The notes beneath the pieces were generated by a model. That model saw only the letters and a list, made by a program, of their open reading frames with translations, searched no databases and had not been told where the DNA came from. A DNA stretch of 41,067 nucleotides, taken from a virus. How positions within the stretch are numbered: position 1 is the first letter of the stretch; every line of letters starts with the position of its first letter. Position numbers and translations under genes: made by a program. The stretch is from positions 1 to 41,067 of IMG/VR virus record IMGVR_UViG_3300037189_007198; one strand, written 5' to 3'. Positions 1 through 41,067 of the stretch are shown here, in pieces.

Positions 1-87
1 GCCGGATCGCATCTTCATCAATGAGCTTGGCAAGGTGATGTTCGTTGAGTTCAAGACTGAGAAGGGTGTCATCTCCCCATTGCAGCA
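1..87. repeat. Terminal overlap, left copy
   Basis: These 87 bases are identical to 40981-41067. The repeat lies inside the VRR-NUC reading frame, which is complete only when the two ends are joined. An assembly overlap of a circular or circularly permuted genome (unit length 40,980 bp) explains this better than a genuine terminal repeat. Confidence 0.95.
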
Positions 88-190
88 GATGTGGATCAAC
101 CGGCTGAGGAAGCATCACAAGTTGGTGTATGTCGTGCGCTCGGTTGAGTTGGGTAAGACGTTGGTTGACACGATGAAGGAGGTGCCATGA
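1..190 (+). CDS. VRR-NUC nuclease, C-terminal part (continues from 40880)
   Basis: This is the 3' part of the nuclease gene that begins at 40880; base 1 is the last base of a Val codon and the stop TGA is at 188-190. The part contains the PD (proline-aspartate) step, the FVEFK catalytic strand (E-x-K) and the following Q of the VRR-NUC fold. The last bases form an ATGA overlap with queD. An AAGGAGG run just before the end is the clearest Shine-Dalgarno in the genome and serves queD. See the entry at 40880 for the whole protein. Confidence 0.9.
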   Translation, partial: PDRIFINELGKVMFVEFKTEKGVISPLQQMWINRLRKHHKLVYVVRSVELGKTLVDTMKEVP

Positions 191-567
191 ACAGACAAGA
201 CCGCTTAAATCACACGTTCAAATTGTGGAAGGATTTCACATTTGAAGCAGCGCACCAACTCACCAAGGTCCCGGTTGGGCACCAATGTGGTAACTTGCAC
301 GGGCACTCTTACAAAGTGCGGGTTCACTGCGCAGGTGTGCTGGACCCAAAGATGGAGTGGGTTGTTGACTATGGGGAGATTAGCCGAGTGGTGCGCCCCA
401 TCGTGACCAAACTTGACCATACCTTCCTCAACCACCACTTCGACTTCGAGACTACTGCGGAGAATCTGTCTTGGTGGTTGTGTAGAGAGATTGCACCCCT
501 GCTACCCCAGCTCAGTGCAGTGGAGCTATTTGAAACCCCAACAACCAGTGTCCTCTGCGAACGATGA
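187..567 (+). CDS. queD: 6-carboxytetrahydropterin synthase (QueD/PTPS family)
   Basis: QueD converts 7,8-dihydroneopterin triphosphate to 6-carboxytetrahydropterin, an early cytosolic step towards preQ0 and 7-deazaguanines. At 126 aa it is the usual length for the family. The sequence shows the expected FEAAH segment (zinc His23), the C-x3-LHGHSY motif (Cys34 nucleophile, zinc His38 and His40), DYGEI (61-65), LDH (76-78, Asp/His of the catalytic relay), TAENL (90-94) and a C-terminal Glu-Thr-Pro. The start has a strong AAGGAGG five bases upstream and overlaps the VRR-NUC stop; its own stop overlaps the dpdA-like start. Phage queD genes usually serve DNA modification, and the adjacent transglycosylase supports this. 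FolE, QueE and QueC are absent, so the host must provide the other steps. Confidence 0.93.
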   Translation: MNRQDRLNHTFKLWKDFTFEAAHQLTKVPVGHQCGNLHGHSYKVRVHCAGVLDPKMEWVVDYGEISRVVRPIVTKLDHTFLNHHFDFETTAENLSWWLCREIAPLLPQLSAVELFETPTTSVLCER

Positions 568-1208
568 TGGTCATGCCCGCAAACCATTCATCCCCAATGA
601 TTCATTATTGGGCAGGGAAGCACCCAGGGAAGATGGGGTGGCTTATAGGACCAACTGCCATGCCCAAGACCAAATTGCGTCCTTGGATGCCTTTCGCGTT
701 GGACAATGATGCGTTCAGCGCATGGAGCAAGAAACGAGAGTGGGATGAGCGCATGTGGCTTACTATGATGGGGCAAGTGAAAGTATCTGGATTGACCCCG
801 AGATGGGCACTGGTCCCAGATGTTGTGGCAGATAGGGATGGCACGCTTGAAAAGTGGGAAAAGTATTCACCCATTGCTGCACAGTTCGGGTGGGACCTCG
901 CTTTTGCTGTGCAGGATGGGATGACACCTGCCGACCTACCAGACAACTGCGTGGTGTTTGTGGGCGGGACAACGGATTGGAAGTGGCAGAACTTGCCTAT
1001 GTGGACTGAGACAGGGAGACGGGTACATGTAGGTAGGGTGAATGAAATTAACAAAGTCCTGTGGTGCGAGGAGTTGGGGGTGGAGTCTGTGGATGGGACT
1101 GGGTGGATGAGAGGCACAGACGCAGGCAGGCAGGCAAGGGATTTAGCCGCATGGGTTGAGGGTGTGCATACAATCACAAGTTACGGAGACCCCTCTGATC
1201 TACTATGA
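564..1208 (+). CDS. dpdA: DpdA-like 7-deazaguanine DNA transglycosylase
   Basis: I recognise this 214-aa protein as the short phage type of DpdA, a relative of tRNA-guanine transglycosylase that exchanges guanine in DNA for a 7-deazaguanine such as preQ0. Recognisable blocks are LDNDAFSAW (about 47-55), VPDVVAD (85-91), AFAVQDGM (114-121), VFVGGTTDWK (132-141), HVGRVN (154-159) and GTGWMRG (178-184). These match the family pattern of an Asp-containing strand, QDG, GG-x-x-WK and GRVN. It overlaps queD (ATGATG at 564) and the helicase gene (ATGA). The start may instead be the Met at 597, which begins the conserved MIHYWAG segment. The C-terminus DPSDLL is identical to that of the methyltransferase at 35179. 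The family is recognised from memory of motifs, so the exact subfamily is uncertain. Confidence 0.82.
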   Translation: MMVMPANHSSPMIHYWAGKHPGKMGWLIGPTAMPKTKLRPWMPFALDNDAFSAWSKKREWDERMWLTMMGQVKVSGLTPRWALVPDVVADRDGTLEKWEKYSPIAAQFGWDLAFAVQDGMTPADLPDNCVVFVGGTTDWKWQNLPMWTETGRRVHVGRVNEINKVLWCEELGVESVDGTGWMRGTDAGRQARDLAAWVEGVHTITSYGDPSDLL

Positions 1209-2587
1209 CCCGATCCTTCACCCCCGACACACCCCAAGTCCTCGCCCACGCGCACCTCATGCGCTGCCTCCACGCCCTCCTGTTCGTCGGCATGGGCATA
1301 GGCAAGACTGCATCATGCCTCTCCGCCCTGCGCACCCTGTTCACCGAGTTGGAGGCAGAGGGTTGCCTCGTCGTCGCGCCCAACCGTGTCGCCAACCTCA
1401 CATGGCCGGAGGAGGTGCGGGACTGGGACGAGTTCAAGTGGATGAAGGTTGCCAACCTCCGCACCGATGCAGGGAAGCGGGCATTCCTCGATGGCAAAGC
1501 GGACATCTACACTATCAACTACGAGTCGCTGCACGTTGTCTCCAACCTCGTCGCTGCCCGTGGCGGCACCCTGCCCTACGATGTCTGCATCTTCGATGAA
1601 CTCACCAAGGCTAAGAACCCGAGCGCGAAGAGGATCAACCGTTTCCGTGCCAAGGTGCCACGCCCGCCCCGTGTGTGGGGTCTCACAGGCACACCGATGC
1701 CCAACAGCGAGCTTGACCTGTTCGCCCAGGTGCGACTGGTGGACGATGGGGTGAGGCTGGGCAAGGCGTTCATGCTCTACCGGGAGACATACTTCTCCAA
1801 AGCGGATTACATGGGGTACAAATGGGAGTTACGGGAGGGAGCACGTAACACCATAGAGGAGCGCATATCCGACATTACCCTAACCTTGCGCTCGAAGGAC
1901 TGGGTGGACATCCCAGACCCCATCATTGAGGACGTGGAGATACCGATGGGAGATGACCTCACCGAGCAGTATCGGGAGTTCGAGAAAACGCTTATCCTGC
2001 AACTCAAAGAGGGGGGTGAGATTACTGCTGCCACTGCCGCTGCCCTGGTAAGCAAGCTGCTCCAGTTCACCTCGGGTGCGAGCTACGATGAGGAGAAGGC
2101 AGTGCATGTCATCCACACCCTCAAGGTCGATGCCCTTCGCAAGATCGTGGCAAAGGCAGATGGTCCTGTGCTCGTCGCTGTCAACTTCCAGCATGAGCAG
2201 GACAGGCTGCGCAAGGCATTCCCCCAAGCTGAGTTTTTCCATGACGCCACCACGCCCACGCAGCAGGCTGCGCTCAAGGACAGATGGAATGCCGGGAAGG
2301 TGCCAGTGCTGGTGGCTCACCCCAAGAGCGTTGGGCACGGTCTGAATCTCCAACACGGGGGAAGCACGCTCGTCTGGACAACCTTGACCTACTCACGGGA
2401 GGACTACGAGCAGATGATCTGCCGACTGGCGAGGCGGGGTCAGACCAAGCAGGTGAGGGTCTATCGCCTCATCATCCCTGGCACCGTCGATGAGGTGGTA
2501 GCCTCGGTGGTGGAGAGCAAAGCGGACAACGAGGCAAAGCTACTCAACGCATTAACGATGTTGGAGGCACTACGCAATGGAGGGTGA
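1205..2587 (+). CDS. SNF2-type DEAD-like helicase/ATPase
   Basis: This 460-aa superfamily 2 ATPase has a complete motor: motif I GMGIGKT (29-35), motif II DELTKAKN (131-138, DE-box), motif III LTGTP (160-164), a GHGLNLQ segment for motif V, and motif VI around the QMICRLARRGQTK segment (about residues 400-412). These spacings and the arginine-rich motif VI are those of phage SNF2-like helicases, which translocate on dsDNA and usually sit in replication/recombination modules beside VRR-NUC nucleases, as here. The start overlaps the dpdA-like stop by four bases and has no Shine-Dalgarno, so translation is probably coupled. Its exact role (fork remodelling, recombination or DNA packaging control) is not visible. 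Confidence 0.92.
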   Translation: MTRSFTPDTPQVLAHAHLMRCLHALLFVGMGIGKTASCLSALRTLFTELEAEGCLVVAPNRVANLTWPEEVRDWDEFKWMKVANLRTDAGKRAFLDGKADIYTINYESLHVVSNLVAARGGTLPYDVCIFDELTKAKNPSAKRINRFRAKVPRPPRVWGLTGTPMPNSELDLFAQVRLVDDGVRLGKAFMLYRETYFSKADYMGYKWELREGARNTIEERISDITLTLRSKDWVDIPDPIIEDVEIPMGDDLTEQYREFEKTLILQLKEGGEITAATAAALVSKLLQFTSGASYDEEKAVHVIHTLKVDALRKIVAKADGPVLVAVNFQHEQDRLRKAFPQAEFFHDATTPTQQAALKDRWNAGKVPVLVAHPKSVGHGLNLQHGGSTLVWTTLTYSREDYEQMICRLARRGQTKQVRVYRLIIPGTVDEVVASVVESKADNEAKLLNALTMLEALRNGG

Positions 2588-3029
2588 AGGTCACTTCGAG
2601 TTCAGGAAGGATGTGCGACCTGGGAAGTGCCCAGTGCGGTTCTGTCGTCGGGACAGTCGGGCGGGTGACGGCAAACGTAAACCTGCCAAGCATCGGTTGT
2701 GCTGCAAACACCGTTCAACCCTCACCCGCATACTGGACCCCGTGCGCACCACGTTTGCAGAGAAGAAGTCCAACGCCAAGAGGCGGGGGATCGTATGGAC
2801 CCTCACACTGGAGCAATACACCGAGGTGGTGATGCAGCAGGAGTATATGGACAACCGGGGGCATGAGAGGCACTGCCTCCATCTGGATCGCATCGACCAC
2901 ACCCGAGGTTATGAGGTGGGCAACCTCCAGATCATCACCTGTGCGGAGAACGTGGCGAAGGGGAACAAGGAACGTAGGAAGGGCTATGTGCATATCCCCG
3001 AGGTCGAGGACGACAACTGCCCATTTTAG
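2577..3029 (+). CDS. HNH-family endonuclease-like protein
   Basis: The protein has 150 aa. The N-terminal part carries a likely zinc site (Cys18, Cys23, Cys42, Cys43). The C-terminal part has an HNH/His-Me-finger signature: HLDRID (102-107), a second His at 108, GYEVGNLQIIT (111-121) and AENVAKGN (123-130), the pattern of phage HNH enzymes in which the His/Asp, Asn and distal Asn line the metal site. It overlaps the helicase gene by 11 bases and has a GGAGG nine bases before the ATG. It ends the rightward unit, overlapping the stop of the opposing gene by four bases. Its last residues, EDDNCPF, resemble the acidic Pro-Phe tip of bacterial SSB. It could be a homing-type nuclease or a resident recombination/packaging nuclease. 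Confidence 0.8.
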   Translation: MEGEGHFEFRKDVRPGKCPVRFCRRDSRAGDGKRKPAKHRLCCKHRSTLTRILDPVRTTFAEKKSNAKRRGIVWTLTLEQYTEVVMQQEYMDNRGHERHCLHLDRIDHTRGYEVGNLQIITCAENVAKGNKERRKGYVHIPEVEDDNCPF

Positions 3030-3565
3030 CGCAGGATGTATGGGAAGGACTTTTGCCCATGCTTCTGCAACTGCCCATTGAGAAAGTCCCTGAACATCGC
3101 CCACTGCGCAGGTGGGATGGTCTGACACCCGAGCGAGCTTGTGCCTGTGTTGCTGCCACGGTGGATGTTGATACCAAACCATCCGGTGTCAGCACCAACC
3201 CCATCACGAATGACTGTGACGGGAGCAGCCTGTACAAATGCGGGGTATGGGTAGCCTGCGCGTTTGAAGGTGATACCGTGCTGTCCAGGTTTGTATCTCC
3301 AGACACCCAACTTGAGGGAAGCAACCCGAGGGCGGAAGATGGATGGATCGGTGTTGGCGTTGAAGGTGGCGAACGCATCTGGGGACACGACCACAATCGC
3401 ATCGTCATAGATGCCACGGTCATTCTGTGTTGGGTCCCCCATCGTCGTGCGGTAGTAACCACGAAAGCCAATGACTGCGACTGCATCTGTAATCCCAGCT
3501 TGAGCAAGAATTTTGCGAACGTCTGCTTCTGTGATGCGTGGGCGATTTTCAGGGATGATGTTCAT
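3026..3565 (-). CDS. Putative endolysin, L,D-transpeptidase (YkuD)-like
   Basis: The 179-aa product is the last gene of the leftward unit, in the usual lysis position after small membrane proteins. Residues 129-151 carry GWFGINIHRGSNT followed by SSLGCQTI: His135 then Ser144-x-Gly146-Cys147. This resembles the H...S-x-G-C catalytic signature of YkuD-type peptidoglycan enzymes. The N-terminal half (RGYYRTTMG, NDRGIYDDAI, FNANTDPS) is a block I have seen conserved in phage proteins of unproven function. No signal peptide or membrane segment is visible, so it would need a holin for release. The assignment to cell-wall hydrolysis is inference from the Cys/His motif and position. Confidence 0.6.
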   Translation of the reverse strand: MNIIPENRPRITEADVRKILAQAGITDAVAVIGFRGYYRTTMGDPTQNDRGIYDDAIVVVSPDAFATFNANTDPSIFRPRVASLKLGVWRYKPGQHGITFKRAGYPYPAFVQAAPVTVIRDGVGADTGWFGINIHRGSNTGTSSLGCQTIPPAQWAMFRDFLNGQLQKHGQKSFPYILR

Positions 3566-3569
3566 AGAG

Positions 3570-3965
3570 TTACCAGTTGATTGTGATAGTGACCTCAGCC
3601 CCGAGTGCCTTCAACTTGTCGAGGACAGAACGGTCCTGTGGGATGAGTTCGATTGCACCATTGAGGGTGTTCACCGAGACCTGCACCACTGCGCTCCCAC
3701 CCCGGTTCATCTTTGCCTTGGCTGCGTTGTGTGCGTCGATGACATGCTGCGCAATGCCAGATGAGGCATGTTCGGACATGGCGAGTTGGTGGATGGTTGG
3801 GAAGGGTGAGGGAGGTGGTGCCTCAGCGAATGGGGAGAACGCAGGTGCAATCTGCAACCTCTCTCCGTCCTCCGTGTGCCACTCCCCATCTGGGGTTTGA
3901 TGGATACGAGGGCGAACTGGTACGCGACCAACGACGTCTTTGATAGATACTCCAGGGGTGTTCAT
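3570..3965 (-). CDS. Hypothetical protein in lysis region
   Basis: I do not recognise this 131-aa protein. The first half is rich in Pro and has RPRIHQTPDGEWHTEDGE (about 18-35), a pattern of a short beta hairpin. The second half, from about residue 60, looks helical and ends in a beta segment (LGAEVTITINW). No signal peptide or membrane helix is visible, so it is not an obvious spanin or holin. It lies four bases upstream of the endolysin candidate and four bases downstream of a 48-aa membrane protein, so it is co-transcribed with the lysis genes. It may instead be a minor virion protein. No Shine-Dalgarno precedes the ATG. Confidence 0.7.
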   Translation of the reverse strand: MNTPGVSIKDVVGRVPVRPRIHQTPDGEWHTEDGERLQIAPAFSPFAEAPPPSPFPTIHQLAMSEHASSGIAQHVIDAHNAAKAKMNRGGSAVVQVSVNTLNGAIELIPQDRSVLDKLKALGAEVTITINW

Positions 3966-3969
3966 GGTG

Positions 3970-4116
3970 TTATGGGATTCGTGAAAGGTTGCAGTGAGGG
4001 TCTAGCCAAACCAAAAACGCCATCGCCGCCGCAAACCCTAGCAAGAGGATAATGCACTCAATGGCGCATCTCTTCATCTGCTTGAGCCTGTGACGGCGAT
4101 GTGCGTTGCGGGTCAT
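3970..4116 (-). CDS. Small single-span membrane protein (lysis cassette)
   Basis: This is a 48-aa reading frame that starts with an ATGA overlap with the stop of the upstream gene (4113-4116). It has a strongly basic N-terminus (MTRNAHRRHRLKQMKR) followed by one hydrophobic helix at about residues 17-39 (IIL, LLGFAAAMAFLVW) and a short polar tail. The positive-inside rule predicts a cytoplasmic N-terminus. Size, topology and position between a holin-like gene and the endolysin candidate fit a small holin, pinholin accessory or inner-membrane spanin fragment. No lipobox is present. Confidence 0.65.
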   Translation of the reverse strand: MTRNAHRRHRLKQMKRCAIECIILLLGFAAAMAFLVWLDPHCNLSRIP

Positions 4117-4370
4117 GCCTTGGCATCGACAATGCTCTGCCCGAGCACGTAGGAAGCAGCCATCGCCACAATCTTGGTGGTCAACGCGGGGTCAAGCCCA
4201 AGCTGGCTGGACAGGGTGAGCAGGGCAGTGGTGAGCACAGTTACCCACAATTTACGGGATTTGAGTTTGGTCATCATGGTGTCGTCTTTCAGTAGCCTCA
4301 GCAGTTTGAGTTTGTCCATCCACGACAGGCGAGGCACTGACGGTGTTGGCTTCTTCTTTTTGAAGATCAT
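4113..4370 (-). CDS. Holin-like membrane protein
   Basis: The 85-aa protein begins with a very basic, Pro-containing stretch (MIFKKKKPTPSVPR) and a short amphipathic helix, then LKSRKLWVTVLTTALLTLSS (36-55), a turn LGLDPAL, and a second weakly hydrophobic helix KIVAMAASYVLGQSIVDAKA (66-85). The KSRK-x-W start of the first helix and the closing YVLGQ-x-x-xDA are features of small phage holin-like proteins. Two helices with a short loop suggest a class II holin topology. It overlaps both neighbours by four bases (4113-4116 and 4367-4370), a tightly coupled lysis cassette. Function is inferred from topology and position. Confidence 0.65.
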   Translation of the reverse strand: MIFKKKKPTPSVPRLSWMDKLKLLRLLKDDTMMTKLKSRKLWVTVLTTALLTLSSQLGLDPALTTKIVAMAASYVLGQSIVDAKA

Positions 4371-4678
4371 GGGCGGAAGTGGGCTTGCTTTGCGTCCTTC
4401 GCCACTTCATCAATGGCAATGGATAAGCCCTTGAGCGCAGTCGCTAATTCGGTGTCTGTCCGTGCCTTGTTCTCTAGAAGAGTGATGAGTCTTTCCGTCT
4501 GCTTCTTGTGAGCCTCGTTCCCGTCATGCCATGCGTAGGCCAGAAACGCTGTGGCAACTACGATCCCACCGAACCTGCCCAGTGCCCACACGATCAACCC
4601 GCCCCACGTCTCGGGGACATCCACCATCTGTGGTGTGTCCTGCTGGGCAATGCGGTGGATAGCGGAGGCTTTGCTCAT
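4367..4678 (-). CDS. Membrane-anchored coiled-coil protein (lysis region)
   Basis: The 103-aa product has one hydrophobic segment at about residues 27-48 (LIVWALGRFGGIVVATAFLAYA) followed by a charged helix of about 50 residues with heptad-like spacing (KKQTERLITLLENKARTDTE and on). This architecture, one membrane span plus an extended coiled coil, is common in XhlA-like or spanin-like lysis accessories. No cleavable signal or lipobox is visible. It overlaps the holin-like gene downstream. It could equally be a tail-associated membrane protein; the lysis context favours the first reading. Confidence 0.6.
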   Translation of the reverse strand: MSKASAIHRIAQQDTPQMVDVPETWGGLIVWALGRFGGIVVATAFLAYAWHDGNEAHKKQTERLITLLENKARTDTELATALKGLSIAIDEVAKDAKQAHFRP

Positions 4679-4681
4679 AGG

Positions 4682-4858
4682 CTACTGTTGGGGTTCTGCA
4701 TCCTCAAACACATACCCCCGTGGAGGGACCAAGTTCAGACGTTTAATCTCTGCATCAATCTGAGCTTTTGTGCCAACGATCTTTTGACCATTGCCCCTGA
4801 TGACCATGCCGTCTGGGTAAAGTGCGAAAGCTTTTGTGCCATTGTGGATGAGAGTCAT
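4682..4858 (-). CDS. Small hypothetical protein (58 aa)
   Basis: A 58-aa frame starts at the ATG one base after the stop of the leucine-rich-repeat gene and ends three bases before the next gene. The first half (LIHNGTKAFALYPDGMVIRG) is beta-rich, with the look of a small beta hairpin. The second half holds a short helix (KAQIDAEIKRLN) and a polar tail. The tight packing between two genes, complete use of the gap and ordinary codon use support a real gene. Function is unknown; it may be a chaperone or tip piece for the neighbouring adhesin. Confidence 0.6.
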   Translation of the reverse strand: MTLIHNGTKAFALYPDGMVIRGNGQKIVGTKAQIDAEIKRLNLVPPRGYVFEDAEPQQ

Positions 4859-4859
4859 A

Positions 4860-5873
4860 TCAATACGCTACGGTGATGAGTGATTCAAGTGCTGCAAGGT
4901 CAGGAGAAGAAGCAACATCTGCACCCCCCGTCAGATTTGTTAAATCTAAATACCCACCACCCGTGGTGATGTTACTTGCAAGGGCCGTTATAAGTGCATC
5001 AACACCTGCTTGATCAATGGGGTTGGTGTTGAGATACAAGTCTCCTATGAGCGAAGTCAGAGCAGCAAACCCAGGAGCAACAATCTCGTTACCACCAAGG
5101 TCCAGGAATCCGTCAAGAGAAGTCAGACTAGAGAACCCTGGAGTGGCAATTACGTTGTTGTTGAGTCTGAGAGTTCCAGCGAGGAGAGTCAGACTGGAGA
5201 ACCCAGGAATGCCGATTGAATTGTGACTGAGGTCTAATGAACCAGCAAACGAAGTCCAGCCAGTAAACCCTGGTGTGACGATCTGGTTTGCACCAAGATT
5301 CAAAGTGCCTGTAAATGGTGAGGTCAACCCAGTGAACCCAGGTGTGACGATCTGGTTTGCGTTAAGGTTGATAGACCCAGCGAGGGAAGTCAGACTAGAG
5401 AACCCTGGAGTCACAATATCATTTGCGTTGAGAATTAAAGACCCAGCAAACGAAGTCCATCCAGTGAACCCTGGAGTCACAATCTGGTTATTCCCAAGGT
5501 TAAGTGATCCCACAAATGGGGATGTCAGCCCAGCGAATCCTGGAATGACGATTGCATTGCTCGAAAGATTCAGAGTCCCAGCAAGTGAGGTTAGGTTGGC
5601 AAAATCAGGAGAGACAATCGCACCACTTGAAAGGTTCAAAGTCCCGCCAAGGGAACTGCCCGTGTAGATCACTGCTGTCACGCCCGAATTTGAAAATGTA
5701 GCAGACCCAGATGGGACAGAAGAAATCCACACACCTCTACCACCTGCTGCAACCGCAACAGCTTTATTCACAAAAGTCTGTGGGTCTGCTGGCACAGTTC
5801 CTCCAGGGACGGTAGCGTTGCCACCACCACTTCCAGGGGGAGAACCAAACCTGCTGTCACCAAACCCACTCAT
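4860..5873 (-). CDS. Leucine-rich-repeat virion protein, candidate tail adhesin
   Basis: The 337-aa protein has a Gly/Pro-rich N-terminus (1-30), a short linker domain (31-76), and then about ten tandem leucine-rich repeats of 22-23 residues (77 to about 306). The consensus is G-x-L-x-L-x-x-N-x-I-x-x-P-G-F-x-x-L-T-S-L/F-x. The last repeat is degenerate and acts as a cap. Leucine-rich repeats form curved protein-binding solenoids, rare in phage tails. The position after the ejection proteins and before lysis is where podoviruses keep tail fibre or receptor-binding genes, so binding of a host surface molecule is the likely role. Adjacent repeats share long stretches of DNA, so copy number could change by recombination. 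Confidence 0.7.
   Translation of the reverse strand: MSGFGDSRFGSPPGSGGGNATVPGGTVPADPQTFVNKAVAVAAGGRGVWISSVPSGSATFSNSGVTAVIYTGSSLGGTLNLSSGAIVSPDFANLTSLAGTLNLSSNAIVIPGFAGLTSPFVGSLNLGNNQIVTPGFTGWTSFAGSLILNANDIVTPGFSSLTSLAGSINLNANQIVTPGFTGLTSPFTGTLNLGANQIVTPGFTGWTSFAGSLDLSHNSIGIPGFSSLTLLAGTLRLNNNVIATPGFSSLTSLDGFLDLGGNEIVAPGFAALTSLIGDLYLNTNPIDQAGVDALITALASNITTGGGYLDLTNLTGGADVASSPDLAALESLITVAY
5046..5645 (-). repeat. Tandem 66/69-bp repeats encoding leucine-rich repeats
   Basis: Nine consecutive units of 66 or 69 bp lie in frame in the leucine-rich-repeat gene; the tenth, at 4956-5045, is degenerate. Units ending GWTSFA (two) and TSPF (two) are nearly the same in DNA, pointing to duplication of two- to three-unit blocks. 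Units of 23 residues have an extra codon at the TSPF end. Confidence 0.85.
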
Positions 5874-6127
5874 GGTGTGACGAGGATTTGTACACCAGCA
5901 GCCCCAGTGGTGGCTTTGATTTGAACCTCATTGGCGTTGCTGTTCACCAGCAGTGCCACGGTGCTTTTGTCGGGGATGGTTATCTGTTGCCCAGCAGAGG
6001 TCTCCCCGGCGTAGCGAATCTGCAACGCCTCCCCTGTGGAGTTGAGGATGTCCACCTGTCCGTTCTTGGCAGGCAGATCGGGCAACGCTGCCCATGAGGA
6101 GGTAGAGGAGACGGTGCGGAGGTTCAT
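5870..6127 (-). CDS. Small virion-associated protein, unknown
   Basis: The 85-aa product is predicted all-beta: SWAALPDLPAKNGQVDI, then LQIRYAGE, QQITIPDKSTVALLV and EVQIKATTGAAGVQILV. Proteins of this kind with an EALQIRY and QQITIP pattern are often found beside tail-fibre genes and may form a small beta-sandwich tail or decoration subunit. Its stop overlaps the start of the leucine-rich-repeat gene by four bases, so the two are translationally coupled and may act together. No signal peptide. Function unproven. Confidence 0.65.
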   Translation of the reverse strand: MNLRTVSSTSSWAALPDLPAKNGQVDILNSTGEALQIRYAGETSAGQQITIPDKSTVALLVNSNANEVQIKATTGAAGVQILVTP

Positions 6128-6141
6128 ACGGGAGAAGGGTA

Positions 6142-9100
6142 TCAGTCCTCGGTCTGTGCGTCAATCAATTTTGCGAGGTCGGTTACTACGTGGGAATATG
6201 AGGACATGACCGCTGCCGAATCGGAGAACAGGGACATGGCAGAGATGAGGAGGTCGGCATCCCGCATCATCTTCACAGGGTCTCCATCGTATACAGATTC
6301 ATCTGTCAGCAGTGCCTTGGACACCCGCCCAAACGCCCCACCTGCGCGGGGTAATAAGCTGAATAAGGAGCCACCCTCGGTCAAGAACTGGAACCCAGGA
6401 GCACCGGAGAGCGGGGACATAAGGGATTCTGCTGCCATCATTAGCATCATCTCCTGAAGGTCTAGCTCAGGCCTGTCATCTGCCGGAGTGCGAGCAAGCA
6501 GCCACCCCCTCTTAATCAACTGCACGAACATGCCATTGACGAAGAACAGGTAGTTGGAGACTCGGGCAAGCTCACCCCAGTTGTCCCAGCTTGGGTCCTG
6601 CTTCACCTTGTCCGCTGCCACCAGTAGGAGCGAGAGCTTCTGCCGTGATTCAGAGATGAAGGGGGAGATGAAGCTGAACTTTTTATTCAGTTCGATCATG
6701 GAACGTTGGGACTGCCTCACAGGTTGTGCCACTTCCTCTGTCAACCTATCTGCCTCCACCAGTGCATACTCCTTAGCCTCTGCCCCACTTAGCCCAAGTG
6801 ACTCAGCCACCTCCAACTGGTGATGGTAGATCATGGTGTGGGTTGCTGCCGTCACATAGGCATCGGAGTTGGTGAGAGCCTGTGCAAAATACTGCTGAGA
6901 GTACTTGAGGTTGCTAGGCACACTGGTGCCGAGGTTCGCCTTCATCGCCTGTTGGACGAGTGGCGACTTCTGCGCGATCCGGCGTTGGATGAATGGGTTT
7001 TCCATTGTAGCTTTCCAGTCCAACTGCCCTCTGAGGAGTTTGGTTGACATGCGGATGTAGTCACGCATCGGCATACGCATGGACGCAGCAGCCAGTTGAG
7101 TGGTCTGCACCATGAGAGTGGATGCCCGACCGAGGATCGCCGCTTGTGCTGCACGGGAGCCCATACGCTCAAACCACTTGGCGAACTCAAGCTGAACAGC
7201 AGAGTCCCGGACCCCACCTGCAACTGCGTGGTCAACCCATGCGAGCAGGAGCTTCTGCGCTATCTCTCCACCGGACGCCTGCACGTAGTCCAGCATGTCA
7301 CGATTGAGGAATAGCTGCTGCACTGTGCGGGCATATTCATACTTAGCGGCCCAGTGGTTCATCTGCTTGGTGTGCCCGATGTACACCTGCAACGCACTGG
7401 CTTTGCGGGGTTTGTTGATAGACTTGTTGCGTGTGTTCAGGAAGGTGGGGGTGATCCCCAACGTGCCATTCACTACTGAACCGCTGATTGGGTCCTCCAT
7501 CTGCCCTGGCTTCACTTGATCGGGCACGTTGGTGAGTGGGGAGTAAACTTGATACTTGGGCAGCATCACCCCAAGACGGTCACGCACTAATGGGTCGAGG
7601 AACACCCCCTCAGCCTGATAGCGTTGGGTCAACCAATCCATCACCTGCCACGCCTCGGGGGTGAGTTGCGCCATCACCGAGTTTGCCCAGTCCTCATCAT
7701 ACCCCCATGTCGAGGTGCGCTCCCCTTGGTCGTTGAACTTTCCACTCATGTTGCGCTTACCATCAGGTTGCCTCCACATCATCAGGTCATGCACTGCCTC
7801 CATCTGCGAACTGACTTCAACCACATCCGCCTTACCTGGAACTTTGATGGTGTGGCGAACAGGTGGTTGCCCCATCGCCTTCACCTTCCTCCACCGCCAC
7901 CCCTTCCTCGTATTCACGTCCATCGCCGCCACTAGGAGTTGCCCTTTAACCGCATCTCCTCCACCCAAGCGGGTGAAGAATGCAGTCAAGTCATCCTCCA
8001 TTGCGCTGTTGAACTCTTGGTAGGCGTTATCAGACTCTCGCTCCATGCGCAGCAGTTCCTTGGCAACCTCTGAGTTATCCCCCACCAGTTTGTAGAGAAG
8101 CGTGTTGATACTCCCACCTTCGAGGAGTGCCACATCCCACCACTTCGCCCATGTCCCCTTGGTGCGCTGCTGGGCAATGGCTGCTTGGATGCCCTGCACT
8201 GAGTCGATGCCGAGCTTCTCGGAAATTTCAAATTTCAGTTTTTCCTTTAGCTGGTCCAAGATTGCCTGCTTTAACTCCCTCCTCTTTTGCCTTTCTTTCC
8301 GTCCTTCCGAGAATAGCTCTTCCAACGTATCAAGGAGTGCTTTGGACTGGGTGGCATCAGCTTTACCGAAGTCACCTGCAAGGTTGATAATCTCAATCTC
8401 ATCGCGCAACTGCTGCTCCCGTTCTGGGGTAGGCTTTAGATCGGGGTTGGTTATCTCGTCCTCACGATCTGAGATGGCGCGAAGAGTTTGCACCTCGTTC
8501 ATCTTGATTGCCTGTGCTGCCACGGCGAACAAGTTCGATGCCTCTGCCCCGATGTCGCTGGATGGCTTTTCCCCAGCCTTCATGTTGGGCTTGCCGCGCT
8601 TGATGAGTGCCTTCACCTCATCCTGAATCTCCTCCTTGAGATACCGCTCAACGGTCTCACCGATGCGTGCGATGTGCTTCTTAATCGCCTTCAACGCAGT
8701 GGTGGCTGAACGGGCATCCGCCACTTGGAGGAACCCGCCAATGTCGGTGCGCAGTTCCTTGGGCAGTCCCATGAGCGCAGCATTCACAATACGCTGGTAG
8801 CCGATGATGCGCTCCCGTTGTCCTGGGGCATCTGCTTTGTTCTGCTTCGCCCATTCCTCACCCTCCTTGCGTGCTTGGGTCATCACCTCGAACTTTGTCT
8901 CATCGGTTTGGCCGGGGGGCATCTCAGCCAGCAACTCCTCGTAGCGATCCTTGGTGAACTGCTTCTGCGCCTCAATGCGCTGTGTTGCTGTGAGGTCTGC
9001 TGCTGCCATCGCGTCCACCTCTGTGGACAGTTTGGCGAGTCTGCGCTGAATCTCCACCCCAAACGCCCAACGCTGTGCTGGGTCCTTGCCGAGTTGCTCC

Positions 9101-12100
9101 TCCAGTTCGTCCATCACCTGCTCGCTGAACTTGGCTGGTGCGAGTGCGTAGCTTACCTTCTGCCCTGCTGCCTCCTGCCGTCCTGCTGCTTCCAGCATCG
9201 CATCCATCGCCTGTTGTGCCTGCTGCCCTGTGAGCAGAGTGATCCTGCCCTTGGCTGGGTCAAGCACCCTGAACGCCATGCCGTCTGGTGTCTGCACCAC
9301 GTTCTTGCTGAGTGTGCGGTTCTGAGGCACCAGTCGCACCCCTGTTGGGGAGATGATGGCGAGACCGGATGGGGCGGGCGTGAACTTACCTTCAACAAGG
9401 TTCACCTCAGTTGCACCCAGCTCCTTCACAAAGAGTTCACGGGTGGTGGCAGGATCGCGTTCAAGCACCACCTCCACCAAGTCCTCACCGGATAGCTCAA
9501 CCTCTTGGTCGGGTGCTCGCACCACAAACCGCTGCCCCTCCTGCTCCAGTCTGCCCACATAGCCGTTGTAACGCACGATGGCACCGAGCTTGAGAGAAGA
9601 TGCTGCCTGCTTCTCCATCGGTGTCTGCTGTTTCTCCGCCATCGCCCTCGCCTCAGTCGCAGCCACGTTCAACTCCCGCACTTGGGGATCAACACCAAGC
9701 AGTTCATCCACAAAGCCTTGATACTCTGCCCCCAGCTTGCCCTCACCCTTCGCCTTGTTCAACGCCTTCGCACGGGAGAACACCTGCCGGAAGAATGACC
9801 TGAACGCTTGCACCATGCCCATGAGCTTGCGGTTCGCCTTGGGGGTGGATTGGCGTTGGATGGCTTGGAGCATCCCCCGAGTCACCAGACCTGCTGGTAG
9901 CTGTGTGCCATCCTTCCTGCGCCCCAGAACGTCCGCAACGACGATGGCGGAGATTGCCTCGGTGATGCCCTGCTCGGTGTCCTCCACCATAAACTTCTCA
10001 CCCGTTGCCGACTCCACCTGTGCGATGAACTTCTGCGCCTGCGCTGCCGTGTATTTGCCCTGCGCCAGTGCTGCCTTCCACCGTCCCTCCACCACCTCTT
10101 CCACCACTGTGTTCACGTCCGCACCCTCGTAGAGCTTGATGGCACTCTGCGCCACATCGTTCTGCGTGTCGGTGGTGTTGCGCCCGAGCACTGTCCACAT
10201 CTCCTTCTGCGCCTCCTCGGGGGTGAGACCAAACGCCTCACCTGCGATAGCTGCACGCTCCCGTGCCTGCTCCTCGGTGATGACCTGCTCCTCCACGTCC
10301 TGCTTCATGGTGCGCTGCTCGGGTGCAACTTCCACTGACTCAGTAACCCCTTCACGCTTCTGCGAGGTGAAGAAGTTCGCCATGTCCGCAACAGTGGCAA
10401 TCTCCTCACTCAGCTTGTCCCCCATCGCCTGCTCCATGTACCACCGTGCCTCGCCCCATGACTCAGCCTTGATGACACGCCCATCTGGGAAGGTGAGCGT
10501 GTGGTTGTCCCCCTCCTGCGTGTACCGTGGTGCCATGCTGCGGGTTAAGAGCGTGTCGAACTGCTGTGTTGCCTGCGCTGCGGGGGTGTTCTTGATCGCC
10601 TCTGCTGCGATAGCTGGGTCACGGCGCAGGTAGGCATCCCGCAACGCTGCCTGCGCACCTTCCATGTCCCCCTTGTTGGCGAGGTCGATCACGCTCACAC
10701 GGTCCTGCTCAGGCAACCCGAACTGCTGCAACAGGTTGTCCTGCTTCATCAAGTCCGCTGCGTTGGAGACGTCGTTGTATGCTGCTGCACCCACACCAAT
10801 GAGGACGAGTGGCAGAGTGCCCAGTGCAACGTCCAACCTCCCACCCAAAAAGTCTGCCCATTCCTTGTTCCAGTCGAGTTCAGGGATGTCCTCGTTGAAG
10901 CGGGAGACGAGTTCCTGCACCACAGGTGTGGACAAGTCCTGCAACCCCTCCTGCACGTTCTCGAACACGAACGCTTCTGCTGCACGCACGCCCATGCGAC
11001 CAAGTACAGTGGACATCACACCTTTGCTTATGAGGTTGCGCACCGATGGCAGCTTGTCGGTGAGAAAGTCCACCTCCAACTTGTCGAGACCTGCCATGAC
11101 CACACCGGAGACACCCGCAACAATCTGTGCGTCCTCCACCTTCATGGACGGATACTGGAGACGTAGCTTGTCATACTCCATCCCTGAGTAGGCTTTCGCT
11201 GCCACGGCAATGCCACCTGCCCCGAGTGCGGATGCAGGCAGGATGGCGAGGCTGGACCCGATGGCAGAGGAGAACACGTTCTTCACAGGATCAACCGTGA
11301 CTGCTGCGTTCTCAATCTCCCGTGTGATCTGCGTGGTGCGGGTGACTCGGTTCATCTCCGAGTTGATAAGCCTGCGCTCCTGCTCGGTGGGTTCTCTGAA
11401 CCTGCGCCCCTCACCCTGGGTGGTGGGCACCACTGCCATCGTCTGCCCCTGCAACCCAACCATCTGCTGCCCCGTCTTGCGTGCCAACTCCTTGAGCATG
11501 GTCTGCTTCACCAACTCCCGTGCCTCCTCGGGTGTGGTCACTGGTGACTCGGGAAGCAGCATCTTCCCATCCTTGCCACCGAGGTAGGTGCTTCGCACCA
11601 TCCCCAACGTCTCCTCCAACTCCTGCCGCCCAACGCCACCATACGCACTGCCGAGCAGACGAGAGAATGACTCACCCGTTTGCTGCCAGAATGTCCAGTC
11701 CTTGTTGGTCGAGTCACCTGTTGCCTGCGCACCTGCCATGATGGAGGCGAGGACGAGTGGGCGATCCTGTGCCGGGAGGTCAACGATGGCATCCACAATG
11801 CGCTCATCCGTGCCTGCCGTTGCACCCTCACCAGTCATCATCTGCTTCAATGCTGTGATCGCACCCGCCACCACTGGCTTGTATGGCTCAATTCGCGCCT
11901 TGACCTGATTGTAGGCTGCTGAGTATTGGCGGTGGGCATCCACCGTTGGTGCCTTGCCTGCCATGCTGCCCTTCCACTTCTGGTAGTCACCCACACTGTC
12001 ATTGGTGCCGAGTGCTGCCGAGGTGAGCGCAAGACGCATCGCCTCACCACTCACCTCATCTGCTTCAACCTGCTTGCGGACGTGCCCCTGAGCCATGCCG

Positions 12101-12516
12101 TAGAACCCTGCTGTGTCTGACACTGGCTTACCCCACACTTTTTGCGAATAGGCACTGAGGTATTCCTGATACTTTGCCATCACCTCATCCTTGCCCACGC
12201 CCAACTCGGTGGAGAGGAACATGGAGTTGGCAAACATCTGCCGCACATTGTCTGGGTCTGCGGAGTTCGCAGCGATCTGCTTCATGGACGGCTCCCACTC
12301 ATCCACCTTCTTCACATCGGTGAAGATGCTGCGGTAGCCTTCCTTCTCCACCCGTGCCTTTGCCTCACTTGCCGGGAACATGGGCAACCCCAACTCCTGC
12401 TGGTGAATAGCATAATCGTCCAACGCCTTGACCTCCATCGGGTCCATCTTGTCAGGCTGCATGGACATGTGCCTCTGGGCAAACCCAAGGGCTGTATCTT
12501 CATCAAGGAGAGGCAT
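6142..12516 (-). CDS. Giant internal virion (ejection) protein, T7 gp16-like position
   Basis: At 2124 aa this is the largest gene. It is the third of three consecutive genes after the tail nozzle, the place of the internal core/ejection proteins (gp14, gp15, gp16) in T7-like phages; those proteins leave the capsid with the DNA and build a channel across the envelope. Two hydrophobic stretches occur at about residues 420-450 (SSLAILPASALGAGGIAVAA) and 560-580 (ALGTLPLVLIGVGAAAY). The middle is long, charged and helical with Gln/Glu/Lys-rich coiled coils. The C-terminal 500 residues (RASTLMVQTTQLAAASMR; KKFSFISPFISESRQKL) have the look of the conserved end of large podovirus core proteins. I cannot see an N-terminal lytic transglycosylase motif. 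It overlaps the previous stop by one base (TAATG). Confidence 0.8.
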   Translation of the reverse strand: MPLLDEDTALGFAQRHMSMQPDKMDPMEVKALDDYAIHQQELGLPMFPASEAKARVEKEGYRSIFTDVKKVDEWEPSMKQIAANSADPDNVRQMFANSMFLSTELGVGKDEVMAKYQEYLSAYSQKVWGKPVSDTAGFYGMAQGHVRKQVEADEVSGEAMRLALTSAALGTNDSVGDYQKWKGSMAGKAPTVDAHRQYSAAYNQVKARIEPYKPVVAGAITALKQMMTGEGATAGTDERIVDAIVDLPAQDRPLVLASIMAGAQATGDSTNKDWTFWQQTGESFSRLLGSAYGGVGRQELEETLGMVRSTYLGGKDGKMLLPESPVTTPEEARELVKQTMLKELARKTGQQMVGLQGQTMAVVPTTQGEGRRFREPTEQERRLINSEMNRVTRTTQITREIENAAVTVDPVKNVFSSAIGSSLAILPASALGAGGIAVAAKAYSGMEYDKLRLQYPSMKVEDAQIVAGVSGVVMAGLDKLEVDFLTDKLPSVRNLISKGVMSTVLGRMGVRAAEAFVFENVQEGLQDLSTPVVQELVSRFNEDIPELDWNKEWADFLGGRLDVALGTLPLVLIGVGAAAYNDVSNAADLMKQDNLLQQFGLPEQDRVSVIDLANKGDMEGAQAALRDAYLRRDPAIAAEAIKNTPAAQATQQFDTLLTRSMAPRYTQEGDNHTLTFPDGRVIKAESWGEARWYMEQAMGDKLSEEIATVADMANFFTSQKREGVTESVEVAPEQRTMKQDVEEQVITEEQARERAAIAGEAFGLTPEEAQKEMWTVLGRNTTDTQNDVAQSAIKLYEGADVNTVVEEVVEGRWKAALAQGKYTAAQAQKFIAQVESATGEKFMVEDTEQGITEAISAIVVADVLGRRKDGTQLPAGLVTRGMLQAIQRQSTPKANRKLMGMVQAFRSFFRQVFSRAKALNKAKGEGKLGAEYQGFVDELLGVDPQVRELNVAATEARAMAEKQQTPMEKQAASSLKLGAIVRYNGYVGRLEQEGQRFVVRAPDQEVELSGEDLVEVVLERDPATTRELFVKELGATEVNLVEGKFTPAPSGLAIISPTGVRLVPQNRTLSKNVVQTPDGMAFRVLDPAKGRITLLTGQQAQQAMDAMLEAAGRQEAAGQKVSYALAPAKFSEQVMDELEEQLGKDPAQRWAFGVEIQRRLAKLSTEVDAMAAADLTATQRIEAQKQFTKDRYEELLAEMPPGQTDETKFEVMTQARKEGEEWAKQNKADAPGQRERIIGYQRIVNAALMGLPKELRTDIGGFLQVADARSATTALKAIKKHIARIGETVERYLKEEIQDEVKALIKRGKPNMKAGEKPSSDIGAEASNLFAVAAQAIKMNEVQTLRAISDREDEITNPDLKPTPEREQQLRDEIEIINLAGDFGKADATQSKALLDTLEELFSEGRKERQKRRELKQAILDQLKEKLKFEISEKLGIDSVQGIQAAIAQQRTKGTWAKWWDVALLEGGSINTLLYKLVGDNSEVAKELLRMERESDNAYQEFNSAMEDDLTAFFTRLGGGDAVKGQLLVAAMDVNTRKGWRWRKVKAMGQPPVRHTIKVPGKADVVEVSSQMEAVHDLMMWRQPDGKRNMSGKFNDQGERTSTWGYDEDWANSVMAQLTPEAWQVMDWLTQRYQAEGVFLDPLVRDRLGVMLPKYQVYSPLTNVPDQVKPGQMEDPISGSVVNGTLGITPTFLNTRNKSINKPRKASALQVYIGHTKQMNHWAAKYEYARTVQQLFLNRDMLDYVQASGGEIAQKLLLAWVDHAVAGGVRDSAVQLEFAKWFERMGSRAAQAAILGRASTLMVQTTQLAAASMRMPMRDYIRMSTKLLRGQLDWKATMENPFIQRRIAQKSPLVQQAMKANLGTSVPSNLKYSQQYFAQALTNSDAYVTAATHTMIYHHQLEVAESLGLSGAEAKEYALVEADRLTEEVAQPVRQSQRSMIELNKKFSFISPFISESRQKLSLLLVAADKVKQDPSWDNWGELARVSNYLFFVNGMFVQLIKRGWLLARTPADDRPELDLQEMMLMMAAESLMSPLSGAPGFQFLTEGGSLFSLLPRAGGAFGRVSKALLTDESVYDGDPVKMMRDADLLISAMSLFSDSAAVMSSYSHVVTDLAKLIDAQTED

Positions 12517-14363
12517 TATTGTGCGGGGGGTAGGAGTGGGTTGGGTGATTTCAACTCAGGGGAGATGCCATCAGGCATTTCAATCTTGGTCGTGTCTGTG
12601 TCACGCCCAAAAGTGGATGCCCGTTGTTGCATGTACTGGTTCACATTCGGCAGCGAATTGTAAAGGGGTTGTTGCTGCAACGGTGTGATCGCTTTTTCCT
12701 TCTTCTCCAGTGCTGGGAGGATGAGGTATTGAGCAGCACGTTGCCTCACAAACTCAAGCTGCTTTTCTGTATTCCCACCCTCAGAAGCAATGCGCTCCAC
12801 TCCTTCGATCAACTCCACCATCTTCTTTTGAGCAGCCTCCTGCTTCCGCATATCTGTCACCAAGTCTTTTGGCTCAATGCGATCCTTCTCTGCAACATCG
12901 GTGCCTGTCCGAACTTGGTCTGCTGGAGACAGCACGGTGCCTTCCTCTGCTGTGGTGAGACCGAACATCCCTGCTTCCCGTTTTGGCACATACGGGACCT
13001 CTGTTACACCAAGACCACCAGAACTGTACAATTCAGAAATGTACTTCTTAGCCTCACTGGTTTTTGCTGCATCGGGTCCACTGCGGATTTCCTGAATCCG
13101 CTTAACCAGTTGGTCCTTAAATGCCCCTTTGAATCTCACCCCAACCATGTCCTCAATGGAGTTGAGGTCGATGTCGTCTTGAAATTTATCTGGTGATGCC
13201 TTCCAAGCATTCAGTCTGTTCATCACACTCATCCACTCCTTGTTGCTGTTGGGTGCCCCTTCACTGACTGTGCGCTTGAGTGTCTGCCGGACTGCTGGAG
13301 TGAGGTCGCTGAACTCAGGTAAATCCAACTGGTTTGGGTTAATGATCGCACCTTGCGCCATTCCATCTGCTGCCCTCTTCGCTGCCAAGGCGGATTTGTT
13401 GTCACGCATCTGTGCTGCCTTAATCAGCATGTCCTGTCTCTTGTATTCAGGCAATGTCCCATACTTGCCCTCCGCACCCTTGCGCAACTCTTCCATCTCC
13501 GCTGTGGGGTTGACTGAGATTGCATTATCGAACTCTGCTTCTGTCTTTGCTGCTTTGTTCTTCAGCAGCATGTTGTCCAACTCCACCTGCAACTCAGGAT
13601 CAGCAGTGAGCACTTCTTGCCCCATGATGACATCTGGCACTTCATCGAAACGTCCCTCTGCTTGCAGGTTCTCCACCTGTGTTCGGACATTTCGCAAGAC
13701 TTTCATCTGCACGTTCTTCACACGGGGGATGAGCATCGACTCCCGAACCTCTGCTGGGAGATTCATAGTGTCACCAAACTCATTCACTGTGGCTACCAGA
13801 CCCCTCAAATCTCCATCCCTCTCCGCAATGTCCAACCGTGCATTCACAGATTCACCGTACCTGCGCTCGTTCTCAGCAAAGCCCCCATTACGTGCCCGTG
13901 CCACGGTGAGTGCCTTGGTGCGCTCTGCATACTGCTGCAAAGCATCAATCGCGGCCGGACTCATCCCTTCGGTGTCAAACTCCGCTCCTGCCATGTGCTC
14001 TGCTGCAATGGACTCCCACTTGTTCGGGTCATTCTCCTGTGTGAGCTTGCCTTGCAACTCCTGCTGCAATACAGCCAGCTTGGTCTCACCATCATAGAGC
14101 TTGCGCTTATCCGTGATATCCTGATTGCGCATCTGCAACTCCTGCAATGCGCTTGTGACCTGCTGCGCACCTTTCGCCACTGCCTTCACCCCACTGGACA
14201 CATCCTCCTCCACGTAGCGAGGTCCCTGCCTAACTGCCCGATCCAGATCAGACAAGGCTCTCTGTGAGTCGGAAAAATTCAGGCGGATGCCACCACCCGT
14301 CAATCTACGGCGAGGGGAGAAGTCTGCATTTATCTCAGGATTCCTGCGTGGGAGTCGGATCAT
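12516..14363 (-). CDS. Internal virion protein, T7 gp15-like position
   Basis: The 615-aa protein is predicted almost wholly helical, hydrophilic and rich in Ala, Glu, Lys and Gln, with a basic N-terminus (IRLPRRNPEINADFSPRRR). The segments SALQELQMRNQDITDKRKLY, LQQELQGKLTQEND and EWMSVMNRLNAWKASPDKF are typical of gp15-like ejection tube proteins, as is its place between a small and a giant core protein. It would assemble with the other two into the internal core and then the ejectosome. No membrane helix. The gene starts 20 bases after the previous stop without a Shine-Dalgarno. Assignment is by position, composition and size; gp15 of T7 is somewhat longer (about 747 aa). Confidence 0.75.
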   Translation of the reverse strand: MIRLPRRNPEINADFSPRRRLTGGGIRLNFSDSQRALSDLDRAVRQGPRYVEEDVSSGVKAVAKGAQQVTSALQELQMRNQDITDKRKLYDGETKLAVLQQELQGKLTQENDPNKWESIAAEHMAGAEFDTEGMSPAAIDALQQYAERTKALTVARARNGGFAENERRYGESVNARLDIAERDGDLRGLVATVNEFGDTMNLPAEVRESMLIPRVKNVQMKVLRNVRTQVENLQAEGRFDEVPDVIMGQEVLTADPELQVELDNMLLKNKAAKTEAEFDNAISVNPTAEMEELRKGAEGKYGTLPEYKRQDMLIKAAQMRDNKSALAAKRAADGMAQGAIINPNQLDLPEFSDLTPAVRQTLKRTVSEGAPNSNKEWMSVMNRLNAWKASPDKFQDDIDLNSIEDMVGVRFKGAFKDQLVKRIQEIRSGPDAAKTSEAKKYISELYSSGGLGVTEVPYVPKREAGMFGLTTAEEGTVLSPADQVRTGTDVAEKDRIEPKDLVTDMRKQEAAQKKMVELIEGVERIASEGGNTEKQLEFVRQRAAQYLILPALEKKEKAITPLQQQPLYNSLPNVNQYMQQRASTFGRDTDTTKIEMPDGISPELKSPNPLLPPAQ

Positions 14364-14384
14364 ATTGGGTAATTAGGCAGGAGG

Positions 14385-15176
14385 TTACTTAGTGGATGTG
14401 TAGGACATGCCCGCTGTGTAGGCTTGGGCACCTCCGCCGATGGCACCGATGCCCTGCCCGATGGCTGCGAGGTTCGCCTGCTTGCGTGCTGCCCTCCCCG
14501 CACTTCGTTCAATGTCAGCCTGTGACATCCGGTTGCGGGCACCGATCTGGGCAGCGATGCCGGAGACCTTCGCAGCGTTCTTGCTGATAGCGAACTGGGC
14601 ATTGGCTGCTCCCTCAATCCGTCCTGCGTTCGCCCTCTCCACTGCTGCCTCATAGCGAGACTTGGTGCTCTCCACGTTGGTGAGGTACTGTTGGTCAATC
14701 ACGTTCGCCTCCTCCAACATGGCAGATTCAGCCAGCACTGCTAGGGGCGTCCCAGTTGTGCCCACCACGCCTGCACCTGCGAAGATGCCCCCAGTCTCAG
14801 CCAACCGCTGCCGTGCCTCCTCCCGTGCCCTGCGCTGCTCCTCCCGGCTACGCGCCTCGTTCGCTAGGGTCTCTTGGTCGATGGCAGACGCATTGGCATT
14901 GGCTGCTGCTGCCTCAGCCATCATCGCTGCTCTCTCCGCATTCGCCTGCTGCATTGCAGTGTATTCCTGCATCTTGGCAATGGCGAGTTGCTGCCGTGCT
15001 TCCTGATTGGCAAGCTCTGCGTTCAGATCGGCAACCCGCTGCGCCTCCTTGCCCTGACGATAGGTGGCAACTGCGCCAACTGCCCCGGCAGCAACCGAGG
15101 CAACTGCGAAGAGGGCATAGATGAATGGGATCACTGCCAGGGGCAGGGGGATGAACAGATCAACCAAAGTATTCAT
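14385..15176 (-). CDS. Internal virion protein, T7 gp14-like
   Basis: The 263-aa product has a hydrophobic N-terminal segment (about 7-38, LPLAVIPFIYALFAVASVAA) and then long Ala/Glu/Arg-rich helices (AEAAAANANASAIDQETLAN; REEQRRAREEARQRLAETG). The following GGIFAGAGVVGTTGTPLAVL block, the MLEEANVIDQQYLTNV segment and the Gly-rich end are the recognisable pattern of gp14-like virion core proteins of podoviruses, which insert in the outer membrane on ejection. It overlaps the nozzle gene by 17 bases and is followed by the gp15- and gp16-like genes, the classical order. No Shine-Dalgarno is visible. Confidence 0.82.
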   Translation of the reverse strand: MNTLVDLFIPLPLAVIPFIYALFAVASVAAGAVGAVATYRQGKEAQRVADLNAELANQEARQQLAIAKMQEYTAMQQANAERAAMMAEAAAANANASAIDQETLANEARSREEQRRAREEARQRLAETGGIFAGAGVVGTTGTPLAVLAESAMLEEANVIDQQYLTNVESTKSRYEAAVERANAGRIEGAANAQFAISKNAAKVSGIAAQIGARNRMSQADIERSAGRAARKQANLAAIGQGIGAIGGGAQAYTAGMSYTSTK

Positions 15177-18100
15177 TCTGATAGATAATGGCGAGGACGT
15201 TCACTGGCAAGGGGAGAGACGAGCGTAAAGTGAGGTTGGTTTCCCAGTAGTGGCGCATCACGTTCGTCACCTCAAACTTGGTCGGGCGAGTCACCCGTGA
15301 AGCGATTGCCGAGGTGTTGCCAAGCCCCTCACCATACCACTGCCCTGTGCCCTCATCGGGGTCCGCATGATACTCCATCCCGTTGGACTCATGGGTGATA
15401 ACCGTGATCTTGGACACCCGCTGCTTCTTGTCCTGCGCACTGCCGTCCTGCAACTGCATGTCCAGCCAATTCCCTTGGAGTTGGGCAGTGAATGGCAATC
15501 CCACACGGATGGTCGAGGCTGCTGTGCTGAGGGTGATCGCTCCCCCGCTCACCGTCTTGCCTGTGACCACCACCCCATCTGCGAGCACGGAAACTGCTTT
15601 GCCCTCCAAGTGGTCGAGACCTGCCACTGTGGTGGAGGCTGGGGAGTTGGTGACGAGCACCGAGGAGTCGCAGTAGCAGAGTTGGTTCACTGGACCTTCA
15701 AAGCGGTAGCGGGCAGTGTCCTTGTGCAGTGCCTCCACGTAGCGCACATCCTGCCCATTGATTGTGCGCTTCACCACCACCCACACCTCATCCGCATTCA
15801 ATTCGCCACCGTAGATGACCGAGACCGACTCGAACAGACCATCTGTGTTGTGCTGCGCCCATGCGACCACTCCCTGCCCACGGTCATAGGTGAAGGACAT
15901 CAAACGTCCATCGTTCATCACGCAGTAGAGCACGGTATCCGGTTGCCGTGACGCAGCCATTTGCTTGATGCCTGAGTCGAACATATGCTCTGCAAGCTGG
16001 GTCATCTTCTGCTTCACGTACTTGTCCTCGGAGAACGAGTAGCTGAACTCCATCACCTGCTGCCTGTCATTCGCCACGAACACCAGTGCGTCCCCGAGGA
16101 GGAGAGCAGGGATGTTGCAACTGCCCACTCGTGTCTCCCGCTCAATGCGGGGTGGGTTGGTGGGGGTGAGGATTTTACCTTCACTGCCACTGTTGATTGA
16201 CCACTCCTCAGCCAGTGACCCTGCTGCGAGGATGCGTCCAAAAGACTCAACCCACATGAGCGCATTGGACTCTCTGCTGGCTGCGACAAACGCAAGTGCC
16301 CCATCATCTGAGGTAAGTTCGGAGAAGTCGAAGAACCCGTCGAACCGGGATGCCCGCACCTTCTCCGACTCATCCTCGGTGCCGATGAGAACGAGACGTT
16401 GCTCATGCACGGTCGCTGCGCGGGGCCACCCCCGATAGTCGGAGTAGGCACCTTCGGACCATAGGGTAGTGGCATCCGTGCTCCAGATGTCCTTCACCAC
16501 GGTGGCAGAGACCTGTGTTGGGGATGAGTAGCCTGTGATTTTCACCAGACCTGTCACACGGGAGTTGGCTGCTTCGATGATGCCATAGTCACTGGTGGTG
16601 CCCGCACCATCTCGCACGAAGCGCAGACGAGCGAACACCTCCTTGGGTGTGGTGACGTTGGTTGAGATGGTGCGCATGTTGGGGACGGGCTGCACCCATG
16701 ACCGCTCGGTGAGCCAGTTGGTTGTGCCATCATCGCTGAACTCAAGGTGGACTGTGCCCTTCCATGCGGTGCCATAGATGAAGATGTCCAGCCTGCCATT
16801 CACACGCAATGCTGTGCCTGTGCCCGAGGCGTTGAACGCCAACTTCTCGGTGCTTTGATCCCGCCTATGGGCGATCTGCATGTATCCTCCCACCATGCCG
16901 GGGTCAAAGAACTTCTTGGAACTGGTGAGAGTGACGCTGCCCGTTGTGGCAGAGACAGTCATGGTGTGATCGTTCTCAATATTCTCATCCCTCATTGGGG
17001 GTTGATCCCAGTTCACAGGACCCACCTTCCATGCTGTGTCTGCAAAGCGTTCGAGAAGCAGCGTCTCATGCTCGGGGTGCATCAACCACACTTGGTCATT
17101 GATCGCCACGGGATTCACCTCAAACGCCTCTTCGATGGTGTAGGGTAGTGCGAGTTCGAGTGGATAGGATGCCGCGAGCAATCTGCCCGCTGCTAGATCG
17201 GTGGCAAAGGTGCCGCTGGTGTGATCGGTGACAACGAGATAGGAGATGCCTGCATTGACCACATACTCACCCGCTGTGTAGTTGGTGCCTGTGACCCATG
17301 AGAACACATTGCTGAGTTTCTGCCAGTATGGTGAGCCACCATCTGTTCCAGGCTGCGTGGTCGATGCTGTGACGTGATCGGCAATGCAGACATAAAGTGC
17401 TGCCGGGGTGCCGCTGCTCACAATGGCATTGATTGAGTAGGTGGGTGAGGAGGTCCATGTCTCAATGGGGGGTGCCCCCTCAAAAAAATTGTGCCGGATG
17501 ACACCTTGGACTGCAAGATAGACTGCTGAATAAAGAAGAATGAAACTTGATGTGGTCACGGCAGAGGTGAATCGGATTAACTGCCCTCCATACACAACCC
17601 AATCCCCTATTGATCTTGAGGTAGATGCACCTGTCCATGCAGATGCGCCTGTGAGGGCAACCCAAGGCGACCCTCCATCCGTGGGTTCGTTGCTGGAACT
17701 GCTGGTGTGCCCAGCATTGCAGACATACACTGTGCTGCTAACACGAACTATGTCCCCTGCGACATACACCTTAGATGATGTGGAGTGAGTGGGCACTGAA
17801 CTGTAATTCTCCCACCTCGTTGTCCAAGATGCTCCGAAAGCGGGCTGAGTACTTGTGGTGGAGTTGTGCGCAGAGATGCACCTGAAATAGCGAACATTGC
17901 TGGAACCATCAATCACTGCAACTTTATCGCCAACTGCATAAGGCACCCCATTTGCCCAAGCCACACTGCTCCCTATCGCGCCCCAGTTTGTTGCAGAGAA
18001 ACTCGAACCCGATGTGTGTCCTGTCTTGCACACGTACCAATCAGTTGATCCAACTGCTACCAAATCACCAACAGCATAGACCGTCGATGCTGCCCACTTC

Positions 18101-18552
18101 TTGATGTTGGTTGTTGTCCATACTGCGTTGGGTGGTTGGTTGGCACCACTGGGTGTGTGGGTGCTCGCTGCTCGGTAGAGCACACTGGACTGAAACACAG
18201 GTGTGCCAATCTCATATTGCGTGGTAGTGCCACTCCATGCGCTGAACCCACCAACGGGCAAATGCACCCGCGCACGATCCTCCCAGAGCCGCACTTCGCC
18301 TGCACCGAACTCAAGCTGGAAGCGTGTGTTGACGGAAAAGTTGAAGGGACGGAGGCAAGCTGGGGCAGAGTCCTTCGTTCTGCCCAAGAACTCAAACCCC
18401 GCACGCTTGAACGCAGCACCCGAGTCTCGGGGGATGAAGTTGTCGAGGATACGGCAACCTGCTGCTGCCTTCTCCAAGTCCAACCGTGCTGCGAGTGTGG
18501 GCGACATGATCCCACTGTTGAACGAGATTTTCTGTTGTGATGTCTGGGGCAT
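15160..18552 (-). CDS. Tail nozzle / tail tubular protein B-like, with CBM-like insertions
   Basis: The 1130-aa protein begins like T7 gp12-type tail tubular protein B: FNSGIMSPTLAARLDLEKAA then LDNFIPRDSGAAFKRAGFEF (about 11-55). Residues about 490-1130 continue as nozzle (PYTIEEAFEVNPVAINDQVW; HPEHETLLLERF; RGWPRAATVHEQRL). Between them, about residues 150-475, are five to six modules with the pattern W-x(3-6)-Y-x-x-GD-x-V-x(6-10)-Y-x-C-x-x-x-HT-x(10)-W, as in carbohydrate-binding module family 5/12 (chitin-binding-like). Most nozzles lack these. The modules would project from the tail and may bind surface polysaccharide. The gene lies two bases after the gp11-like gene. Confidence 0.85.
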   Translation of the reverse strand: MPQTSQQKISFNSGIMSPTLAARLDLEKAAAGCRILDNFIPRDSGAAFKRAGFEFLGRTKDSAPACLRPFNFSVNTRFQLEFGAGEVRLWEDRARVHLPVGGFSAWSGTTTQYEIGTPVFQSSVLYRAASTHTPSGANQPPNAVWTTTNIKKWAASTVYAVGDLVAVGSTDWYVCKTGHTSGSSFSATNWGAIGSSVAWANGVPYAVGDKVAVIDGSSNVRYFRCISAHNSTTSTQPAFGASWTTRWENYSSVPTHSTSSKVYVAGDIVRVSSTVYVCNAGHTSSSSNEPTDGGSPWVALTGASAWTGASTSRSIGDWVVYGGQLIRFTSAVTTSSFILLYSAVYLAVQGVIRHNFFEGAPPIETWTSSPTYSINAIVSSGTPAALYVCIADHVTASTTQPGTDGGSPYWQKLSNVFSWVTGTNYTAGEYVVNAGISYLVVTDHTSGTFATDLAAGRLLAASYPLELALPYTIEEAFEVNPVAINDQVWLMHPEHETLLLERFADTAWKVGPVNWDQPPMRDENIENDHTMTVSATTGSVTLTSSKKFFDPGMVGGYMQIAHRRDQSTEKLAFNASGTGTALRVNGRLDIFIYGTAWKGTVHLEFSDDGTTNWLTERSWVQPVPNMRTISTNVTTPKEVFARLRFVRDGAGTTSDYGIIEAANSRVTGLVKITGYSSPTQVSATVVKDIWSTDATTLWSEGAYSDYRGWPRAATVHEQRLVLIGTEDESEKVRASRFDGFFDFSELTSDDGALAFVAASRESNALMWVESFGRILAAGSLAEEWSINSGSEGKILTPTNPPRIERETRVGSCNIPALLLGDALVFVANDRQQVMEFSYSFSEDKYVKQKMTQLAEHMFDSGIKQMAASRQPDTVLYCVMNDGRLMSFTYDRGQGVVAWAQHNTDGLFESVSVIYGGELNADEVWVVVKRTINGQDVRYVEALHKDTARYRFEGPVNQLCYCDSSVLVTNSPASTTVAGLDHLEGKAVSVLADGVVVTGKTVSGGAITLSTAASTIRVGLPFTAQLQGNWLDMQLQDGSAQDKKQRVSKITVITHESNGMEYHADPDEGTGQWYGEGLGNTSAIASRVTRPTKFEVTNVMRHYWETNLTLRSSLPLPVNVLAIIYQNEYFG
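17180..18105 (-). other. CBM5/12-like module array inside the nozzle protein
   Basis: This part encodes five to six modules of about 45-60 residues, each with Trp/Tyr followed by a Gly-Asp turn, then a Tyr-x-Cys strand and His-Thr. The fourth module (about 17460-17640) lacks the Tyr-x-Cys strand and is richer in A+T than its flanks, so it may be degraded or come from another source. Confidence 0.6.
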
Positions 18553-18554
18553 AA

Positions 18555-19361
18555 TCAGGCGTATTGGCGAGCGTTTGCGGATGTGGGTCCTGCCGTGCGA
18601 TCAATCAAGTTGTCCCTCCGCTCAAACACATTCGACATGAGAGCAGTCTGCAACACCTCACCGTAGAGTGACATCATATCCCCTCTGCGGGACATGGCAC
18701 CTGTCACGGGCATGGCAAGCTCTGCTGCCAACATGCAAGCGAACAGATCGTTGAAAATGGTGTCGAAGTTTGCCTCATCTGTGCCGCCCTCCTGCTTCTG
18801 TGTGTAGGTGACTTCGACCTCCTCCAAGTTGCAGAAGATGCTCCTGCCTTCGAGGACAAAGAACTGGTGAGGGCGACTCACCTCATACCCCTCCACCGTG
18901 CGGAGGGCGAGGCAGTCGTTGGGGAGTGCGATCTTGTAGTTCCATGTGTGCTGTGGGGCAATGTGGTATTTCCCAAGTGACGATGTGATGTTTGCTGCAC
19001 CGGGAGCACTGACATGAAAGTGGTTTGTTGATACAGCAGTGATGAAGAAATGACCATTGGCATCTGGGTAATCACTGGTTTCCAACAACACCCGTTGCCC
19101 CACTGCTAATCCGTGTGCAGTTTTGTTTATCCGAATGACATCCACCGATTCCAAGAAAACGCTGGTTGCTGCCACCCAAACCGCTTTAAGTTGGACAGAC
19201 TCACGTGCGAAGTTCCAGCGATACTTCCTCACCAATGCATCCAGTGTTGGCTGGTAGAGGCGGGTGCAAGCCTGCGCTGCCGGAGTGGATGCTCCAATGG
19301 ATGTTATGGGTGGCTCCCCCAACTTGTCGAGGGCAAGGTTGCAGAGTTCGAGTTGAGTCAT
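18555..19361 (-). CDS. Tail tubular protein A-like adaptor (T7 gp11-like)
   Basis: The Met at 19361 begins the conserved MTQLELCNLALDKLGEPPI, so the protein is 268 aa; an upstream Met at 19409 would add a hydrophobic leader and is unlikely. The N-terminal pattern (N-x-AL-x-K-LGE, ACTRLYQPTLDALVRKYRWNFA) is diagnostic of podovirus gp11-like adaptors, which join portal and nozzle. Residues about 71-120 (KTAHGLAVGQRVLL then NGHFFITAVSTNHFHV) form an inserted beta domain of the E1-FCCH-like type (HGL-x-x-G-x-x-V, NG-x-x-x-V-T) often found in phage tail proteins. The C-terminal half (LPNDCLALRTVEGYEV; FACMLAAELAMPVTG) resumes the adaptor. The gene follows a strong hairpin. Confidence 0.88.
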   Translation of the reverse strand: MTQLELCNLALDKLGEPPITSIGASTPAAQACTRLYQPTLDALVRKYRWNFARESVQLKAVWVAATSVFLESVDVIRINKTAHGLAVGQRVLLETSDYPDANGHFFITAVSTNHFHVSAPGAANITSSLGKYHIAPQHTWNYKIALPNDCLALRTVEGYEVSRPHQFFVLEGRSIFCNLEEVEVTYTQKQEGGTDEANFDTIFNDLFACMLAAELAMPVTGAMSRRGDMMSLYGEVLQTALMSNVFERRDNLIDRTAGPTSANARQYA

Positions 19362-19381
19362 GGCGATGAGTATAAAGGGAA

Positions 19382-19413
19382 AGGGGTGGAACCGCAACAG
19401 CAGTTCCACCCCT
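19382..19413 (-). terminator. 11-bp hairpin between gp19439 and the tail adaptor gene
   Basis: A perfect 11-bp stem (AGGGGTGGAAC at 19382-19392 with its complement at 19403-19413) has a 10-base loop. On the minus strand it is followed by TTCCCTTTATA, a weak U-rich tail. It is likely a partial terminator or an mRNA 3'-end stabiliser that lowers expression of tail genes below capsid genes. Confidence 0.65.
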
Positions 19414-19438
19414 CAGAGCAACCCTAGGACCGAAGGGC

Positions 19439-19906
19439 TTAGTGGGTCTCTTCGCTGTAATAAGCGATTTCAACCAAGATGACGGTGCCCGCTGTTTCCG
19501 TGGTCACGGTGCCGAGGAGCAAGAACAGGTAATCAGCCTGTTCGACCTCGGGAACCACCAGTGCGGATGGGCGGGCAAGGGCAACGCTGTTCTCATTGAG
19601 CGTTGCCGCAGCAGTGAGAGATGTTTCCGTTCCAGCAGCGTCACACTTCTTGAGGGTGGCAACCACTGCCGCACCTGTTCCTTGGCTCACCATTCGGCTG
19701 AGTTCTGGGACGATCTTCGCATTCGGGACTCCGAGGAACCCGAGACGAAGTTTGTCAGCAGCAGTCAGACCGGGGGACGCAGGGATCGTGTACTCGAACC
19801 GAGCGATCTTGAGGTTTTGCTGGAGAGGGCGGAAGGACGGATTGACGTAGATCGAATTGTCCCGTGTGGTTTGTGCCGTGTAAATGGAGGTGTCGAGATT
19901 AGCCAT
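19439..19906 (-). CDS. Small capsid-associated protein, candidate decoration protein
   Basis: I do not recognise this 155-aa protein by family. It is predicted mainly beta with Ala/Thr-rich strands (KIARFEYTIPASPGLTAADK; GAAVVATLKKCDAAG; ADYLFLLLGTVTTETAGTVI) and no membrane helix or signal. It lies directly after the major capsid gene, and strong hairpins flank it on both sides (19938-19964 and 19382-19413), an arrangement that suggests high, separately tuned expression with the capsid gene. A capsid decoration or head-fibre protein is the simplest reading. No Shine-Dalgarno precedes the ATG. Confidence 0.65.
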   Translation of the reverse strand: MANLDTSIYTAQTTRDNSIYVNPSFRPLQQNLKIARFEYTIPASPGLTAADKLRLGFLGVPNAKIVPELSRMVSQGTGAAVVATLKKCDAAGTETSLTAAATLNENSVALARPSALVVPEVEQADYLFLLLGTVTTETAGTVILVEIAYYSEETH

Positions 19907-19937
19907 AATGTTATGAGGAGTTGAGGGTTAAAGGTTT

Positions 19938-19964
19938 GCCCCGCCCAGGGTTACTGGGCAGGGC
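19938..19964 (-). terminator. Hairpin after the major capsid gene
   Basis: An 11-bp stem (19938-19948 with 19954-19964, one G-U type mismatch on the minus strand) with a five-base loop lies ten bases after the capsid stop. No U tract follows, so it is more likely a stabilising or attenuating hairpin than a full Rho-independent terminator. Confidence 0.5.
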
Positions 19965-19973
19965 AGTTAGGGG

Positions 19974-21032
19974 TTATGGGGATTCGTCGCAGAAGATTTC
20001 AAGAACTCGTTCTTCGTAGCGGCGCATAAAGCCCCACTGTCCGTAGCTGGAGATGAGGCGGGCGTGCTCTTGCTCGGGCAGCACGTCGATCATCACTTCC
20101 ATCTTGGAGGGTGCGGCGTAGATGCCCCGGCGACTCCATGCCAAGCAGGTGCGAACATCGGTGCCACTGTTAAGCGCGAGGCGGGTGGAGACGATGACCG
20201 TGAACCCGAACAACTTCTCGTTGGGGTTGTTCAGCCATTTGCCAATCATCATGGCGTAGGCCGAGGATGGGGCAGTCTTGACGTATTGGAACAAGTCCTC
20301 CTTCTGCTTGGGTCCGATGGCGAGCACAAAGTCCTCACCATTCACGTCGAGGTTTTGATCCTCGAAGCGTTTGATGGCAGCTTGCAGCTTATCAGGAGTC
20401 AGACCGGAGTTGGCGGGTGAACCGGATGCCACGTAGTTGACTGCAACCTTCTGCGCGTTGGGCAGGGTGATCGGAGTAACGTATGGGTCCACTCCACCAT
20501 AAACGGTAGCGGAGGCTGCTTCGATCAAGCCATCGTCCATTGAGCGTTGGAACGCATAACGCATTTCAACCTGAATTTCAGAAGTGGGTTCACCGAGCAT
20601 CCCGAGGAGTTGGTTGTCCCCACGGTCAAAGATGATGTGGCAGGAGAAGTCCTGACGGGTCATCTTGCGCTTCTCACTGGACGCTTCCTGGGAGACCGTC
20701 TTTTGGAGGCGACCACGCTTTTTGACGAACTCAACCTTGTTCAGATCGGTATAGATTTTCTCTTTACCTTCGAACTCATCAATGGTGACGATGTTTGCAA
20801 GCTTGGCCGTTTCTTGCTGGACGGTGTGACCCCAGATTGCGGAGAAGGCCCGCATGTAGTTCTCAGGGATGGTGAGTGAGCAGAACAGACCGGGGGTGTG
20901 TTCAGACCACGGGACGGCAGCAGCACCACCAATGAAGGCAATAACATAGGCTGCGAAGAGATTACCCCCAGCCAACTGCACAGCAGCGACCAAGGCCGAT
21001 AGAATTAGGAGAGCACGATTCAGGCTTTTCAT
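19974..21032 (-). CDS. Major capsid protein
   Basis: The 352-aa protein follows the scaffold gene and precedes the tail genes, the invariant capsid position. The body (IYTDLNKVEFVKKRGRLQKT; RYAFQRSMDDGLIEAASATV; DVNGEDFVLAIGPKQKEDLF; LAWSRRGIYAAPSKMEVMID) has the features of an HK97-fold capsid: a long spine helix, a P-domain rich in VLAIGPKQ and a late Ala-rich A-domain strand. The first 45 residues are unusually hydrophobic (RALLILSALVAAVQLAGG; LFAAYVIAFIGGAAAV), resembling a double membrane segment; the next Met (about residue 59) is too deep to be a better start. A hairpin follows the gene and a terminator precedes its leader, so it may have its own promoter in 21045-21209. Family assignment is by position and fold-like pattern. 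Confidence 0.82.
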   Translation of the reverse strand: MKSLNRALLILSALVAAVQLAGGNLFAAYVIAFIGGAAAVPWSEHTPGLFCSLTIPENYMRAFSAIWGHTVQQETAKLANIVTIDEFEGKEKIYTDLNKVEFVKKRGRLQKTVSQEASSEKRKMTRQDFSCHIIFDRGDNQLLGMLGEPTSEIQVEMRYAFQRSMDDGLIEAASATVYGGVDPYVTPITLPNAQKVAVNYVASGSPANSGLTPDKLQAAIKRFEDQNLDVNGEDFVLAIGPKQKEDLFQYVKTAPSSAYAMMIGKWLNNPNEKLFGFTVIVSTRLALNSGTDVRTCLAWSRRGIYAAPSKMEVMIDVLPEQEHARLISSYGQWGFMRRYEERVLEIFCDESP

Positions 21033-21302
21033 AGCACGATTGATTATGGGTTAGGTTGAGGATGGTTAGTCCTGCCGTGCCATAGTCCGCGATTGCGGGT
21101 GTCATGCAGTCCTGGGTGATCCGGTTGGTGCTATTGGGAATCCGTCATGCGGGCCACACCAACCATCTCTGTCAGATTTAAGTGTGATGGCATTCTCTGA
21201 GAATGCAACAAAAAAATTGCCCACCCCCGTTAAGGGATGGGCAACTCACCATGACATCAGATTCGCCCCTGGAAGATGAACCTCGTCGGGGTGATCCTGC
21301 CA
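21033..21302 (-). promoter_or_regulatory. Capsid gene leader with inverted repeats
   Basis: The 270 bases between scaffold and capsid hold no gene. They contain the terminator at 21210-21244, a 17-base perfect palindrome GCATTCTC-T-GAGAATGC (21190-21206), and an 8-bp inverted repeat GGTTGGTG (21123-21130) with CACCAACC (21157-21164) that can form a long stem-loop in the leader RNA. A GTCAG followed by ATTTAAG at 21171-21182 is a diverged match to the genome's recurrent GTCAGTTAA motif. I see no convincing -35/-10 pair, so a promoter is only inferred. Confidence 0.45.
21210..21244 (-). terminator. Rho-independent terminator after the scaffold gene
   Basis: On the minus strand TTGCCCATCCC pairs with GGGGGTGGGCAA around a short TTAAC loop (plus positions 21217-21244) and is followed by seven U residues (A run at 21210-21216). 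This is a standard terminator placed 58 bases after the scaffold stop and about 180 bases before the capsid start. Confidence 0.85.
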
Positions 21303-22214
21303 TTATCCTTTGAACCCGTCAAGCACCTTCTGTTTCACAGCAGTGTGGTTCGGATGGCGGGGGTCATGGAATGCCGCATAGTCGGGATTGCTCGGGTTGC
21401 CCACGATGTCCTGTGACTGCGAACTGGCAGTGAGCTTGTTGCTGAACTGCTCCTTGGACACCATCGTGTCGGGGTTGAGTTTCTTCGCAAACGCAGCCAG
21501 TGCCACCACCAGCTTGGGTTCGAGGAAGTTCACCAACTCGGGTTTGAGAGAGTGGTCGAGGGTGAGCAGCATTCGCTGCGCATCGACCAACTCTGCATCC
21601 TTCTTAGCACCCCATGCCTCGGTGAACGTCTTGTCCCGTTCGGCAAGGAACGCTCTGCCCTCTTCGCGCTCCTTGTCATCGAACTCCTTGGAGATGCCCA
21701 AACGCCACTCAGCCAATGCCGCTGCCTGGGCCTTGGTGAGACCCAGTTCAGCAGCCTTGGCAGCAAACGCCTTGACCTCCTCCTCGTTGTAGAAGTTGCC
21801 GAGTTCGCCCTCGGGCTTTTTCAACTCGTAACCGTCTGGGGCATCGGGCACACCTTGGGCCTTGCGATAAGCAGCAACCTCTTCTGGGGTTGCACCTTCA
21901 CCGGGGACTTTGATGTACCCTTCCATCTTGCCGCTCGCCAACTGCTTGGTGTGTATCAAGGACTTCACCATTGAAGGGAGGTCTTTGAAGTTTGCCGCTG
22001 TGGGACGCATCTCCTCGGGCAGTTTTTCCTGCCAACCTGGGGTGAAGGACAGGTCATCACCGAGCAGGGGTTTGACCTCCTCAGTTTGGGTGGTTGTCTG
22101 CTCGGTTGTGGTGGTCTGCTCTGTGGTGCTCTCACCTTCTTTGTTCTGCTGCTCCCACTGGTCATGCCATTTGACTGGCAGGAGTGCAGTGGAGATTGGG
22201 GTGTATCGTTTCAT
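21303..22214 (-). CDS. Scaffolding protein
   Basis: The preferred start is the Met at 22214 (MKRYTPISTALLP), giving 303 aa and leaving 31 bases after the previous stop; the longer frame from 22286 would overlap the upstream gene by 41 bases. The protein is acidic and mostly helical: a Thr/Glu-rich N-terminal segment (TTEQTTTTEQTTTQTEE), a conserved-looking WQEKLPEEMR, LPSMVKSLIHTKQL and KVPGEGATPEEVAAYRKAQG block, then coiled coil (EDDKEREEGRAFLAERDKT-like). The GWQ...LP-x-x-x and K-x-x-GEGATPEE-x-A pattern is common in podovirus scaffolds. Position directly upstream of the capsid gene fits. A terminator follows it. Confidence 0.85.
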   Translation of the reverse strand: MKRYTPISTALLPVKWHDQWEQQNKEGESTTEQTTTTEQTTTQTEEVKPLLGDDLSFTPGWQEKLPEEMRPTAANFKDLPSMVKSLIHTKQLASGKMEGYIKVPGEGATPEEVAAYRKAQGVPDAPDGYELKKPEGELGNFYNEEEVKAFAAKAAELGLTKAQAAALAEWRLGISKEFDDKEREEGRAFLAERDKTFTEAWGAKKDAELVDAQRMLLTLDHSLKPELVNFLEPKLVVALAAFAKKLNPDTMVSKEQFSNKLTASSQSQDIVGNPSNPDYAAFHDPRHPNHTAVKQKVLDGFKG

Positions 22215-22245
22215 GTTGCTCTTGGGTCCTATGGGTTGCTGAGGG

Positions 22246-22551
22246 TTAGCCCACCGTGACGGTTGGGTAGAGTGCGGCGTAGGCATCGGGGTGATTCTTC
22301 CTGAACCACTCCTTCACTGCCGGAGTCTTGTCCCCCTCTTCGATGGAGGCAAGCTCTGCGGGGTAAGCTGGGATGACCATTCCACGCACGATGCGTGCGT
22401 TGGGATCAACCTCTGCTGGCAACTCGGGTTCTGCCACCCTCGCCTGCTTGGTTGCTGGTTTCTTGGGTGCATCTCCAATGAGGTCCTCATCGGTGACACG
22501 GGTTCTCGCAACCTTCTTGGCTGCGACCTTCTTTGCTGCTTTTTTAGCCAT
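22246..22551 (-). CDS. Small basic protein with lysine-rich N-terminus
   Basis: The 101-aa product begins with a histone-like Lys/Ala run (MAKKAAKKVAAKKVARTR, 1-18), then TDEDLIGDAPKKPATKQ and a C-terminal part with a predicted small helical fold (PAVKEWFRKNHPDAYAALYP, about 77-96). The N-terminus should bind nucleic acid or an acidic partner. The short stretch DEDLIGD resembles DDDLIGE at the start of the large terminase. It sits between portal-proximal and scaffold genes, suggesting a head-assembly role. I do not recognise the family. Confidence 0.7.
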   Translation of the reverse strand: MAKKAAKKVAAKKVARTRVTDEDLIGDAPKKPATKQARVAEPELPAEVDPNARIVRGMVIPAYPAELASIEEGDKTPAVKEWFRKNHPDAYAALYPTVTVG

Positions 22552-22552
22552 A

Positions 22553-22867
22553 TTACTTGGTCCTTTTCTTGGGTTGTTGCTGTTGTTCTGGTGCTGCCGG
22601 GGGATTCCCCGAGTATCGGAAAAGGAATGCGCTCACCTCTCTGCGCCCATCTCTCATGCCCACCACTGCCGGATCGTTGTCTGCCCCTTCGCGCACGCTC
22701 GGTGCCATTGGCGGGACTGCATGGTTGAGGATGGATAGTAGCTCACGCCCAGACCCCGATCCGAACGTGTTACGGCAGAGTTGCTGCAACCGTAGGACGG
22801 GGTTGGGTTCGTCGGGGTAGAGGCGTTCGATCACCTCCACCATTGCTGAGTCTAGTGATCCGATCAT
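22553..22867 (-). CDS. Small head-region protein, unknown
   Basis: The 104-aa product has a helical first half (MVEVIERLYPDEPNPVLRLQ) and the segment FGSGSGRELLSILNHAVPPM (about 35-54), a pattern I associate with a small podovirus protein encoded next to the portal. The C-terminus is Pro/Gln-rich and then basic (PEQQQQPKKRTK). It overlaps the portal stop by four bases and lies one base before the next gene. No function is known to me; it may aid portal or scaffold assembly. Confidence 0.7.
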   Translation of the reverse strand: MIGSLDSAMVEVIERLYPDEPNPVLRLQQLCRNTFGSGSGRELLSILNHAVPPMAPSVREGADNDPAVVGMRDGRREVSAFLFRYSGNPPAAPEQQQQPKKRTK

Positions 22868-24540
22868 GCGGTTGCTGCTTCAAGTACCCCAGTTCCTTTG
22901 AGCTTGCCTGCTGCGCTCGCTGCCTGCTCCATCATCTGCATCTGCTGGGCTGCTGCCTGCTGTTGCCTGCGTGCCTCCTGCAACTGGGCAAGCTCATCGT
23001 CGGTGCGGTGCAAGTGGGCAGGGAGACCATTGCCTTGGTCGATGAGCTTCAACGCCTCGGGCACCTTGAGGTCATCGAACGCTGCCTCACCGATGATATT
23101 GGCAACCCCGAGTCGGCGTTGCAGGGACTCGTCAATTGCAGCCTTGTGCCGTTGGCTAATTGCCATCGCCATGCGACTGGTAAAGGACACCTTGGGAGGC
23201 ATGATGGTTGCCTCGGTGTCCGAGATGGGGATGAGCATCTTCTCAGGCACGGGTGGGAAGTAACCACGGCGCAGGAGGATGTTGAAGATGCGGATGAGAA
23301 CCCGCTCGTAGTGCTCGGTGGACATGAGGCTGAACACCGGAGAGAAGAGGTCGATGGCTTCCTGCCGAATCTCCAACGCCTCGGTTGCCGTAATCTCCTT
23401 CGTGATGTTGCGGAAGGTTCTGAACACGTCGAGGTTGAGTGCCCGCTCAATGTCCTGTCTGCGCATCTGCACACGGTTCTGCCCCTCCACGTAGGTACCC
23501 TCGCTGCCCCATGTCTTTGGGACTCGGTTGGGGTCGGCATAGTAGGTTGGTCCTCCCGGCATGAGGTTCACGTTTCCCTCCTGCTCCACGGGGATGAGCA
23601 GCCGGGGGTTGGCTGCGACATCCGCAAGGAGGTCGAGGCTGCACTGGAGTGAGTTGAGTTGCCGTGCATCGGCAAGTGCCTTGATAGCGGGTGCGATGCC
23701 AAACGGTGTGCCAGACCACTTGAGGTGGCGGGAGACGATGGCGGGCATGTCCTCATGTCCTGAGTTGCGCACCACCTTTTTGCTCGTTGCATGAATCCAC
23801 ACCGAGGCAATCTCCATGTCCTCAGCGAGTGGGGAGTCGGTGATGCGCTCATCGTCCATGCGCTTGTAGATGCACAGCACGTACTGCTCCTCGCTGGCAT
23901 CCTCGGGTTTTTGCCTGAACTTCTGGAGGATGGAGTCTGGCACCATGCTCTCCCCGAACTTCTCCACTGCCTGCTTGTTGGTGTAGTTCTTGGTGGCATA
24001 GACCCCATCCACAAACCCTTCTGCGTTCTCGGTCATGCTGAACGTGTTGGGGTCCCACCGTTGAGTGATAAAAGGCTTGTCGATCCCTGGGGGTGACTCG
24101 GTGATGAGCAGATGACGGGTGCCGAATGCCGCACCGTCGATCACTGCCTCGAAGTCCTCAGCGTGGAAGTTGGACAGGTTGATCTGCCTCTCCATGATCT
24201 GCGACACACGGGAGTGCCACTCAGCCACCTCATCATCCCCGTTGTAGGCATCATCGGGGAGCACTTGGAACCAGAACGAGTTGGCTGGGGACATCCACGC
24301 CTTGATCCCCGATGCGTGCTGCTCCACCGAGTTCATCAAGGTTGAGTCGAACAGGCGAGTGTGCCGTTGGGTTGACTTGCTGCTGTTGTGGTTTGGCTCT
24401 GTGCTGTTGATCGCATCGACAGAGGGGCGGGCATAATCCCCCAACTGCTTGAACACGTTCACCATCTGCATCCGCTTCAACTCAGCTTCCTGCCAAGCTC
24501 GGTGACAACGGATGCCCAATTCAGTGAGGGAGATTTTCAT
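22864..24540 (-). CDS. Portal protein (T7 gp8-like head-tail connector)
   Basis: The 558-aa protein has the features of the podovirus head-tail connector family: N-terminal RMQMVNVFKQLGDYARPS, then RLFDSTLMNSVEQHASGIKA with MSPANSFWFQVLP (about 60-95), VIDGAAFGTRHLLI (wing), the long crown/stem segments, and the conserved GLTP-equivalent PGGPTYYADP. The C-terminal helix is Gln-rich (ARRQQQAAAQQMQMMEQAAS). Twelve copies form the ring through which DNA is packaged and ejected and to which the terminase and gp11-like adaptor dock. The length matches T7 gp8 (536 aa). The start follows a six-base gap and lacks a Shine-Dalgarno. Confidence 0.93.
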   Translation of the reverse strand: MKISLTELGIRCHRAWQEAELKRMQMVNVFKQLGDYARPSVDAINSTEPNHNSSKSTQRHTRLFDSTLMNSVEQHASGIKAWMSPANSFWFQVLPDDAYNGDDEVAEWHSRVSQIMERQINLSNFHAEDFEAVIDGAAFGTRHLLITESPPGIDKPFITQRWDPNTFSMTENAEGFVDGVYATKNYTNKQAVEKFGESMVPDSILQKFRQKPEDASEEQYVLCIYKRMDDERITDSPLAEDMEIASVWIHATSKKVVRNSGHEDMPAIVSRHLKWSGTPFGIAPAIKALADARQLNSLQCSLDLLADVAANPRLLIPVEQEGNVNLMPGGPTYYADPNRVPKTWGSEGTYVEGQNRVQMRRQDIERALNLDVFRTFRNITKEITATEALEIRQEAIDLFSPVFSLMSTEHYERVLIRIFNILLRRGYFPPVPEKMLIPISDTEATIMPPKVSFTSRMAMAISQRHKAAIDESLQRRLGVANIIGEAAFDDLKVPEALKLIDQGNGLPAHLHRTDDELAQLQEARRQQQAAAQQMQMMEQAASAAGKLKGTGVLEAATA

Positions 24541-24546
24541 CGTGGG

Positions 24547-25266
24547 TTAGCCGAGTGTGGGTTTCGCCCCCTGTGCCGTAGCGGAGGGTGCGGGGGTGGA
24601 GGACTTGCCTGTGTCACCTGCTCCCAGCTTGGAGCGGGCAAACCCACGGCGCATCTTGGCTGCTTTCCGAAACTCCTGTGCCGCTGCCTCCGCATCTTGT
24701 GATGTCTGACTCGGGGGTGGCGCATACTTGGGTGTGGGTGGCGCGACGAAGGCGGGCATCTCAGGCTGCTCCTTGCCCATCGCCGCAAGCTGCTGCTTGA
24801 GCAGTTGGTTGTTGAGCTTGTCGTTCTCCTTCTGCGTCTTGGATGGACCACCACCTCCCCCGCCTCCGAACTGGTGCTGCTGCTCGGGTTGCTGGTGCCA
24901 CTGGGTAGGAGGTAGGGTTTTCATAAGTTTGCGGGTCAACTTCTCAAAACTATACCCCCGCAGACGGTTGTCACGCGCAAAAGCGATGTAGGGGAGGGGG
25001 TATGGGATGAGGTGCAGGACGGTGCGCAAGTCCCCCGTGCAGAGCCAAACCATCCAGCAGTTCGGGTTGGGTTCGTGGTGGATGGGCACTGTGCCATGCT
25101 TGAGCAGACGGGGTGTGAGCAGGATTGGGAACCCCCATAAGCAGCAGGTTGGGGTCTCAATGGTCTTGCCCTGCGGGAGGCTGCGGATGAGGTGCCGCTC
25201 GGTGACGTAGCGCACTGCGTTGTCGTTGTAGAGGTTGAGTGCCTGTTGCTTGGGTGTGGCTCTCAT
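24547..25266 (-). CDS. Head-region protein with Gly-run hinge, unknown
   Basis: The 239-aa product has two parts. Residues 1-115 form a compact domain (NAVRYVTERHLIRSLPQGKT; HHEPNPNCWMVWLCTGDLRT; PYIAFARDNRLRGYSFEKL) of unknown family. A run of seven glycines (about 134-140) leads to a Gln/Pro-rich tail with helices and a basic C-terminal segment (AAQEFRKAAKMRRGFARSKL) ending near a GDTG turn. Similar basic ends occur in small podovirus proteins coded between terminase and portal. It overlaps the terminase stop by four bases. The N-terminal domain could be compared with the small acyltransferase-like proteins of T7-like phages, but I cannot support that from motifs. Confidence 0.7.
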   Translation of the reverse strand: MRATPKQQALNLYNDNAVRYVTERHLIRSLPQGKTIETPTCCLWGFPILLTPRLLKHGTVPIHHEPNPNCWMVWLCTGDLRTVLHLIPYPLPYIAFARDNRLRGYSFEKLTRKLMKTLPPTQWHQQPEQQHQFGGGGGGGPSKTQKENDKLNNQLLKQQLAAMGKEQPEMPAFVAPPTPKYAPPPSQTSQDAEAAAQEFRKAAKMRRGFARSKLGAGDTGKSSTPAPSATAQGAKPTLG

Positions 25267-26999
25267 GGTGTCTGCATGATGACCTTCACCGTGCGTTGTC
25301 CAGTGATGGAAGTTGTTCCATTCTCCCGCTCCTCAACGCGCAGGTGGGTACGAACGAGCGACTGCTCATCCGCCTCAGCATAGGTCCTGAACCCGTCCGC
25401 TGCGTGGTCGCAAATCCCATCCTTGAAAGGGTTGGTCGAGGCTGCACCGGAGGTCGATGGGCGAACTCGGTAGCCTTCGAGTCGCACCACTCCACCTGGG
25501 TGCTCGTTCCCATCGGTGTCGGTGGTGGGCGTGTCGGTGCGGACGTGAAACCAGCAGCGTGGCAGCATCTTGCGCACAGCATCGACCCCTGCCCACACAT
25601 CCGGAGTGCGGGGCACCACGGTGATCTTGTTGCGGGGGATGCCACACTTGACCAAGTTCTCCACATAGGTGAGACCGGAACCCTTGTCGGTGGTGTTGGC
25701 ATCGTGCGGGATGATGAGTTGCACGATCTGCCCGTGGGTGGTCTCCCACTTGCGAAAGGTCTCTGCCACCCATGCTGCCCCCTTGCCCTCTCCGAACGCA
25801 CAGTCGATCACGTTGTGCTGCTTGCCTGCTGGCTGGTGCAACCATAGTGCCGTGTTGACCGAGGAACCGAGGTCGGCAGAGAGGAAGAAGGGGAGGTGCG
25901 GTTCGGGGTTGAAGGTTGTGACACGCCCTTGGTTGCGCACCGTGGTCATCTCAGGGTAAATCTGCCCAGTGACGTTCGCCATGTCGCACTCGTCCACTGT
26001 GCTGGGGAACTGCTGCCACATGAGGTCCTTGAGCGACTCCCGTTTCTTCTCCCACCACGCTTGCCGATCTGAGGGGATGACTCCATTCTCCCACCCGAAC
26101 TTGTCCATGATCCAGAACCGATGCGTCTCAGTCAGCTTGTCGAAGTAGTCCGTGGTGGACTGGAGCTTGGGGCGGGCACCACGGATGCGGTAGGAGGGAT
26201 GCCCCAACCATGAGAAGAAGTGCATCTTCCAGTCCAGGGGTGTGAGTTGATTCTCCTTGGTGGCGTGGAGTGCCTGCTTGAAGATGTGGTAGCAGTGCCC
26301 GATGCGCCCACCCTCCATCGTGGTCTCCACGTCGATGGTGCCGTTCATGGGCACAGCATTCATGGAACCCCGCACAATGTCCTCAGCCACCTTGGGTGCC
26401 TGTGCTGCGATGGGTCCAAACTCGGAGATGTGGAGCTTGAGCGGAGTCTTACCCGTGTAGCGCACCCCTGCGGTGTACTCAGAGCCATTGCGCCATGCGA
26501 GGTGCCCATTGGATGAGGACATGAGCTTATTGGACTTCGTGATGATCGTTGCCCAGATCATGCGCAGAGCTAGGTCGGGGTGCTCTGTTGGTCCCTTGTC
26601 CCATGCGAAGCGGGCGATGGCGAGCTTGTCCTGCGCATCCGCCTCCTTGATGTCGATCACCCCACACCGGAAGTCTTTGGTGAACAGGCAGGAGTCGAGG
26701 TAGTCGAGGACGATCAAGGTGCTCATACCGAGCTTACGTGCCTTGGGGACGAAGTTGCGGTGGTGCCTGTTCTGGAGGAAATCGATCTGCTCATGCCGGA
26801 GTCTGAACTGCTCAACGAGACCATCCTCGTTGAGGATCACGTAGAGGTTGTTCATCCTCCACATCTTGTCACTGAACTTCTCGGTGACGAGTCTGGCTAA
26901 CTCCTGTGGCGTGGGCTGGCGTGGTGCAAGGTAAGCCTCAGCCATGCGTGTTGCCCGTTCGAGGGGTGTCTCCCCAATGAGGTCGTCATCGTCGGTCAT
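25263..26999 (-). CDS. Terminase large subunit
   Basis: From the Met at 26999 (MTDDDDLIGE), which overlaps the preceding stop by four bases, the protein is 578 aa; the longer frame from 27053 would invade the upstream gene. The ATPase shows a deviant Walker A ARKLGMST (87-94) and a Walker B/catalytic pair ISEFG (191-195, Glu193). The nuclease shows LSADLGS (Asp376), IIPHDAN (Asp433) and DHAADGF near the C-terminus. This is the packaging motor that cuts and translocates genomic DNA at the portal. The acidic N-terminus resembles the DLL-type tails found on other proteins of this phage. The deviant Walker A (R-x-x-G-x-S) is usual for this terminase group. Confidence 0.93.
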   Translation of the reverse strand: MTDDDDLIGETPLERATRMAEAYLAPRQPTPQELARLVTEKFSDKMWRMNNLYVILNEDGLVEQFRLRHEQIDFLQNRHHRNFVPKARKLGMSTLIVLDYLDSCLFTKDFRCGVIDIKEADAQDKLAIARFAWDKGPTEHPDLALRMIWATIITKSNKLMSSSNGHLAWRNGSEYTAGVRYTGKTPLKLHISEFGPIAAQAPKVAEDIVRGSMNAVPMNGTIDVETTMEGGRIGHCYHIFKQALHATKENQLTPLDWKMHFFSWLGHPSYRIRGARPKLQSTTDYFDKLTETHRFWIMDKFGWENGVIPSDRQAWWEKKRESLKDLMWQQFPSTVDECDMANVTGQIYPEMTTVRNQGRVTTFNPEPHLPFFLSADLGSSVNTALWLHQPAGKQHNVIDCAFGEGKGAAWVAETFRKWETTHGQIVQLIIPHDANTTDKGSGLTYVENLVKCGIPRNKITVVPRTPDVWAGVDAVRKMLPRCWFHVRTDTPTTDTDGNEHPGGVVRLEGYRVRPSTSGAASTNPFKDGICDHAADGFRTYAEADEQSLVRTHLRVEERENGTTSITGQRTVKVIMQTP

Positions 27000-27220
27000 A
27001 GCAAGTCGTCCCCCTCCTCTGTGAGCTTGGGTCCACGTCTGGCGCACCCGCATGATGTCGTGTTACCACGTTTGAGGTTGTAAGCTGGGAGCTTGATCTT
27101 CCCCCCACACTCACAGTCACAAAGCCACCATGCGTCCCTTCTGTCGAGGATCGGGTTGCGCACCCTCTTGCGAGCGGTGAGCTTGCCATAGCGTTGTCCT
27201 GTGAGGTCGTAGGCGAACAT
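26996..27220 (-). CDS. Small zinc-finger protein
   Basis: The 74-aa product contains LTGQRYGKLTARKRV (6-20), WWLCDCECGG (31-40), LKRGNTTSCGC (49-59) and a tail EEGDDLL. Four cysteines in C-x-C...C-x-C spacing with the RYGKLT and W-x-CDC-x-CG blocks match the zinc-binding module found at the front of many phage HNH/AP2-type homing proteins, here without any nuclease domain. It is the first gene after the 27232-27260 promoter, only about five bases from the predicted transcription start, and overlaps the large terminase gene by four bases. It could be a DNA-binding packaging factor or a remnant of a homing endonuclease. Confidence 0.75.
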   Translation of the reverse strand: MFAYDLTGQRYGKLTARKRVRNPILDRRDAWWLCDCECGGKIKLPAYNLKRGNTTSCGCARRGPKLTEEGDDLL

Positions 27221-27229
27221 GAGCGTGGA

Positions 27230-27260
27230 CAGTTTTAACTGACATCGTGGTTTGGGTCAA
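27230..27260 (-). promoter_or_regulatory. Predicted leftward promoter with overlapping palindromic operator
   Basis: On the minus strand a TTGACC (27255-27260) and TAAAAC (27232-27237) are separated by 17 bases, a fair sigma70-type promoter. The palindrome CAGTT-TT-AACTG (27230-27241) covers the -10 box. The predicted start, near 27225, is about five bases before the ATG at 27220, so the transcript would be almost leaderless. The element is nearly the same as that at 31043-31072. Confidence 0.6.
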
Positions 27261-27345
27261 GGGGAGATTCAACGGACATCTGGGTTTGTGGGGATTAACT
27301 GACATGTGGAGTGTAGGGGTTTAGGCGATGAGATTTAACTGACAT
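27234..27345 (-). repeat. Four copies of the ATGTC(A/C)GTTAA motif, leftward orientation
   Basis: Copies, written here as seen on the plus strand, are TTTAACTGACAT at 27234-27245, TTCAACGGACAT at 27268-27279, ATTAACTGACAT at 27294-27305 and TTTAACTGACAT at 27334-27345. Spacing is 34, 26 and 40 bases. The first overlaps the promoter -10 box. They probably bind a phage or host regulator. Confidence 0.7.
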
Positions 27346-27402
27346 GTGGGTCTGTGGATTTTTGGGTTTGCGGGGATTGGGTCATTTTGTGTTTGCGGCG
27401 AA

Positions 27403-27464
27403 GGGGGTGGCTTCCCCCTCCCCCACCCCTCTCCGGTTCACACCCAAAACACACCCCCCACCCC
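27403..27464 (-). other. Clustered G runs on the minus strand
   Basis: Minus-strand G runs of 4, 6, 3, 4, 5 and 5 occur within about 52 bases (C runs at 27414-27464 on the plus strand), and GGGGTGG (27404-27410) with CCACCCC (27423-27429) can form a hairpin instead. The leftward transcript could form a G-quadruplex just upstream of the packaging genes. Confidence 0.45.
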
Positions 27465-27577
27465 ATCGCCAGACCCGCCCAATCCCCGCCCTTGCTGAGT
27501 CTCAATAGACCATCCATCCCCCATCATGCCCCACAATTACAGTCTCAAGAGCCGCAATCCCTTATAGAATAAGGGAA

Positions 27578-27616
27578 GTGTATTTGGTCATACGGTTATT
27601 GTATGTAGTTATACAC
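27578..27616. repeat. Symmetric two-armed palindrome at the small terminase stop
   Basis: GTGTAT (27578-27583) and CATAC (27589-27593) are mirrored by GTATG (27601-27605) and ATACAC (27611-27616), with equal 5-base gaps and a 7-base centre. The equal spacing suggests a dimeric protein site. The layout, two inverted arms about a 7-base spacer, is also that of tyrosine-recombinase core sites, but no integrase is encoded. Confidence 0.55.
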
Positions 27617-28182
27617 TAAAGCAGGTCCTCGCCATCGTCCTCCACCGGGGGAGGCGGGGCGGGGAGTGTGAGGGGTGCGGATGTGGGGAGAGCTAAGCCC
27701 ATGAGAGCCTCCAGTGCATTAGCAACGGGGGCAAGCTCGCCAGTGTCGGAGGTTGCGGGTGCAAGCTCTCCGGCCATCATGGCGTCAAGCTGGATTGCTT
27801 TGAGCTTATCTGGGAGTTTGACTTGGACCTTTTCTTCGACCTCGCCTGAATCGGTTATGCGCCGTGTCACTGTAACTGATTGTGCAAGGTGGGGTTTATC
27901 CGCCATCACAGTCTGGGGATTTGCGCGGGTGAGGTCCGCTAGAAATTGCCTCCTCTCGTCATGGCTGAGGAATCTTGACTGCACAGCATTTGCCCTCAGC
28001 CTCTCCACCTCAGCCATAATATGAGGAGAACGGCAGCACCGGGAACCCTCAGTTTGACACGTTCCATGAGAGGCATCGGGCCGAGCAGCTTGATAGGCTT
28101 TGGTAGCATTGCCCCCATTCCTCACATACTCCATTGCCCATGCTTCCTCCCATTTCTTCAGCTTGATGTCAGTTACAGTCAT
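27616..28182 (-). CDS. Terminase small subunit
   Basis: The Met at 28182 (MTVTDIKLKKWEEAWAMEYV) is preferred, giving 188 aa; a longer frame adds an unlikely Cys/Gly-rich leader. The N-terminal helix-turn-helix pattern, WAMEYVRNGGNATKAYQAAR (about 15-34), followed by CRSPHIMAEVERLRA, is characteristic of Terminase_2-type small subunits, which recognise the packaging site and regulate the large subunit. A middle oligomerisation helix (DERRQFLADLTRANP) and a Pro-rich C-terminus follow. The protein ends DDGEDLL, one of the shared acidic tails. Unusually, 395 bases and another gene separate it from the large subunit. Confidence 0.85.
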   Translation of the reverse strand: MTVTDIKLKKWEEAWAMEYVRNGGNATKAYQAARPDASHGTCQTEGSRCCRSPHIMAEVERLRANAVQSRFLSHDERRQFLADLTRANPQTVMADKPHLAQSVTVTRRITDSGEVEEKVQVKLPDKLKAIQLDAMMAGELAPATSDTGELAPVANALEALMGLALPTSAPLTLPAPPPPVEDDGEDLL

Positions 28183-28208
28183 TCCACACAATCCCCCAAC
28201 CCCGCAAC

Positions 28209-28248
28209 CCCGCAACCCCGAACAAGTCCGTTAATATGTCCGTTAATA
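28209..28248. repeat. 40-bp direct repeat, copy 1, with two 12-bp iterons
   Basis: This copy is identical to 28295-28334. It starts CCCGCAACCCCG and contains GTCCGTTAAT at 28226-28235 and 28238-28247, a period of 12. Confidence 0.9.
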
Positions 28249-28294
28249 CCCTCGGCCTGACCGCCCCTCTCTCCATTGTTCGCTAGGCGCGAAA

Positions 28295-28346
28295 CCCGCA
28301 ACCCCGAACAAGTCCGTTAATATGTCCGTTAATATGTCCGTTAATA
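28295..28346. repeat. 40-bp direct repeat, copy 2, with three 12-bp iterons
   Basis: Copy 2 occupies 28295-28334 and has one extra 12-base unit to 28346. GTCCGTTAAT occurs at 28312-28321, 28324-28333 and 28336-28345. The unit is a C-variant of the ATGTCAGTTAA motif found at the promoters. Confidence 0.9.
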
Positions 28347-28387
28347 CCCCCATTTCTCCCTCCGCCTAGCTCCAAATCCAGAAAAGT

Positions 28388-28608
28388 GGAACTAGGCAGG
28401 CTACAACGCCCATCCTATAAGGCTTTCAGCGTTTCCTGCCTAATTGCCTAATAAAATCCGCAAAACCATATACAATGTGCGGAAAAAAATGAAATTCTCC
28501 TTTTTCAATTTTTTTCCTGCACCCGTATTAGTTTACCTGTTTTATTAGGCAATTAGGCAGGAAATCCGCAATCCCTTGTATTATAAGGCTTTCAGCCTGC
28601 CTAGTTCC
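28388..28608. repeat. Nested inverted repeats around an A/T-rich core
   Basis: Outer arms GGAACTAGGCAGGC (28388-28401) and its exact complement (28595-28608) enclose perfect 25-bp inner arms (28432-28456, 28540-28564). Between the inner arms lie TCCGCA (28457-28462) and TGCGGA (28478-28483), a third small inverted pair, and an A/T-rich stretch. TATAAGGCTTTCAGC is directly repeated at 28416-28430 and 28582-28596. The inner arms alone could extrude a cruciform. Confidence 0.9.
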
Positions 28609-28662
28609 CCGCCTAGTTCGGGGGAGTTGGGCTGAGAATTGGGCAAAATCGGGGTTTTTGGG

Positions 28663-28725
28663 ATGTCAGTTAAATTAAACTTGACGTTTTCCCGCATAGG
28701 TGGCAAAATTGGGATGTCAGTTACA
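28663..28725 (+). promoter_or_regulatory. Two rightward ATGTCAGTTA motifs flanking a promoter-like TTGACG
   Basis: ATGTCAGTTAAA (28663-28674) and ATGTCAGTTACA (28714-28725) flank TTGACG (28681-28686), which has CAAAAT 17 bases downstream (28704-28709). Each motif is preceded at a distance by a GGCAAAAT(C/T)GGG copy, so the block may be a tandem duplication. It lies just upstream of the first rightward gene and probably drives the early unit. Confidence 0.5.
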
Positions 28726-28743
28726 ATCCAACCCCGAAAACTT

Positions 28744-28944
28744 ATGACCCATCAAGAATTGATCGAATCCACCCAATTTACCCAACTCCACACCTCCAAA
28801 ATTCGCGGATATGTTACCCGCAAAGCTGGGTACACCCCAACCCCCCAACCATATAAAGGTAAGTTTGGGGAAGGGTGGACTGTCAAAACCCCCCGATGGG
28901 ACACAACCAGATTTTGCAACATCACATACTTTATCCGCAAATAG
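28744..28944 (+). CDS. Small early protein (66 aa), unknown
   Basis: The ATG at 28744 (MTHQELIESTQFTQ) is chosen because longer in-frame starts run through the promoter motifs. The product is basic with aromatic residues (KIRGYVTRKAGYTPTPQPYK, about 20-39; WTVKTPRWDTTRF). It is the first rightward gene after the control region, a position often used for takeover or anti-host proteins. The DNA is richer in A+T than the replication genes. I do not recognise it. Confidence 0.6.
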   Translation: MTHQELIESTQFTQLHTSKIRGYVTRKAGYTPTPQPYKGKFGEGWTVKTPRWDTTRFCNITYFIRK

Positions 28945-29029
28945 TCGAAACGGGCACAAGCCCGTATGGGGGGAGTCGCCGCCCCTCCACTGAAGAGACT
29001 AGGCCACAACTCAAACTCACATCTACACC

Positions 29030-29416
29030 ATGAAAACAGAAAACGAACTGGATTACACCGGATACGAACCTGCCCAACTTGCCCTTGCTGCATTCCTGGA
29101 ATGCGAGCCGGACGATTTGAGCGAAGAGAGATACAAGCATTATGATGCAATGACCATCTACTCTCTAGGCTCAAAAGAGTACGCAATCGGCACCGATGAG
29201 GAAGCGGATACCGCATGGGAAGCCGCCCTTGATTCTTATCTGGAGGAATGCGTTTACCCCGAATTGCCAGATAGCATGAAAAACTATTTTGATGATGAAG
29301 CATGGAAGCGTGACGCCAGCTTTGATGGTCGGGGGCATAGCCTAAGCCCGTACGATGGAAACGAAGATGAACAAGAGTATGATGGGGAGACATTCATCAT
29401 CTACCGCTTGAACTAG
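29030..29416 (+). CDS. Highly acidic early protein
   Basis: The 128-aa product has about 36 Asp/Glu residues (roughly 28 %) and few basic ones. Segments include LECEPDDLSEERYKHYDAMT, YSLGSKEYAIGTDEEADTAW and LDSYLEECVYPELPDSMKNY, with a conserved-looking DGRGHSLSPYDGNEDEQ near the end. I have seen the YSLGS-x-EYA and DGRGH blocks in unnamed phage proteins. The charge and early position would fit a DNA mimic or anti-restriction factor, but no known family (ArdA, Ocr, DMP19) is evident. A hairpin (28950-28965) precedes it. The start has only an ACACC leader, no Shine-Dalgarno. Confidence 0.75.
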   Translation: MKTENELDYTGYEPAQLALAAFLECEPDDLSEERYKHYDAMTIYSLGSKEYAIGTDEEADTAWEAALDSYLEECVYPELPDSMKNYFDDEAWKRDASFDGRGHSLSPYDGNEDEQEYDGETFIIYRLN

Positions 29417-29489
29417 CCTCTACACCATCCCTTCAACTCGGGGGGATGGAATAGAGGCGGGATCAATAACCCCCCGCCCACATGACACC

Positions 29490-29615
29490 ATGCACCCCCG
29501 CACCAAACGCCAGCTTATGCAAATCACCAAACCCCTAGCCCGCTTGATTGCTGGCTATGGGGTTTTAATCCTGTTCATCCTACTCGCAATTTTAGCCCTC
29601 ATCACCCTACCATGA
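29490..29615 (+). CDS. Small membrane protein (41 aa)
   Basis: A 41-aa frame begins in the genome's typical ACACC-ATG context and ends with an ATGA overlap with the next gene. The N-terminal half is basic (MHPRTKRQLMQITKPLAR) and the C-terminal half is one membrane helix (about 19-40, LIAGYGVLILFILLAILA). A cytoplasmic N-terminus is predicted. Early single-span proteins may act in superinfection exclusion or host membrane takeover; none is recognised here. Confidence 0.6.
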   Translation: MHPRTKRQLMQITKPLARLIAGYGVLILFILLAILALITLP

Positions 29616-29893
29616 AAACACAGCACACCCCTGGACCCTGGGAGCTTCGCGGCCCCCGCTTAGTCACTGATAAAAATGGCGTTATCATCGCCGAAAATAT
29701 CTCCTCTAATGAGGGGACCTCAGAAGCTAACGCCCACCTCATCGCCGCCGCTCCCGAATTGCTGGAAGCGTTGAAGTTGGGCCTATTGCTAATTGAGCGT
29801 ATTGAGCCAAACGATAAGTTGGACGAGCATGAACAAGCATTCGCCAACGCAGCACGGGCAGCAATCCAGAAAGCTATGGAGGAGCAACCATGA
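29612..29893 (+). CDS. Conserved small phage protein (TPGPW type)
   Basis: The 93-aa product starts MKTQHTPGPWELRG and contains EANAHLIAAAPELLEALKLG (about 38-57) before a C-terminal helix (EHEQAFANAARAAIQKAMEE). The TPGPW start and NA-x-LIAAAPELLEAL core define a very widespread small protein of phages and prophages, annotated without function. It overlaps both neighbours by four bases. Recognition of the family is firm; the role is unknown. Confidence 0.85.
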   Translation: MKTQHTPGPWELRGPRLVTDKNGVIIAENISSNEGTSEANAHLIAAAPELLEALKLGLLLIERIEPNDKLDEHEQAFANAARAAIQKAMEEQP

Positions 29894-30024
29894 AATCAGG
29901 TTGCCTCCTCCTCTTATTCGTTCTCGCCAACCTCCTCTACGCTGTCTATCGCACCCTAAAGGATGCTGGCTTAATCTCAGTCAACCCAAACCCCGCCACC
30001 CTTGAAACGTGGCTTAACTCATAG
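29890..30024 (+). CDS. Small membrane or secreted protein (44 aa)
   Basis: The 44-aa frame overlaps the previous stop (ATGA). It begins MKSGCLLLLFVLANLLYAVY, a hydrophobic stretch that could be a membrane anchor; the Cys at position 5 is too near the start for a lipobox. A polar tail follows (PNPATLETWLNS). The tight packing supports a real gene. Function unknown. Confidence 0.55.
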   Translation: MKSGCLLLLFVLANLLYAVYRTLKDAGLISVNPNPATLETWLNS

Positions 30025-30036
30025 AAAGCAATCACC

Positions 30037-30339
30037 ATGACACTAGAACAGAAATTGAAAGCAGAACTGGCAGACCTCACCGGAAAAACCCTCTCAGCGT
30101 ATGCGTACGAATTGTGGGGGAATAGCCGGGAAGGCTACGAAGTGAATGATCTTTGGCGCATCATTAAAACGGATGATTTTGAGGTCCTGCTAGAATCCGC
30201 AAGGGGGAGATGGGAAGTTTTCAAGATCAATTATTCCCCCCGCGCCACCGTCAATGGGCTTTCCTTTGATGGGGACGATTTCACCGTCTACATTGAATCG
30301 GACGGGATACCGTTCTTGGAAATCAGAGTAACCGAATAA
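30037..30339 (+). CDS. Small early protein (100 aa), unknown
   Basis: The product is acidic with a helical start (MTLEQKLKAELADLTGKTLS) and a beta-rich second half (DDFEVLLESARGRWEVFKIN; SFDGDDFTVYIESDGIPFLE). No catalytic motif or membrane segment is visible. It lies 12 bases after the previous stop in an ATCACC-ATG context. The gene is part of the co-oriented early cluster that ends at the terminator at 30601. I do not recognise its family. Confidence 0.7.
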   Translation: MTLEQKLKAELADLTGKTLSAYAYELWGNSREGYEVNDLWRIIKTDDFEVLLESARGRWEVFKINYSPRATVNGLSFDGDDFTVYIESDGIPFLEIRVTE

Positions 30340-30349
30340 CCACCAAACC

Positions 30350-30577
30350 ATGACAACCTATTACGACACATTCTCGGGACTCATCCCCGCAAAGGAGGTC
30401 ACTCGTTACACGAATCTCCCCTCTCGTATGCAAATGGTCATTTGTGAAGTGACCAAAACACTAAGGGCATACAAGCAGGGGGAGAGGTTGGAAATACCAG
30501 CGCACAGCCTTGTCAACCTTGCACCTCAACGGGGAGCATTCATTCGAGTCAACACCGCATCCCCCCGCAAGTACTAA
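30350..30577 (+). CDS. Small early protein (75 aa), unknown
   Basis: The 75-aa product is basic overall (TKTLRAYKQGERLEIPAHSL; NTASPRKY at the end) with a possible small beta fold. It lies ten bases after the previous stop, in the context CAAACC-ATG, and is the last gene before the strong terminator at 30601-30632. No family is recognised. Confidence 0.65.
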   Translation: MTTYYDTFSGLIPAKEVTRYTNLPSRMQMVICEVTKTLRAYKQGERLEIPAHSLVNLAPQRGAFIRVNTASPRKY

Positions 30578-30600
30578 CCCCCAAACGCCAAACCCCGCCA

Positions 30601-30632
30601 CCCCGCACCCCTGAAAAGGTGCGGGGTTTTTT
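30601..30632 (+). terminator. Rho-independent terminator closing the early cluster
   Basis: A perfect 9-bp stem CCCCGCACC (30601-30609) and GGTGCGGGG (30618-30626) with an 8-base loop is followed by six T. It ends transcription of the 28744-30577 genes before the regulator region. Confidence 0.95.
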
Positions 30633-30676
30633 GTGCTTGCAACCTCCCCACCTCGCCTCCTAATCTCTCCCCCACC

Positions 30677-31039
30677 ATGCACCCTCCCCCGCTTTACTCC
30701 CATTCATTCCACCTCACCCTCCACACAAGCAACCCCACCCCGCCATCAACGCAAGATGCGTTTGACCTCATCACCGCGCACCGGATAGCGGGCAGGACCC
30801 CCGACCAAATCACCCACGCCCAGACCCTCGGTGGGACGCTCCGTGCCCTCTCGGTCCACGCCTCGGAAGGGCAGGCGAAAAGAAGCGAACGAAAAGGGAC
30901 AAACGATGCACGTCCTTCCAGAAAACAGTATAAGGCGATCATCCGCAATTTGCTGCGTGTGATGCAGTGCGAAAATGGTTTGGATTTGTACGAGTTCACA
31001 GCAGCACTGGAGCAGGCGAAAAACATTTTAGAAAAATAG
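30677..31039 (+). CDS. Hypothetical protein upstream of the XRE regulator
   Basis: The 120-aa product has a Pro/Ser/Thr-rich start and a more regular second half: DAFDLITAHRIAGRTPDQIT (about 27-46), a basic linker (AKRSERKGTNDARPSRKQYK) and a helical end (LDLYEFTAALEQAKNILEK). The middle could be a small helical DNA-binding fold, but no motif is decisive. It stops four bases before the TTGACG of the regulator promoter. It follows a strong terminator, so it needs its own promoter or read-through. The start codon is the only ATG near the front (CCACC-ATG). Confidence 0.55.
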   Translation: MHPPPLYSHSFHLTLHTSNPTPPSTQDAFDLITAHRIAGRTPDQITHAQTLGGTLRALSVHASEGQAKRSERKGTNDARPSRKQYKAIIRNLLRVMQCENGLDLYEFTAALEQAKNILEK

Positions 31040-31042
31040 CAG

Positions 31043-31072
31043 TTGACGCAAACGACAAGTCAGTTAAAACTG
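31043..31072 (+). promoter_or_regulatory. Predicted promoter and palindromic operator of the XRE regulator
   Basis: TTGACG (31043-31048) and TAAAAC (31065-31070) are 16 bases apart. The palindrome CAGTT-AA-AACTG (31061-31072) covers the -10 box and is preceded by the genome motif's GT. The predicted start, about 31077, coincides with the GTG at 31078, so the transcript would be leaderless, as for lambda cI from PRM. Nearly the same element, opposite in direction, lies at 27230-27260. Confidence 0.6.
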
Positions 31073-31077
31073 CTGTC

Positions 31078-31296
31078 GTGAAAAAGCCACGCCCCCAACT
31101 CCGCACCCTTGGCAATCGCATCCGCCACTACCGGATGCAGGCAGGACTCACCCAAGAGCAACTGTGCAGGAAGCTCAAGTGGGACAAGTCCCTCCTCAGC
31201 CACTATGAGGCAGATCGCCGGATGCCCCGAGTGGATAAGCTGGTGCGCCTCGCAGCCAAGCTGGACGTGGACCTCAAAGCCTTAGTCAACCCGTAA
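31078..31296 (+). CDS. XRE-family helix-turn-helix regulator
   Basis: The GTG at 31078 is chosen because it coincides with the predicted transcription start and avoids overlap with the previous gene; the 72-aa product is essentially one Cro/CI-type domain. LGNRIRHYRMQAGLTQEQLC (11-30) gives helices 1-2, KWDKSLLSHYEADRRMP (34-50) the recognition helix and turn, and VDKLVRLAAKLDVDLKALV (52-70) helices 4-5. No C-terminal dimerisation or self-cleavage domain is present, so it resembles Cro or a small antirepressor-controlled repressor. Its operator candidate overlaps its own -10 box and recurs at the terminase-side promoter. It probably switches early to late expression. An ATG at 30967 gives a longer, less likely frame. 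Confidence 0.82.
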   Translation: MKKPRPQLRTLGNRIRHYRMQAGLTQEQLCRKLKWDKSLLSHYEADRRMPRVDKLVRLAAKLDVDLKALVNP

Positions 31297-31308
31297 CACC
31301 ACATCACC

Positions 31309-32055
31309 ATGAAACGCATACCCTGGCACAACCCCGCACAACAGACACCCCCAGAAGGCTACCGACTGCTCATCCTCGAAGAGGTGGAGTCGCCACCCAC
31401 CCACAAAGGCATGGTCCTGACTATCTTCAAGAAGTGGGTAGCATTGGAGCTTGGTCCGGTTCACCCAGACTGCACATACGCAGTCCCCAGCGACACCCCG
31501 CTGCCCAAGGGATACACGCTCATCGACGGTGACGTGTGGCAGATGAACGGATGGACGGCGCACACGCCCGGGGCACTGTTTGATGTCACAGGCAAAACCC
31601 CGATGGACCCAGACACCTTAGTTGAAGTCATGCTGCGCAACGGTGAGAAGGTCACAGGACCGATGATGCAGCATTGGTTTGGGCGGGTGCCCAGCGAACC
31701 CCGTGCAGAGGTCATCGGGTGGCGGGTTTTGGATGAAGCACCCAAGCCCCTCATGGCGTTGGATGCACACCAGTTGCACCCGATGTTCAAAGACCCTGTG
31801 GAGGAGTTTGCAAAGGACCGCAACGCCGCATTGAACAAAGGGACAGATGAGTTGCTGGTGGGGGCGATGGCTGCCCAGCCACCCCACGAACTGCTAAACA
31901 AGTGGCAGGAGGAATTGCGCAAAGTGTTGATCCCCCTCATGGGCAAAGCCTTTGAAGCTGCCCACCGTGAACTGCTGGACGAGAACCAACGCCTCAAGAA
32001 CCAACTTGCCGATGCGCAGGCAACCATCAAATCCATCCGCTCCCTGCTGCCATGA
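31309..32055 (+). CDS. Hypothetical protein with C-terminal coiled coil
   Basis: The 248-aa product is mostly unrecognised. Residues 1-60 (HNPAQQTPPEGYRLLILEEV; KKWVALELGPVHPDC) and 100-135 (TLVEVMLRNGEKVTGPMMQH then WFGRV) look like two small beta domains; the second has the form of a short repeated domain seen in phage proteins of the early region (D-x-LVEV-x-LR-x-G-x...W). The C-terminal 60 residues are a coiled coil (AHRELLDENQRLKNQLADAQ). It begins 12 bases after the regulator stop in an ATCACC-ATG context and overlaps the next gene by four bases. No catalytic residues are evident. Confidence 0.75.
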   Translation: MKRIPWHNPAQQTPPEGYRLLILEEVESPPTHKGMVLTIFKKWVALELGPVHPDCTYAVPSDTPLPKGYTLIDGDVWQMNGWTAHTPGALFDVTGKTPMDPDTLVEVMLRNGEKVTGPMMQHWFGRVPSEPRAEVIGWRVLDEAPKPLMALDAHQLHPMFKDPVEEFAKDRNAALNKGTDELLVGAMAAQPPHELLNKWQEELRKVLIPLMGKAFEAAHRELLDENQRLKNQLADAQATIKSIRSLLP

Positions 32056-32450
32056 GCACCATGATCCCCATCCTCTCCAAGAGGCACAACCTTTGCCGTG
32101 CGAAGTCCTACGGTGCGGACTACTACCTCACCCCCAGTCAGGGCAAGAACCCATCGTGGTCATGCTATGGCACCACCGCAGCCCAGATACGCAAACTTAT
32201 GGGTCACTCCTCCAACACCCACCAGTGCGTCAACTGGCAGGACGATGAGCTTGAGAAGGCATTCTACCAACTCAGCGTGCCCGAGAAGCATGTGCGTGCG
32301 TTCGTGGCTAAGTTAAGCACCCACGGCAGCGTTGCCCTTGTCGAACCAAGCGGGCAACTCGGTGCAGAGCGTGAGACCCTGTTCGAGTGCATCGCAGTGG
32401 TGCCTAAGCTGGGCAGTGCGGCAACCGCAGACGACGATGACCTCTTGTAA
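32052..32450 (+). CDS. Hypothetical protein with DDDDLL tail
   Basis: The 132-aa product is compact in its first 110 residues (GADYYLTPSQGKNPSWSCYG; QIRKLMGHSSNTHQCVNWQD; LSVPEKHVRAFVAKLSTHGS), with three cysteines and two histidines that might bind a metal, although spacing is not that of a known finger. It ends in an unstructured ATADDDDLL, the longest of the shared acidic Asp-Leu-Leu tails. It overlaps the previous gene by four bases. No family is recognised; the tail suggests it joins the same complex as the other tailed proteins. Confidence 0.75.
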   Translation: MSTMIPILSKRHNLCRAKSYGADYYLTPSQGKNPSWSCYGTTAAQIRKLMGHSSNTHQCVNWQDDELEKAFYQLSVPEKHVRAFVAKLSTHGSVALVEPSGQLGAERETLFECIAVVPKLGSAATADDDDLL

Positions 32451-32474
32451 CCTTTAACCCACCACCACATCACC

Positions 32475-32567
32475 ATGACACCCCACTACTCTGGAGACCG
32501 ATACTTCCTCATCCCCCCAACCCGTGCGCAGCAGATTGCGCGTGACCTCGCAGACCTCATCGGTTAG
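32475..32567 (+). CDS. Possible mini-protein (30 aa)
   Basis: A 30-aa frame in the genome's usual leader context (ACCACATCACC-ATG) fills the gap before the primase gene. It reads MTPHYSGDRYFLIPPTRAQQ and ends in a short helix (IARDLADLIG). The context is the same as at 31309. It may instead be the untranslated leader of the primase gene. Confidence 0.35.
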   Translation: MTPHYSGDRYFLIPPTRAQQIARDLADLIG

Positions 32568-32581
32568 TCTCGCCACCCCAG

Positions 32582-35182
32582 ATGCGCTACTACACCGGAC
32601 AGACCATTGAGGGGTGGGTCAAAGCCTCGTCTGCCAACTCGTTCAAGGAGTTGGTGGACAGGCACCTCACCCCCATCCCGCTCAACATCACCCGCACCCA
32701 GTATGCGGAGATGACACCCAAGGAGCGGGATAAGGCAAAGCAGGTGCCCTACCTCACCCCCGCTGCGTTCAACGCCCCAAAGTGCCCACGCAGGACCGAG
32801 AATGCAACCCAATGCAACCTCATCTTTCTTGACATCGACACTGCCAAGGATGGCACATCACCCGCTGCCCCGCTCCTCGCCAATCTGGACTTGGTGGAGC
32901 AGCAGATGGAACCGTGGTCGTTCTGCATCTACCACACCGCATCCAGCACCCCCGCAGCACCCCGCCTACGGGTCATGGTCGATGCCGATGCCATCCCGCT
33001 GGACACCTACGATGATGCTGCCCGCACAATTGCCCGCACCCTCGGTCTTACCAAGATCAACAGTGAGTCGATGGTGCCTGTGCAAGCCATGTTCCTCCCT
33101 TCTCTGTTCGCAGACGAGGACCCAGAAGAATACCAACCCCTCATCCTCTCCAACACCGATGGACGACCATTCACCACATCCGACATCTCCTCAGCAGCCA
33201 ACGAGGTGCAGACCGAATCAAGACGCAAGCAGGGGGGTGCCATGTCAGCAGATGGCACACTGGACCCTCTTGACTTCCTTCGCGCTCCTCTTGACAACAT
33301 GCCACTCTCCCGAGTCGAGGAGATGCTTGAGTGTGTGGACCCAGACATCGAGTACAGGGAGTGGTTGGAGGTGGCTACCGCACTCAAGCACCAATTTGCG
33401 GGCACTGCTGAGGAGGAAGCAGCGTATCTCCTCTTCGACCTGTGGAGTGCCAAGGGGACCAAGTATCAGGGAGAGGACGAGACCCGTGCTAAGTGGGATT
33501 CCTTCAAACCCACCCCGCTCAATCGCCAACCTGTTACAATCCGCAGCCTCATGCACAGAGCCAGTCTTGCTGGTTGGGACATGTCCACTGCGAAGGACGA
33601 ACAGTTCAAGCAGACTGCCAGTTGGCTTGAGCAGGCACCAACGCTGAGTAAGCTACTCTCAGAAGGACTGACACGCATCATCACCACCCCCCTGTTGTCG
33701 CAGGCAGAGGAGGAGGCACTGCTCAATCAACTGTGCAAGGAGGCATCACGCCTCGGGAGCAAGGTCTCCATCACCGCACTGCGCAAGGACATGCGGATGC
33801 TGCGTGACAAGCTCAAGGAGAAACCCACCGACAAGGGCAAAACCAATCAACCACCGTGGACTCGGGGCGTATTCTATGTCGCCTCTGCCGAGGAGTTCTT
33901 TCGCCACTCAACGGGGGAGAAGTACACCCAGCGATCATGGGATGCTGTATATGGCAAACGCCTGCTACCCACCGAGAAGCAACTACTGGAGGCAGGACTC
34001 GAAGCGAGTGTGGCGAACCTCAGCAGACCGATGCTGCCCGCCAACCAGTTTGCCCTCAACACGGTGAAGATACCCTCGGTGTGGGACTACACCTACGATC
34101 CATCATCCCCGAATGACCTGTGGGTGATTAACCAAGGCAAGGCGTTCGTGAACACCTACCGCCGCTGCCACCCGCACCCCAACGCTGCCCAGTCGGAAGA
34201 GGCAGGTGCGATCTTCATGGATCACATGCGCAAGCTAATCGCAGAGGAGGAGTACGTGCTCATCCTCGTGGACTGGATGGCTTATATGGTTCAGGTGCCG
34301 GGAGATAAGATTCAATGGGCACCACTCATCCAGGGTGCGGAGGGGTGTGGCAAGAGCATCCTCGGCACCACGATGTCTGCCGTCCTTGGCAAGCCCCATG
34401 TGAAGAGCATCGGGGTGCAGCAGATTCACTCGGGATTCACCGAATGGGCAACGGGTGCGCAACTGGTTATCATCGAAGAGGTGAAGGTCGATGGGATGCG
34501 CAGCACCGAGGTGATGAACGTGCTCAAGCCCCTCATCTCCAATGATGAGGTAAGTGTATCGCAGAAGTTCAAGGATGCCCGTCTTGGGCTCCCCAATAAG
34601 ACTTCCTACATGCTGCTCACCAACCACCGAGACTCTATGCCAGTCACCCCCGAGGATCGCCGCTACTGCCCAGTGCAGAGTGCCATCCAGACAGCACAGC
34701 AGGTGCGTGCGTTGCAGCAGAGTGGACACTTTGAACGCTATGTGGAGATGGTGCAGAACATGGCTGGAGGACTACGCCACTGGTTCGAGAATTACCCCAT
34801 CCGCCCCAGCTTCAACCCAAAGGGCAGTGCCCCTGTCACCATCTACCGGAAGGAGTTGGTCGATGACTCCGCATCCCCTGCAATGGCAGCAGTGCGCAGG
34901 CTAATCTCCGAGGGGGACCACCCTCTTGTCCAAGCAGACTTGGTGAGCAGCAAGGTGCTCATGGAACTGCTGGAGATGGAACGGTTGAAGTCCATCACCG
35001 CACAGGGATTGGCTAACATCCTGCGTGACTCCAACTACAAGCAGATTGGCAGACACATCGTGGACGATGAGAGGCACTACCTGTGGGTACACTGCAACGC
35101 ACCCGAGCGGGATTACGTGGAGGTGGCGAGACACCGGAGAGCGAATGAGTTAATTCACCTTGAAATGGAGATGGTGCTATGA
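32582..35182 (+). CDS. Primase / SF3 helicase fusion
   Basis: The 866-aa protein joins two replication activities. Residues about 1-190 look like an archaeo-eukaryotic primase-type domain with the strand IFLDIDTAKDG (Asp84 and Asp86 as the metal pair) and the distal YHTASSTPAAPRLRVMVD. Residues about 240-310 (PLSRVEEMLECVDPDIEYRE; ALKHQFAGTAEEE; RAKWDSFKP) match the PriCT-2 linker. From about 560 the helicase domain shows Walker A GAEGCGKS (585-592), Walker B LVIIEE (Glu632, Glu633) and sensor-1 YMLLTNHRDS. The C-terminal 90 residues form a winged-helix-like end. It would unwind and prime at the origin. It overlaps the methyltransferase gene by four bases. Confidence 0.9.
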   Translation: MRYYTGQTIEGWVKASSANSFKELVDRHLTPIPLNITRTQYAEMTPKERDKAKQVPYLTPAAFNAPKCPRRTENATQCNLIFLDIDTAKDGTSPAAPLLANLDLVEQQMEPWSFCIYHTASSTPAAPRLRVMVDADAIPLDTYDDAARTIARTLGLTKINSESMVPVQAMFLPSLFADEDPEEYQPLILSNTDGRPFTTSDISSAANEVQTESRRKQGGAMSADGTLDPLDFLRAPLDNMPLSRVEEMLECVDPDIEYREWLEVATALKHQFAGTAEEEAAYLLFDLWSAKGTKYQGEDETRAKWDSFKPTPLNRQPVTIRSLMHRASLAGWDMSTAKDEQFKQTASWLEQAPTLSKLLSEGLTRIITTPLLSQAEEEALLNQLCKEASRLGSKVSITALRKDMRMLRDKLKEKPTDKGKTNQPPWTRGVFYVASAEEFFRHSTGEKYTQRSWDAVYGKRLLPTEKQLLEAGLEASVANLSRPMLPANQFALNTVKIPSVWDYTYDPSSPNDLWVINQGKAFVNTYRRCHPHPNAAQSEEAGAIFMDHMRKLIAEEEYVLILVDWMAYMVQVPGDKIQWAPLIQGAEGCGKSILGTTMSAVLGKPHVKSIGVQQIHSGFTEWATGAQLVIIEEVKVDGMRSTEVMNVLKPLISNDEVSVSQKFKDARLGLPNKTSYMLLTNHRDSMPVTPEDRRYCPVQSAIQTAQQVRALQQSGHFERYVEMVQNMAGGLRHWFENYPIRPSFNPKGSAPVTIYRKELVDDSASPAMAAVRRLISEGDHPLVQADLVSSKVLMELLEMERLKSITAQGLANILRDSNYKQIGRHIVDDERHYLWVHCNAPERDYVEVARHRRANELIHLEMEMVL

Positions 35183-35994
35183 CTAAATTTAAGTGCATTG
35201 TTGCAGACCCACCATGGCCCATTGGGGACTTCCCGGCATGGTTTAATAAGGAGCGCAGAAGCCAGCGCGAGAGCAAAATTGGGGTGAATCCAACCCCATA
35301 TAAAACCATGACCCTGCCTGAGATTGAGAAATTGCCAGTGGGGGATGTGTCAGCAGATGGTGCCCACCTATATCTGTGGACAACAGACGCATTTTACGAG
35401 GCAGCTTTGCGGGTTGCAAGAGCTTGGGGGTTTGAAAAATCTGCAACTTTGGTGTGGTGCAAAAAACCAATGGGGAAAGGTTTGGGTGGAACTTACCCAA
35501 GCAATGTGGAGTTTATTTTGTTCTGCCGCCGTGCTCATAATTTGGGGTGGCAGGAGTTCGGTGAATGGCTGCGCGGCAAGAGGTTAGCCGCTGGGAAAAC
35601 CACCGCCCAAATGTGTGAAGCTCTTGGTAAGCACGGCAAAGTGAATCATGGTGGTGTGCAAAGCAATTGGGAGAAAGGTCTTGCAGTGCCCACACCCCAG
35701 CAGTGGTGTGGTATAAAGCATCAACTCATGCTATCCGATGAGATGGATACTTGGGTAGAACGCCTGCAACCACAAAAAGGAGGAGCTAGGGCTGAGGGGA
35801 GGTGGTTTCAGTGGGCAAGAGGTAGCCATTCACAGAAACCAGAAGCATTTCAAGACATGGTGGAGAAGATTAGCCCTGGCCCTTACTTAGAGCTTTTTGC
35901 AAGACGCAGGCGAGAAGGGTGGGCATCTTGGGGCAATGAGGTGCAATGCGACATCAATCTGCAAAAGGAGGATGATCCATCCGATCTGCTCTAA
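35179..35994 (+). CDS. MT-A70-type adenine-N6 DNA methyltransferase with inserted HTH-like domain
   Basis: The 271-aa enzyme has the catalytic DPPW (10-13), the MT-A70 blocks YKTMTLPEIEKLPV (41-54), AHLYLWTTDAF (62-72) and WGFEKSATLVWCKKPMGKGL (83-102), and the closing SHSQKPEAF (216-224) and YLELFARRRREGWASWGNEV (236-255). It should transfer methyl from S-adenosylmethionine to adenine N6 in DNA. Residues about 124-205, between the last two blocks, carry an extra XRE-like helical segment (FGEWLRGKRLAAGKTTAQMC; GVQSNWEKGLAVPTPQQW), likely a target-recognition insert. Codon use is richer in A+T than the neighbours, suggesting recent transfer. It ends DPSDLL, as does the DpdA-like enzyme. Confidence 0.9.
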   Translation: MTKFKCIVADPPWPIGDFPAWFNKERRSQRESKIGVNPTPYKTMTLPEIEKLPVGDVSADGAHLYLWTTDAFYEAALRVARAWGFEKSATLVWCKKPMGKGLGGTYPSNVEFILFCRRAHNLGWQEFGEWLRGKRLAAGKTTAQMCEALGKHGKVNHGGVQSNWEKGLAVPTPQQWCGIKHQLMLSDEMDTWVERLQPQKGGARAEGRWFQWARGSHSQKPEAFQDMVEKISPGPYLELFARRRREGWASWGNEVQCDINLQKEDDPSDLL

Positions 35995-36096
35995 AAATTT
36001 TCACCAAATCACTTGACGTTTAATGCAGAAAGTGAAATGGTGATTAACACGCAGGAAGTCCTGCTTCAACAACCCAAAACCAAATACACTGATACA

Positions 36097-36462
36097 ATGC
36101 AACCGATCCTTGATCTACTAATCCGCCTCGTCGTCGCACTCGAACTCATCGCTGCCAAACACGGCAACGGTGCTGCTCCTGTCGCCGTGACCACGGTGGA
36201 GTCTGAACCCGAAACCAAACCCGCACCTGCACCCAAGGGCAAAGCCAAGGCACCCGCCAAGGAAGAACCCAAGGTGGACTTCGAGGCACTGCGCAGCGAG
36301 TGCAAAGCCAGCATCACCGCACTCGTTGAGAGCGGACGCAAGGACGCAGCCAAGAAGGTGCTCGCCGCCCACGGTGTTGCCAAGCTCGCTGAACTCGCAG
36401 ACGAGAAGCTGCCGGACATCAAGGCCGACCTCGCCAAGCTGGAAGAGGAAGACCTCAGCTAG
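36097..36462 (+). CDS. Small helical protein of the replication module
   Basis: The Met at 36097 (MQPILDLLIRLVVALELIAA) is chosen, giving 121 aa; upstream frames lack a good start and include a TTGACG at 36013. An N-terminal hydrophobic helix is followed by a Pro/Lys/Ala-rich linker (ETKPAPAPKGKAKAPAKEEP) and a C-terminal helical domain, DFEALRSECKASITALVESG, then VLAAHGVAKLAELADEKLPD. The hGVAKL-x-ELxxEKLP pattern is familiar from small proteins next to phage recombination or ssDNA-binding genes. The end LEEEDLS is a weak form of the shared acidic tail. Confidence 0.7.
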   Translation: MQPILDLLIRLVVALELIAAKHGNGAAPVAVTTVESEPETKPAPAPKGKAKAPAKEEPKVDFEALRSECKASITALVESGRKDAAKKVLAAHGVAKLAELADEKLPDIKADLAKLEEEDLS

Positions 36463-36473
36463 CCCAACAGTCT

Positions 36474-36491
36474 CACGGGGGCAACCCCGTG
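36474..36491 (+). other. GNRA-loop hairpin before the DUF2800 nuclease gene
   Basis: CACGGGG and CCCCGTG (36474-36480, 36485-36491) form a 7-bp stem with a GCAA tetraloop; a second small stem CCCC-TGC-GGGG follows at about 36507-36517. No T run follows, so this is an RNA-stability or translation element rather than a terminator. Confidence 0.5.
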
Positions 36492-36531
36492 GGGCAATTC
36501 CAGTTCCCCTGCGGGGGTATTGAAACTGCCC

Positions 36532-37773
36532 ATGCCCACCACACCACAACACGCTCAACGCAAGCACTCCAGACTCGCTCCATCAGGTGCCTCGGTCTGG
36601 ACCGTCTGCACTGCATCCCCGATCTACCTTGAGCAGAATGAGGATCGTGTGGTGCGGGAGGATTCAGCCTATTCCCTCGAAGGCACACTCGCCCATGAGG
36701 TTGCAGACTGCTTGATGCGTGGGCAGCGTGTCCCGCACAATGCTACTCGGGAGATGATGGATCATGGCAACGCTTATAAGCGGTATTGCCAAGCACTGCA
36801 CCCCGAGGGCAAGACAGTGCCGGATGCCGTTGAACTCAGCGTGCCCCTGTTCTACCTCCCCGAGGACAATGGGCATGTGGACTACCTTCTCATGCTGCCC
36901 GAGCACAACACCATTCACGTTGTGGACTACAAGTTCGGCAAAGGTGTGAAGGTGTTCGCTGAGGAGAACAAGCAGATGTCCATCTACGCTCGGTCTGCCT
37001 TGGAGGAGTATGACCTCACAGGCTGGGTGAATGACACAACCAAGGTCATCATGCACATCTACCAACCCCGTTGTCGCAAGGAGGAGGGTGAGGGTCCTGC
37101 CTCGGTCTGGGAGACTACCTGGGACCACCTGCGCCTCTTCACCGAGCGGGACATCGCTGTGCCCGCACAACTCATCAAGGATCGCACCACTCACCTGCTC
37201 AAGTTCGTGCCCTCCGATGCCACCTGCCGTTGGTGTCCTGCTGCTGCATGGTGCGAGGCACGGGCAGAGCAGATCGTCACCGGAATGCCAGTGGTGCGCC
37301 GGATGACTCAGGTGGAACCGATCACACCCACCCCGCCCGAGCAGATCACCGATGAGAACATGGCGCAGGTGCTCGCCCACATCCCCTCAGTCCGCAAGTG
37401 GATGGACCAAGTGGAGGAGTATGCGGAGAAGAGGGCGAAGGCTGGCAACCCTGTGCCGGGAACTAAGTTGGTCGAGGGACGGGGGACACGGGGGTGGGCA
37501 GTAGAACCCGTGGCAGTTAGCAGGGTGGTAGCGGTCCACTCAGGACTCAGTGCCTACGAGGAGATTGAACCCACCCTCTTATCCCCATTTGCCCTCGAAG
37601 AGAAGATGAAGGCAGCAGGGGTGAAGAAGAAGGACAGGGACAAGGTGCTTGCCCTCGCAGTCCGCACCCCCGGCAAGCCTATCCTTGCCATGTCCGATGA
37701 CCCACGCCCCGAGTGGAAGGCAGTGGACGCACTCGCAGAGTTCAGCGATCTGGACGCAGAAGATTTGCTGTGA
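36532..37773 (+). CDS. DUF2800 PD-(D/E)XK nuclease
   Basis: The ATG at 36532 (MPTTPQHAQRKHSRLAPSGA) is preferred to an upstream TTG, giving 413 aa. The Cas4/RecB-like nuclease core is visible: EGTLAHE (50-56, His55), GHVDYLL (114-120, Asp117), HVVDYKFGKG (129-138, Asp132 and Lys134) and Q-x-x-xYA (148-153). A cysteine group CRWCPAAAWC (about 226-235) may complete an Fe-S or zinc site. DUF2800 proteins are encoded in phage replication modules next to DUF2815 ssDNA-binding proteins, exactly as here, and probably act as recombination exonucleases. It ends in DAEDLL, one of the shared tails. Confidence 0.9.
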   Translation: MPTTPQHAQRKHSRLAPSGASVWTVCTASPIYLEQNEDRVVREDSAYSLEGTLAHEVADCLMRGQRVPHNATREMMDHGNAYKRYCQALHPEGKTVPDAVELSVPLFYLPEDNGHVDYLLMLPEHNTIHVVDYKFGKGVKVFAEENKQMSIYARSALEEYDLTGWVNDTTKVIMHIYQPRCRKEEGEGPASVWETTWDHLRLFTERDIAVPAQLIKDRTTHLLKFVPSDATCRWCPAAAWCEARAEQIVTGMPVVRRMTQVEPITPTPPEQITDENMAQVLAHIPSVRKWMDQVEEYAEKRAKAGNPVPGTKLVEGRGTRGWAVEPVAVSRVVAVHSGLSAYEEIEPTLLSPFALEEKMKAAGVKKKDRDKVLALAVRTPGKPILAMSDDPRPEWKAVDALAEFSDLDAEDLL

Positions 37774-37811
37774 AGTCACAGCCACAACCCAAACCCATAG
37801 AGACAAATACA

Positions 37812-38363
37812 ATGAGCAACAAACCGATTGAGGACCCCGCCAAAGTGCGGTTGAAGAATGTGCGACTGAGCTTTCCCGCTCTCTTCGCAGCCAAGGCAGT
37901 GAACGATGGTGAGGCTAAGTTCTCCGCATCTTTTCTGCTGAAGAAGGAGGAAGATGCGAGGCAGATCGCTCTCATCGAGAAGACCATCGAGAAGGTCAAA
38001 GCCGACAAGTGGGGCAAGAACCCACCCAAGGGCATCAAGCTCTGTCTGCATGAGGGCAGCGAGAAGGACTTCGATGGCTACGATGAGACCATCATGTTCA
38101 TCTCCTCCTCATCTGCTCGCCGCCCCGTGGTGGTGGACAAAGACCTGCGCCCGCTGGTAGGTGAGGATGGCAAGCCCTATGCTGGCTGCTACGTGAACTG
38201 CACCCTGCGCCTTTGGGCACAGGACAACAAGTACGGCAAGCGGGTGAACGCATCACTCGAAGCCGTGCAGTTTGCCCGTGACGGTGAAGCGTTCGGTGCT
38301 GGCAACGTCCGCGCCGAGGATGAGTTCACCACACTGGAGGATGACGAGGACGACCTCGGTTAG
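37812..38363 (+). CDS. DUF2815 ssDNA-binding protein
   Basis: The Met at 37812 (MSNKPIEDPAKVRLKNVRLS) is preferred; the longer frame invades the nuclease gene. The 183-aa product shows the family's start (VRLKNVRLSFPALFAAKAV), FSASFLLKKEEDARQIALIE (about 38-57), KLCLHEGSEKDFDGY and CYVNCTLRLWAQDNKYGKRV, which build an OB-type fold related to T7 gp2.5. The C-terminus is strongly acidic (FTTLEDDEDDLG), as expected for an SSB that recruits partners through its tail. It should coat single strands during replication by the polymerase and primase coded on either side. Confidence 0.88.
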   Translation: MSNKPIEDPAKVRLKNVRLSFPALFAAKAVNDGEAKFSASFLLKKEEDARQIALIEKTIEKVKADKWGKNPPKGIKLCLHEGSEKDFDGYDETIMFISSSSARRPVVVDKDLRPLVGEDGKPYAGCYVNCTLRLWAQDNKYGKRVNASLEAVQFARDGEAFGAGNVRAEDEFTTLEDDEDDLG

Positions 38364-38509
38364 TCCCACGCTGCCCCTCGCAGGAGGGGTGGCAATCTTC
38401 TGTCTCTCCGGTTCGCTCAACACATTTCCCCCGCACATGACAAGGGGGAGGGATAGATACCCCGCAACCGAGCATCCTTGAGAGGCAGAAGTTTGCCACC
38501 TACACCACC
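38364..38509 (+). other. Intergenic hairpins between DUF2815 and polymerase genes
   Basis: No gene is visible in these 146 bases. CCCCTC-GCAG-GAGGGG (38374-38389) and a TCCCCC/GGGGGA pair around 38427-38451 form two hairpins without T runs. They may process or protect the mRNA of the abundant ssDNA-binding protein. Confidence 0.45.
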
Positions 38510-38707
38510 ATGAGACGACTTATCCGATACATCACCCGTTGGGCCTGGGCACCCGTGCTCAAGGAATTTGTGCTGCGCGAACGCAGGGCTGAGGCAGTAG
38601 CACAGCACCTCGCAGATGCGCTAGGCACCATCGCCTACACACCAGGGTGCATCCCTGTGCTCGTTGCACGCAGAGCCATCAAACGCTTCAAGGGGGTGAA
38701 GGGGTGA
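38510..38707 (+). CDS. Small basic protein upstream of DNA polymerase
   Basis: The 65-aa product is basic and helical (MRRLIRYITRWAWAPVLKEF; LRERRAEAVAQHLADALGTI; RRAIKRFKGVKG at the end). Its stop overlaps the GTG start of the polymerase (GTGA at 38704), so it may be a translation-coupling leader peptide or a small DNA-binding accessory. It starts in the ACCACC-ATG context. No family recognised. Confidence 0.6.
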   Translation: MRRLIRYITRWAWAPVLKEFVLRERRAEAVAQHLADALGTIAYTPGCIPVLVARRAIKRFKGVKG

Positions 38708-40698
38708 GCAAGTATCACATCGACTTTGAAACCTACTCCGAAGTGGACATCCGCAAGGTGGGCACGTTTGGTTACGCCCGCCACCCCTCCACGCAGATTC
38801 TCTGCCTCGCCATCTCACGGGATGATCGTGAACCGCTGCTGTGGGTGCCACCGTTGTGGTCAGACCTGCCGTTCGTTGACCCGATAGAGCAGCGTGAAGC
38901 GTTGGACATGTTGTGGGATTTATGCGATGACACCGAGGCAGTGGTGTATGCCCACAATGCCCCATTCGAGTATGCGATCTGGAACAACGCCAGATGGGGG
39001 ATGCCTCCGCTCAAGCCCGAGCAGATGCGTTGCACCGCAGCGATGGCAAGACGTGCGTGCATCCCCCACTCGCTTGAGAAGTGCGCAGCCTACCTTGGCT
39101 TGACGCAGCAGAAGGACGCCAAGGGCAAAGGGTTGATCCAGAAGTTGTGCGTGCCTCAGAAACCCGACAAGACCCACCCCGAGACATGGATACGCACACC
39201 AACAATGGACCCTGTGCGATTCCAAGCACTGTGCGAATACTGCGTGCAGGATGTGAAGGTGGAGATGCAGATTGAGAAGGCACTGCACCTGTTTGATGCC
39301 AAGGGTTTGCCCCATGAGGTGTTCGTCCATGACCTCATAATCAATGACCGTGGCTTCCCTGTGGATGTGCCAACCCTTCGTAGGGCAGAGGCGATGATTG
39401 ACGAGGTGACGGCAGAGGCGCATGAGGAGTTTATCAAGCTCACAGGGTTTGCCCCAACGCAGACCAAGGTGCTGCTGCCGTGGTTGCAGGAGCATGGCTA
39501 CAAGGGTGCCAACCTTCAAGCTGCCACGATGGAGGAGGAGATGGACGAGTGGGAGCCGGACACCGAGGAGGGGTTGGACGAGGTGGCGAAGCGGGCACTG
39601 GAGTTACGGCAGACTGTCTCCTTCGCAGCAGTTAAGAAGGTGAAGTCCATGCTGCTGCTCGCAGACCCCGAGGACTCCCGCATCCGTGGCACCCTGTTCT
39701 ACCACGGTGCGACCACTGGGCGATGGAGCAGCAAGTTGGTGCAGCAGCAGAACTTGAAGCGCAGCACCAAGGACTCAGAGGATGCGTTCGCCATGCTGCG
39801 CAGTGGGTCGAGTCGGGATGCGCTGGAGTTGGTGCATGGTCCCATTCTGCAAACGCTCGCAACCTGCATCCGCCACTTCATCAATGACGGGGAGGAACCA
39901 TTGGACTCAGTGGACTACGCAGCGATTGAGGCACGCATTGTGTGCTGGTTGGCAGGGCAGGAGGATGCGTTGGAGGAGTTCAGGCAGGGCATTGACCGCT
40001 ACAAGATCATGGCTGCTAAGATTTTCCGCACCACGGTGGATAAGATCACTAAGGACCAACGCTTTCTTGGGAAGCAGTCAGTTTTGGGTTGTGGTTATTC
40101 TATGGGTGCGACCAAGTTCCAAGGCACATGCGCATCTTATGGTGTGGAGATTGATATGAGTTTGGCTGAGTTGGCAGTGGGCACGTTCAGGGAGACGCAC
40201 AAGGAGGTGGTGGGATTGTGGTATAAGCTGGAGGGTGCATGCAAGAGGGCGATCAACTCACCGGGGCAGAAGATCAAGGTGGGCAAGCACTTGACTGTGT
40301 TCTGCCTGAAAACTGCTGGCACTCGGTTCTTGATGATCCGTCTGCCCAGTGGCAGGCACCTCGCTTACCCCGAGCCACACCTCACAGGAGACCGAATCAC
40401 CTTCTACGGACAAATCCCTGGCAAGGCGATCTGGGGACGCATTGAGACGTATGGTGGGATGTTGGTGCAAGGGGCAACGCAGGGTGTCGCTGCCGACTGC
40501 ATGGGGGTTGGTGCGATCAACGCAACTAAGGCTGGGCATAACATCATTATGCTCGTCCACGATGAGGCAGTCCGCACCACACGGGGTTCTGCCCACACCC
40601 TTGAACACTTTATCAAGTGCCTCACTGATATGCCTGCATGGGCTGAGGGTTTGCCGCTTGTCGCAGAAGGAGAAACAATACCTTGGTACAGAAAATGA
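38704..40698 (+). CDS. Family A DNA polymerase with 3'-5' exonuclease
   Basis: The GTG at 38704 (reading VSKYHIDFETYSE) overlaps the upstream stop and gives 664 aa. The exonuclease has HIDFE (Asp7, Glu9), YAHNAPFEYAIWN and YCVQDVKVEM. The polymerase has GATTGRWSSK, motif A SVDYAAIEAR (Asp404), the O helix with Arg453, Lys457, Leu461 and Tyr465, and motif C VHDEAV (His619, Asp620, Glu621). There is no 5'-3' exonuclease. Leu at the position of E. coli Phe762 places it in the Leu762 class, which surveys of virioplankton have linked to slower or temperate lifestyles. It is the replicative polymerase of the phage. Confidence 0.95.
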   Translation: MSKYHIDFETYSEVDIRKVGTFGYARHPSTQILCLAISRDDREPLLWVPPLWSDLPFVDPIEQREALDMLWDLCDDTEAVVYAHNAPFEYAIWNNARWGMPPLKPEQMRCTAAMARRACIPHSLEKCAAYLGLTQQKDAKGKGLIQKLCVPQKPDKTHPETWIRTPTMDPVRFQALCEYCVQDVKVEMQIEKALHLFDAKGLPHEVFVHDLIINDRGFPVDVPTLRRAEAMIDEVTAEAHEEFIKLTGFAPTQTKVLLPWLQEHGYKGANLQAATMEEEMDEWEPDTEEGLDEVAKRALELRQTVSFAAVKKVKSMLLLADPEDSRIRGTLFYHGATTGRWSSKLVQQQNLKRSTKDSEDAFAMLRSGSSRDALELVHGPILQTLATCIRHFINDGEEPLDSVDYAAIEARIVCWLAGQEDALEEFRQGIDRYKIMAAKIFRTTVDKITKDQRFLGKQSVLGCGYSMGATKFQGTCASYGVEIDMSLAELAVGTFRETHKEVVGLWYKLEGACKRAINSPGQKIKVGKHLTVFCLKTAGTRFLMIRLPSGRHLAYPEPHLTGDRITFYGQIPGKAIWGRIETYGGMLVQGATQGVAADCMGVGAINATKAGHNIIMLVHDEAVRTTRGSAHTLEHFIKCLTDMPAWAEGLPLVAEGETIPWYRK

Positions 40699-40883
40699 GC
40701 ACACCAAATTTCAAAAGCTGGGCAACCCTTCGTCCGTGGGTGAAGCGTGCCACTGTGGACCAACTGGAGGATGCGCTGTGGTCTGAGACCCGCACCTTCA
40801 ACCGGGGCTATGTGAAGCGGAGGTTAGCCTCTGCTGCTGTGAGCAAATACCGCCAACAACTGAGGAGGGAGTACAAGCTATGA
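40695..40883 (+). CDS. Small basic protein (62 aa) between polymerase and VRR-NUC
   Basis: From the ATG at 40695 (MSTPNFKSWATLRPWVKRAT), which overlaps the polymerase stop by four bases, the product is a small basic helical protein (FNRGYVKRRLASAAVSKYRQ). Four-base overlaps at both ends tie it to the polymerase and the nuclease. It may bind nucleic acid. No family recognised. Confidence 0.7.
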   Translation: MSTPNFKSWATLRPWVKRATVDQLEDALWSETRTFNRGYVKRRLASAAVSKYRQQLRREYKL

Positions 40884-41067
40884 GCGCACTGGAGTCATCC
40901 ATCGAACGGGCAGTCTGCGCCTACGCTAAGAAGCAGGGATACCTTGTGTTCAAGTTCGTCTCCCCCGGTTGCCGGGGTGTGCCGGATCGCATCTTCATCA
41001 ATGAGCTTGGCAAGGTGATGTTCGTTGAGTTCAAGACTGAGAAGGGTGTCATCTCCCCATTGCAGCA
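40880..41067 (+). CDS. VRR-NUC nuclease, N-terminal part (continues at 1-190)
   Basis: Joined across the map ends, the protein is 96 aa, a minimal VRR-NUC domain. It has the N-terminal ESSIERAV helix (Glu5 to Val12), FKFVSPGCRGVPDRI (24-38; Asp36 metal ligand), MFVEFKTEKG (47-56; Glu50 and Lys52 as E-x-K) and Gln62. Stand-alone phage VRR-NUC proteins are proposed junction-resolving nucleases of the PD-(D/E)XK superfamily, usually beside an SNF2 helicase and a family A polymerase, as here. It overlaps both neighbours by four bases. The window cuts the gene, so this part has no stop. Confidence 0.9.
   Translation, partial: MSALESSIERAVCAYAKKQGYLVFKFVSPGCRGVPDRIFINELGKVMFVEFKTEKGVISPLQ
40981..41067. 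repeat. Terminal overlap, right copy
   Basis: This is identical to bases 1-87 and marks closure of the circular map. Confidence 0.95.

Follow-up and report, generated by a model that had tools for sequence, protein, structure and literature searches.

The C-terminal end of bacterial SSB (DDDIPF) is an acidic tail with a hydrophobic end that serves as a hub code for DNA-metabolism proteins. In phage T7, two unrelated replication proteins, gp2.5 (ADEDGDF) and gp4 (DWSNDTDF), have disordered, acidic C-termini whose hydrophobic ends match. As chemistry, acidic C-terminal tails tipped with hydrophobic residues are already known from these bacterial SSB and T7 proteins. The T7 gp4 tails contact basic patches of the gp5 polymerase (PMC12593628), and the gp2.5 tail is described in the Enc34 SSB paper as implicated in contacts with the polymerase and the primase-helicase (PMC5686142).

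We analyzed the phage record IMGVR_UViG_3300037189_007198 (G000), the whole stretch of 41,067 bases being referred to below as the window. The ends of the record overlap by 87 bp, and it is therefore probably a complete circular genome; a nucleotide-level comparison with GenBank phages revealed no near relative. We determined that 6 of the 41 genes, encoding unrelated proteins, end in an acidic tail with the tip DLL, and that two further genes end in variants of this tail:

564..1208, plus strand: DpdA-like (TGT-fold) enzyme, tail GDPSDLL, last six codons at 1188-1205, stop at 1208
26996..27220, minus strand: 74-aa zinc-finger/HNH-like protein (phrog_374), tail EEGDDLL
27616..28215, minus strand: small terminase (Terminase_2; TerS), tail DDGEDLL
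32052..32450, plus strand: 132-aa protein, tail DDDDLL, conserved in the relative G001
35179..35994, plus strand: MT-A70 family adenine methyltransferase, tail DDPSDLL
36520..37773, plus strand: DUF2800 PD-(D/E)XK exonuclease, tail DAEDLL
36013..36462, plus strand: 149-aa protein related to phrog_3127, upstream of DUF2800, variant tail EEEDLS
37818..38363, plus strand: T7-type (Enc34/DUF2815) SSB, variant tail DDEDDLG

All of these tails had been listed in the initial annotation and were present where it placed them; the EEEDLS protein, which it gave as 121 aa, is 149 aa long from an upstream TTG start. Among 2,317 stop-terminated six-frame segments, exactly eight had a DL[L/I/F/G/S/V/M] end, and all eight were credible gene ends: those of the six DLL carriers, the EEEDLS protein (36462) and the SSB with DDEDDLG (38363). 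Within the window, an LL end was confined to the six DLL carriers, and all 19 genes for structural proteins, lysis and the large terminase were without the tag. The codons of the DLL tails differ between genes, and pairwise DNA identity over the last 21 coding bases is 8-15 of 21; recent DNA duplication was therefore ruled out as the source of the tails. As for the individual proteins, homologues of the DpdA-like protein are annotated as DpdA-like, and its AF2 model is a TIM barrel with TGT as the top PDB match and a tail of pLDDT <50, while a homologue search for the 132-aa protein gave no named homologue.

Two further acidic motifs, which the initial annotation regarded as related to the tail, are DEDLIGD in the protein at 22246-22551 and DDDDLIGE at the N-terminus of the large terminase, the latter if translation starts, as it probably does, at the ATG overlapping the stop of the zinc-finger gene. 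Both are kept in the relative G001; however, they are not C-terminal, and kinship with the DLL tail was not shown.

The window phage resembles T7 in possessing the same SSB fold with an acidic disordered tail, together with a family A polymerase. Pfam and fold membership place the SSB in the Enc34/DUF2815 family, and Foldseek matches it to the Enc34 SSB and T7 gp2.5. In its AF2 model (pLDDT 92.8), the tail is disordered (pLDDT 74-55) and undocked; the tails of both the SSB and DpdA show the low AF2 confidence that is usual for disordered tails. Further genes of the window enter this comparison:

32582..35182, plus strand: primase-helicase (PriCT_2/DUF5906), end LEMEMVL here, tagged in many other phages
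38692..40698, plus strand: family A DNA polymerase (PolA), never tagged, the favored candidate receptor by extension from T7 gp5
2577..3029, plus strand: HNH/EndoVII-like protein, end EDDNCPF, which is host-SSB-like and separate from the DLL tag

In the window, the SSB and primase-helicase do not share one tip as they do in T7 (DDLG versus MEMVL), and the DLL tails end in Leu-Leu instead of the terminal Phe of T7; the same tip on SSB and primase-helicase was found in many other phages. It speaks against a shared tag that the window SSB and primase lack the exact DLL, whereas the T7 SSB is a tail bearer, and that the tag is also missing from some DNA proteins. The initial annotation knew of no described system of this kind, but T7 provides a precedent, with acidic GDF/TDF tails on gp2.5/gp4 and with replication-protein tails that bind gp5.

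We then compared the window with its closest relative, G001 (IMG/VR 3300043464_001103, 44 kb), which was identified through two proteins that are about 86-88% identical between the phages. The genes for DpdA, QueD and the methyltransferase are absent from G001; the other four DLL genes are present, and DLL is kept in all four. The small terminase tail changes from VEDDGEDLL to LALDDGGDLL, so that the linker is almost wholly replaced while the DLL codons differ synonymously, and the zinc-finger protein ends in SPEEDDLL, with an indel in the linker. Leu and Asp codons differ synonymously between the DLL genes of the two phages, and the tail of the DUF2800 exonuclease is identical. The variant tails persist as well (DDLG on the SSB, EEEDLS on the homologue of the 149-aa protein), as does the end of the HNH/EndoVII-like protein. 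Since DLL is kept despite synonymous changes and diverged linkers, selection acts, as judged from the codons, on the last residues as a peptide. This agrees with the earlier view that selection of the peptide is likelier than duplication of the DNA. The DLL tail is thus conserved within the lineage and, as described below, absent from the close homologues that DpdA and the methyltransferase have in other phages, a pattern for which the initial annotation had proposed to look.

DLL ends were rare elsewhere, being found in 2 of 2,427 genes of other phages (0.08%), both from relatives that have LL tips too. Against this base rate, 6 of 41 corresponds to a binomial p of about 1.4e-12, or 2.5e-14 when calculated from composition. 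When 41 phage proteins were drawn at random 2,000 times, the commonest C-terminal tripeptide never exceeded four occurrences.

In many phages with a T7-type SSB, DUF2800 exonuclease, PolA and primase, unrelated DNA-transaction proteins share a phage-specific acidic tip; the tips found include DDL, DEI, DEV, DLLG, DFC, FEV and DMLG. The SSB and DUF2800 ends often agree inside one phage and differ between phages. For example, DEV is found in Salmonella phage Chi on the primase, exonuclease, SSB, small terminase, RdgC-like gp58 and gp62, and DL in the Pseudomonas phage (Pae) SS2019XI on nine genes, including those for primase, DUF2800, SSB, small terminase, RdgC and ParB. Aeromonas phage AhMtk13b carries D[DE]I on SSB, DUF2800, primase, TerS, SNF2, RdgC and the protein upstream of DUF2800; Pectobacterium phage MA11 carries [DE]L on nine genes, and Ruegeria phage V7 DLLG on three. 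In the lineage with DFC tips, FC ends are present on the primase, DUF2800, two DNA methyltransferases, a VRR nuclease, SNF2 and DpdA, and the SSB is without FC. Positional homologues of the 149-aa protein in other phages bear those phages' own tags. The window phage thus has, on at least three unrelated DNA proteins, a shared acidic tip that is kept in its relative and differs from those of other lineages.

To quantify the matching, the collection was scanned by means of PolA alignments (a first SSB alignment was too diverse), and 53 phages, dereplicated at 70% PolA identity, were compared on the last two residues, with D and E treated as equal, against 5,000 shuffles. Matches between SSB and primase numbered 11 of 36 (1.07 expected), those between SSB and DUF2800 10 of 47 (1.57 expected) and those between DUF2800 and primase 8 of 34 (0.77 expected), each reached in 0 of 5,000 shuffles; DUF2800 and TerS matched in 6 of 15 phages (1.25 expected, p 0.0006), and several further family pairs also exceeded shuffled pairing. 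PolA, the negative control, had zero last-two-residue matches with the other families in this set. The untagged state of PolA is no evidence for a receptor role, its C-terminus being part of the conserved polymerase fold. In a family-free count, the commonest acidic tip per phage was present on at least five genes in six phages, compared with about 0.2 expected. A second, independent viral set comprised 22 relatives of Chi. Here the last residue still matched in the pairs SSB-TerS, SSB-upstream protein and DUF2800-primase, but significance was missed in most of the last-two tests, because tips within the clade are similar (DDL/DDI) and power is low. Among 27 representatives of prophages with these genes, the majority of them from Firmicutes, the tips did not match, although their SSBs have acidic ends (DFL[SA]). 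Mutual information between the tip and alignment columns was computed for PolA, SSB, SNF2, VRR, primase and DUF2800, but ancestry confounded it.

Enzymes of DNA modification illustrate how the tag may be gained or exchanged. Alignments of DpdA homologues to the window protein span only residues 1-200 of 214, and homologues in other phages at 71% and 67% identity end in ELALAL and LCLEGA, without the tag. In contrast, a 64% identical homologue in a phage with DFC tips (L326) ends in KKDEDFC and lies directly upstream of a SNF2 helicase ending in KHEEDFC. Judging from these alignments, DpdA represents a natural tag swap, with DLL here, DFC in the DFC phage and none elsewhere. Likewise, a 70% identical homologue of the MT-A70 methyltransferase in an unrelated phage ends in PQNA, without the tail. 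The resident tag was found on methyltransferases of the MT-A70, D12, N6_N4, C5 and phrog_757 types, the last four in L086, L089/L340, L347 and MA11; in L347, MLG is present on three methyltransferases, a ligase-like protein and a replication-initiation-like protein. Some methyltransferases in tagged phages are without the tag. The sharing of the tips, their conservation, their phage-specific matching and their gain or exchange on homologous enzymes are thereby established at the level of sequence.

The presence of one tail on six proteins of the window phage, and of other phages' own shared tails on the same kinds of proteins, suggests that these tails are a phage-made "address label" gathering DNA enzymes at the phage replication machinery. 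The reading we consider likely is that DLL represents, in this phage, a common docking tag whose form is specific to the lineage and which is recognized by a replisome protein that the phage itself encodes. Such a tag would be a disordered acidic peptide at the C-terminus, with a short hydrophobic tip, and its bearers would be numerous unrelated proteins engaged on phage DNA: those for ssDNA binding and annealing, exonuclease, primase, SNF2 helicase, the packaging initiator, DNA methyltransferases, DpdA and resolvase-type nucleases. We infer that the tag is a binding peptide and that it has one receptor, encoded by the phage; this receptor, within the replication complex, would hold all of the carriers, and docking would couple replication, modification, recombination and packaging initiation on phage DNA. 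The tips are lineage-specific, and the reader would therefore co-evolve with the tags and would most likely be phage-encoded; tags and receptor evolving together would in turn keep the tip lineage-specific, and enzymes arriving from outside would take on the tag of the phage they entered. By analogy with T7, PolA is the most likely candidate receptor, and the simplest mechanism would be a T7-like arrangement on a larger scale, with a single phage replisome protein serving as the docking site for many DNA enzymes.

It is also possible, although we regard it as unlikely, that the phage SSB offers its own groove as receptor, where tails of other proteins would bind in trans at the site of the SSB tail and ssDNA and thereby recruit enzymes to SSB-coated DNA. 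The Enc34 paper reports crystals in which the C-terminal tail is inserted into the concave sheet of a neighboring molecule, a similar tail placement in other DUF2815 proteins and T7 gp2.5, and altered DNA binding upon tail removal (PMC5686142). The window SSB has this Enc34/gp2.5 fold, and such a site would account for the deviation of the SSB from the tag in the window phage and the DFC lineage. However, the SSB tail in the AF2 model, being of low confidence and undocked, gives no help in choosing the receptor, T7 tails are known to bind the polymerase, and the exact match of the SSB tip to other proteins in many phages is expected of another client. PolA is accordingly favored, on the T7 analogy, over the SSB groove as the candidate receptor.

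That the tails bind a host hub, either the sliding clamp or the pocket reading host SSB tails, appears improbable. Acidic tails with a hydrophobic end do have the general form of host SSB tails, and host-SSB mimicry is suggested by the HNH/EndoVII-like protein of the window (EDDNCPF) and by proteins of L128 (DDDIPF) and L321 (DDIPF). Nevertheless, Gln is absent 4-5 residues before the hydrophobic end in all six tails (DPSDLL, EGDDLL, DGEDLL, DDDDLL, DPSDLL, DAEDLL), and none of them ends in Pro-Phe. Moreover, the tips differ between phages and co-vary within each phage, and a co-evolving phage receptor therefore fits better than a conserved host pocket. The initial annotation had proposed a docking peptide on one hub, with the host clamp or SSB-tail pocket as candidates; the behavior of a shared docking element on modification, nuclease, packaging and replication proteins is upheld, but the host hubs are disfavored.

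Even less probable is that the tails are C-terminal degrons or stability signals, or capsid-targeting signals, and not replication docking tags. The C-terminal position and common hydrophobic tip would suit such signals, and packaging and ejection of some enzymes is conceivable; however, core replication proteins (SSB, primase, exonuclease) are among the carriers, the window's structural, lysis and large-terminase genes, 19 in all, are untagged, and T7 tails of like form bind the polymerase. The tips are also unlike the known ssrA-type degrons, which have AA ends. Finally, chance or compositional bias can practically be dismissed: acidic tails are frequent in such phages and 24 of 53 phages have no repeated tip, but the base-rate and shuffle tests speak against it, DLL is kept while codons and linkers change, rare tips recur (e.g. 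terminal Cys on six proteins of one phage), and matching is absent from the mostly Firmicutes prophages despite their acidic SSB tails.

If the tails are docking tags as proposed, a protein's last few residues would allow uncharacterized phage proteins acting at the replication complex to be recognized; in the window, these would be the 132-aa and 74-aa proteins together with the 149-aa family. Docking would likewise account for how modification enzymes obtained by horizontal transfer arrive at newly made phage DNA. We hold with slightly more confidence than doubt that the tips form a lineage-specific C-terminal address code with one phage-made receptor, such that newly gained DNA enzymes would join the replication complex by evolving the tip and proteins of different phages would be insulated from one another.

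No description of a shared phage C-terminal tag was found in the literature covered, from which subscription journals were largely absent; one tip on many unrelated phage enzymes, its replacement between phages and its acquisition by accessory modification enzymes were not found described. The Enc34 paper, on a family to which the window SSB belongs, treats the SSB tail alone in its available portion, where tip sharing with other phage proteins is not mentioned (PMC5686142). The sliding-clamp motif QL(D/S)LF is likewise a short hydrophobic peptide, sometimes C-terminal, on many unrelated proteins; unlike that motif, the phage tip differs by phage. In bacteria, SSB alone bears the tail, which is read by many proteins; the proposed tag inverts this logic, and if the proposal holds, phage replisomes would be organized around a single reader of tails borne by many proteins. 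In T7 there are two carriers, both ending in Phe, whereas the window phage has six or more with a Leu-Leu end, including modification enzymes, a nuclease and the small terminase; the tip of the proposed tag varies by phage, and the receptor is gp5 in T7 but a candidate only in the window phage. A long-known detail of two T7 proteins would, on the proposed reading, be generalized into a principle open to testing in a large group of phages.

The QueD, DpdA-like and SNF2 helicase genes formed a three-gene block that was conserved across two lineages whose tags (phage-specific acidic C-terminal tips common to unrelated DNA proteins) differ:

window 187-2587, three-gene block
L326:489-2922, three-gene block (phage of the DFC lineage)

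This conservation suggests that 7-deazaguanine DNA modification is coupled to the helicase; within the window, no preQ0 pathway genes were noticed besides the block.

In two phages of the DFC lineage (L342 and L343), the primase and the exonuclease DUF2800 ended in DIC and the VRR nuclease and SNF2 in FC, and this mix may represent either a tip in transition or two coexisting tip classes. Candidate tags were also found in the phages L341 (WI, on SNF2 and one methyltransferase), L344 (EWI, on SNF2) and L093 (IPDETI, on the primase and one methyltransferase).

An N-terminal element was common to two window proteins and was kept in G001, the closest relative, from which an LRR-like protein was missing:

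25263-27053, minus strand, large terminase, N-terminus MTDDDDLIGE
22246-22551, minus strand, 101-aa structural-region protein, VTDEDLIGD close to the N-terminus
4860-5873, minus strand, 337-aa protein of LRR-like repeats, amid late genes

Three proteins had ends that differ from each phage's own tag:

window 2577-3029, plus strand, HNH/EndoVII-like protein, EDDNCPF (same end kept in G001)
L128:8916-9182, FIDDDIPF
L321:5361-6542, DSDDIPF

These ends resemble host SSB tails, and by such mimicry the proteins may dock to SSB-binding proteins of the host.
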